Below are positions 1 to 40,762 of a stretch of DNA of 40,762 bases, piece after piece. Source of the DNA: Gammaproteobacteria bacterium. Lineage in GTDB: Bacteria > Pseudomonadota > Gammaproteobacteria > Methylococcales > Methylomonadaceae. Each line of letters starts with the position of its first letter. Within the stretch, counting starts at the first letter, position 1. The notes under the pieces are model-generated. The model had not been told where the DNA came from and made no database searches. It saw nothing but the letters and a program-made list of their open reading frames with translations. The stretch lies in contig JAHJSQ010000130.1 in assembly GCA_018830325.1 (NCBI GenBank), positions 1-40,762 on the forward strand, given 5' to 3'. The position numbers and the translations under genes were made by a program.

Positions 1-141
1 GTAGGCTTTGTAGACGCCGCCACGCGCATCCGCCATCACTTTTGTCAATGCCGCGGTTAATGTGGTTTTACCATGATCGACGTGACCGATGGTTCCTACG
101 TTTACGTGTGGTTTTTTACGTTCGAATTTTTCTTTGGACAT
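1..141 (-). CDS. tuf: Elongation factor Tu, N-terminal part (runs off left edge)
   Basis: Only the first 47 codons lie in the window; the rest is beyond position 1. The frame opens [14 protein letters not shown] and continues into the G1/P-loop GHVDHGKTT, which is diagnostic of EF-Tu, the GTPase that delivers aminoacyl-tRNA to the ribosome. The start ATG is at 139-141. It follows the tRNA-Tyr, tRNA-Gly and tRNA-Thr genes on the same strand, the order known from the tufB locus of Gammaproteobacteria, so it is probably co-transcribed with them from the promoter at 470-498. No anomaly is visible in the part present. Confidence 0.97.
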
Positions 142-179
142 TTTACTTTCCCGAAAAAGCTTTTATTGTTGCAAATTTA

Positions 180-255
<76 letters not shown>

Positions 256-272
256 AGAAACCACCGATCATC

Positions 273-346
273 TGGAGCGGGTGATGGGAATCGAACCCAC
301 GTGACCAGCTTGGAAGGCTGGAGTTCTACCATTGAACTACACCCGC
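273..346 (-). tRNA. glyT: tRNA-Gly (TCC)
   Basis: The minus strand folds as GCGGGTGTAGTTCAATGG at the 5' end, with a complementary acceptor and an encoded CCA. The anticodon loop CTTCCAA gives anticodon TCC, and the T arm has GGTTCGATTCC. It lies between the Tyr and Thr tRNAs in the tuf operon. Confidence 0.95.
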
Positions 347-366
347 AATCTTAAATTTAAACAGGA

Positions 367-451
367 TGGTGGAGGGGGGAGGATTCGAACCTCCGAAGGC
401 AGAGCCGGCAGATTTACAGTCTGATCCCTTTGGCCACTCGGGAACCCCTCC
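367..451 (-). tRNA. tyrU: tRNA-Tyr (GTA)
   Basis: A class II tRNA of 85 nt including CCA. The minus strand opens GGAGGGGTTCCCGAGTGGCC, the anticodon loop CTGTAAA gives GTA, and a long variable arm precedes GGTTCGAATCC. It is the first gene of the tRNA-tuf transcript. Confidence 0.95.
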
Positions 452-469
452 AAAACCAGGAAGCAGGCC

Positions 470-498
470 ATTCTCACAAAACTCTATGACATTGTCAA
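470..498 (-). promoter_or_regulatory. Predicted sigma-70 promoter of the tRNA-Tyr/Gly/Thr-tuf operon
   Basis: On the minus strand a perfect -35 TTGACA (493-498) is followed after 17 bp by GAGAAT (470-475). This places transcription start about 10 nt upstream of tRNA-Tyr. The spacing is ideal but the -10 matches the consensus only in part. Confidence 0.6.
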
Positions 499-575
499 GA
501 AGAACAACCTATTTTTGCGTTTCTGCCGCCATTCAAACTGACAAAAACACAACTTATAAACTTTTTAGTCTTATA

Positions 576-595
576 TTTGCCTACATATTGGCAAA
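576..595 (-). terminator. Weak hairpin downstream of rplY
   Basis: TTTGCC and GGCAAA form a 6-bp stem around an 8-nt loop, about 20 bp past the rplY stop on the minus strand. No clear T-run follows, so a role as terminator is uncertain. Confidence 0.25.
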
Positions 596-616
596 CACGG
601 GTAGAGCATTAATCGA

Positions 617-1237
617 TTACTCTTCAGTATCTGAAGCAGCCTCGGTCTTTTCGACCTTTGGAGGCACAATTGTCACCACTGAAACATCCGCATCATGATC
701 GTCGCCGTGTGACAACGCTAAGAACTCAACACCTTTCGGCGCATTTAATTGAGAAACATGCAACGATTCACCAAGACTCAAATTCGTTAAATCGACTTCG
801 ATATACTCAGGGAGATCTTCTGGCAAGCAAGCCACCTCTATGTCGACTAAATTATGCATAACCACACCGCCTACTTTAGCACCAACACAGATTTCTTCAT
901 TGATAAAATGAAGAGGCACTTGAGCCTTTAACTTATCATTCGCATTTACTCGCAAAAAATCCAAATGCAAGACCTTAGCTTTAGCAGGATGTCTTTGTAC
1001 GGATTTTAGAATTGCTTTTTGCACCTTGCCCGCAACAACCACATCTAAGATATGCGAATAAACAGCCTCGTGAGCAAGATGCTTAACAACTTCATTATGA
1101 TCCAAAACCAACATTTCAGGATCATCTTCTCCGCCGTAAATTACCGCCGGAATTTTTCCTTGTCGACGAACCGACTTAGCAGAAGCAGTTCCCGGTTTTA
1201 CCCGAGCTTCCGCTACGAATTCAAATACGCTTGACAT
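617..1237 (-). CDS. rplY: 50S ribosomal protein L25/general stress protein Ctc
   Basis: 206 residues starting MSSVFEFVAEARVKPGTASAKSVRR. The length and the two-domain layout fit the long L25/TL5/CTC type: an N-terminal 5S rRNA-binding L25 domain (about 1-95) with RQGKIPAVIYGG, and a C-terminal TL5 beta domain (about 95-190). The short E. coli form has only the first domain. The C-terminus is acidic. An upstream in-frame start at 1267 would add ten residues not usual for the family; the ATG at 1237 has GGAG at proper spacing and is preferred. It follows prs by about 40 bp on the same strand, the common prs-rplY arrangement. Confidence 0.95.
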   Translation of the reverse strand: MSSVFEFVAEARVKPGTASAKSVRRQGKIPAVIYGGEDDPEMLVLDHNEVVKHLAHEAVYSHILDVVVAGKVQKAILKSVQRHPAKAKVLHLDFLRVNANDKLKAQVPLHFINEEICVGAKVGGVVMHNLVDIEVACLPEDLPEYIEVDLTNLSLGESLHVSQLNAPKGVEFLALSHGDDHDADVSVVTIVPPKVEKTEAASDTEE

Positions 1238-1279
1238 TTCATTCTCCAAAGCTGTGCATCTATACACTTCGCTAATTTA

Positions 1280-2233
1280 TCAATCCACATACAACGAGCT
1301 AACCGACTCACCGACTGCGATACGTCTTATCGTTTCCGCCAGCATCTCCGCAACGCTGAGCTGCCTAATTTTACCAATGCGACTTGCTTCTAAGCTTAAC
1401 GGTATCGTATCGGTTACGACCAATTCATCCAAAACCGAATCCCTCAAATTATCAATTGCTCTTCCGGAAAGAACAGCATGCGTACAGTAAGCCACAACCC
1501 TGACCGCACCATGATCTTTCAATGCTTCCGCTGCATGACATAGAGTACCGGCAGTATCGACTAGATCATCGATCATAACGCAGGTACGCCCCTCAACATC
1601 GCCTATGATATGCATTATCTCGGAAACATTAGCTTTAGGACGTCTTTTATCTATTATTGCCAAATCAGCATCATCAAGCCGTTTAGCCAGAGCCCTTGCC
1701 CTAACAACCCCACCCACATCGGGCGAGACAACTATTAGATCCTTATACTTTTGCCGCCAAACATCGCCCAGCAAAATCGGCGAAGCGTAGACATTATCTA
1801 CCGGTATATCAAAAAAACCCTGAATTTGATCCGCATGAAGATCAACAGTGAGCACTCGATCCGCCCCTGCCTCACCTATCATTTTGGCGACTAGTTTAGC
1901 ACTGATAGGAACTCTTGCGGAACGAGAACGCCTATCCTGCCTTGCATAACCATAATACGGCATAACCGCCGTTATTCGAGATGCCGATGCCCGACGAAAT
2001 GCGTCGATCATCACCAGCAACTCCATTAAATTCTCATTTGTCGGAGAACAGGTCGGCTGAATGACAAACACATCCTTGCCTCTTATGTTTTCCTCAACCT
2101 CAACAGCGATCTCTCCGTCACTGAATCGACCTACCGCAGCCATCCCCAGCCGCATACTAAGCTTTTTAACAATACCTTCCGACAACGCCCGATTTGCATT
2201 ACCGGAAAACACCATTAAAGAGGCATCACTCAT
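1280..2233 (-). CDS. prs: Ribose-phosphate pyrophosphokinase (PRPP synthetase)
   Basis: 317 residues, the usual length of class I PRPP synthetase, which makes PRPP from ribose 5-phosphate and ATP for purine, pyrimidine, His, Trp and NAD synthesis. Visible motifs are the signature [11 protein letters not shown] (about 130-140), the flexible-loop residues in [17 protein letters not shown], and the PRPP-binding stretch [14 protein letters not shown] (about 215-228). The ATG is preceded by GGGAG at 8 nt. It lies between tRNA-Gln and rplY, in the same direction as ispE, as in many Gammaproteobacteria. Confidence 0.98.
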
Positions 2234-2273
2234 TCAGGCACTCCCAGATTGAATTAATTCGCTATTTAGGTAA

Positions 2274-2348
2274 TGGCTGGGCCGCCAGGATTCGAACCTG
2301 GGTATGCGGGGATCAAAACCCCGTGCCTTACCGCTTGGCGACGGCCCA
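2274..2348 (-). tRNA. tRNA-Gln (TTG)
   Basis: The minus strand begins TGGGCCGTCGCCAAGCGG, has anticodon loop TTTTGAT (anticodon TTG), T arm GGTTCGAATCC and an encoded CCA. It sits between ispE and prs, a placement often seen in Gammaproteobacteria. Confidence 0.95.
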
Positions 2349-2372
2349 ATTACTTAGATATACTTACCAGTC

Positions 2373-3221
2373 TTAAGCATCATTCAGACTTGAGTACAAC
2401 GGAGACCTGTTTATTCCCTTACACAGATAGGATTGCCACTTTCCGCTAAGCGACAAATACGCTTTTTTAGCTGCCAACTCTGTATCAAACTGAGCAAAAA
2501 CGCATGCTCCTGTACCTGTCAACCTTGCTTCGGAAAATACGGACAATTCTCTCAAAGCCCTATCAACAGACGGGTAAAGCTTCCGAACAACGCCCAAACA
2601 ATCGTTTTGGTGCTGCCCTGCAATAAAGTCGGCTATTTTGATTGATTTACTATCCCTTGTCAAATCTTTTGATGAAAAAATTTCCTTGGTATCGACATGA
2701 CAATCCGGCTTCAGCACTACGACCCATTTTTCCGACACTTCAATCTCCTGAAACACCTCACCAACGCCTTCCGCCCAGGCACTATGGCCCAAAACAAAAA
2801 TCGGCACATCCGCGCCCAGCCGCAAGCCTAACTGCATCAGCCGCTCACGGGAAAGCCCTAACTGCCATAAATCATTAAGCGCTACCAACGTCGTTGCCGC
2901 ATCGGAACTCCCCCCGCCTAGACCGCCTCCCATAGGCAAGTGTTTTTCAATCTCGATGACAACCCCCCCCTCATAACCGGTTTCTTCTTTTAACAACTGA
3001 GCAGCCCTAAAAGTTAGATCATCACCCTTAGGAACCCCGGGGAGCGGTGTACGCAACGAAATCGCCGACTCATTTACTGGTCGAAACACCAACCAATCGC
3101 ACAAATCAATGAATTGGAATACTGTTTGCAGCAAGTGATACCCATCTTCCCTCTGCCCCACAATTCTCAACATTAAATTCAATTTTGCGGGCGCAGGCCA
3201 TCGTTTATACACCTCACTCAT
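2373..3221 (-). CDS. ispE: 4-diphosphocytidyl-2-C-methyl-D-erythritol kinase
   Basis: 282 residues. A GHMP kinase of the MEP isoprenoid pathway that phosphorylates CDP-ME at the 2-hydroxyl with ATP. The N-terminal WPAPAKLNLMLRIVGQREDGYH holds the substrate-binding lysine and histidine region. The ATP-binding loop LPMGGGLGGGSSDAATTL is at about 91-108, and a C-terminal GTGACVF glycine motif is present. Its start overlaps the end of lolB by 8 bp, so the two are probably translationally coupled, and tRNA-Gln follows 25 bp after its stop. Confidence 0.97.
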   Translation of the reverse strand: MSEVYKRWPAPAKLNLMLRIVGQREDGYHLLQTVFQFIDLCDWLVFRPVNESAISLRTPLPGVPKGDDLTFRAAQLLKEETGYEGGVVIEIEKHLPMGGGLGGGSSDAATTLVALNDLWQLGLSRERLMQLGLRLGADVPIFVLGHSAWAEGVGEVFQEIEVSEKWVVVLKPDCHVDTKEIFSSKDLTRDSKSIKIADFIAGQHQNDCLGVVRKLYPSVDRALRELSVFSEARLTGTGACVFAQFDTELAAKKAYLSLSGKWQSYLCKGINRSPLYSSLNDA

Positions 3222-3801
3222 GCGTATTCCATTGATCTATGATTAGTTTTAATTTCACTTCCGGATTAGAAACATCGATTTTATAGGGCAACAGCCCTCG
3301 ATCGGTTTTTTGCATCTTTCTATATCGAATCGTCCAGTTGTCCTGGATAAAACCATTACCAATATTTTCGAACGACTCATTCGGATCGGTCAAGCCTATC
3401 ACCCAGTAGCGCAATGATCTTAATGGCACATAAAAACCCAGTTGTTCGGTTATAAATTCATCGGACCGATCATAATATCTAACCGCACCGTCGCCTCGAT
3501 CGACGTCGACATAATCGTCGGCAATATTAATGCCCACCGCTCCCTGACCGAATGGCCCCGAAACTCGAATCATCTCTTCGCTATCCGCGCGCCGCCATTC
3601 TATAGCACCAGCCCACGAATCATGTCGAGCCGTTAACGACACACGCCCATCCAGACTCCATTCCCGCAATTGATACAACTCACCTCGACCAAGCTCCGAA
3701 TAAGCCGCCAAATCTTTAATCGGTGAGGCCGAACACCCCGTTAAAACCGATAGAACCAATACCAGCCATCCATAGCGAGATTTTGTGTATTGATTTCTCA
3801 T
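3214..3801 (-). CDS. lolB: Outer-membrane lipoprotein LolB
   Basis: 195 residues with a lipoprotein signal: basic start, hydrophobic core WLVLVLSVL and lipobox LTGC, acylated Cys at about residue 23. LolB accepts lipoproteins from LolA and inserts them in the outer membrane. The mature part shows family features such as WSLDGRVSLT, the WxGxIEWRR-like strand and a GWF-type hydrophobic loop region. It starts in an ATGA overlap with the upstream TPR lipoprotein gene and overlaps ispE downstream, giving a tight three-gene unit. The identification rests mainly on the lipobox, size and the classical lolB-ispE-prs neighbourhood. Confidence 0.93.
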   Translation of the reverse strand: MRNQYTKSRYGWLVLVLSVLTGCSASPIKDLAAYSELGRGELYQLREWSLDGRVSLTARHDSWAGAIEWRRADSEEMIRVSGPFGQGAVGINIADDYVDVDRGDGAVRYYDRSDEFITEQLGFYVPLRSLRYWVIGLTDPNESFENIGNGFIQDNWTIRYRKMQKTDRGLLPYKIDVSNPEVKLKLIIDQWNTHE

Positions 3802-5555
3802 TCAGCATCAAGAATGCGCTGCTGAAAATCCAAAAGATATTCATCGTCCGGCGACATTTTTATCGTCTGCTCGAATAATTTCTTCGCTTCATCCCTGCGA
3901 CCCAAGACCCATAAGACTTCCGCCAAATGCGCCGCAATTTCGTTTTCTTGCTGCTTGGAATAAGCCTTCTGCAAATATTCTAAAGCCTTTTCATAATTCC
4001 CCAGCTTAAATTGCAACCATCCATAGCTATCAATAATGACCGCCTCATCCGGCTGCAATTCCAGAGCCTTTTCAAGATACACCAGCGCCTCTTCGTAACG
4101 CTCGGTTCTATCCGCCAAGGTATAGCCCAATGCGTTCAAAGCACTCACATCATCGGGATACTGAGCCAGTATCCTTCTTAAATCTTGCTCCAGTACGTCT
4201 AGGCGATCAATACGTTCCGACACCAAAGCCCGAGTATATAACAATTCTTTTTGCTCGGGCATTTCTTCAATTGCCTTGCTCAACAAGTCGAACGCCTTGA
4301 TATATTGCTTTTGTTCGTTATAAAACTCCGCCTCTAACAACAGCGCTCGCATCTTTTCATCGGACGAACGCGCACGAAGCCGGCTTAATCGCTGGGACGC
4401 CTCTTCAAATTGCTTATCTTTAATCAGTAGCGATATTCCCGCAGCCGCAGCATCGAAACGTAGACTCCCCCTCGAGACCTTATCGAACCAAACCAGCGCC
4501 TCGCTATTTCTGCCATCCCGAACCGCAATTCTACCCAGGTAAAAACTTGCCTGATCACTCCATTCGGGATAAGGAATCAAACCCTTAAACAAGGACTCTG
4601 CCTTATCGTCTCGCTCCATCTGTAAATTAACCAACGCCAAAGAAAAACGCGATTCAAAATCCTCCGGTTCCTGATCAATGATATCCAGATACAACCTGCT
4701 AGCCTCATCATACTCGCTCAACTTAACCAGGACTTGGGCCAACAACTTCTTAATCTTCAAACTATCCTGATTTTGCTCCGATAAATCCGTGAGATAAACC
4801 CTTGCATTATCTAAATCTCCAGAAAAAGCCGCAATTTGCGCCCTAAATAACAAAGCCTTTTCCCAATCCGGTCGCAATTCAATGGCTTGATCAATTTTAC
4901 GTTGCGCCAAAACATTGCTGTTTAACTGCATTGCCAACATGGCTTGAATAAAAAAAACAGTGGCTTCTTCCGGCCTTTGCTCGGCAAGATCTTCCAATAC
5001 ATCATATACGAAAGCGGTATTGCCTTTTTGACCCAACGCTCTAATTAACTCAACAAACGCATCTTCAAAACCTTCTGGGTCCATATCCAACAAAAAGAGA
5101 GCATGCTCGATAGCCGAAGGCTTTACTTCCTTTCTTAAGGCCGATAGCAAGGCTATTTTTCTTGCTGTTAAATTATCCGGCTCTTGTTTCAACCAAAGCA
5201 CAACAGCCTCATCGCCTCGTTCGGTATCTTTAATGTAAAGAGCAATCTTCGCAGCACGCTCGGTCAACCTAACATCGTTAACCCGTTTTGCGGCCTCGAG
5301 ATACCCTTCCAGAGCAACATCGTACTGTCCTCTTTGCCCGGCAATTTCAGCGGCCAGCAACATGTACATAATATCCGGCTCAATAGCGGTTATAGGCTCC
5401 GCTGATTCGACGCCTTGCTCGTCATGAGAACTTTGTGAATACTCGTCAAGCTCATCCATGGCTCGCCCTCTTTCCTGAGAGGAACCGCAACCACTAAGAA
5501 AAACAAGGGCTATTACGGCAATTAACTTATAATTCGACACACTCACATCCTTCAT
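3798..5555 (-). CDS. TPR-repeat lipoprotein, lolB neighbour
   Basis: 585 residues from the ATG at 5555. A TTG three codons upstream is the alternative start; neither has a strong ribosome-binding site. The N-terminus KLIAVIALVFLSGCGSS is a lipoprotein signal with lipobox LSGC. After an acidic linker, the rest is a series of about a dozen TPR-like helical repeats, the clearest being ALNALGYTLADRTERYEEAL and IDSYGWLQFKLGNYEKALEYL near the C-terminus. Such proteins are often found next to lolB in Gammaproteobacteria. Function is not established; a scaffolding role in the cell envelope is likely. Its stop overlaps the lolB start (ATGA). Confidence 0.88.
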   Translation of the reverse strand: MKDVSVSNYKLIAVIALVFLSGCGSSQERGRAMDELDEYSQSSHDEQGVESAEPITAIEPDIMYMLLAAEIAGQRGQYDVALEGYLEAAKRVNDVRLTERAAKIALYIKDTERGDEAVVLWLKQEPDNLTARKIALLSALRKEVKPSAIEHALFLLDMDPEGFEDAFVELIRALGQKGNTAFVYDVLEDLAEQRPEEATVFFIQAMLAMQLNSNVLAQRKIDQAIELRPDWEKALLFRAQIAAFSGDLDNARVYLTDLSEQNQDSLKIKKLLAQVLVKLSEYDEASRLYLDIIDQEPEDFESRFSLALVNLQMERDDKAESLFKGLIPYPEWSDQASFYLGRIAVRDGRNSEALVWFDKVSRGSLRFDAAAAGISLLIKDKQFEEASQRLSRLRARSSDEKMRALLLEAEFYNEQKQYIKAFDLLSKAIEEMPEQKELLYTRALVSERIDRLDVLEQDLRRILAQYPDDVSALNALGYTLADRTERYEEALVYLEKALELQPDEAVIIDSYGWLQFKLGNYEKALEYLQKAYSKQQENEIAAHLAEVLWVLGRRDEAKKLFEQTIKMSPDDEYLLDFQQRILDAE

Positions 5556-6088
5556 ATTTTGCAATACAGTTTTGCAATAGATTAGCAGAAAAACATTTCA
5601 GTTCGGATAGTTGTTTTACTGCATTTGAATAAAACTTAATTATTTAATTAAAATATTAAAAAATTTGACTAAAAAAATAATTTTGGCAAACAATGGCGCG
5701 CCATAGAAAACTAACTTAGGATTTGACCATAAATAACATCTCTATTTCTTATGACAGGATCTTCAGGAGTCTGGGTCGAGCAGGTTTTTGCTCTCGCAAC
5801 ATGTGCTTTCACCCAGCACCTAAGCCCCATAGCCCATTGGCTTATGGCCAACTATCTTGGATAATTAAGGCGCTAGGCCTGTCAAGCGAGCAACCGAACC
5901 TATTAAAAACACATAGACCTGAAGTTGCTTGTCACGAAATTCTTATGACGAAACTTAAATCCGCTAAGTTCAATCGGTAATTTCACACACGCAAATCGAT
6001 ACAGCAACTTTAGACGATTTCAATAGCCTAATGGCCTGACTTACCAAGCTAAAAAACCACATTCGCTCCGAACTCTAAATTTAAAACG
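5556..6088. other. Divergent intergenic region between the TPR lipoprotein gene and hemA
   Basis: 533 bp without a supported gene. The first 150 bp are very AT-rich (about 5630-5690) and should carry promoters for one or both divergent genes, but no convincing -35/-10 pair was found. Family A element copy 1 fills 5719-5942. The last 140 bp before hemA show nothing recognisable. Confidence 0.6.
5719..5942. mobile_element. Family A palindromic MITE, copy 1 (224 bp)
   Basis: Begins GGATTTGACCATAAATAAC and ends with the degenerate complement GTCACGAAATTC. It is flanked on both sides by TTA (5716-5718 and 5943-5945), read as a 3-bp target duplication. Inside lies the conserved inner stem beginning ACCCAGCACCTAA with CCATAGCC..GGCTTATGG, and CCTGTCAAGCGAG near the right end. 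It is the most diverged complete copy. Confidence 0.8.
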
Positions 6089-7348
6089 ATGACACTTCTT
6101 GCCGTAGGGATAAATTACAACACCGCCCCCGTTTCTATCCGAGAAAGGCTAGCTTACCCTGCCGAAATATTGGATTCATCACTCAAAGATCTATGGCGTT
6201 TAAAGGATATATCCGAAGCCGCTATTCTATCGACCTGCAACCGAACGGAATTTTATTGCGAATCATCCAATGAAAATAAACACATTTTGATCGATTGGGT
6301 CGCTCAAACCCGTAACATCAAGCCTAACGATTTGACCCCCTATCTTTACACCTACAACGATAACCAGTTAATTCGGCATATGTTTCGAGTTGCATGCGGC
6401 TTGGACTCCATGGTCCTCGGCGAACCGCAAATATTAGGTCAAATGAAAGCCGCTTATCAAGCCGCTAATGAAGCGGGCACCTTGGGCAAATATTTAGGTA
6501 AGCTCTTTCAGCATACTTTTTCCGCGGCAAAAAAAGTCAGAACCGATACCGCCATAGGATCGAGCCCGGTTTCAGTAGCCTTCGCCGCCGTGCAACTGGC
6601 ACAACAAATCTTCGATAAATTAAGCGAGCAAACCGCGATTCTAATCGGCGCGGGCGAAACCATCGAATTGACGGCACGGCATTTGGTCCAACATGGCATC
6701 GGACGCATCATCATCGCCAATCGAACCTATGATAAAGCGCACGCCTTGGCGACGCGCTTTAACGGTTATGCCATTGCGCTATCGGAATTACCGATGCACT
6801 TGGCCGAAGCCGATATCGTCGTTTCATCGACAGCAAGCTCACTGCCGATTTTAGGGAAGGGTCGAGTAGAAAGTGCCATCAAAAAACGCAAACACAAGCC
6901 AATGTTCATGGTCGACTTGGCAGTTCCGCGCGACATAGAATCAGAAGTCGAACAACTGAACGATGTCTATCTCTATACGGTCGACGACCTCAAAAACACG
7001 ATCGACCAAAACATGGATAACCGGCGCAAAGCCGCCGAACAAGCGGAAGAAATCATCGATACTCAGGTCGAACATTTTCTTTCCTGGTTGCGTTCGCAAG
7101 GCGCGTTAACCACGATCAAAGACTACCGCATTCAGGCCGAGCAAATTCGCGACGACGCGTTACGCAAAACATTAAATCAATTACAAAGCGGCATTTCCGC
7201 CGAAGAAGCGCTGCAGAGACTCGCTCATACATTGACTAACAAGCTAATCCATACGCCCAGTGCGCAAATTCGGGAAGCCGGCACCAACGAAAGACACGAC
7301 TTAATAGCGGCGGCCCGCGAAATTTTCAAATTGAACAACACACAATGA
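6089..7348 (+). CDS. hemA: Glutamyl-tRNA reductase
   Basis: 419 residues, typical for HemA, which reduces Glu-tRNA to glutamate-1-semialdehyde with NADPH, the first step of C5 tetrapyrrole synthesis. The catalytic Cys lies in [13 protein letters not shown] (about residue 50). The signature [22 protein letters not shown] follows at about 96-117, then the NADPH-binding domain with [15 protein letters not shown] (about 185-200), and a C-terminal helical dimerisation domain. The stop overlaps the prfA start in ATGA. The hemA-prfA-prmC order is conserved in Gammaproteobacteria. Confidence 0.98.
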
Positions 7349-8430
7349 AGCCATCCATAGAACACAAATTAGCCAACTTAAGCGAACGTTTCGATGAAAT
7401 CACCGCCTTATTGGCCGAGCCCGAAGTACAAGCCAATCAGAATAAATTCCGCTCATTGAGCCAAGAATACGCTCAAATCAACCCGATTGTCACATGCTAT
7501 AAACGCTATCTCGATACCGCCGAAAATCTAGCCGGGGCGCAAGAAATGGCAAAAGACCCGGACCCGGATCTGCGCGAAATGGCCCACGAGGAAATACTCG
7601 CCGCCGAAAAACAACAAAAGGTCATTGAGCAAGAACTGCAGATTTTATTATTGCCGAGAGACCCTAACGACAACAGAAACATTTTCCTGGAAATCCGCGC
7701 CGGGACCGGCGGCGATGAAGCCGCGATATTTTCAGGCGATCTCGCGCGCATGTATCAGCGCTATGCCGAGAAAAAAGGCTGGAAGACCGAGATTATCAAT
7801 GAAAACGAAGGCGAACATGGCGGCTATAAGGAAATTATCCTGCGTGTAACCGGCCAAGATGTCTATTCGCAACTCAAATTCGAATCGGGAGCACATCGAG
7901 TACAACGCGTCCCGGAAACCGAGTCCCAGGGGCGCATCCATACTTCGGCTTGCACCGTTGCAGTCATGCCCGAAGTCGAGGAAGTCGATGCTATCGACAT
8001 TAATCCCGCAGACCTTCGTATCGATACGTATCGCTCATCCGGCGCGGGCGGTCAACATGTCAACAAAACAGACTCGGCAATCCGCATCACTCATCTTCCG
8101 AGCGGCATCGTCGTCGAATGTCAGGACGAACGCTCACAACACAAAAACCGTGCCCGAGCGATGTCGTTATTGCAATCGCGCCTATTATCGGCCGAACAGG
8201 AAAAACATCAAGCCGAACAACAGGCGAATCGCAAACTTCAAGTCGGCAGCGGCGACCGCTCCGAGAGGATTCGCACCTACAATTACCCGCAGGGGCGCAT
8301 GACCGACCACCGAATCAATCTGACGCTGTATAAACTTGACGAGATCATGGAAGGCGGACTCAATCATGTCATCGAGCCGTTAATTAACGAGCATCAAGCT
8401 GAACTATTGACACAACTGGGCGAAAATTAA
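7345..8430 (+). CDS. prfA: Peptide chain release factor 1
   Basis: 361 residues. RF1 reads UAA and UAG stop codons and triggers peptide release. The GGQ catalytic motif is in [15 protein letters not shown] (about 225-240). The tripeptide anticodon region reads [14 protein letters not shown], with P-E-T in the place usually occupied by P-A-T or P-V-T. The GGQ glutamine is the expected substrate for methylation by PrmC, whose gene starts 4 bp downstream. Start overlaps the hemA stop. Confidence 0.98.
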
Positions 8431-8434
8431 ACCG

Positions 8435-9280
8435 ATGCCCACCGTTCAATCGGCATTGGCACACGCGGCCCAAAGTTTGAGTTTCGTTTCCGAATCGCCC
8501 TTGCTCGACGCCGAAATTCTGCTCTGCCTCGCGCTCGATAAAGACCGCTCTCATCTGCGCGCATGGCCGGATAAAAAGTTATTACCCGAACAAAACAGCC
8601 ATTTCAAAGCGCTACTGCAAAAACGGCTTTCCGGCATGCCGATCGCATACATCACCGGCAACCGCGAATTCTGGTCGCGTGATTTCGAAGTTAACCGCGA
8701 CGTGCTGATCCCAAGGCCCGACACCGAACTACTAATCGAACTGGCCTTGCAACGGATACCGGAACGGCAACCTTACCGACTGATCGATTTAGGAACCGGA
8801 TCCGGTATCATAGCCATTACCCTGGCCGCCGAGCGCCCCGATAGCGAAGTCATTGCCACCGACTTCAGCACTAACGCGCTGACAATCGCCCGCCGAAATG
8901 CCCAGGGACACAATGTTCGGAACATCCAATTTTTGCAAAGCGATTGGTTTGGGGCGATAAGCGACTCGACGCTGTTCAATCTTGTCGTCAGCAACCCGCC
9001 CTATATCGCGGATTACGACCCGCACTTAACCGAAGGCGATGTCAGATTCGAACCCATGTCCGCATTGATCGCGGACAATCATGGCTTGAGTGATATCGAG
9101 CGCATCGCGACCGCCGCCAGACGACATTTGCTTCCTCAAGGTCACTTATTGATCGAACACGGCTACAATCAACAAGATCAAGTCCAGGCTATCTTCAGCC
9201 AATTGAATTACCGTAATATCGTCACCTATCACGATCTTTCAGGTCAGCCTCGGGTCACTTATGGACAATCGTGTCCATAG
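8435..9280 (+). CDS. prmC: Release factor glutamine methyltransferase
   Basis: 281 residues. An S-adenosylmethionine-dependent methyltransferase that methylates the GGQ glutamine of RF1 and RF2. It has an N-terminal helical domain (1-75), then REFWSRDFEVNRDVLIPRPDTE, the SAM-binding loop LIDLGTGSGIIAITLA (about 114-128) and the catalytic NPPY in VVSNPPYIADYDPHL (about 187-190). It is the last gene of hemA-prfA-prmC. Family A copy 2 is inserted only 12 bp past its stop. Confidence 0.97.
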   Translation: MPTVQSALAHAAQSLSFVSESPLLDAEILLCLALDKDRSHLRAWPDKKLLPEQNSHFKALLQKRLSGMPIAYITGNREFWSRDFEVNRDVLIPRPDTELLIELALQRIPERQPYRLIDLGTGSGIIAITLAAERPDSEVIATDFSTNALTIARRNAQGHNVRNIQFLQSDWFGAISDSTLFNLVVSNPPYIADYDPHLTEGDVRFEPMSALIADNHGLSDIERIATAARRHLLPQGHLLIEHGYNQQDQVQAIFSQLNYRNIVTYHDLSGQPRVTYGQSCP

Positions 9281-9292
9281 CGATTAAATTTA

Positions 9293-9592
9293 GGAACGAG
9301 CATCGAGTAACTTCTTCAAATGCAGGAAGGGGGGTCGGCGGCTCGATTGACAGGTATCGGCGGCAAGGCAGATTTTTGCTCCTGCAAAATCTGCATTCAT
9401 GCCATCCATGGCAATCAGATTCCGCCGTCAAGCCAACATGGATGTATTTACCCAGCACCTAAATTCCATAGCCCATTAGCCATGGTTAATTGTCTTGGAT
9501 AATTTAGGTGCTGGGTTTACGGCATCCTGTCAAGCGAGTCACCGATCCTCCACAAAGCTTAATGTTTTGAGAAATTATTTTGTGCATATTCC
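9293..9592. mobile_element. Family A palindromic MITE, copy 2 (300 bp)
   Basis: Outer ends are degenerate (GGAACGAGCATCGAG at the left, ATATTCC at the right) but the flanks are still TTA on both sides (9290-9292, 9593-9595). The interior is well conserved: GGCTCGATTGACAGG, a GCAGATTTTTGCTCC hairpin module, CCATCCATGGCAATCAG, the inner stem ACCCAGCACCTAAATT paired with AATTTAGGTGCTGGGT, and CCTGTCAAGCGAG. It fills almost the whole gap between prmC and the JAMM gene. Confidence 0.82.
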
Positions 9593-9626
9593 TTAAATTA
9601 TCTATACGCCAACAACTTAAACAATA

Positions 9627-10040
9627 ATGCAAACTTCAGAAATTCATATTCCCCGAAAAATCACCAATCAACTGCTGCATCTCGCGCAATTGTCACCCGA
9701 AGCCGAGGTCTGCGGACTGATCGGAAGCCTGAACGGCATTCCGAACCATTGCTACCCGGTCGACAATAGCGCCGATCACCCTGAAAACCGGTTTTTATTG
9801 GATCCCAAACAGCAAATTGCTGCGATGGGACAAATGCGCGAAAATGGTGAGGAATTGTTCGCGATTTATCACTCTCACCCGACAGCGCCGGCATTTCCTT
9901 CAAAAATCGATTTGAAAATGGCAAACTATCCTGAAGCACTCAATTTGATCATTTCGCTTAATACGAAAGGCGTACTGGAAATGCGCGGCTTCCGGATCGC
10001 TGAACAAAAGGCTGAGGAAGTCCCGTTGATTTTGGGCTAA
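9627..10040 (+). CDS. JAMM/MPN-domain metalloprotease-like protein (Mov34/MPN/PAD-1 family)
   Basis: 137 residues, essentially one MPN domain. The zinc motif is complete: an upstream glutamate in EVCGLIG (about 31-37) and HSHPTAPAFPSKID, which fits HxHx7SxxD exactly (about 81-94). Bacterial single-domain members remove C-terminal extensions from ubiquitin-like sulfur carriers or act in cysteine/thiamine-type pathways, but no sulfur carrier or ThiF/MoeB gene is adjacent, so the substrate is unknown. It is convergent with the Uma2-family gene that ends 30 bp away. Confidence 0.88.
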   Translation: MQTSEIHIPRKITNQLLHLAQLSPEAEVCGLIGSLNGIPNHCYPVDNSADHPENRFLLDPKQQIAAMGQMRENGEELFAIYHSHPTAPAFPSKIDLKMANYPEALNLIISLNTKGVLEMRGFRIAEQKAEEVPLILG

Positions 10041-10070
10041 TAGTTGGTTTTGAAGCAACAAAATCGTTCC

Positions 10071-10646
10071 TCAGTCATCGCCATCGTTACCAAGGCATAA
10101 GCCTTCATAAATATCGCCTATTTCGACAACACAATCGATCGATGCAAAAAAAACGGCCTGGCCTTGCTGAAACAGCAGCAAATCCCATTGTTCATCGCGC
10201 CGGTAACATTCGACACGCTGCGTATCCTGAGCGATCAACACATACTCTTCGAGACTGGTTAATTTCCGATAGTGATGAAATTTCTCGGAGCGATCGTAAC
10301 GCTCGGTTGCGTCGGAGAGTATCTCGACGATCAATTTCGGCTGAGTGTTGAAATGCTCATGAGTATCGTCAGCCGAACAGGTAACATGCAGATCGGGATA
10401 GAAAAAATTATCGTCCGTTTCGGTTTGCACCCGGACCTTCATTTCGCCTGAATGAACTCGGCAAGGCGAACCGCGCAAATGTGCATGCACATGAGCGATC
10501 AGGTTCATTGCGATCGTGTCATGCGCACGCTTAACGCCGACCATCGCATAAACTTCTCCCCCGACATACTCATGCTTGATGTCACTGAGTAACTCGCCTT
10601 GCAAATAATCCTCTATGCTTATCTTCAGTTTTTCCGCAAATGCCAT
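10071..10646 (-). CDS. Uma2-family putative restriction-endonuclease-fold protein (first copy)
   Basis: 191 residues from the ATG at 10646. An in-frame start at 10718 would add 24 residues lacking family resemblance. Family features are YLQGELLSDIKHEYVGGEVYAMVG at the N-terminus, then the PD-(D/E)xK-like core with YPDLHVTC and PKLIVEILSDATERYDRSEKFHHYRKL. Uma2 (DUF820) proteins have a nuclease-like fold but their biological role is not settled. It is downstream of gatB on the same strand, separated by family B element 10698-10866. A second, different Uma2 gene lies between gatB and gatA. Confidence 0.85.
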   Translation of the reverse strand: MAFAEKLKISIEDYLQGELLSDIKHEYVGGEVYAMVGVKRAHDTIAMNLIAHVHAHLRGSPCRVHSGEMKVRVQTETDDNFFYPDLHVTCSADDTHEHFNTQPKLIVEILSDATERYDRSEKFHHYRKLTSLEEYVLIAQDTQRVECYRRDEQWDLLLFQQGQAVFFASIDCVVEIGDIYEGLCLGNDGDD

Positions 10647-10697
10647 ATAAACCGCGCCTATTCCGTTGGATGGGCCGGAATTCCGCCCATCCATAAA

Positions 10698-10866
10698 CCT
10701 AAAAAGAGCTGTTGACATGTGTTGTAGACCGTTCGTGCTGAGCTAAGTCGAAGCATGAAGGGTCTACAACACTTTCACCGGCTTGGTGAGGCCTCAAACT
10801 ACCGTTCACCCTTCGACAGGGCTCAGAGCGAACGGTAGTTTGAGGCTCTCAACTGCTCTTTTTAGG
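10698..10866. mobile_element. Family B MITE-like element, copy 1 (169 bp)
   Basis: Terminal inverted repeats CCTAAAAAGAGCTGTTGA (10698-10715) and its complement at 10849-10866 match at 17 of 18 bases. Both sides are flanked by ATAAA (10693-10697 and 10867-10871), read as a 5-bp target duplication. Internally there are two perfect inverted repeats: GTTGTAGACC/GGTCTACAAC (10721-10770) and a 17-bp stem GCCTCAAACTACCGTTC with its complement (10791-10846). It lies between gatB and the downstream Uma2 gene. Confidence 0.78.
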
Positions 10867-10873
10867 ATAAATC

Positions 10874-12313
10874 TTACCTTTTCAACTTAGTTTTCAAAAT
10901 CTTATTGACCTCTGCCGGATTCGCCTTACCCTGCATTTCCTTCATGACTTGGCCGACAAAAAAGCCGAAGACTTTATCCTTACCGCCGAGGTATTGTTCG
11001 ACTTGACCAGGATTGTCGGCGATGATTTTATCGATGATCGCCTCGATCGCGCCGGTATCGGTGATTTGCTTTAAACCTTGGCTTTCGATGATTTGATCGG
11101 CCGTTTCTTGGCCTTGCCACATCGCCTCGAAGACTTGTTTTGCGATTTTTCCCGAAATCGTGTCATCGGCGATACGTTTCAACAAGCCCGCCAAACGCTC
11201 GGCATCGACAGGACATTGACCGACTTCTAACCCGGCCTTGTTCAGAGCGCCGAGCACGTCGCCGGTCACCCAATTTGTACAAATCTTCGCTTCGCCGCCG
11301 GACGCTTCGACCAATGCTTCGTAATAATCGGCTAATTGCCTCGACGAAGTCAGCGTAGCCGCACTCTCATCGTCCTGACCGTATTGCTCGATAAAACGCC
11401 GTTTCTTCGCATCGGGCAATTCCGGTAAAGTGGCGCGTACTTCGTCTTTGAAGGCTTCGGTAATCTCGACCGGCAATAAATCGGGGTCGGGAAAATAACG
11501 ATAGTCGTTCGCCTCTTCTTTGCCTCGCATCGAGCGGGTTTCATCTTTGTTCGCGTCGTAAAGCCGCGTTTCCTGAACGACCTTGCCGCCGCCTTCGATC
11601 AGGTCGATCTGACGTTCGATTTCGTGATTAATCGCTTTCTCAACGAAGCGGAACGAGTTGATGTTTTTGATCTCGGCGCGCGTGCCGAATTCCGCTTGGC
11701 CTCTCGGACGCACCGAAACGTTTGCGTCGCAACGGAACGAACCTTCTTGCATGTTGCCGTCGCAGATTTCCAGATAGCGCACCAGTTCGTGCAGCTTGCG
11801 CATATAGGCGACCGCTTCTTTCGCCGAACGCATGTCGGGTTCCGAAACGATTTCCAGCAATGGCGTGCCGGCACGATTCAAATCGATGCCGGTTAGGCCG
11901 TGAAAATCCTCATGCAAGGATTTTCCGGCATCTTCCTCTAAATGCGCTCGCGTCACGCCGACGCGTTTCGTTGCCCCATCGACGTCGATATCCAGGTGCC
12001 CATTGCCGACGATCGGCAACTCGAACTGACTGATCTGATAACCTTTCGGCAGGTCCGGATAAAAATAATTTTTGCGCGCGAAGACCGAGTAAGGCGCGAT
12101 TTCCGCTTCGATCGCGATACCGAATTTGACGGCCATGCGCACGGCCTCTTGATTCAACACCGGCAACACGCCGGGCAAGCCTAAATCGACCGCGCAAGCC
12201 TGTGTGTTCGGTTCGGCGCCGTAGGCTATCGATGCGCCTGAAAAAATTTTGGATTTTGTCGCGAGTTGTGCATGAATTTCCAACCCGATGACGACTTCCC
12301 ATTGTGAATTCAT
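10874..12313 (-). CDS. gatB: Aspartyl/glutamyl-tRNA amidotransferase subunit B
   Basis: 479 residues, normal for GatB, the kinase subunit of the amidotransferase that converts Glu-tRNA(Gln) and/or Asp-tRNA(Asn) to the amide form. It opens [22 protein letters not shown]. The signature [17 protein letters not shown] is at about 87-103 and [17 protein letters not shown] at about 167-183. The C-terminal YqeY-like helical domain ends [11 protein letters not shown]. It forms the gatCAB set with gatA and gatC upstream on the same strand, with a Uma2-family gene in between. Confidence 0.98.
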
Positions 12314-12331
12314 TGCTAGTTCCTTATTGAT

Positions 12332-12937
12332 TTATTCGGCAAAAACTTCGGCCAAATCGATTTTTAGTTCGGGAAAAAGATAGGGCTGTGCCGTTTCGTC
12401 GCCTGCATAGAGGGCGTGGAGCCGATAGGCTTCGCCATCCCGGTCCAACACAAATTGCTGCACGGCGCGTTCATACGGAAACACCAACCAGTATTCGCCG
12501 ACGCCGCTTTCCTGATACAGATCGTATTTGAAGCGAAGCTCCTTCTTATTATTGCCCGGAGAAAGCACTTCGATGATCCAATCGGGCGCGCCGTCGCAGC
12601 CTTGTTCGGTCAATTTGTTTTTATCGCAAATCACGCACAAATCGGGCTGTACGACACTAAACACTTCGCGGTCGCTCAATTTCGATTTGCGGCGATCGTA
12701 AAGCTTGACGTCGAACGGGGCCGAGAAGACTTCGCAGCGTTTATCTGCCATATAATTAACGATCGGCTTGAAAAGATTGCGAGAAATCCGCTGATGCTTG
12801 ACATTCGGCGCCGGCGACATCGTAAAGATCTTGCCCTTGATCAACTCGACCGTTTGATCCAAACTCCACGTCAAATAATCGGCGTAGCTGTAACTCCCGT
12901 TCATATCCAATTGCGACAATTCGGTAACCTTGGCCAT
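12332..12937 (-). CDS. Uma2-family putative restriction-endonuclease-fold protein (second copy, within gat operon)
   Basis: 201 residues from the ATG at 12937, preceded by GAGG at 8 nt; the codon two positions upstream is TTG. Core family features are YLTWSLDQTVELIKGKIFTMSPAPN, VVQPDLCVICDKNK and PDWIIEVLSPGNNKKELRFKYDLYQESGVGEYWLVFP, where D, E and K can make a PD-(D/E)xK-like site. It lies between gatA and gatB with gaps of about 10 and 18 bp, so it must be transcribed with them. Function unknown. It differs clearly from the copy at 10071, so the pair is not a recent duplication. Confidence 0.88.
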   Translation of the reverse strand: MAKVTELSQLDMNGSYSYADYLTWSLDQTVELIKGKIFTMSPAPNVKHQRISRNLFKPIVNYMADKRCEVFSAPFDVKLYDRRKSKLSDREVFSVVQPDLCVICDKNKLTEQGCDGAPDWIIEVLSPGNNKKELRFKYDLYQESGVGEYWLVFPYERAVQQFVLDRDGEAYRLHALYAGDETAQPYLFPELKIDLAEVFAE

Positions 12938-12947
12938 ATCCAACCTC

Positions 12948-14399
12948 TTATTCGAACCCTTTCGGCACCTGTTTGTGCCAGTCAGTATTCATCTGATAGC
13001 GATGAGCTACATTCAACAACCGGTCCTCGGCAAAATAATTCCCGATGATTTGCAAACCAACCGGTTTATTGTCAACGAAACCGGCCGGAATCGACATGGC
13101 CGGAAGACCTGCCAGATTGACCGCGATTGTATAAATATCGGACAAATACATTTGAATCGGGTCGCCGGTTTTTTCGCCGAGACCGAACGCCACCGTCGGC
13201 GACACCGGCCCCATCAACACATCAACCTCGGCCAATGCGCTTTTGAAATCATCAGTGATCAAACGCCTGACTTTTTGAGCTTTTAAATAATAGGCATCGT
13301 AATAACCGGCCGACAAGGCATAGGTTCCGATCAAGATACGGCGCTTAACTTCCTTGCCGAATGCTTCGCCGCGCGAGCGCGTATACAAATCGGCCAAATC
13401 GGCAGGATTCTCACAGCGGTAGCCGAACCGGACACCGTCGAAACGCGAAAGATTCGCTGAACATTCAGCTGGCGCGATCACATAATAAGCCGGAATCGCA
13501 TGTTTCAGATTCGGCATCGAGACTTCTTTAACCTCGGCACCCAATTTGCGATATTCATTGACGGCTGTTTCGATGACTGCCGCGATTTCGCCGTTCAACC
13601 CTTCGCCGAAAAATTCTTTCGGCAGACCGATTTTCAAACCGCTTAACGGCTGATTCAGCCCGGCCGAATAATCGGGAACCGGCATATTGACGCTAGTCGA
13701 ATCCTTTTCGTCGAAACCGGCCATCGCTTGCAGCATGATCGCCGCATCCTCGGCAGTACGCGTCATCGGACCGCCTTGATCGAGGCTTGAGGCATAGGCA
13801 ATCATGCCATATCGGGAAACGCGCCCGTAAGTCGGCTTCAAACCGGTAATACCGCAAAAAGCCGCCGGTTGACGTATCGAACCGCCGGTATCCGAACCTG
13901 TCGCGCCTGCCGTGAGTCCTGCGGCAACCGCCGCGGCCGACCCGCCCGAAGAACCGCCCGGAACGCACGAAACATTCCAAGGATTTTGTACCGAACCATA
14001 AAAACTGGTTTCGTTCGACGAGCCCATTGCAAATTCGTCCATGTTCGATTTACCGAGCATCACTGCTCCGGCTGCATTGAGTTTTTCGACGACAGTTGCA
14101 TTGTACGGCGAGATGAAATTATCGAGCATCTTCGAACCGCAAGACGTTTTAACACCATCGGTACAGAAAATGTCTTTTTGCGCAACCGGTATTCCGGTTA
14201 ATAAATCGGCCGTTCCTGCCGCCAACCGTTTATCCGCGACTTCGGCTTGGGCAAGCGCCTGCTCGGCGGTCACGGTAATATATGCATTGAGGGCCGAAAA
14301 CTGCCGAATCCGCTCTAAATAGTCTTGCGTCAACTCCACGCTGGAAAATTCGCCGGCTCGCAAGCCTCTGGCTAGTTCGGCGATGGTTTTATTATTCAT
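12948..14399 (-). CDS. gatA: Aspartyl/glutamyl-tRNA amidotransferase subunit A
   Basis: 483 residues. The glutaminase subunit of GatCAB, an amidase-signature enzyme that releases ammonia for GatB. The Ser-cisSer-Lys triad is visible: Lys in [21 protein letters not shown] (about 76), and the two serines in [17 protein letters not shown] and [14 protein letters not shown] (about 150-180). It follows gatC by 16 bp on the same strand. Confidence 0.98.
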
Positions 14400-14415
14400 A
14401 GCCTTTCCCCATCCT

Positions 14416-14703
14416 TCATTCGATCACCTTAGGGACTAAATACAATCCCGCTTCGACTTGAGGTGCAATCGCTTGAAATTTTTCTCTCATATTCGTTTCG
14501 GTTACCCGATCCGGTCTCAACCTCTGGCCTTGCTCCATCGGATGCGCCATGGGAGCAACTCCCTCGGTATTTAATTGGCTCATTTGCGTAACCAAATCGA
14601 GTATCCCCGATAAATCATGCGCATAAGTGTCGACATCTTGAGTATCGACGCCCAACCTTGCTAAATGCGCGATTTTATTTACATCATCGGTCGTTAAAGA
14701 CAT
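14416..14703 (-). CDS. gatC: Aspartyl/glutamyl-tRNA amidotransferase subunit C
   Basis: 95 residues, typical for GatC, the small subunit that stabilises GatA. It opens [19 protein letters not shown] and contains the conserved helix and the [18 protein letters not shown] linker. It is first in the gatC-gatA-Uma2-gatB unit and divergent from mreB, an arrangement common in Betaproteobacteria and some Gammaproteobacteria. Confidence 0.96.
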
Positions 14704-15407
14704 TTTACAACTCCATTAATCATCAATCCGAAAACATGACTGTTCGCAGCTCAAAATTCGTGCATTTCATAACTTTTTGGAAACATCTTAAGGATTTGGT
14801 CGAAAATAACCTCCCTATATTTATGGAGGATTCGGTTGCTCGATTGGCAGGCGTCGGCGGCGGCAGGGCAGATTTTTGCTCCTCGGCAATTGCTAAGTTA
14901 CAAGGATGTAACGAATGCAGAAAATGCAGGAGCATTTTTCTGCCCTGCATTGCCCTAATACACGCCATCCATGGCAATCAGTAACCGCCACAAGCCTAAT
15001 CTGACGTATTTACCCAGCACCTAATCCCATAGCTCATGATTAATTGTCTTGGATAATTTAGGTGCAGGGTCTGTCAATCGAGTTACCGAACCCTCAACAA
15101 AGCTCATAGCTGCAGGAGGTTATTTATCACGAAATCCTAAGGCGTATCCGTATCTGGTTTACCTAATAAATCCGATTTACCAATTCTCGCGAATCCGGCG
15201 GCATTGCACGACCGTTATTTCCATGCCCAATTATAGTCCCTATGACCCCGCCCTTGCCGGAAAAAGGCGTTTAATTGCAGTGCGGCAACAAGCGAATATT
15301 GAAACGGAATTTTAAATTGCGTTAAGTATAATACTTTATATCTTGCTCAATTACCCGCTTGATTGATAAAGTAATACAATTTATTCGCTCAGGATACAGG
15401 TTAATAA
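14704..15407. other. Divergent gatC-mreB intergenic region
   Basis: 704 bp without a supported gene. Family A copy 3 occupies 14792-15137, so the region was probably about 355 bp before insertion. The stretch next to mreB is AT-rich, and TATAAT at 15327-15332 could be a -10 box of mreB, but no good -35 lies 16-18 bp upstream. Confidence 0.6.
14792..15137. mobile_element. Family A palindromic MITE, copy 3 (346 bp, longest)
   Basis: Begins GGATTTGGTCGAAAATAACC and ends GGTTATTTATCACGAAATCC. The flanks are TAA on both sides (14789-14791, 15138-15140). The interior repeats the family modules GGCAGGCGTCGGCGGCGG, CCATCCATGGCAATCAG, ACCCAGCACCTAA, AATTTAGGTGC and CTGTCAATCGAGTTACCGAACC. It has an additional hairpin, GGGCAGATTTTTGCTCCT facing AGGAGCATTTTTCTGCCC, with a small GTTAC/GTAAC hairpin inside it. 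Confidence 0.87.
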
Positions 15408-16451
<1,044 letters not shown>

Positions 16452-16517
16452 CTTCAACCGTAAAACAATACTCGCCACGCCGATTTATTCGGCAGAATCG
16501 AAGCTTTGAATAGCTTA

Positions 16518-16639
16518 GGATTTGGTCGTAAATAACTTCCTTATTTTATGGAGGGTTCGGCTGCTCGATTGGCAGGCCCAACGAGTTACCGAAACCTCAA
16601 CACAGCTCATAGTTACAGGGCGTTATAATCACGAAATCC
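16518..16639. mobile_element. Family A palindromic MITE, copy 4 (122 bp, short form)
   Basis: Begins GGATTTGGTCGTAAATAACT and ends GTTATAATCACGAAATCC, with TTA on both sides (16515-16517, 16640-16642). Only the outer modules remain (GGTTCGGCTGCTCGATTGGCAGG directly joined to CGAGTTACCGAAACC); the inner stem and central hairpins are missing. It lies between mreB and mreC. Confidence 0.85.
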
Positions 16640-16642
16640 TTA

Positions 16643-16852
16643 CTAAATCAATTTCCACGGATAGAATGTCGATTCGAATGATACACAATCGAACTATCCA
16701 AATAATATTCTGTCCGTTATGGGATACATATCGCGCGACCATGCTTGTAGCGTTTATGGCAATGCCACCGACTAAAAGAGCTCGTCAGAAACTCGCAAAC
16801 ATGACCGCACGAAATATCTTTACCTATACGGTTCATTTTCGAGGTAATCGTT
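16643..16852. other. Remaining mreB-mreC spacer
   Basis: About 210 bp with no gene, hairpin or clear promoter that I can support. It may carry an mreC promoter, since the element upstream separates mreC from mreB. The GAGG at 16841-16844 is the probable mreC ribosome-binding site. Confidence 0.4.
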
Positions 16853-17734
16853 ATTAATCCTTTATTTGCCACCGGCCCTTCGATTAATACGCGACTGCTG
16901 GTGGCGATAGTGGCCTCAATCGCACTTCTGGTCGCTGAACGCAAAAGCTCGCAACTGGACAAACTTCGCAGCGTACTATCAATGATTACCTATCCGATTC
17001 AATCGATTACGGACTGGCCTCTACATCACTCAAAAGAAACCGTAGAATCGATAAAATCACTTTATAGTCTAAAAGAAGAAAATGAACGACTAAGCCAAGA
17101 ACAATTGATTTACAAATCCCAATTGCTTAAATATGAAGCCCTGGAGAAGGAAAATATCCGGTTAAGGGCATTACTGGAAAAATCCTTTAAACTGGGCGAA
17201 CAGGTACTGGTGGCCGAGTTATTATCCGTCAACCTAGCACCCTTCGAACATGTCGTCGTCGTCGATAAAGGAACGCGGTTCGGCGTGCATGCTCAGCAAG
17301 CGGTTTTGGATGCATATGGCGTGGTCGGCCAAGTATACCGCGCGCTTCCGCTTAACTCCGAGATCATGTTAATTACCGATCCCGGCCATGCAATTCCAGT
17401 ACAGATCAATCGCAACGGCTTACGTACAATCGCAGTCGGCAGCGGGCGAATCAATAGGCTAATATTGCCTTATTTAGCCAACAACGCCGACATCAAGGAA
17501 GGCGACCTACTGATTAGTTCAGGCCTAGGCGGCATCTTTCCGCAAGGCTATCCGGTTGCTGTCGTAGAAAAAATAATCCTCCAGCCTAACAAACCTTTCG
17601 CCGAAATATACGCAACACCTAAGGCACAATTAAATCGAAGCCGGGAATTGTTAATCGTATGGAAAAGCGAAGCGCCTATCCCGCTGGAAACTCAAGAAAC
17701 AGATCAAGCGGACGAAAACCATGCCGAAGAATAA
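16853..17734 (+). CDS. mreC: Rod-shape-determining protein MreC (probable ATT start)
   Basis: 293 residues if translation begins at the ATT at 16853. The protein then reads (M)NPLFATGPSINTRLLVAIVA, which matches the family N-terminus of the type MKPIFSRGPSLQIRL in E. coli. The first ordinary start codon, GTG at 16901, would remove the cytoplasmic tail and the beginning of the membrane helix. No ATG, GTG or TTG lies between the in-frame stop at 16802 and 16901. GAGG is 8 nt before the ATT. A transmembrane helix (about 17-36), a coiled coil (about 75-120) and two beta domains follow. MreC links MreB to the periplasmic elongasome. It overlaps mreD by 14 bp. Confidence 0.9.
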   Translation: MNPLFATGPSINTRLLVAIVASIALLVAERKSSQLDKLRSVLSMITYPIQSITDWPLHHSKETVESIKSLYSLKEENERLSQEQLIYKSQLLKYEALEKENIRLRALLEKSFKLGEQVLVAELLSVNLAPFEHVVVVDKGTRFGVHAQQAVLDAYGVVGQVYRALPLNSEIMLITDPGHAIPVQINRNGLRTIAVGSGRINRLILPYLANNADIKEGDLLISSGLGGIFPQGYPVAVVEKIILQPNKPFAEIYATPKAQLNRSRELLIVWKSEAPIPLETQETDQADENHAEE

Positions 17735-18209
17735 TGCTTTCGGCTACGGCCGTTATTTCCTCTCGATTATTTTTGCCATGTGCCTGAATATCGCCGCCTG
17801 GCCTCAACCCATGGCGCAATTCAATCCCAATTGGATATTACTCGTGGTTATTTACTGGGTACTGGCCGCACCCGAACGAGTCGGCATATTTAGCGCTTGG
17901 ACCATCGGCTTACTGACTGACGTATTAACCGGTAGAATGCTGGGCTTGAATGCGCTCACCAACTCGCTGGTAGCCTTTCTGTGCTTGAGGCTACACAAGC
18001 GACTCAGACAATACCCGATTCTGCAACAAGGCCTATTTATCTTTTTTTGCCTACTCGTATCTCAATTTTTGATATTCTGGATCACTGATAGCCAAACTAT
18101 CGCACGCGCCTCTTACACTTTTTGGTTACCCGTATTAACCGGCACCTTTTTCTGGCCCTTAGTCTTTTTTTCTTTGCGTGCAATACGACTCTACCGACGC
18201 ATTCGTTGA
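17721..18209 (+). CDS. mreD: Rod-shape-determining protein MreD
   Basis: 162 residues, almost entirely hydrophobic with about five membrane helices. Conserved features are PNWILLVVIYWVLAAPERVG and GLLTDVLTGRMLGLNAL, the latter being the most conserved MreD segment. An inner-membrane elongasome component that pairs with MreC. It begins inside the mreC end and is followed 12 bp later by mrdA. Confidence 0.95.
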   Translation: MPKNNAFGYGRYFLSIIFAMCLNIAAWPQPMAQFNPNWILLVVIYWVLAAPERVGIFSAWTIGLLTDVLTGRMLGLNALTNSLVAFLCLRLHKRLRQYPILQQGLFIFFCLLVSQFLIFWITDSQTIARASYTFWLPVLTGTFFWPLVFFSLRAIRLYRRIR

Positions 18210-18221
18210 ATCGTTTGTCTC

Positions 18222-20081
18222 ATGCCTCGCACCTACACCATAAAAAACCCGGCGGAGGAAAACCGCATTTTTACGGGACGCGCGATTGTCGCGATGATCT
18301 TCATTCTCCTTCTATCGACCGGCTTAATCGTTCGCTTGGTTTATTTGCAGATTGTCGGCCACGAACATTACGCGACCTTAGCTAAAAACAACCATATTAA
18401 AATATCGCCGCTGCCACCGACCCGCGGCATCATCTTCGACCGAAAAGGTAGAGTGTTGGCCGATAATGTTCCAACATACAGCCTTGAGCTGATACCCGAA
18501 CAAATCAAAGATCTCGACGACACACTCGCTCGATTACAAGAATTATTGGACATTCCCGAAGATAAAATCGAGCAGTACCAAAAATTGCGCAAACGCGAAA
18601 AACGCTTTACCAGCACACCGCTATTGTTGCGCATGTCCGAGGAAGAAATCGCCAAATTCGCTGCAGTTAGACCTTATTTTCCGGGTGTCGATATTCATGC
18701 TCGCCTGGTCAGGCACTATCCCTACGACATTCTAACCTCGCATGTTATCGGTTATGTTGGGCGTATCAACGAAAATGAATTAAAAAGGCTTCCGGTTTCT
18801 GAATATCGCGGCACACACCATGTCGGCAAAGTTGGGATCGAGTTAGCTTATGAGACCGAACTACACGGCAAAGCCGGCTATGCCGAAATAGAAACCAACG
18901 CGCAATCCCGAGCGATAAGCACTTTAAAAACAGTCGACCCTACTGCGGGCTCAAACCTACACCTAACCCTCGATATCGATCTACAAAAGACCGCTTATGA
19001 TGCTCTCGATATTTATAACGGGGCGGTCGTGGCGATCGAGATAAAAACCGGTGGCGTCTTGGTTTTTACCAGTCGCCCCGGCTTCGATCCGAATCCGTTC
19101 GTCTACGGCATCGACACTAAATCATATAAAGAACTACAAACCTCGGATGCTCAACCGATGTTTAATCGGGCACTCCGAGGGCAATACCCGCCCGGCTCAA
19201 CGATCAAGCCTTTCATGGCCTTGGCCGGGCTTGAATATCAAGTGACTCACCCAGGCCAAAAAACTTATTGCCCCGGTTATTTTCAACTTCCCAATGTCAA
19301 ACATAAATACCGAGATTGGAAAAGAGGAGGCCATGGTACGGTGGATCTGAATCTCGCAATCGTTCAGTCTTGCGATGTTTACTTTTACAGCCTGGCTTTA
19401 TCGCTCGGCATCGACAACATCCACCGTTTTTTCACGAAGTTCGGCTTCGGAGAAAAATCCGGCATCGATCTAGTCGGCGAACTATCAGGCCTACAACCCT
19501 CTAAACAATGGAAGCGCAAAGCCCGTAATCAATCCTGGTATCCCGGCGAAACGGTTATTACCGGCATCGGCCAAGGTTATACTCAGGTCACGCCGCTGCA
19601 ATTAGCTCGAGCTACTGCTACGCTGGCTAATAAAGGCAAGGTCGTCCATCCGCACTTAGTGGGCTCGTTTACCGAGAATGGTATTCTGAAACCCGCGGAA
19701 GCCAAACCGGAAACCACCCTCGCGCTAAATCCTAGGAATATCGACGCGGTCGTCTCTGCCATGATCAATGTCGTACATAGCGCTAGGGGGACGGCTAGGA
19801 GCATCAGCCGGGGCATCGATTATCAAATTGCCGGCAAAACCGGCACGGCCCAGGTCTTTACCGTCAAACAAGAAAAGCGCTATAACGAAAACGAAATCGC
19901 TTTTAAACTACGCGATCATGCTTTATTCATGGCATTTGCGCCGGCTCACGACCCACAAATCGCTGTTGCCGTCATAGCCGAGAACGGCGGCCATGGCGGT
20001 TCTGTTGCGGCTCCGATAGCCGGAAAAATCATTCGTCAATATTTACAGGAACCCAGCGATGAAGACCGAAACGCGCAGTGA
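18222..20081 (+). CDS. mrdA: Penicillin-binding protein 2 (elongasome transpeptidase)
   Basis: 619 residues. One N-terminal membrane helix (about 20-40, AIVAMIFILLLSTGLIVRL), a non-catalytic pedestal with PTRGIIFDRKGRVLADN, then the transpeptidase domain. Active-site motifs are SxxK in PPGSTIKPF (Ser about 329), SxD in VQSCDVYFYSLA, and KTG in IAGKTGTAQVF. Cross-links side-wall peptidoglycan together with RodA, whose gene overlaps its end by 23 bp. Confidence 0.98.
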   Translation: MPRTYTIKNPAEENRIFTGRAIVAMIFILLLSTGLIVRLVYLQIVGHEHYATLAKNNHIKISPLPPTRGIIFDRKGRVLADNVPTYSLELIPEQIKDLDDTLARLQELLDIPEDKIEQYQKLRKREKRFTSTPLLLRMSEEEIAKFAAVRPYFPGVDIHARLVRHYPYDILTSHVIGYVGRINENELKRLPVSEYRGTHHVGKVGIELAYETELHGKAGYAEIETNAQSRAISTLKTVDPTAGSNLHLTLDIDLQKTAYDALDIYNGAVVAIEIKTGGVLVFTSRPGFDPNPFVYGIDTKSYKELQTSDAQPMFNRALRGQYPPGSTIKPFMALAGLEYQVTHPGQKTYCPGYFQLPNVKHKYRDWKRGGHGTVDLNLAIVQSCDVYFYSLALSLGIDNIHRFFTKFGFGEKSGIDLVGELSGLQPSKQWKRKARNQSWYPGETVITGIGQGYTQVTPLQLARATATLANKGKVVHPHLVGSFTENGILKPAEAKPETTLALNPRNIDAVVSAMINVVHSARGTARSISRGIDYQIAGKTGTAQVFTVKQEKRYNENEIAFKLRDHALFMAFAPAHDPQIAVAVIAENGGHGGSVAAPIAGKIIRQYLQEPSDEDRNAQ

Positions 20082-21189
20082 ACAATTCGTACCGCACTCG
20101 CTCCTCGGCAATCTATTGAGAAAACTGCATATCGACATTCCCTTGCTGATATGTTTGCTGCTAGTTCTTAGCCTAAGCTTTCTGATTTTGTATAGTGCTA
20201 GCGGGCAAGATACCGACATCTTGATCCGTCAGGCCACCCGCATGCTGATTGCCTTTGTCCTGATGATCGTACTTGCCCATATTAATCCTTATCAATTTAA
20301 ACGCTATTCGACGATTCTATACGGAATCGGCGTAACTTTGCTGGTTGCCGTGCTGATCATGGGGCAAATCGGTAAAGGCGCGCAGCGTTGGCTCGATTTA
20401 GGGTTCTTTCGCTTTCAGCCCTCGGAAATGCTCAAAATTACCGCACCGATGATGATTGCCTGGTATTTATCGGAAAACACTTTGCCCCCGAAGTGGAAGC
20501 AGATGGGTATCGCCGGCTTGCTACTCCTGCTACCGGCGCTACTGATTGCAAAGCAACCCGATCTCGGCACCTCGATATTGGTGTTCAGCTCGGGAGCCGC
20601 GGTCATTTTTTTTGCCGGACTATCATGGCGATTCATCATCAGTATCGGCGCTATTATTGCCTCGTTGACTCCTATTATTTGGCATTTTATGCGCGACTAT
20701 CAACGCGCCCGGGTTTTGACCTTTATCGACCCGGAAGCAGACCCGCTCGGGCGCGGTTATCATATCATCCAATCGAAAATAGCCATCGGCTCCGGCGGCA
20801 TCTTCGGCAAGGGCTGGCAAGGCAGCACCCAGGCCCAACTCGATTTTCTGCCAGAAAGCTCAACCGACTTTATATTCGCTGTATTTGCCGAAGAATTCGG
20901 TCTCTCCGGTTGCCTTGTGTTAATCGCGCTCTACATTGTTATTATTAGTCGTTGCCTGTATATTTCAATACAAGCGCAAGACAGTTACAGCCGCTTATTG
21001 GCGGGAAGTCTCAGCTTTACCTTTTTTGTCTATGTCTTTGTTAACATAGGCATGGTCATCGGCATCCTTCCGGTTGTCGGTGTTCCGTTACCGCTGATCA
21101 GCTACGGCGGAACCTCGATGGTTACCTTGCTCGCAGGATTCGGCATCCTGATGTCCATCCACACCCACAAAAAATTCTTACCGACTTAA
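20059..21189 (+). CDS. mrdB: Peptidoglycan glycosyltransferase RodA
   Basis: 376 residues. A SEDS-family membrane protein with about ten helices. Signature segments are GAQRWLDLGFFRFQPSEMLKI (about 97-117), KQPDLGTSILV with the catalytic Asp region (about 165-175), and GVPLPLISYGGTSMVTLLAGFGI near the C-terminus. It polymerises glycan strands in complex with PBP2. It overlaps the end of mrdA, and mltB follows 2 bp after the stop. Confidence 0.98.
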   Translation: MKTETRSEQFVPHSLLGNLLRKLHIDIPLLICLLLVLSLSFLILYSASGQDTDILIRQATRMLIAFVLMIVLAHINPYQFKRYSTILYGIGVTLLVAVLIMGQIGKGAQRWLDLGFFRFQPSEMLKITAPMMIAWYLSENTLPPKWKQMGIAGLLLLLPALLIAKQPDLGTSILVFSSGAAVIFFAGLSWRFIISIGAIIASLTPIIWHFMRDYQRARVLTFIDPEADPLGRGYHIIQSKIAIGSGGIFGKGWQGSTQAQLDFLPESSTDFIFAVFAEEFGLSGCLVLIALYIVIISRCLYISIQAQDSYSRLLAGSLSFTFFVYVFVNIGMVIGILPVVGVPLPLISYGGTSMVTLLAGFGILMSIHTHKKFLPT

Positions 21190-21191
21190 CG

Positions 21192-22520
21192 ATGAAGCAA
21201 ACCTCAATAGCCACTTTAATGCTTTGCGGAGCCCTGATACTGAGCTCCTCCTCCCCTTCTTCGGCGCAAGCGACCGCGCCGGTCTCGCAGTCCGAAACAT
21301 TGCCCGAAAACATGTCGGCATTCATACGTACGATGACGGCTAAGCACGGCTTCGACAAAAACAAACTGAATACATTATTCCGGTCGGTCGAATTGCAACC
21401 GCGCATCATCGAGGCCATCACACGTCCTGCCGAAGCGATGCCCTGGTACAAATACCGGAAAATATTCATGACCGAAGCGCGCATCGAAGGCGGCGTTAAA
21501 TTTATGCAAGATAATGCCGCGGCCTTGGCCGTTACACAACAAAAATACGGCGTCCCGCCCGAAATCATCACGGCGATCATCGGCGTCGAGACTTCCTACG
21601 GTAAAAATACCGGCAGTTACCGGGTCATCGATGCCTTGTCGACATTGGCTTTCAACTACCCGAAACGGAGCCCGTTTTTCACCAGCGAGCTTGAAAACTT
21701 TTTATTGCTATGCCGCGAGGAACACATCGATCCGTTACAACCGACCGGATCTTATGCCGGAGCAATGGGTATCCCGCAATTTATGCCAAGCAGTTTTCGC
21801 AGCTATGCAGCCGATTTCGAAGGAGACTATCACCGCGACATCTGGAACAATTCGGCCGATGCCATTGCCAGCGTCGGCAATTATTTTTACAAACATCACT
21901 GGCAACGCGGAAAACCGGTGACTTTTCAAGCGGCCGCGCAGGGCAACGCTTACCGCAAAGCTCTTGGGGGAGATCTGAAACCGGACCGTACTATAGCCCA
22001 ACTTAGGGCTTTAAATGTCGAATCGATAGAAACTGCGAGCTCCGACCGAAAAGCCAAACTCCTTGCTTTCGAACTGGAGCAAGGAGAAGAGCTTTGGCTA
22101 GGCTTGGACAACTTCTACGTCATTACCCGTTACAATCATAGCCCTCTCTATGCCATGGCGGTTTATCAGCTCAGCCGCGCGATTGCCGAACATTCGGAAA
22201 CTCCAAAGATAAGCGCCGGCCTACCGAACAACCCAACCGTTGTCCCTCCCCTCCCGGAAAGCGGTCAACAGGCCGTCATCTATATCCAACTAGGTGCTTT
22301 CGGTAATGAAGCCAACGCTCAAGCTTTACGCAAAAAAATCGCCGAACACAGCCTCCTTCCGCTACCCAAAATTAAACCCGTCACTCAAAACGGAACGACG
22401 CTTCACAAAGTGCAAATCGGCCCGTTAAAATCCGCCGAAGATGCCGAACGGTTGAACGCCAAACTGAATGAAATCGGCATCAATCAGACACGGTATATCG
22501 TCGAAAGCATCGGAAATTAA
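21192..22520 (+). CDS. mltB: Lytic murein transglycosylase B with C-terminal SPOR domain
   Basis: 442 residues. Signal peptide about 1-27 (LMLCGALILSSSSPSSAQA) with no lipobox, so it is probably soluble in the periplasm rather than the lipoprotein form of E. coli MltB. The catalytic domain (about 38-330) has IIGVETSYGKNTG with the catalytic Glu, and AMGIPQFMPSSFRSYA. After a proline-rich linker, residues about 360-442 are a SPOR domain (VIYIQLGAFGNEANAQAL and LHKVQIGPLKSAEDAERL) that would bind denuded glycan at division sites. In many relatives the next gene is rlpA, which carries the SPOR domain; here rlpA is absent and dacA follows. Confidence 0.93.
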   Translation: MKQTSIATLMLCGALILSSSSPSSAQATAPVSQSETLPENMSAFIRTMTAKHGFDKNKLNTLFRSVELQPRIIEAITRPAEAMPWYKYRKIFMTEARIEGGVKFMQDNAAALAVTQQKYGVPPEIITAIIGVETSYGKNTGSYRVIDALSTLAFNYPKRSPFFTSELENFLLLCREEHIDPLQPTGSYAGAMGIPQFMPSSFRSYAADFEGDYHRDIWNNSADAIASVGNYFYKHHWQRGKPVTFQAAAQGNAYRKALGGDLKPDRTIAQLRALNVESIETASSDRKAKLLAFELEQGEELWLGLDNFYVITRYNHSPLYAMAVYQLSRAIAEHSETPKISAGLPNNPTVVPPLPESGQQAVIYIQLGAFGNEANAQALRKKIAEHSLLPLPKIKPVTQNGTTLHKVQIGPLKSAEDAERLNAKLNEIGINQTRYIVESIGN

Positions 22521-22573
22521 CCAATCACTGTTACAATATGACCTTCTGTTTTTGTATGCTCACACCGCGAATA

Positions 22574-23737
22574 ATGACCTCCTCAAAAGTTTACCTCAGC
22601 CTGATTGTTTATCTATTTTTTAGCTTATTGCAAACGGCAAACGCGGCTTCCGATAAGACCGATCCAATCATGATTCCTTCGCCGCCGAGTATCGCCGCGA
22701 GCAGTTATATTTTGCTTGATGCCGATAGCGGCAAAGTGCTGGGCGAGAACAATGCCGACGTCAAACTCCCCCCCGCCAGTCTGACCAAAATCATGGCCGT
22801 TTATGTCGTCTTCACCGAATTGAGTAAAGGCCATCTGAGCCTGAACGAAAATGTCACGGTCAGTCAAAAGGCCTGGCGCACCCCGGGCTCGCGTATGTTT
22901 ATCGAAGTCAACAAACAAGTCACGGTCCAAGAGTTGCTCAAAGGTATCATTATCCAATCGGGGAATGACGCGAGCGTCGCACTAGCTGAACATGTCGCCG
23001 GAGACGAAGCCACTTTCGCCGAAATGATGAACCAACAAGCCGCCATACTCGGCATGAAAAACAGCCATTTCGTCAATAGCATGGGACTGCCCGACGACGA
23101 CCATTACACGACCGCGCAAGATTTAGCCATTTTAACTCGCGCAATGATCCGCGAATTTCCGGATTATTATGCGTGGTTTTCGGAAAAAGAATACACCTAC
23201 AATAAAATCACGCAACGTAATCGCAATAAACTTCTTTGGCGCGACCCAAGCGTCGACGGCGTCAAAACGGGCCATACCGAAGCGGCCGGTTACTGTTTAG
23301 TCGCATCGGCAGTTCGCGACGGCATGCGCCTGATTTCAGTCGTCATGGGAACCGGCAGCGAACGCGCTCGTGCCAATGAAAACCAGTCCTTGTTGAATTA
23401 CGGTTTCCGCTTCTATGAAACTCATCGACTGTACAAAGGCAATGAAGCCTTGACCGAGACCCGCATCTGGAAAGGCGCAGATAAAAACTTGGCTTTAGGT
23501 CTGGCCGAAGACCTTTATGTCACGATTCCACGCCGCCATTACGAAGACTTGAAGGCTGTCATTAATTTTGAACAAAAAATCATCGCACCGGTCAACCAAG
23601 GCGACAATTTAGGCACCGTCAGTGTGACGCTGGCCGGCGAACCATTAATGGAAAAGAAGCTAATCGCACTAACTACCGTAGAAAAAGGCAACTTAGTGCG
23701 CAAACTTTACGACACTGTTCTCATGCTGGTGAAATAA
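22574..23737 (+). CDS. dacA: D-alanyl-D-alanine carboxypeptidase (PBP5/6 family)
   Basis: 387 residues from the ATG at 22574, which gives a normal signal peptide (YLSLIVYLFFSLLQTANA). Starts at 22538 and 22556 would add an unusual extension. Active-site motifs are SxxK in ASLTKIMAVY, SxN in IIQSGNDASVALAEH and KTG in GVKTGHTEAAGY. A C-terminal beta domain and a short amphipathic end (LVRKLYDTVLMLVK) tether it to the inner membrane. It trims the terminal D-Ala of pentapeptides. Followed 3 bp later by the D-amino acid transaminase gene. Confidence 0.96.
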   Translation: MTSSKVYLSLIVYLFFSLLQTANAASDKTDPIMIPSPPSIAASSYILLDADSGKVLGENNADVKLPPASLTKIMAVYVVFTELSKGHLSLNENVTVSQKAWRTPGSRMFIEVNKQVTVQELLKGIIIQSGNDASVALAEHVAGDEATFAEMMNQQAAILGMKNSHFVNSMGLPDDDHYTTAQDLAILTRAMIREFPDYYAWFSEKEYTYNKITQRNRNKLLWRDPSVDGVKTGHTEAAGYCLVASAVRDGMRLISVVMGTGSERARANENQSLLNYGFRFYETHRLYKGNEALTETRIWKGADKNLALGLAEDLYVTIPRRHYEDLKAVINFEQKIIAPVNQGDNLGTVSVTLAGEPLMEKKLIALTTVEKGNLVRKLYDTVLMLVK

Positions 23738-23740
23738 AAA

Positions 23741-24586
23741 ATGAGTGATAACCCGACAGTTTATTTAAACGGCCAGTATCTTCCGCTCGATCAAGCCAAA
23801 ATCTCAGTGCTTGACCGCGGCTTTTTATTCGGTGACGGCATTTACGAAGTCATTCCCGCTTATGCCGGGCGCTTATTCCGCCTGCCGGAACACATCGACC
23901 GTCTCGAAGCCAGCCTGAAAAGCATTCGCCTAATTAGCCCTCACAGCCGCGAGCAATGGGCCGGTATTCTAGAGCCGCTGCTCGAACCGGGACAGGATCA
24001 ATACATTTATCTGCAAATCACACGCGGCGTAGCACCGAAACGTGACCATGCATTCCCCGAGCATATCGAGCCAACCGTATTCGCCATGTGTTCGCCGATT
24101 GTGCCCTTAAGCGACCGCGACAGTGGTGTCAAAGCCATCACGCTTGACGACACCCGCTGGGCATTATGTCATATCAAGGCGATTACCTTATTAGCCAACA
24201 TTTTGCTTAGACAAAAAGCGGTCGACCAAGGCTGTACCGAAGCGGTACTGGTCAAGGACGGCTACGTGACCGAAGGCGCGGCCAGCAATATTTTCGCGGT
24301 CCTCGACGGCATTCTAGTGACGCCACCGAAAGGCGAAGAAATTTTGCCCGGCATCACCCGCGATGTCATCCTGGAACTGGCTAAAATCAACGACATTCCC
24401 TATAGCGAAGATATTATTTCGCTCGAAGCCTTGAAAACCGCCGACGAAATCTGGCTTACCAGTTCGACTCGCGAAATCATTCCAGTCGTCGAACTCGACT
24501 CCCAACCTGTCTCGGACGGTAAACCGGGACCGGTTTGGCAAAAAATGCATCAACTTTATCAAGCGTTCAAGAAAGCCCAGTCATGA
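23741..24586 (+). CDS. dat: D-amino acid (D-alanine) transaminase, PLP class IV
   Basis: 281 residues. A fold-type IV PLP aminotransferase with DRGFLFGDGIYEVIPAYAGRLFRLPEHIDRL near the N-terminus, ITRGVAPKRDHAFP at about 92-105, the PLP lysine in HIKAITLLANILLRQKA (about 146) and VTEGAASNIFAV. This is the D-alanine transaminase pattern rather than IlvE (RGxxxRxHxFP). It would interconvert D-Ala and D-Glu. Placement right after dacA suggests recycling of the D-Ala released from peptidoglycan (inference). Its stop overlaps the ybeD start. Confidence 0.9.
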   Translation: MSDNPTVYLNGQYLPLDQAKISVLDRGFLFGDGIYEVIPAYAGRLFRLPEHIDRLEASLKSIRLISPHSREQWAGILEPLLEPGQDQYIYLQITRGVAPKRDHAFPEHIEPTVFAMCSPIVPLSDRDSGVKAITLDDTRWALCHIKAITLLANILLRQKAVDQGCTEAVLVKDGYVTEGAASNIFAVLDGILVTPPKGEEILPGITRDVILELAKINDIPYSEDIISLEALKTADEIWLTSSTREIIPVVELDSQPVSDGKPGPVWQKMHQLYQAFKKAQS

Positions 24587-24849
24587 GTGACCAAGAAGAT
24601 ATACTGAAATTCCCCTGCCGCTTTCCAATTAAAGCGATGGGCATGAACAGCATTGAATTAGATATTCATGTCGTCGAAATTATTCGGCGCCATGTCAACG
24701 ACCTTCACGAAGGCGCAGTCACATCGCGCCCCAGTAAAGGAGGAAAGTACACTTCAGTCACAGTCACCATCATCGCGACCAGCAAACAACAACTAGATGC
24801 GATTTATCAAGATTTAACGGACTCGCCGCTCGTATTGATGGCTTTATAG
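24583..24849 (+). CDS. ybeD: YbeD-family (DUF493) protein
   Basis: 88 residues from the ATG at 24583, in an ATGA overlap with dat. It reads MSDQEDILKFPCRFPIKAMG, with VTVTIIATSKQQLDAIYQDL later, the ferredoxin-like DUF493 pattern. The gene normally sits between dacA and lipB, as here, and has been proposed to influence lipoylation, but its function is not established. Confidence 0.93.
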   Translation: MSDQEDILKFPCRFPIKAMGMNSIELDIHVVEIIRRHVNDLHEGAVTSRPSKGGKYTSVTVTIIATSKQQLDAIYQDLTDSPLVLMAL

Positions 24850-24977
24850 TGACAAACGGATAACGCTTTCCAATGAAGACTTTCCATGGAATACCGTTGA
24901 CGGCAATGATAACGAAGAATATCGGCGATAATATGCCCTATCTGAATAATCTGCATCCCATTGCATAAGATAACACG

Positions 24978-25586
24978 ATGACACTGGCGATCCGCAACCT
25001 CGGCCTGCAACCCTACGAAGGGGTTTGGCGCGACATGCAAACGTTCACGCAGCAACGCGATACCCATACTCCGGACGAACTGTGGATCGTCGAGCATCCG
25101 CCGGTTTATACGCTCGGTTTGAACGGCAAACGCGAACACCTCTTGCAAGCCAGCGATATTCCCGTCGTACAAACCGATCGAGGCGGCCAGATTACCTACC
25201 ACGGCCCGGGACAACTGGTACTATATACATTACTGGACATCAAGCGCTTGAACCTGGGTATCCGAGCAATGGTCACGACGCTCGAGCAAGCAATCATAGA
25301 AACGCTGGCCCAATACGGCATTCGAGCATCATCGCAAGCCGACAAACCCGGCGTTTATGTCGCGGACAAAAAAATCGGATCGATCGGATTACGGGTAAAA
25401 AAAAACTGCAGCTATCACGGACTGAGCTTGAATAACCACATGGACTTAAGACCGTTCGACCGAATCAACACTTGCGGCTACGCCGACATGCAAGTCACGC
25501 AATTAGCCGACTTCGGCATCGAAATCGAAACTAGCGAACTGGCCGTACCGGTCGCTCACGCCATCACTCAGGCAATACCACGATGA
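24978..25586 (+). CDS. lipB: Octanoyltransferase
   Basis: 202 residues. Moves octanoyl from acyl carrier protein to lipoyl domains. Motifs are [15 protein letters not shown] (about 67-81), the catalytic Lys in [11 protein letters not shown] (about 131) and the catalytic Cys in [12 protein letters not shown] (about 169). It overlaps lipA by ATGA. 128 bp upstream of it are non-coding. Confidence 0.97.
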
Positions 25587-26548
25587 CTTTACAAGCCCCC
25601 TCACGAAACACGCCGGAGTCGCATCAACGCAATTCCGTCAAACTCTCTCGAATCCCAGTCAAAGTCGAACCGGCTGCGGAACCGCTTCGCAAGCCTGATT
25701 GGATACGCATTAAAGTCTCGGCGAACGACGAAATCAACCGCATCAAAAAACTATTGCGCGAAAACAATCTGCACACGGTTTGCGAAGAAGCCGCTTGCCC
25801 TAACCTCGGCGAATGTTTCAGCCACGGCACCGCGACTTTCATGATCATGGGCGACCTCTGCACCCGTCGCTGCCCCTTCTGCGACGTTGCGCACGGAAAA
25901 CCAAAACCGCTCGATCAAAACGAACCGCTACATTTGGCGCAGACGATCAAGGCAATGAAGCTGAAGTATGTCGTGATTACCTCGGTCGACCGCGACGATT
26001 TGCGAGACGGCGGCGCAGGCCATTTCGCCGATTGTATCGCCGCAATTCGGCAAGAAACGCCGACCACCAAAGTTGAAATACTGGTTCCCGATTTTCGCGG
26101 TCGCCTCGACAAGGCCGTCGACATACTGAGCCGAGAGCCTTGCGATGTATTCAATCATAACCTGGAAACCGTTCCGAGATTGTACCGAGAAGCAAGACCG
26201 GGCGCCGATTACCAAGGCTCGCTCGATCTGCTCAAACGTTATCATGAAATCTGCCCGGAAACACCGACCAAGTCCGGTATAATGCTGGGCCTCGGTGAAA
26301 CGCACGACGAAGTCGTCGAGGTTATGAACGATTTAATCGCTCACGGCTGTTCAATGTTGACATTGGGCCAATACCTACCGCCAAGCAAGGATCATTTGCC
26401 GGTCAAGCGCTATTGGACGCCCGAGGAATTCGACGAACTGGCCGAAACGGCTCACGCGCTCGGCTTCAAACAAGTCGCCAGCGCGCCGCTAGTCCGCTCG
26501 TCCTACCACGCCGATCTGCAAGCCAAAGCGGTGGTATCGACAGATTAA
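25583..26548 (+). CDS. lipA: Lipoyl synthase
   Basis: 321 residues. A radical-SAM enzyme that inserts two sulfurs into octanoyl groups. The auxiliary cluster cysteines are in [13 protein letters not shown] (about 73-84). The radical-SAM CxxxCxxC is in [12 protein letters not shown] (about 99-106). The conserved C-terminal serine ligand is in RSSYHAD. A short lysine-rich leader precedes the core. A strong terminator follows. Confidence 0.98.
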
Positions 26549-26553
26549 CAATA

Positions 26554-26585
26554 AAACCCATCGACCGGAAGTTGTCGATGGGTTT
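26554..26585 (+). terminator. Rho-independent-type terminator after lipA
   Basis: A perfect 12-bp stem, AAACCCATCGAC with its complement GTCGATGGGTTT, around an 8-nt loop, starting 6 bp after the lipA stop. The T-run is only three bases at the base of the stem, followed by CACTCTG. Confidence 0.75.
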
Positions 26586-26690
26586 CACTCTGTTCAGCCA
26601 ATCCTACGCTAAGACCAAAACCCGTTCGTTGGAAACTAACCGAATCTTAACCAATCCATTCACTTTTTACGATTCACTATTCACCAAAAT

Positions 26691-28967
26691 ATGGACATCA
26701 CTCAACGCATCGCCGAAGAATTAGCCGTCAGCCCGAAACAAGTCAATGCCGCGATTTCGTTATTGGACGAAGGCGCGACCGTACCTTTCATCGCTCGTTA
26801 CCGCAAGGAGATCACCGGCGGCCTTGACGACACGCAACTGCGTAACCTGGAAGAACGCCTGATTTATTTACGCGAGTTGAACGACCGGCGCGAAACCATT
26901 CTCGAAAGCATCAAATCGCAAGGCAAACTGACGCCCGATTTGGAAAAAGCTATCCTCGATGCCGACACCAAAACGCTGCTCGAAGATCTCTATCTACCGT
27001 ACAAACCGAAACGCCGCACCAAAGCTCAGATTGCGCGCGAAGCCGGCCTCGAACCCTTGGCTGATGCGATACTGGACGACCGCAGCCTCATCCCGAACGA
27101 AGCCGCGCTTAGCTATATCGATCAAGATAAAGGCGTTCCCGATACCGCCGCCGCACTAGACGGCGCACGCCAAATCATCATGGAACGCATTTCCGAAGAC
27201 GTCGAACTACTCACCGAATTGCGCGAACGCATCTGGCAAAAAGGCATCATTCACTCGGCCGTCGTAACCGGCAAAGAGCAGGAAGCCGCTAAATTCAAGG
27301 ACTACTTCGATTATCAGGAAGCCATCAACAAGATTCCGTCGCATCGAGCGTTGGCACTCTTCAGAGGCCGCAACGAAGTCTTGCTCAGCATCACATTGAA
27401 ACCCGCTCAAGAAGACCAGGACGAACATCGTTTATGCGAACAATTCGTCGCGAAATGTTTGAATATCACCGACACATCCAAACCGGCCGATGCCTGGCTC
27501 GCGGAGACTGCACGCTTCGCTTGGAAAATCAAATTATTCACACGCATCGACTTGGACTTGAAACTGCGTCTTCGCGAAGCCGCAGAACTTGAAGCGATCA
27601 GGGTATTCGCAAGCAACTTGCGGGATTTATTACTCGCCGCACCGGCCGGCCCAAAGGCGACGATGGGCCTCGACCCTGGCATCCGAACCGGCGTCAAGGT
27701 CGCGATCGTCGACCCAACCGGAAAGTTGCTCGCAACCGAAACAATCTATCCACTTCAACCTCGCAATCAATGGGATCAGTCTATCGACACATTAGCCCGA
27801 CTGATAGCGCAACATCGAGTCGATTTAGTCAGCATCGGCAACGGCACCGGCTCGCGCGAGACCGATCAACTGGTCGGCGATCTGATCAAGCGCCATCCGG
27901 AACTGAAAGTCACCAAACTGACTGTTTCGGAAGCCGGCGCATCGGTTTATTCGGCATCGGAACTAGCCGCGAAAGAATTTCCCGATCTCGACGTCTCGCT
28001 CAGAGGCGCGGTCTCGATTGCGCGACGTCTGCAAGACCCGCTCGCCGAACTGGTCAAGATCGATCCGAAATCGATCGGCGTCGGCCAATATCAGCACGAT
28101 GTCAATCAAGCGCAACTGGCCCGCATGCTCGACACCGTCGTCGAGGATTGCGTGAACGCGGTCGGTGTCGACGTCAATACCGCATCGGTCGCATTGCTCA
28201 AGCAGGTATCCGGCTTATCGGCCAGCGTCAGTGAGAATATCGTCGCGTTCCGCGATCAAAACGGGCCGTTCAAAAACCGCAAGCAATTGAAGAAGGTTCC
28301 GCGCCTCGGAGACAAAGCCTTCGAACAGGCGGCCGGTTTCTTACGCGTAATGAACGGCGACAATCCGCTCGACGCTTCCGCCGTGCATCCCGAAGCCTAT
28401 CCTGTCGTCGAAGCTATCATTGGCGACACCGGCAAATCGGTCCGCGACCTGATTGGTCAAAGCGCTTATCTTCGCTCACTGAGCCCGGCCAACTACATCG
28501 ACGAAACCTTCGGTCTGCCGACCGTAACCGATATTTTGCAAGAACTCGAAAAACCGGGGCGCGACCCGCGCCCCGAATTCAAGAGCGTGCAATACAAGGA
28601 AGGTGTCGAAAAAATCACCGACCTGAAACCTGGAATGATGCTCGAAGGTGTCGTCACCAATGTCGCAAACTTTGGTGCTTTTGTCGATATCGGCGTACAC
28701 CAGGACGGTCTGGTGCATATTTCGCATTTGGCCGATGTCTTCGTCAAAGACCCTCGCGATATAGTGAAAACAGGCGACATGGTCAAGGTCAAAGTATTAG
28801 AAATCGATGTGCCCAGACAACGCATTTCGCTGACCATGAAAAAGGAAGAATCCAACGCTGAAATAAAGCCGGTCTCATCGTCTCGCAAACCCGCCAAACA
28901 ACCCCAGCAAGCACCGAGGCCTAAAGGCGCGATGGCCGATGCATTAGCCAAAGCGTTGAAAAAATAA
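26691..28967 (+). CDS. tex: Tex-family transcription accessory / RNA-binding protein
   Basis: 758 residues, usual for Tex. It starts with the Tex N-terminal helical domain ([24 protein letters not shown]). A YqgF/RNase H-like domain follows at about 320-450 ([17 protein letters not shown]), then a helix-hairpin-helix region ([35 protein letters not shown]). An S1 RNA-binding domain at about 640-715 ([31 protein letters not shown]) and a basic tail complete it. It probably stands alone, as a terminator precedes it. Confidence 0.97.
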
Positions 28968-29024
28968 ACTTTAAATCCTCTGCTATACTGAAGCGAAAAA
29001 TTAAATCAACCGGCAGGACTTGCT

Positions 29025-29582
29025 ATGACATCATCTAATCGCACCATGATCCCAGTGCTACTGGTCAGTTTTTTGGGAGCCTTCGCGCCAGAGTCTCAGG
29101 CTCAAAACACCCATCCCCGCGTTTGCGGCAGCTATGGCGAAATAGTCGGCCATAAAGCGCTTAATGCTTTCGGTAACCTGGGTGGCTCGGTACTTGAATT
29201 ACCGAAGAATGTCATCAATACATCGAATCAAAGCAACGTTTTTTACGGCTTCACCGGAGGCCTTTTTAAAGGCATCGTCAACATGGCAGGCCGGATAGGC
29301 GTCGGCGTCGCCGACTTGGTAACGATTCCGCTTCCGACCAAACCCATCGCATATCCTCTCTATGTTTGGGATGATTTCGACATCGATACAACCTACGGCG
29401 AAGCTTACCGTCTCTACCAATGCACACCGAAACCGAAACCCATCGTCCAAACCCCGGAACCGGAGCCCGTCATTGAGCCCGAACCGGCGGTATTCACTCC
29501 GCAGCCAATAGAGACACCGAAAGTCTATCACGACACCACACGTAAAATAGACCAGTTATTCAAAGAAGAAATGCATAAATAA
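29025..29582 (+). CDS. Secreted protein resembling the exosortase-associated TIGR04073 family
   Basis: 185 residues. A signal peptide ending near ESQAQN (about 27) and AGGA 8 nt before the ATG. The core FYGFTGGLFKGIVNMAGRIGVGVADLVTIPLPT followed by YPLYVWDDFDIDTTYGEAYR matches my memory of the TIGR04073 family, small exported proteins that co-occur with exosortase systems. The C-terminus is proline/glutamate-rich (PKPKPIV, PEPEPVIEPEP), probably a periplasmic spacer. No exosortase or PEP-CTERM gene is in the window, so its role is unknown. Confidence 0.65.
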   Translation: MTSSNRTMIPVLLVSFLGAFAPESQAQNTHPRVCGSYGEIVGHKALNAFGNLGGSVLELPKNVINTSNQSNVFYGFTGGLFKGIVNMAGRIGVGVADLVTIPLPTKPIAYPLYVWDDFDIDTTYGEAYRLYQCTPKPKPIVQTPEPEPVIEPEPAVFTPQPIETPKVYHDTTRKIDQLFKEEMHK

Positions 29583-29930
29583 CGAAACCAGGAGGAACCG
29601 AGCATTAGGTGTTCCGCCGACTGTTCTCACGATCTCGGTCTTTGAATACTAGAGTATATGCACACAAAAAGCATCGGGACTCTTAATAAAACCAATATAT
29701 CATGTCCGCCGATAACCCTCTTTGCTTAGCCAAATTGCACTCATCCGAATGTGTACAGCACTTTCATTTTCCGGGCTGATTAATAAATTTTCACGACCTA
29801 CTATGAAAGTGCGGACCGAACTCCTCATAAAATAGAAAAGATATTTATGACCACACCCTAAGCACTGCCGAAATTTGAAGTGCGATGGTTACATATTCTT
29901 AGAGCGCTGTATACGTAACAGAACTGAAGT
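29583..29930. other. Intergenic region with an imperfect inverted repeat
   Basis: 348 bp between the secreted-protein gene and the end of the convergent VOC gene. CACTTTCAT (about 29759) and ATGAAAGTG (about 29803) face each other, and CACTTTCATTTTCCGGG recurs near 33150. No gene or clear terminator otherwise. Confidence 0.5.
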
Positions 29931-31196
29931 CTAAGCCGGAAATTCTTCCGACAAAGGCTTTAGTTTTACAGACGTAGACGATTGAATATTAAGCAATTCT
30001 TCTTCAACACCAGCGGCATGCGTCAATTCCGCGACATTTTGTTTAGTGAAAAATCCGTCGAAATCGCCAAATCGCTGCACATATTCAATGATTAATGACG
30101 AATGCTCTGAAGCACTTGAAAATATCTGCTTAATACCTTCTTCTCTCGAACCGATAACGTCCAACAAAAACTTTTTTCCCTGACGAGAAATCTCACTCAC
30201 CACGTAGTCGATATTTTCCATGCCGTTATATTCGCCGTCATTAACACCGATCGCTAAATGATGCAGGCGAGGCCCGTAATTGCGGACAAAGGTTTCGGTC
30301 GGTGACGGTAACTTTTCCAAGTGATTGACAAAATATGGCGTATTGTTAGCCGTAAACACTTTTGCAGGACTATTGATCTCATCCGAAAAATGCACGCTTT
30401 TAGTCACATTAGTTGAAGAATTTTGGTCTTTGATATCGTATGAACCCCAATAAAAATAACTCGACAACGATAGCCATTCGAGAATCGCGGTTTCGCGATT
30501 CTGGCTATAAATACGTGTTGCCAAGTGATCGATGGGATTCAATAACTTGTCGATACCGAGCTCTTCCTGCAGCTCTTTGGCTTTCCGGTAAGCCGTTTGC
30601 ACATCGTCTCGAATCTGGGAAAGCCCCAATGAATAGACCCTGATCTGGTTTTCCGGTCGCTCCATATAAGCGACAATATTATGGCTATAGGGAGAAGGCT
30701 TACTGATCGCCAAATTACCCGGCAGCTCCAATCGACGAATCTCATCTTGCGAAAAAAAGCGAAATTCACGCTCTTGTTGCAAACGCGTCACCTCGCTCAT
30801 GTTTTCCACTCGAAGAATTTCACCCATATAACGACTGTTCGGCTTGCTCGCACCAATTGGGTAGACTTCATTCAAACTTCGAAAAATACCCATAGTCGAT
30901 GAGTCTTTCACCTCCCTAATCAGCAGGTCGGGCGAATTCATATCGATACGCAAAATATGCGTCCAATGAGATTCGCTTTCCAGCGTCACGAGATAATGAT
31001 AAGGCGTCATTAAGCAAAGTTCGCCGACATAGCGAATAGAGTGGCCAGGATCCACAGTGATCATTAGCGCGTCGATCTGCCCTATCATGTCGGTCAAACC
31101 AACACGATCCCGTTCGGTCAAAAGCTCGCGCAGATAATGTTCGAAAAAATCGGAATTCTCTTTGTCACCGTGGCGTGGGAAAGAAAGTGATTTCAT
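29931..31196 (-). CDS. HPPD-like VOC-superfamily protein, putative 2-His-1-Glu iron dioxygenase
   Basis: 421 residues from the ATG at 31196, which has AGGAAG 7 nt upstream; a further ATG at 31226 is less well placed. The C-terminal half resembles 4-hydroxyphenylpyruvate dioxygenase. NPIDHLATRI gives a first histidine (about 223), GPRLHHLAIGV a second (about 313), and LIIEYVQRFGDFDGFF a glutamate (about 371), the arrangement of metal ligands in HPPD. The GF..GN helix end of true HPPD is changed to FDGFFTKQN. The N-terminal 200 residues are not recognised. The substrate is unknown and it is probably not canonical HPPD. It lies downstream of an SSS symporter gene on the same strand. Confidence 0.7.
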   Translation of the reverse strand: MKSLSFPRHGDKENSDFFEHYLRELLTERDRVGLTDMIGQIDALMITVDPGHSIRYVGELCLMTPYHYLVTLESESHWTHILRIDMNSPDLLIREVKDSSTMGIFRSLNEVYPIGASKPNSRYMGEILRVENMSEVTRLQQEREFRFFSQDEIRRLELPGNLAISKPSPYSHNIVAYMERPENQIRVYSLGLSQIRDDVQTAYRKAKELQEELGIDKLLNPIDHLATRIYSQNRETAILEWLSLSSYFYWGSYDIKDQNSSTNVTKSVHFSDEINSPAKVFTANNTPYFVNHLEKLPSPTETFVRNYGPRLHHLAIGVNDGEYNGMENIDYVVSEISRQGKKFLLDVIGSREEGIKQIFSSASEHSSLIIEYVQRFGDFDGFFTKQNVAELTHAAGVEEELLNIQSSTSVKLKPLSEEFPA

Positions 31197-31369
31197 GGTA
31201 TGTCTTCCTGAAATTTGTTCTTGCATCAGGCCGTTACCGGCCCATTAAACAAATTTATTAAGCACAAGACATACCATATCGCGACAACACCTATTTTTAT
31301 TCAATATCAATTACGTACAAAAAACCCTCTGAAACTAACGATTTGTTTATGCGTCAAGATTGTGCATTA

Positions 31370-31413
31370 GGATTTGGTCATAAATAACTTCCCTATTTTT
31401 AATGCAAGGTTCA
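31370..31413. repeat. Family A remnant, one end only (copy 5)
   Basis: GGATTTGGTCATAAATAACT and the following CCCTATTTTTAATGCA match the GGTC-type end of family A, including the preceding TTA (31367-31369). The similarity stops after about 44 bp. It lies between the SSS symporter gene and the VOC gene. Confidence 0.8.
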
Positions 31414-31427
31414 TGAAGATATTTGCA

Positions 31428-32852
31428 CTAAGAAACGTTCACCTTATGTTTATTCCATAAATGCCGGAATAACTCGGCTAAACAAAGAATGATCAATCCC
31501 GTAACTATCCCGACCAAACCTTCGTAAGCTTTCTCGTGCAAATCCAGATAACGCCATAATATGGCGACCGCCAAGCCGCTCGCGACTGCAGCAAGACTCG
31601 CGAATTGAGTGGGCCGCATTCCCACGCATAACACCAACAGTAAAGGCGCAAAGGCGCTTGCCAATCCGGACCATGCCATGATTACCAAGCTGAACACACT
31701 ATGATTATTTGCTAAGGCACCGAGTAAAGCCAAGAATGTCACGACAATGGTTACCCCTTTGATCAAATACTGGTTTTCGATTTGATGAGGCAAGATGTCG
31801 TGAGTCAACGCCGCCGAACAGCTTAACACCACCGAATCGGCAGTGGACATAGTGGCTGCGAATAAACCCGCTAAAATCAAACCGACCATGGCTGGAGACA
31901 ACAACTCCATAGCCATCGTCGGTAACGCCAACTCGGCATCGAAAGCCTCCGTATCGACCAGATAAATGCGGGAAAGCAGCCCTACGCCGGTGGCCGCCAA
32001 GTAAAACGCAATATACCAAAGGTAATACCACAAACGTGCTTTGTTCATACTGGCGGTATCGTCAAGCGTCATGAAGCGCACCATGATATGAGGCTGACCG
32101 ATGACCGACAATCCGGCAAAAAGCCAACTGATTGCGAATAATAAACCGCCGGCAATACCCGGCAAGGCCAAAGACTTAGGGAACCAGTCTAAAAAACCGT
32201 CAATCGCTTGCATTTGCATTAGGGTCGATTCGATCCCACCCAACGCCTGAGTGGCTGTCACCAATAACACACTCATGGCAACGATCATCACTATCGACTG
32301 CGCAGCATCCGTCCAAATAGAGGCTCGAATACCGCCCGCGAAGCAATACAAGGTAACTAATACGCTACCCATAACCGCTCCTGCCCATGACGGCCATCCG
32401 AAAAGTACATGCAATGCCTTACTACCGGCGACCAGTTGCGCGCTGGCGTAAGCCAATAGAAAAACCAACGAAATCACGCCGATAACCCGTTGCAGCGCCG
32501 GCTGATTCCCCCCTGCGCTCCAGACGCTAAGCACGCCGGCGTAACTGACTTCACCGGTGGTTGTGGCCGCTGCCTTAAGTCGTTTATGCACCAATAGCGA
32601 TGCTAAAAAATCTCCGGCAATCCATCCTATCATTAACCAAATGGCAGCGAGTCCGGTGACATAGGTATAACCGATAACGCCGATGAACATATAGCCACTG
32701 TTATTCGTAGCCACCGCCGATAAACCAACCAGCCAAGGTTTGACATTGCCGCTGGCCAAGTAATAATCCTGCTTGGTGCCACGGCTTTGCCAGAAGGATG
32801 CTAAGCCAATTAGCGTAAACAGCAGTAAAAAAAAACTAAACGAGAGAACCAT
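31428..32852 (-). CDS. Sodium:solute symporter family (SSS) transporter, PutP/PanF-like
   Basis: 474 residues starting MVLSFSFFLLLFTLIGLASF, with AGGAG 7 nt upstream. An in-frame extension to 33053 would add 67 residues of non-hydrophobic sequence and overlap a repeat, so it is rejected. About 13 membrane helices. Family features are GNVKPWLVGLSAVATNNSGYMFIG (Na+ site region of helix 1) and FAGGIRASIWTDAAQSIVMI, the SSS signature. The substrate cannot be read from sequence; members carry proline, pantothenate or compatible solutes. Its location near the ectoine genes makes an osmolyte plausible (inference). Confidence 0.87.
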   Translation of the reverse strand: MVLSFSFFLLLFTLIGLASFWQSRGTKQDYYLASGNVKPWLVGLSAVATNNSGYMFIGVIGYTYVTGLAAIWLMIGWIAGDFLASLLVHKRLKAAATTTGEVSYAGVLSVWSAGGNQPALQRVIGVISLVFLLAYASAQLVAGSKALHVLFGWPSWAGAVMGSVLVTLYCFAGGIRASIWTDAAQSIVMIVAMSVLLVTATQALGGIESTLMQMQAIDGFLDWFPKSLALPGIAGGLLFAISWLFAGLSVIGQPHIMVRFMTLDDTASMNKARLWYYLWYIAFYLAATGVGLLSRIYLVDTEAFDAELALPTMAMELLSPAMVGLILAGLFAATMSTADSVVLSCSAALTHDILPHQIENQYLIKGVTIVVTFLALLGALANNHSVFSLVIMAWSGLASAFAPLLLVLCVGMRPTQFASLAAVASGLAVAILWRYLDLHEKAYEGLVGIVTGLIILCLAELFRHLWNKHKVNVS

Positions 32853-33290
32853 TAATACTCCTATCTGGCCAAAAAAAACTCTAATTTTCAGGAGGTGCAG
32901 GGTATTCGAAAAAGGTGCAGGAGAGTGCTGCTGAACAGACGCTCCTCGCATCGTCACCAAATTTGAACGCTTTTTCAGCATGAACCTAAAAGAGCTGCCG
33001 GTATTTGTTGTAGATCGTTCTTGCTGGGCCAAATCAAATAATGAAGGACTCAAGACAAACGGCAGTTTGAGGCACTCAACTGCTCTTATTACTGTGAAAG
33101 CTCGAAGATTCGAAGTCTTTATCTAATTTTTCGATATGAAACACAATGCCGGCTCTCCCACTTTCATTTTCCGGGGCGATTGCCAGGCATTCATGAACGT
33201 AAGAAAGAAGGAATTAATCCCGTTTGAGTCATTTGGCTATGGCCTGTTACGAACACCATCAGACTTGTGTTTATCAACAGAAGACAGAAG
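32853..33290. other. Intergenic region upstream of the SSS symporter gene
   Basis: 438 bp. It holds a degenerate family B element (32985-33090) and a copy of CACTTTCATTTTCCGGG near 33150 that is shared with about 29759. It should contain the symporter promoter, but none is clear. Confidence 0.5.
32985..33090. repeat. Family B element, degenerate shorter copy 2
   Basis: Begins CCTAAAAGAGCTG and ends CTCAACTGCTCTT, the family B termini. In between it keeps GTTGTAGATCGTTCTTGCTG and AACGGCAGTTTGAGGC from the longer copy at 10698-10866. The right end is eroded and no target duplication is visible. Confidence 0.65.
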
Positions 33291-34175
33291 TTAATGAGTG
33301 TTATCTTCGCCGGGCAACAACTCGATAAACGGCTCAAAGTCTTTTAAGGCCTGCAACGCAGGGTCATCGGCAAACTTATCGCGATAATCCTCAGTGCGTT
33401 GCAGCGCCTCGGATAAACAGTTAACGGCCTCTTCATATTGATTCAATGCGGTATACGCACAAGCCAATTGGTAAAAAGCATGGCCGTTTTCAGGGTCGAT
33501 TTTCAACGCTTGCTGACATAGATTGACAGCCCACTGCGGCTCCCCCATATCGAGTACCGCATCAGCCTTATAAGTCAATGCTTCGCAATCCTCGGGACGC
33601 AATTTTAAAATTTGATCGTAGATGGCGATTTTATTGGCCAAACTACTTGCTTGCCCTGCCCTGAGCCACAGTGATTGCACATCTTGCGTCCGCTCGATAT
33701 CCTCGCCGATTTTCTCAATCAATTGTGCTTCTTTGTTGAGTTGTTGCTCGACAATTGCCAAACGCTCTTCGTATTCATGGACCAGTTTCGATACTTTCTT
33801 ATCCGCCATGGACTGTACACGCTCTTTGATATCTCTGAGCGAGGTCCAACCCAGCAGCACCAAAATAGTACTGGCACCGGCAATCAAGTAGAAAAAATAA
33901 GTGACTGTATTGGTGGCGTAAGTGACGCCTCTATCGACCGAGCTGAGCTCTCTATCCACAATTTGCTGAATCAGCTCATTCCTCTGCGCTGCCATGTCCA
34001 TACGCAACTGCTTAAGTTCATCCAGCATATAGCGCTCGATGAACGGACTATATAAAGGCTTATCCAAAGACTCAATCGCATCTAAGCGCTCTTGAACCTC
34101 TGCTTCATCGTCGACTGCCTCGCCCATCACGGAACAAGGCGCCAGCACGATCAACACCATTAACATTCTAAGCAT
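33291..34175 (-). CDS. TPR membrane protein overlapping ectD
   Basis: 294 residues from the ATG at 34175, which lies 5 bp before the ectD stop ends; the ATG at 34166 just after that stop is an alternative. It has a signal peptide-like start (MLRMLMVLIVLAPCSVMGEA), a periplasmic helical stretch (about 25-90), a membrane helix at about 91-110 (VTYFFYLIAGASTILVLLGW), a coiled coil (about 120-165), and a C-terminal set of three or four TPR motifs (AIYDQILKLRPEDCEALTYKA, AVNLCQQALKIDPENGHAFYQLACAY). The TPR part would face the cytoplasm. Function unknown; the overlap suggests translational coupling with the ectoine hydroxylase. Confidence 0.82.
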   Translation of the reverse strand: MLRMLMVLIVLAPCSVMGEAVDDEAEVQERLDAIESLDKPLYSPFIERYMLDELKQLRMDMAAQRNELIQQIVDRELSSVDRGVTYATNTVTYFFYLIAGASTILVLLGWTSLRDIKERVQSMADKKVSKLVHEYEERLAIVEQQLNKEAQLIEKIGEDIERTQDVQSLWLRAGQASSLANKIAIYDQILKLRPEDCEALTYKADAVLDMGEPQWAVNLCQQALKIDPENGHAFYQLACAYTALNQYEEAVNCLSEALQRTEDYRDKFADDPALQALKDFEPFIELLPGEDNTH

Positions 34176-35127
34176 AAATCGACTGGTCGGCAGCAGCGAT
34201 AAAAGGCCGCGGCTCAATAGCACGTATAGCCTTGCGACTGCAAAGGTATTCGGGACGAGGCGATAAACCGCAAAACGGCCATGTCACTCGATTACTGATC
34301 GCGTTATAGACGAAAAAGACATTGGAGCGAGGCCACGGGGTGATATTACTGTTCGAACCATGCATCATATTACTGTCGAAAATTAAGACACTACCAGGTT
34401 TTCCGATAGCCGATACAATGCCGCCATCGGCAACCAAGCTAGCCAAGCATTCATCGCTGGGTATCCCGTACTCCTGCTTTTTCAACGAGACCGAATAATG
34501 ATTCTCCGGCGTTTCTTCTTCGCAAACGACAAATTTTTTATGCGATCCGGGAATCAACATTAAAGCCCCGTTACGCTGGTCGTTTTCAGTCAGAATAATG
34601 GACATGCTGAGCGCACGCATTCTGGGCATGCCGTCTTCAACATGCCAGGTTTCAAAGTCGGAATGCCAATTAAATTCCTTACCACGAAAACCCGGTTTAT
34701 AGTTTAAGCGCGACTGATGAATGTAAACCCGATCATTCAAAAGATGCTGGGCCAACCCCGCTAAACGATTATCGGCAGCTAATCTTTTAAAGACCGGACT
34801 GATCTCATGAATTTTAAAGAGTGAACGGATTTCGTCGCTGGATAATTCAGTTATCGCTTCCGCTGAGGCTTTTATCTCTTTATCGTCATTCAAACGATTG
34901 AGCTCTTGCCTGAAACAATCGACTTCCCGCTCATTAAAAACATTATCAAGAATAAGAAAACCCTGTCGTTCATAACGAGCTTGCAAGTCCTCGGTAATAA
35001 GGCTTGGGTTAGCGGTTTGAGCATAAACCACAGGGTCTACGCGTTGAATTATTTTCGGTTTATCACCGTTACGAGATTGATAAACATCTTCGCTTTGTTC
35101 GGACTGTTCGGCTTTCTCGGTAATCAT
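34168..35127 (-). CDS. ectD: Ectoine hydroxylase EctD
   Basis: 319 residues. An Fe(II)/2-oxoglutarate dioxygenase that converts ectoine to 5-hydroxyectoine. The EctD consensus segment is present as FNWHSDFETWHVEDGMP (about 152-168), with iron ligands H155 and D157; the third ligand is H256 in SNMMHGSNSN. QSRLNYKPGFRGKEF precedes it, as in known EctD proteins. It is on the same strand as the ectABC-ask operon, 398 bp beyond the ask stop, so it may have its own promoter. Length slightly exceeds the usual about 300 because of a 25-residue N-terminal extension. Confidence 0.95.
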   Translation of the reverse strand: MITEKAEQSEQSEDVYQSRNGDKPKIIQRVDPVVYAQTANPSLITEDLQARYERQGFLILDNVFNEREVDCFRQELNRLNDDKEIKASAEAITELSSDEIRSLFKIHEISPVFKRLAADNRLAGLAQHLLNDRVYIHQSRLNYKPGFRGKEFNWHSDFETWHVEDGMPRMRALSMSIILTENDQRNGALMLIPGSHKKFVVCEEETPENHYSVSLKKQEYGIPSDECLASLVADGGIVSAIGKPGSVLIFDSNMMHGSNSNITPWPRSNVFFVYNAISNRVTWPFCGLSPRPEYLCSRKAIRAIEPRPFIAAADQSIYA

Positions 35128-35525
35128 TGAACATTTAACCCATATTGATTAAAGACTTCACGACAACAGATACCCCCGGTCATCGGTCATTCCCAACTTA
35201 CGCAGGGCTTACCCGTACATCTTAAGTTTATTGAAAAAAGACGGTTAAACCATTCATTGCTCGACTGACTTGCCATGAATGGCTTAACCATGGACGAAAG
35301 TTGACTTGCGACTCGCCTTAATCCGCTACCGCTCTAGCTGTCAACTCATAAGCACCTTAAGCATTCGGTCATAAATAACTTCCCTATTTTTGGAGGGTTC
35401 GGCCGCTCGATTGGCAGGACGCCGTGAACCCACACCTCATACCTTCATAAAATCAGCCCTTTTTTGAGTACAAAAGGAGTAATGTATCGTTTTGGCCAAA
35501 CTGAAGAAGGGTTTCAGCAGCACCA
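35128..35525. other. ask-ectD spacer
   Basis: 398 bp, no gene supported. It contains a one-ended family A remnant (35361-35437). The remaining sequence next to ectD presumably holds its promoter; none is evident by eye. Confidence 0.5.
35361..35437. repeat. Family A remnant, one half (copy 6)
   Basis: GCATTCGGTCATAAATAACT, CCCTATTTTTGGAGGGTTCGG and CTCGATTGGCAGGACGCC match the GGTC-type half. It then runs into GTGAACCCACACCT, which corresponds to the start of the inner stem in copy 7 (GTGAACCCAGCACCT) and stops there. TAA precedes it (35358-35360). Confidence 0.8.
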
Positions 35526-36968
35526 TCAGGACGCGAGGCATATTGCAATTCCGTGATCATGGACCTCCACCAGATGACTATGCAAACTTTTGATCGCGTC
35601 AGTGTAGGCATCTTCATCTATCACAAACTGCATATCGACTTGACGCATTGACTGATGCATCGCCAACACGCTGATCTGTTTCTCTGCCAGTGCCGAGACA
35701 GTTTTAGCCAGAATACCGGGAATTTTCATGTCACTGCCGATGGCGGAAACAATCGAAACTTTTTGCTGATTGATTTCGGCATCCGGATAGATCTCTTGCA
35801 AAGCATCGCGGATGCGGCGGATTTTTTTCAGACTGGCAGATAAATAATGGGTAATGGTATTGGCATTAATATCTTTGGAAACAATATGCGCTCTGAAGCG
35901 ACGGATCAGCGCCAGGATTTCCTGATCGTAATTGTGGATCTCGCCGGCCATGTTTTGATCGAATACCTCGAAAGCATAGACGCCTTTACACCCGGCAATA
36001 ATTTCTACACAAGGCTTACTGCTGACATAGTCGCCGGTAATCAGCGTCCCGGCATGATCCGGCTCAAAGGTATTTCTGACGCGAAGCGCTATCGCGTTCT
36101 GACGCAAGCCTTTTGCTGCCTTGGGATGAATCGCTTCCATGCCCAGGTTCGCAAGCTGGTCGGCCACATCGTAATTGGTACGGCCAATCGGCACGGCCTT
36201 GTCTTCACCTACCAGACGCGGATCTGCGCTGCTGAGATGAAATTCCTTATGAATGATGGCTTCATCCGCCTCTGTCAGCACCGCAATCCGGCTAAAGGTC
36301 ATTTCACTGTAGCCCCGATCAAACGTTGACATCAACCCGTCAATACTGTGCGCATAGCCTGTGGCAATTGGTAGCTGCTGACTCAGATCGATCTCAGCAA
36401 AGGCTTTTTTAATGCGTTCGTCGAGCGTCATGTGTTTATCGGTCTGCCAACCGGTCAGATCGACAAAGACTGCGTTAATACCGTCTTGTTGCAGCAACTG
36501 GACAGTGTTCCACGCACTGTGCGCCTCACCGATACTAGCCAGCATTTCCCGAACGGTAGAAAGATGTGCATCCAGTGAAAAATGACCATGCTGACAAAGA
36601 CGCTGCAAATCGGCCAGACAGCGTTCCGTGTCATCAAGCCGTTCGCCAATGAACGCGTCGGCTTTTTTGATGGCCTCAGCAGTGTCAAAAATGTTGGCAT
36701 TGATTGCAAACATTTCTTGCTTAAGTGTTACCAACGAAGCCTGCCAGCCGGCATCGTTTAGACTGTTGGCAAACTGACCATAAATTCCGGCATGACCGTT
36801 TTTTTTGTGCTCCAGCAACATATCGGTGATGCCACCGTAGGCGGAGACCACAAAAATACGCTGATACAGATCCTCACGATGGACAGGCTTGAGAATGATA
36901 TTGTCGCGCACTGCGACATAATCACTCATGGATGTGCCGCCGATTTTTTCAACGGTGTGAAACGTCAT
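35526..36968 (-). CDS. ask: Ectoine-type aspartokinase (Ask_ect)
   Basis: 480 residues from the ATG at 36968, with AGAGAGGA 5 nt upstream; a longer frame to 36992 is less likely. It starts MTFHTVEKIGGTSMSDY, the aspartokinase KxGGTS motif, then an amino-acid kinase domain (to about 335, with FDRGYSEMTFSRIAVLTEADEAIIHKEFHLSSADPRLV) and C-terminal ACT domains (from about 385, VSIVSAIGSDMKIPGILAKTVSAL). It phosphorylates aspartate. Its place as last gene of ectABC-ask indicates the specialised ectoine aspartokinase, which is known to be relatively insensitive to feedback. Confidence 0.95.
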   Translation of the reverse strand: MTFHTVEKIGGTSMSDYVAVRDNIILKPVHREDLYQRIFVVSAYGGITDMLLEHKKNGHAGIYGQFANSLNDAGWQASLVTLKQEMFAINANIFDTAEAIKKADAFIGERLDDTERCLADLQRLCQHGHFSLDAHLSTVREMLASIGEAHSAWNTVQLLQQDGINAVFVDLTGWQTDKHMTLDERIKKAFAEIDLSQQLPIATGYAHSIDGLMSTFDRGYSEMTFSRIAVLTEADEAIIHKEFHLSSADPRLVGEDKAVPIGRTNYDVADQLANLGMEAIHPKAAKGLRQNAIALRVRNTFEPDHAGTLITGDYVSSKPCVEIIAGCKGVYAFEVFDQNMAGEIHNYDQEILALIRRFRAHIVSKDINANTITHYLSASLKKIRRIRDALQEIYPDAEINQQKVSIVSAIGSDMKIPGILAKTVSALAEKQISVLAMHQSMRQVDMQFVIDEDAYTDAIKSLHSHLVEVHDHGIAICLAS

Positions 36969-37027
36969 AACGTCCTCTCTTACTTCGGGCATGCCGAGGG
37001 CCTCTACCGCCCTGCCATGATTGAAAA

Positions 37028-37432
37028 TTAGTCACTGACTGTTTCGGCTTCCAGTTCATAGGCACCTTCTGCGTTGTGTACTTCCTTGCCGTTTAGAGGC
37101 GGATTAAAAACACAAGCCAATTTCAGTTCCTTGAAGGCACGCAGAATATGCCGATCGTGTTGATCCAGGTTATAGAGTGTGCCTGGGGTGATAGAATACT
37201 TCTTGCCATCGTCCAGCGTTTCCACTTCGCCTTCACCACTGATGCAATACACCGACTCTAGGTGATTCTGGTAATGCATGCGAAAATCGGCACCGGCAAA
37301 AATGGTGGTGATATGAAAGGAATAGCCCATACCGTCATCCTTCAGTAGCATTCGGGTGCTTTCCCAGTTGCCGTCAGGTGAAACGATGCGTCTGTTAGTC
37401 TGCTGTGCGTCTTGTAACTGTCTTACGATCAT
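37028..37432 (-). CDS. ectC: L-ectoine synthase
   Basis: 134 residues, the usual EctC size. A cupin-fold enzyme that cyclises N-gamma-acetyl-diaminobutyrate to ectoine. Family signatures are [16 protein letters not shown] at the start, [14 protein letters not shown] (about 34-47), [18 protein letters not shown] (about 54-71) with the metal-site glutamate, and [15 protein letters not shown] (about 86-100) with the ligand His. The gap to ectB is 310 bp, almost all of it family A copy 7. Confidence 0.97.
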
Positions 37433-37485
37433 TTTAGTTCTCTTCAGTAGGTTCTCGAATAGGCTGGTTGGCTCAGCGGGCTTTA

Positions 37486-37742
37486 GGATTTCGTGAAAAA
37501 TAACTTCCTGGAGCTATGAGTTTTGTAGCGGGTTCAGTAACTCGCTTGACAGGACGCCGTGAACCCAGCACCTAAATTATGCAAGACAGTTACCATAGCC
37601 AAAAGGCTATGGAATTTAGGTGCTGGGTGAATACGTCCGTGTAGTCTTGACGGCGGATTTCCCTGCCGCCGACACCTGTCAATCGAGTTACCGAACCTGC
37701 TTACCGTGCATTAAAAATAGGGAAGTTATTATGGCCGAATCC
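37486..37742. mobile_element. Family A palindromic MITE, copy 7 (257 bp), inserted between ectB and ectC
   Basis: Begins GGATTTCGTGAAAAATAACT and ends AAGTTATTATGGCCGAATCC, flanked by TTA at 37483-37485 and 37743-37745. The inner stem is nearly perfect: ACCCAGCACCTAAATT with AATTTAGGTGCTGGGT around CCATAGCC AAAA GGCTATGG. Outside it are AGTAACTCGCTTGACAGG and CCTGTCAATCGAGTTAC. The right-hand TTA is also the complement of the ectB TAA stop. Confidence 0.9.
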
Positions 37743-39074
37743 TTAGTGACCCGCTTTGCTAACCTCTTTACTGACTGAGTAGTCGCCTTCAAAAAAGTCT
37801 TTTCCTTCTGGGATTGTGTCTGCTTTATCACAGACCTCTTTAATGGCTTGCTCCAGAATGTCGATGCCTTTTTCCAGCTCATCATCTGTAATAATCAGAG
37901 GGCACAAGAACTTCACGACATGATCGTCCGCGCCACTGGTTTCAATAATCAGACCTTTCTGAAAACATCTTCGGGTAATCTGACCGGCCAAATCACCGCT
38001 GACACAGTTAATACCCCGGAACATACCTCGCCCATGCGAGTTGAAGTTACCCTCGCCATACTTGGCGACAATAACATCTACACGATCGGCAATGTAACGA
38101 CCTTTGCGCTGGACATCTTTGGCAAAGCAGTCGTCTTTCCAGAAGTGATCAATAGCCGCCTTGGCAGTGACAAAAGCATGATTGTTACCTCGGAAGGTAC
38201 CATTGTGCTCACCCGGCGACCATTGATCGATTTCGGGTTTCATTAACACGATAGCTAACGGCAAACCATAGCCGCTCAGCGATTTCGACAAGGTCACAAT
38301 ATCAGGATAAATTCCGGCTTCTTCAAAGCTGAAGAAAGTGCCGGTGCGACCGCAACCGGCCTGGATATCATCAATAATCAGCAACACATCATGCCGTTTG
38401 CAGATTTCCGACAGGCTTTTTAACCAAGTCATTGAGGCGGCGTTGATACCGCCTTCGCCCTGAACCGTTTCAACGATGACGGCAGCCGGCTTATCGACGC
38501 CACTGCTGGAATCCGACAGCATTTTGTCGAGCAAATTGGTGGTATCGAAATCATCACCCAGATAGCCGTCATAGGGAATACGGGTTGAGCCATGCAAGGC
38601 GATGCCGGCACCGCCACGATGAGTAGAATTTCCGGTAACCGACAGTGATCCCAGCGTCTGGCCATGCCAACCATTGGTAAACGAAATAATGTTTTCACGA
38701 CCGGTTTTTTTGCGGGCGATCTTCAGTGCTGCTTCAACCGCGTTGGTGCCGGTGGGGCCGGTAAACATCACTATGTAGTCCAAGTTCCGAGGCTTAAGGA
38801 TGTACTCATTAAAGCTTTCCAAAAACTCACCTTTGGCGCGGGTATGCAAGTCCAAGCCCTGCGTGATGCCATCATTCTGGATATACTCAAGCAACTTTTC
38901 CTTAAATACCGGGTGATTGTGGCCGTAATTTAGGGAACCTGCACCAGCGAGAAAGTCCAGATATTCATTGCCTTCATGGTCATAGATTTTTGCGCCTTGG
39001 GCACGATCAAACACGCGTGGAAAAGCGCGAGCATACGAACGCACTTCTGATTCAATTTCTTCAAAGATTTTCAT
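37743..39074 (-). CDS. ectB: Diaminobutyrate--2-oxoglutarate transaminase
   Basis: 443 residues. A class III PLP aminotransferase that makes L-2,4-diaminobutyrate from aspartate semialdehyde. It begins MKIFEEIESEVRSYARAFP, typical of EctB. The cofactor region reads LLIIDDIQAGCGRTGTFFSFE (about 232-252), and the Schiff-base lysine is in VTLSKSLSGYGLPLAIV (about 264). AGGAGAG precedes the ATG. The stop TAA coincides with the target duplication of the downstream element. Confidence 0.97.
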   Translation of the reverse strand: MKIFEEIESEVRSYARAFPRVFDRAQGAKIYDHEGNEYLDFLAGAGSLNYGHNHPVFKEKLLEYIQNDGITQGLDLHTRAKGEFLESFNEYILKPRNLDYIVMFTGPTGTNAVEAALKIARKKTGRENIISFTNGWHGQTLGSLSVTGNSTHRGGAGIALHGSTRIPYDGYLGDDFDTTNLLDKMLSDSSSGVDKPAAVIVETVQGEGGINAASMTWLKSLSEICKRHDVLLIIDDIQAGCGRTGTFFSFEEAGIYPDIVTLSKSLSGYGLPLAIVLMKPEIDQWSPGEHNGTFRGNNHAFVTAKAAIDHFWKDDCFAKDVQRKGRYIADRVDVIVAKYGEGNFNSHGRGMFRGINCVSGDLAGQITRRCFQKGLIIETSGADDHVVKFLCPLIITDDELEKGIDILEQAIKEVCDKADTIPEGKDFFEGDYSVSKEVSKAGH

Positions 39075-39116
39075 TCTAATTCTCTCCTGAGCAATATGGG
39101 ATAATAGTGTAGTGAA

Positions 39117-39635
39117 TTAAGCCTGAACCGCTTTGAACGGCCCAACCTTCACCAGCATTTCGGTTTCATGTTGATCTGCAAAATGGCGTGTCTTATCAAA
39201 CATCACAGCACTGCCAATTTGGGTGTCCAGTTTTTTTGCCAGCCCTTCAAACAGGGCCCATGAGGCCTTATTATTCGGGGTAATGGTCGTCTCGATTCGG
39301 TTAATATCCTGATTGGCCGACCGCGCCAGTATGGCTAAGAGCATCCGCGTGGCAAGCCCTTGGCCACGGGCTTTTTCGCCGACAGCCACCTGCCAGACAA
39401 ACAAGGTATTCGGACGTTGCGGAATACGATAACCCGAGACAAAACCAACCAACTCATCGCCAATTTTAGCCGCCACCGCCGTTTCAGAAAAATGGCTGCT
39501 CTGCAGCAAATTGCAGTACATCGAATTGGGATCTAGGGGCGGACACTCGCTAATCAGTCGATGCACCTGCGCTCCGACTTCGGCAGTAGGCTGACTAAGT
39601 GTAATGATCGGCAAGGCAGTTTTATCAGACAACAT
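39117..39635 (-). CDS. ectA: L-2,4-diaminobutyrate N-gamma-acetyltransferase
   Basis: 172 residues from the ATG at 39635. A TTG 11 codons upstream is a poorer start. A GNAT enzyme that acetylates diaminobutyrate with acetyl-CoA. Visible features are CPPLDPNSMYCNLLQSSHFSETA (substrate region, about 31-53) and the acetyl-CoA loop VAVGEKARGQGLATRML (about 84-100), then ETTITPNNKASWALFEGLA. First gene of ectA-ectB-ectC-ask, downstream of the predicted EctR-controlled promoter. Confidence 0.96.
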   Translation of the reverse strand: MLSDKTALPIITLSQPTAEVGAQVHRLISECPPLDPNSMYCNLLQSSHFSETAVAAKIGDELVGFVSGYRIPQRPNTLFVWQVAVGEKARGQGLATRMLLAILARSANQDINRIETTITPNNKASWALFEGLAKKLDTQIGSAVMFDKTRHFADQHETEMLVKVGPFKAVQA

Positions 39636-39757
39636 ATAAATAACTCTATTATTTAGATTTCTGTGCAATTAACTCGGCTTTAACTAAATAAGCCGGTCTT
39701 GAATGTGATTTTTATGAGCCATTAGCACGAATATTCTGGCTTCATTGGAAAACATAA

Positions 39758-39775
39758 TATATAGTACACTAAATA
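39758..39775 (-). promoter_or_regulatory. EctR operator (pseudopalindrome) at the ectA promoter
   Basis: On the minus strand this reads TATTTAGT-GT-ACTATATA: two 8-bp half-sites separated by 2 bp. From memory, this is identical to the published EctR1 site of Methylomicrobium alcaliphilum 20Z. It overlaps the predicted -10 box of ectA, which fits repression by blocking RNA polymerase. Confidence 0.85.
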
Positions 39776-39788
39776 TTTTAAATGTCCA
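39761..39788 (-). promoter_or_regulatory. Predicted ectA sigma-70 promoter
   Basis: On the minus strand TGGACA (39783-39788) and TACTAT (39761-39766) are separated by 16 bp. The -10 lies inside the EctR operator. A TATATT shifted by several bases could also serve as -10. Confidence 0.6.
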
Positions 39789-39886
39789 GGCCGCGTACTT
39801 TTGCCTAAGATTAATTAGATGTCATATCAAATTACAGCAATGGCTTTGTAACGCGACGGAATCTTTATTAGCTAGATTGGTGATCA

Positions 39887-40429
39887 ATGATGCAAAACCC
39901 GCAACCACACACACCCCATTCGCTGGATACGCTCGACTTAAATCCGGTTGAAAAGGAGCATTTGCTGAATCAAATTGAAGAAGTGCTGGTCGCATTACGC
40001 AGAGTCATACGAGCCACCGACTTACACTCAAAATATCTGGCAAAAACCACCAGCCTGACCGCGCCGCAGATTCTTTTATTGCAAACGCTGCGTGCCAAAG
40101 GTCAATTGACCATTGGGGAGCTAGCTCAGGACATGAGCCTCAGCCAGGCGACTGTGACAACAATTCTGGATCGCCTGGAAAAACGCCAACTGGTGTTCCG
40201 GCAGCGCTCCCAGACGGACAAGCGAAAAGTCCATGCATACATGACTGAGGCGGCCACGGAAATGCTAATAAATGCCCCTATCCCTTTGCAAGATCGCTTT
40301 ACACGAGAATTCAGTAAACTACAGGAATGGGAACAGTTGATGATTATTGCATCACTGCAGCGTGTTGCTCAGATGATGGACGCGCAAGACATCCCTGTTA
40401 CTAAAGAAGCGTTTGATTTTCCGGTTTAA
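39887..40429 (+). CDS. ectR: MarR-family regulator EctR (repressor of ectoine synthesis)
   Basis: 180 residues, divergent from ectA with 251 bp between the starts. The winged helix-turn-helix is at about 60-125 (TAPQILLLQTLRAKGQLTIGELAQDMSLSQATVTTILDRLEKRQLV, then wing RQRSQTDKRKVHAYMTEAA). Helices at both ends make the MarR dimer interface. Assignment as EctR rests on the location and on the exact operator at 39758-39775. The start may be the second ATG at 39890. Confidence 0.93.
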   Translation: MMQNPQPHTPHSLDTLDLNPVEKEHLLNQIEEVLVALRRVIRATDLHSKYLAKTTSLTAPQILLLQTLRAKGQLTIGELAQDMSLSQATVTTILDRLEKRQLVFRQRSQTDKRKVHAYMTEAATEMLINAPIPLQDRFTREFSKLQEWEQLMIIASLQRVAQMMDAQDIPVTKEAFDFPV

Positions 40430-40468
40430 GCTCTAATGATTCAGCTCAGCTGCAACCCGCATCACGCT

Positions 40469-40494
40469 CTTTCCCAAGCTCCAGTTTGGGAAAG
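40469..40494 (+). terminator. Hairpin downstream of ectR
   Basis: CTTTCCCAA and its complement TTGGGAAAG form a 9-bp stem with an 8-nt loop, 40 bp after the ectR stop. It lacks a T-run, so it could be a terminator or just part of the repeat that follows. Confidence 0.4.
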
Positions 40495-40501
40495 ACAACC
40501 C

Positions 40502-40564
40502 GGAAGCTCCCCCTTCGACAAGGCTCTCCTGAGCGCAGCCGAAGGGCTCAGGGCAAGAGCTTCC
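40502..40564. repeat. REP-like inverted repeat
   Basis: GGAAGCTC and GAGCTTCC bracket CCCTTCGACAAGGCTCTCCTGAGC and a complementary GCCGAAGGGCTCAGGGC. The CCCTTCGACA..GGCTC core resembles the one in family B at 10808-10826 and the widespread CTTCGACAGGCTC-type repeats. Confidence 0.6.
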
Positions 40565-40720
40565 AGAGACCGACATAACCTCCGCAGATTCTCAATCAAC
40601 CCCGACTCGCTCGTTCAATCTTTTTCCTGATTAGCAAGTTTCTTCAGCTAAAGCCCAAAAACCAGGATATTCACGGCCAGAAGGCGCATACTGGCCACTT
40701 AATTACCAAGGAGTCAGCTC

Positions 40721-40762
40721 ATGGCCATGAATAAAATTCAGTTTCAAGCAGGCCTGTCACTA
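40721..40762 (+). CDS. Transposase start, IS1595-like (runs off right edge)
   Basis: Fourteen codons are visible: MAMNKIQFQAGLSL, preceded by AAGGAG at 8 nt. IS1595-family (ISXO2-like) transposases commonly begin MxMNKIQFQxGLSLPEF, so I read this as the start of such an element. The fragment is too short to prove it, and the element's left inverted repeat was not identified. Confidence 0.6.
   Translation, partial: MAMNKIQFQAGLSL

What the first reader, a model, noticed from the sequence alone, without database searches (positions are those of the whole stretch)
5716..37745. Seven-copy family of palindromic MITEs with 3-bp TWA target duplications
Five complete copies (5719-5942, 9293-9592, 14792-15137, 16518-16639, 37486-37742) share asymmetric ends: one GGATTTGGTCATAAATAACT, the other GGATTTCGTGAAAAATAACT. 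Every complete copy is bounded by the same three bases on both sides, TTA in four and TAA in one. The two bounding triplets are direct repeats, not mirror images, so they are target duplications rather than part of the ends. That indicates movement by a transposase in trans. The TNA target resembles the IS1031 group of the IS5 family (from memory). Seven copies in 41 kb is a high density. All are intergenic.
Basis: partly seen in the sequence, partly recalled or inferred. Interest (0 to 1): 0.82.

Follow-up and report, generated by a model that had tools for sequence, protein, structure and literature searches.

The report
Nested hairpin transposons of methane-eating bacteria
These repeats are small jumping DNA hairpins without a transposase of their own, very probably moved by an insertion sequence of the little-studied ISAzo13 family, and inside they carry interchangeable smaller hairpins stacked like Russian dolls.

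Summary
Five complete palindromic elements and about three remnants lie in the window, each complete copy between identical TWA triplets. In the genus loci examined, 51 of 53 elements of the main end type and 19 of 20 of a second type have identical flanking triplets (shuffled maxima 33 and 17). Relatives carry empty sites with one triplet for copies 1, 2 and 4; copy 3 is empty in one, less cleanly. So they are MITEs.

The IS5/IS1031 guess is not supported: 0 of 110 fetched IS4/IS5-type loci have such ends. Full-length ISs with matching ends and 3-bp TWA duplications encode ISAzo13-family transposases. The window's genome has one intact copy, with ends like those of copy 2. The genus is Methylotuvimicrobium (contig lengths).

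Unexpected: the interiors are modular and recursively nested. Repeat families with other ends (B, C, E) share the same inner hairpins. A 64-bp module R lies next to arms of hairpin S in 92 of 92 units (both arms in 69), with identical 4-bp flanks in 60. How the interiors grow, and what they do, is unproven.

The parts
5716..5945 (.). Copy 1, complete MITE, type A ends, TTA/TTA; between divergently read frames, upstream of hemA
   Evidence: present in G002 and G003; empty with a single CTA in G001, G004, G005
9290..9595 (.). Copy 2, complete MITE, type A2 ends (like the resident ISAzo13 IS), TTA/TTA, carries hairpin modules K and R
   Evidence: empty in 5 of 5 relatives, with a diverged stretch of about 30 bp in the right flank of G002-G004
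14789..15140 (.). Copy 3, complete MITE, type A, TAA/TAA, longest in the window, nested modules; between a 95-aa minus-strand frame and mreB
   Evidence: empty in G001 with small gaps; the same site holds a 160-bp element with another interior in G005
16515..16642 (.). Copy 4, short MITE, type A, TTA/TTA; downstream of mreB
   Evidence: present in G002 and G003; empty with one triplet in G001, G004, G005
37483..37745 (.). Copy 5, complete MITE, type A, TTA/TTA, inner modules P, Q, S and R; downstream of ectB, whose stop codon is the right triplet
   Evidence: same insertion in G004
31367..31410 (+). Left-end remnant, type A
   Evidence: complete element at this site in G004
35358..35432 (+). 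Left-end remnant, type A, with part of the P stem
29829..29861 (-). Degenerate end-like remnant, 85% to a type A left end
   Evidence: I7
37564..37627 (.). Module R (CCCAGCACC...GGTGCTGGG) inside the S-hairpin loop of copy 5, flanked by TGAA/TGAA

Best explanation
The elements are non-autonomous miniature transposons (MITEs) of the ISAzo13 family. SHOWN: paired ends GGA(T/A)..(A)AAATAACTT, 3-bp TWA duplications, empty sites in congeners, and ISs with matching ends and duplications that encode ISAzo13 transposases. INFERRED: an ISAzo13 transposase binds the roughly 24-bp ends in trans and moves or copies the element into a TWA target, as it would its own IS. SHOWN: between the ends lies a variable set of hairpins. 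A three-way junction (stem P, hairpins Q and S) can carry a further hairpin module K in the Q loop and a 64-bp hairpin R in the S loop. INFERRED: these modules entered as separate small insertions that favour hairpin loops, or were exchanged by recombination between repeats, and then spread as passengers of the outer element.
For: Identical flanking triplets in 51 of 53 (A) and 19 of 20 (A2) two-ended elements, shuffled maxima 33 and 17. Empty sites with one triplet for copies 1, 2 and 4. L222 carries a 1493-bp IS, GGATTCCGTCAAAAATAACTTCCC at both ends, TTA on both sides, with PF07592 at 2e-104 and NF033519 at 2.9e-123. The window's own genome has a 1327-bp IS with a 411-aa frame, TTA on both sides and GGAAYGAGCACGAAATAACTTGAR ends. 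21 of 60 fetched ISAzo13-bearing loci (19 distinct places) have paired ends with identical triplets, each TTA or TAA; the same scan gives 0 of 20 random 20-kb stretches and 0 of 110 loci with other transposase families. ISAzo13 is reported to make 3-bp TSDs (PMC10045372, one passage). Modules; in the reversed control of the module scan 7 clusters against 103, none with more than one motif against 69.
Against: No transposition was observed. An IS with type A ends was seen only outside the genus (L222, L398); the resident IS has A2 ends. G001-G003 carry many MITEs but no ISAzo13 match and G004 only a weak one (3.1e-8), so the elements may be dormant there. 39 of 60 ISAzo13 loci gave no paired ends; many are fragments or lie at contig ends, and a few loci overlap. 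The IS end scan required identical triplets, so it does not measure TSD frequency. 32 of 92 R units lack identical 4-bp flanks.
Confidence: 0.9

Rival explanations
1. MITEs of the IS1031 group of the IS5 family.
For: A 3-bp TNA target is recalled for IS1031; IS5/Harbinger relatives also favour TWA (recalled).
Against: None of 110 fetched PF01609, PF13586 and PF13359 loci is bracketed by these ends or passes the paired-end scan, while ISAzo13 elements do.
Confidence: 0.03
2. Fixed regulatory or terminator hairpins kept at their positions by selection.
For: The arms of the P-Q-S core co-vary: 29 double-change cells in 37 unique 99-nt copies against a shuffle mean of 7 and maximum of 16; P stem 67 against a mean of 23 and maximum of 34.
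Against: Copies 1, 2 and 4 are absent in congeners as clean empty sites. In the window Rfam finds only four tRNAs at gathering scores. Percentage paired is 97.8 but the shuffles keep 96.0 on average. G-U exceeds A-C in cells (73 to 32) but not in positions (16 to 15), so an RNA role is not shown. Covariation can come from subfamily history or copying between arms.
Confidence: 0.05
3. The shared interiors come from homologous recombination or gene conversion among hundreds of repeats, not from insertion into hairpin loops. (This concerns the interior only and can be true together with the best explanation.)
For: Modules Q, S, K and R are shared by repeat families with different ends; copy 3 has different interiors at one site in G000 and G005; no in-place gain of R was seen in the orthologous stretches compared.
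Against: 60 of 92 R units have identical 4-bp flanks, TGAA 49 and TAAA 11 (counted with either strand), matching the two main variants of 102 empty S loops (TTCA 85, TTTA 8), which looks like repeated insertion.
Confidence: 0.45
4. REP/BIME-type elements moved by an HUH (RAYT) transposase.
For: Dense intergenic palindromes.
Against: 3-bp target duplications and paired ends shared with a DDE-transposase IS.
Confidence: 0.02

Closest known systems
ISAzo13 insertion sequence family
   Same: Ends and 3-bp TWA duplications match full-length ISAzo13-family elements found here
   Different: No transposase gene; from 41 bp to 511 bp; interior is stacked hairpins
Correia, ERIC and NEMIS-type bacterial MITEs (recalled) and the MITEs of Thiomargarita (PMC4853749, passages read)
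   Same: Short hairpin elements with target duplications, many copies
   Different: Different ends and parents; here interiors are modular and recursively nested
ISs that target REP palindromes, such as IS1397 and IS621 (PMC1525189, passages read)
   Same: Insertion into palindromic repeats
   Different: Here the inserted unit R is itself a roughly 64-bp hairpin; its mobilizer is unknown
IS1272 inverted-repeat-replacing transposition (PMC5678879, abstract read)
   Same: Hairpins as transposition targets
   Different: IS1272 leaves no TSD; 60 of 92 R units have 4-bp repeats

Membership tests
Bacterial MITE | Short, no transposase gene, terminal inverted repeats | tested here: met
   Two-ended elements of 66-500 bp (A) and 176-450 bp (A2); single ones of 41 and 511 bp
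Bacterial MITE | Target-site duplication | tested here: met
   51 of 53 and 19 of 20 identical triplets
Bacterial MITE | Empty sites in relatives | tested here: met
   Copies 1, 2 and 4; copy 3 in G001 with small gaps; copy 5 could not be tested in the fetched stretches
ISAzo13-derived MITE | Ends match an IS of the family | tested here: met
   Type A: L222 and L398 (outside the genus); type A2: resident IS in G000 and G005
ISAzo13-derived MITE | Partner encodes a PF07592/NF033519 transposase | tested here: met
ISAzo13-derived MITE | Mobilised by that transposase | not testable with these tools
   needs an in vivo or in vitro assay
IS5 / IS1031 | Autonomous IS of that family with the same ends | tested here: not met
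   0 of 110 fetched PF01609, PF13586 and PF13359 loci; these are part of the matches listed
Fixed structured RNA | Present at orthologous positions | tested here: not met
   Empty sites; no Rfam match other than tRNAs in the window

The most novel reading that the evidence does not exclude
A self-building palindrome system: several miniature elements each prefer hairpin loops as targets, so each insertion lands at the tip of an earlier hairpin and offers a new loop. This would yield recursively nested hairpins whose shared module set rides in several transposon shells with different ends, one of them ISAzo13-driven, and which already span at least 2.8% of a 400-kb sample of one methanotroph genome.
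Probability: 0.35. Interest if true: 0.75.

Novelty: new variant of a known kind. Interest (0 to 1): 0.55.

Why it matters
It links a set of MITEs spread through methanotroph genera to the little-studied ISAzo13 family. The one paper that the library search found with both words, ISAzo13 and MITE, does not connect them in the passages shown. Two of the compared genomes are Methylomicrobium sp. wino1 and M. buryatense 5G, the latter a cultured strain (recalled), so mobilisation and effects on neighbouring genes can be tested. If loop targeting is real, it is a simple rule by which long nested palindromes grow, although long palindromes are usually unstable in bacteria (recalled).

Tried and rejected
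IS5/IS4-type parents: PF01609 in 5 genomes (100 matches; 30 loci plus 20 further stretches scanned), PF13586 (30 loci), PF13359 (30 loci): none bracketed by the ends. L005's 964-bp end pair holds no reading frame of 80 codons or more between its ends. Plasmid collection: no match. Rfam on the window: only four tRNAs. Strand-specific G-U bias as evidence for RNA: 73 versus 32 cells without the fixed wobble position, but 16 versus 15 positions, so not claimed. In-place gain of R at an orthologous empty S loop was looked for in about 50 kb of each of four genomes, the window and 13 kb of G001, and not seen; whole elements differed instead. Earlier TSD counts (34 of 35; 43 of 50) contain overlapping entries, so one search is used. 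The 113 clusters split some elements in two (copy 3, for one) and include single-motif hits, some of which are chance (7 clusters in the reversed 400-kb control). Of the papers fetched I saw an abstract (PMC5678879) or matching passages (PMC10045372, PMC9208149, PMC4853749, PMC1525189); in PMC10969869 the terms sought had no occurrence. Further papers were seen as search listings only.
Full report
Observation. The five complete palindromes are at the stated coordinates and each is flanked by the same triplet. The end pattern has 158 hits at up to 3 mismatches in the window's genome and none for the reversed control. Copy 2 has different ends from the other four; I call the two types A and A2.

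Mobility. Among the loci of this genus then held (window, L001-L133, L164-L183, L365-L384) I collected pairs of inverted ends within 620 bp. For A, 53 elements, 51 with identical triplets (TTA 29, TAA 19, CTA 2, ATA 1); shuffling partners gave a mean of 23.3 and a maximum of 33. For A2, 20 elements, 19 identical (TTA 10, TAA 9), shuffled mean 9.5 and maximum 17. Orthologous stretches from five congeners gave empty sites with one triplet: copy 1 in G001, G004, G005; copy 2 in all five; copy 4 in G001, G004, G005; copy 3 in G001 only, with gaps near the junction. Copies 1 and 4 are present in G002 and G003, copy 5 in G004. Flanks near the sites are diverged in places: about 30 bp right of copy 2 in G002-G004, and about 180 bp right of copy 4 in G001, G004 and G005, did not align by BLAST. 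The flanks of copy 5 were not found in the fetched stretches of G001-G003 and only at about 70% in G005.

Organism. Contig lengths equate G004 with Methylomicrobium sp. wino1 (NZ_CP024202.1) and G005 with Methylotuvimicrobium buryatense 5G (NZ_KB455575.1); G002 is probably M. alcaliphilum 20Z (recalled). Outside the genus 21 of 38 related genomes have end matches at up to 3 mismatches, control 0 in all 38.

The parent. L222 has two exact end matches 1.5 kb apart; between them lies a 1493-bp IS, flanked by TTA, whose 340-codon frame hits PF07592 (2e-104) and NF033519, ISAzo13 transposase (2.9e-123), with the N-terminal part in another frame. ISAzo13 fragments at 2 places in G008 and 7 in G017 run into the same type of end shortly after the gene. 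The window's genome has one intact ISAzo13 (C95, 411 aa) and G005 several; their ends are GGAAYGAGCACGAAATAACTTGAR between TTA triplets. A scan for paired GG ends (at least 15 of 24 bases, identical triplets, 1150-1900 bp) found them in 21 of 60 ISAzo13-bearing loci (19 distinct places), in 0 of 20 random 20-kb stretches, and in 0 of 110 loci with PF01609, PF13586 or PF13359 transposases. In a sample of 201 family genomes 74 match the ISAzo13 model, 41 above its cut-off; G001-G003 have none and G004 one weak match. A published passage states that ISAzo13 makes 3-bp TSDs (PMC10045372), and a survey passage reports the family in only 3 gammaproteobacterial genomes (PMC9208149).

Interior. Many elements contain a stem P that opens into hairpins Q and S; Q may hold module K in its loop, K may hold further hairpins in its loop, and S may hold R (read from the folds and sequences). 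In a systematic 400-kb sample of G002 the module scan gives 103 clusters, 69 with more than one motif, spanning 11,341 bases (2.8%); the reversed sequence gives 7 clusters, none with more than one motif. That is about one cluster per 3.9 kb, with some elements split and some single hits by chance. The same S, R, Q and K modules also sit inside repeats with unrelated ends (B, TATACC...GGTATA; C, CAGCAATTCCC...GGGAATTGCTG; E, GGTTCCGGAGAG...). Of 92 single R units, 69 have both S arms recognisable beside them, 23 one arm and 0 none; 60 have identical 4-bp flanks, TGAA 49 and TAAA 11, counting either strand; of 102 empty S loops 85 read TTCA and 8 TTTA. In G002 a B-type element lies inside the R of an A-type element. 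At the site of copy 3, G005 holds a 160-bp element with another interior. I infer insertion into loops, recombination between repeats, or both; the data do not decide.

Structure. In 37 unique 99-nt P-Q-S cores, picked by motif, 97.8% of cells pair (slid controls 26-44%, column shuffles 96.0% on average, maximum 96.7), with 29 double-change cells against a shuffle mean of 7 and maximum of 16; for 99 unique P stems 67 against a mean of 23 and maximum of 34. The arms co-vary, but subfamily history or copying between arms explains this as well as selection.

Verdict. MITE reading confirmed; family reassigned from IS5/IS1031 to ISAzo13 with strong support; the recursive module structure is the surprising part and its mechanism is open.

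Noticed in passing
window 10694-10870: A second high-copy palindromic family, absent from the same place in G004 and G005 and replaced there by a different hairpin element in G003.
   Followed up: partly
window 37743-37745: The right target triplet of copy 5 is the stop codon of the ectB frame (443 aa; the family models end at residues 413-417), so the insertion may have reset the end of the protein.
   Followed up: partly
L222 578-1787; rows for G222, G133, G214, G190 and G224: In several genera the ISAzo13 transposase is listed as two overlapping pieces, which suggests a programmed frameshift rather than decay; frames were checked only in L222.
   Followed up: no
L222 about 400-540; L134, L152, L156: Elements with the same ends in other genera carry other palindromes inside (for example a GTTCGCCCTGAGC..TCGAAGGG type), also within the IS itself.
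   Followed up: no
L035 1504-1544: A 41-bp minimal copy: two fused ends between TTA triplets, probably an internal deletion of the palindrome.
   Followed up: no
G002 sample L365-L384: B, C and E are further palindromic repeat families; their parents were not identified.
   Followed up: partly
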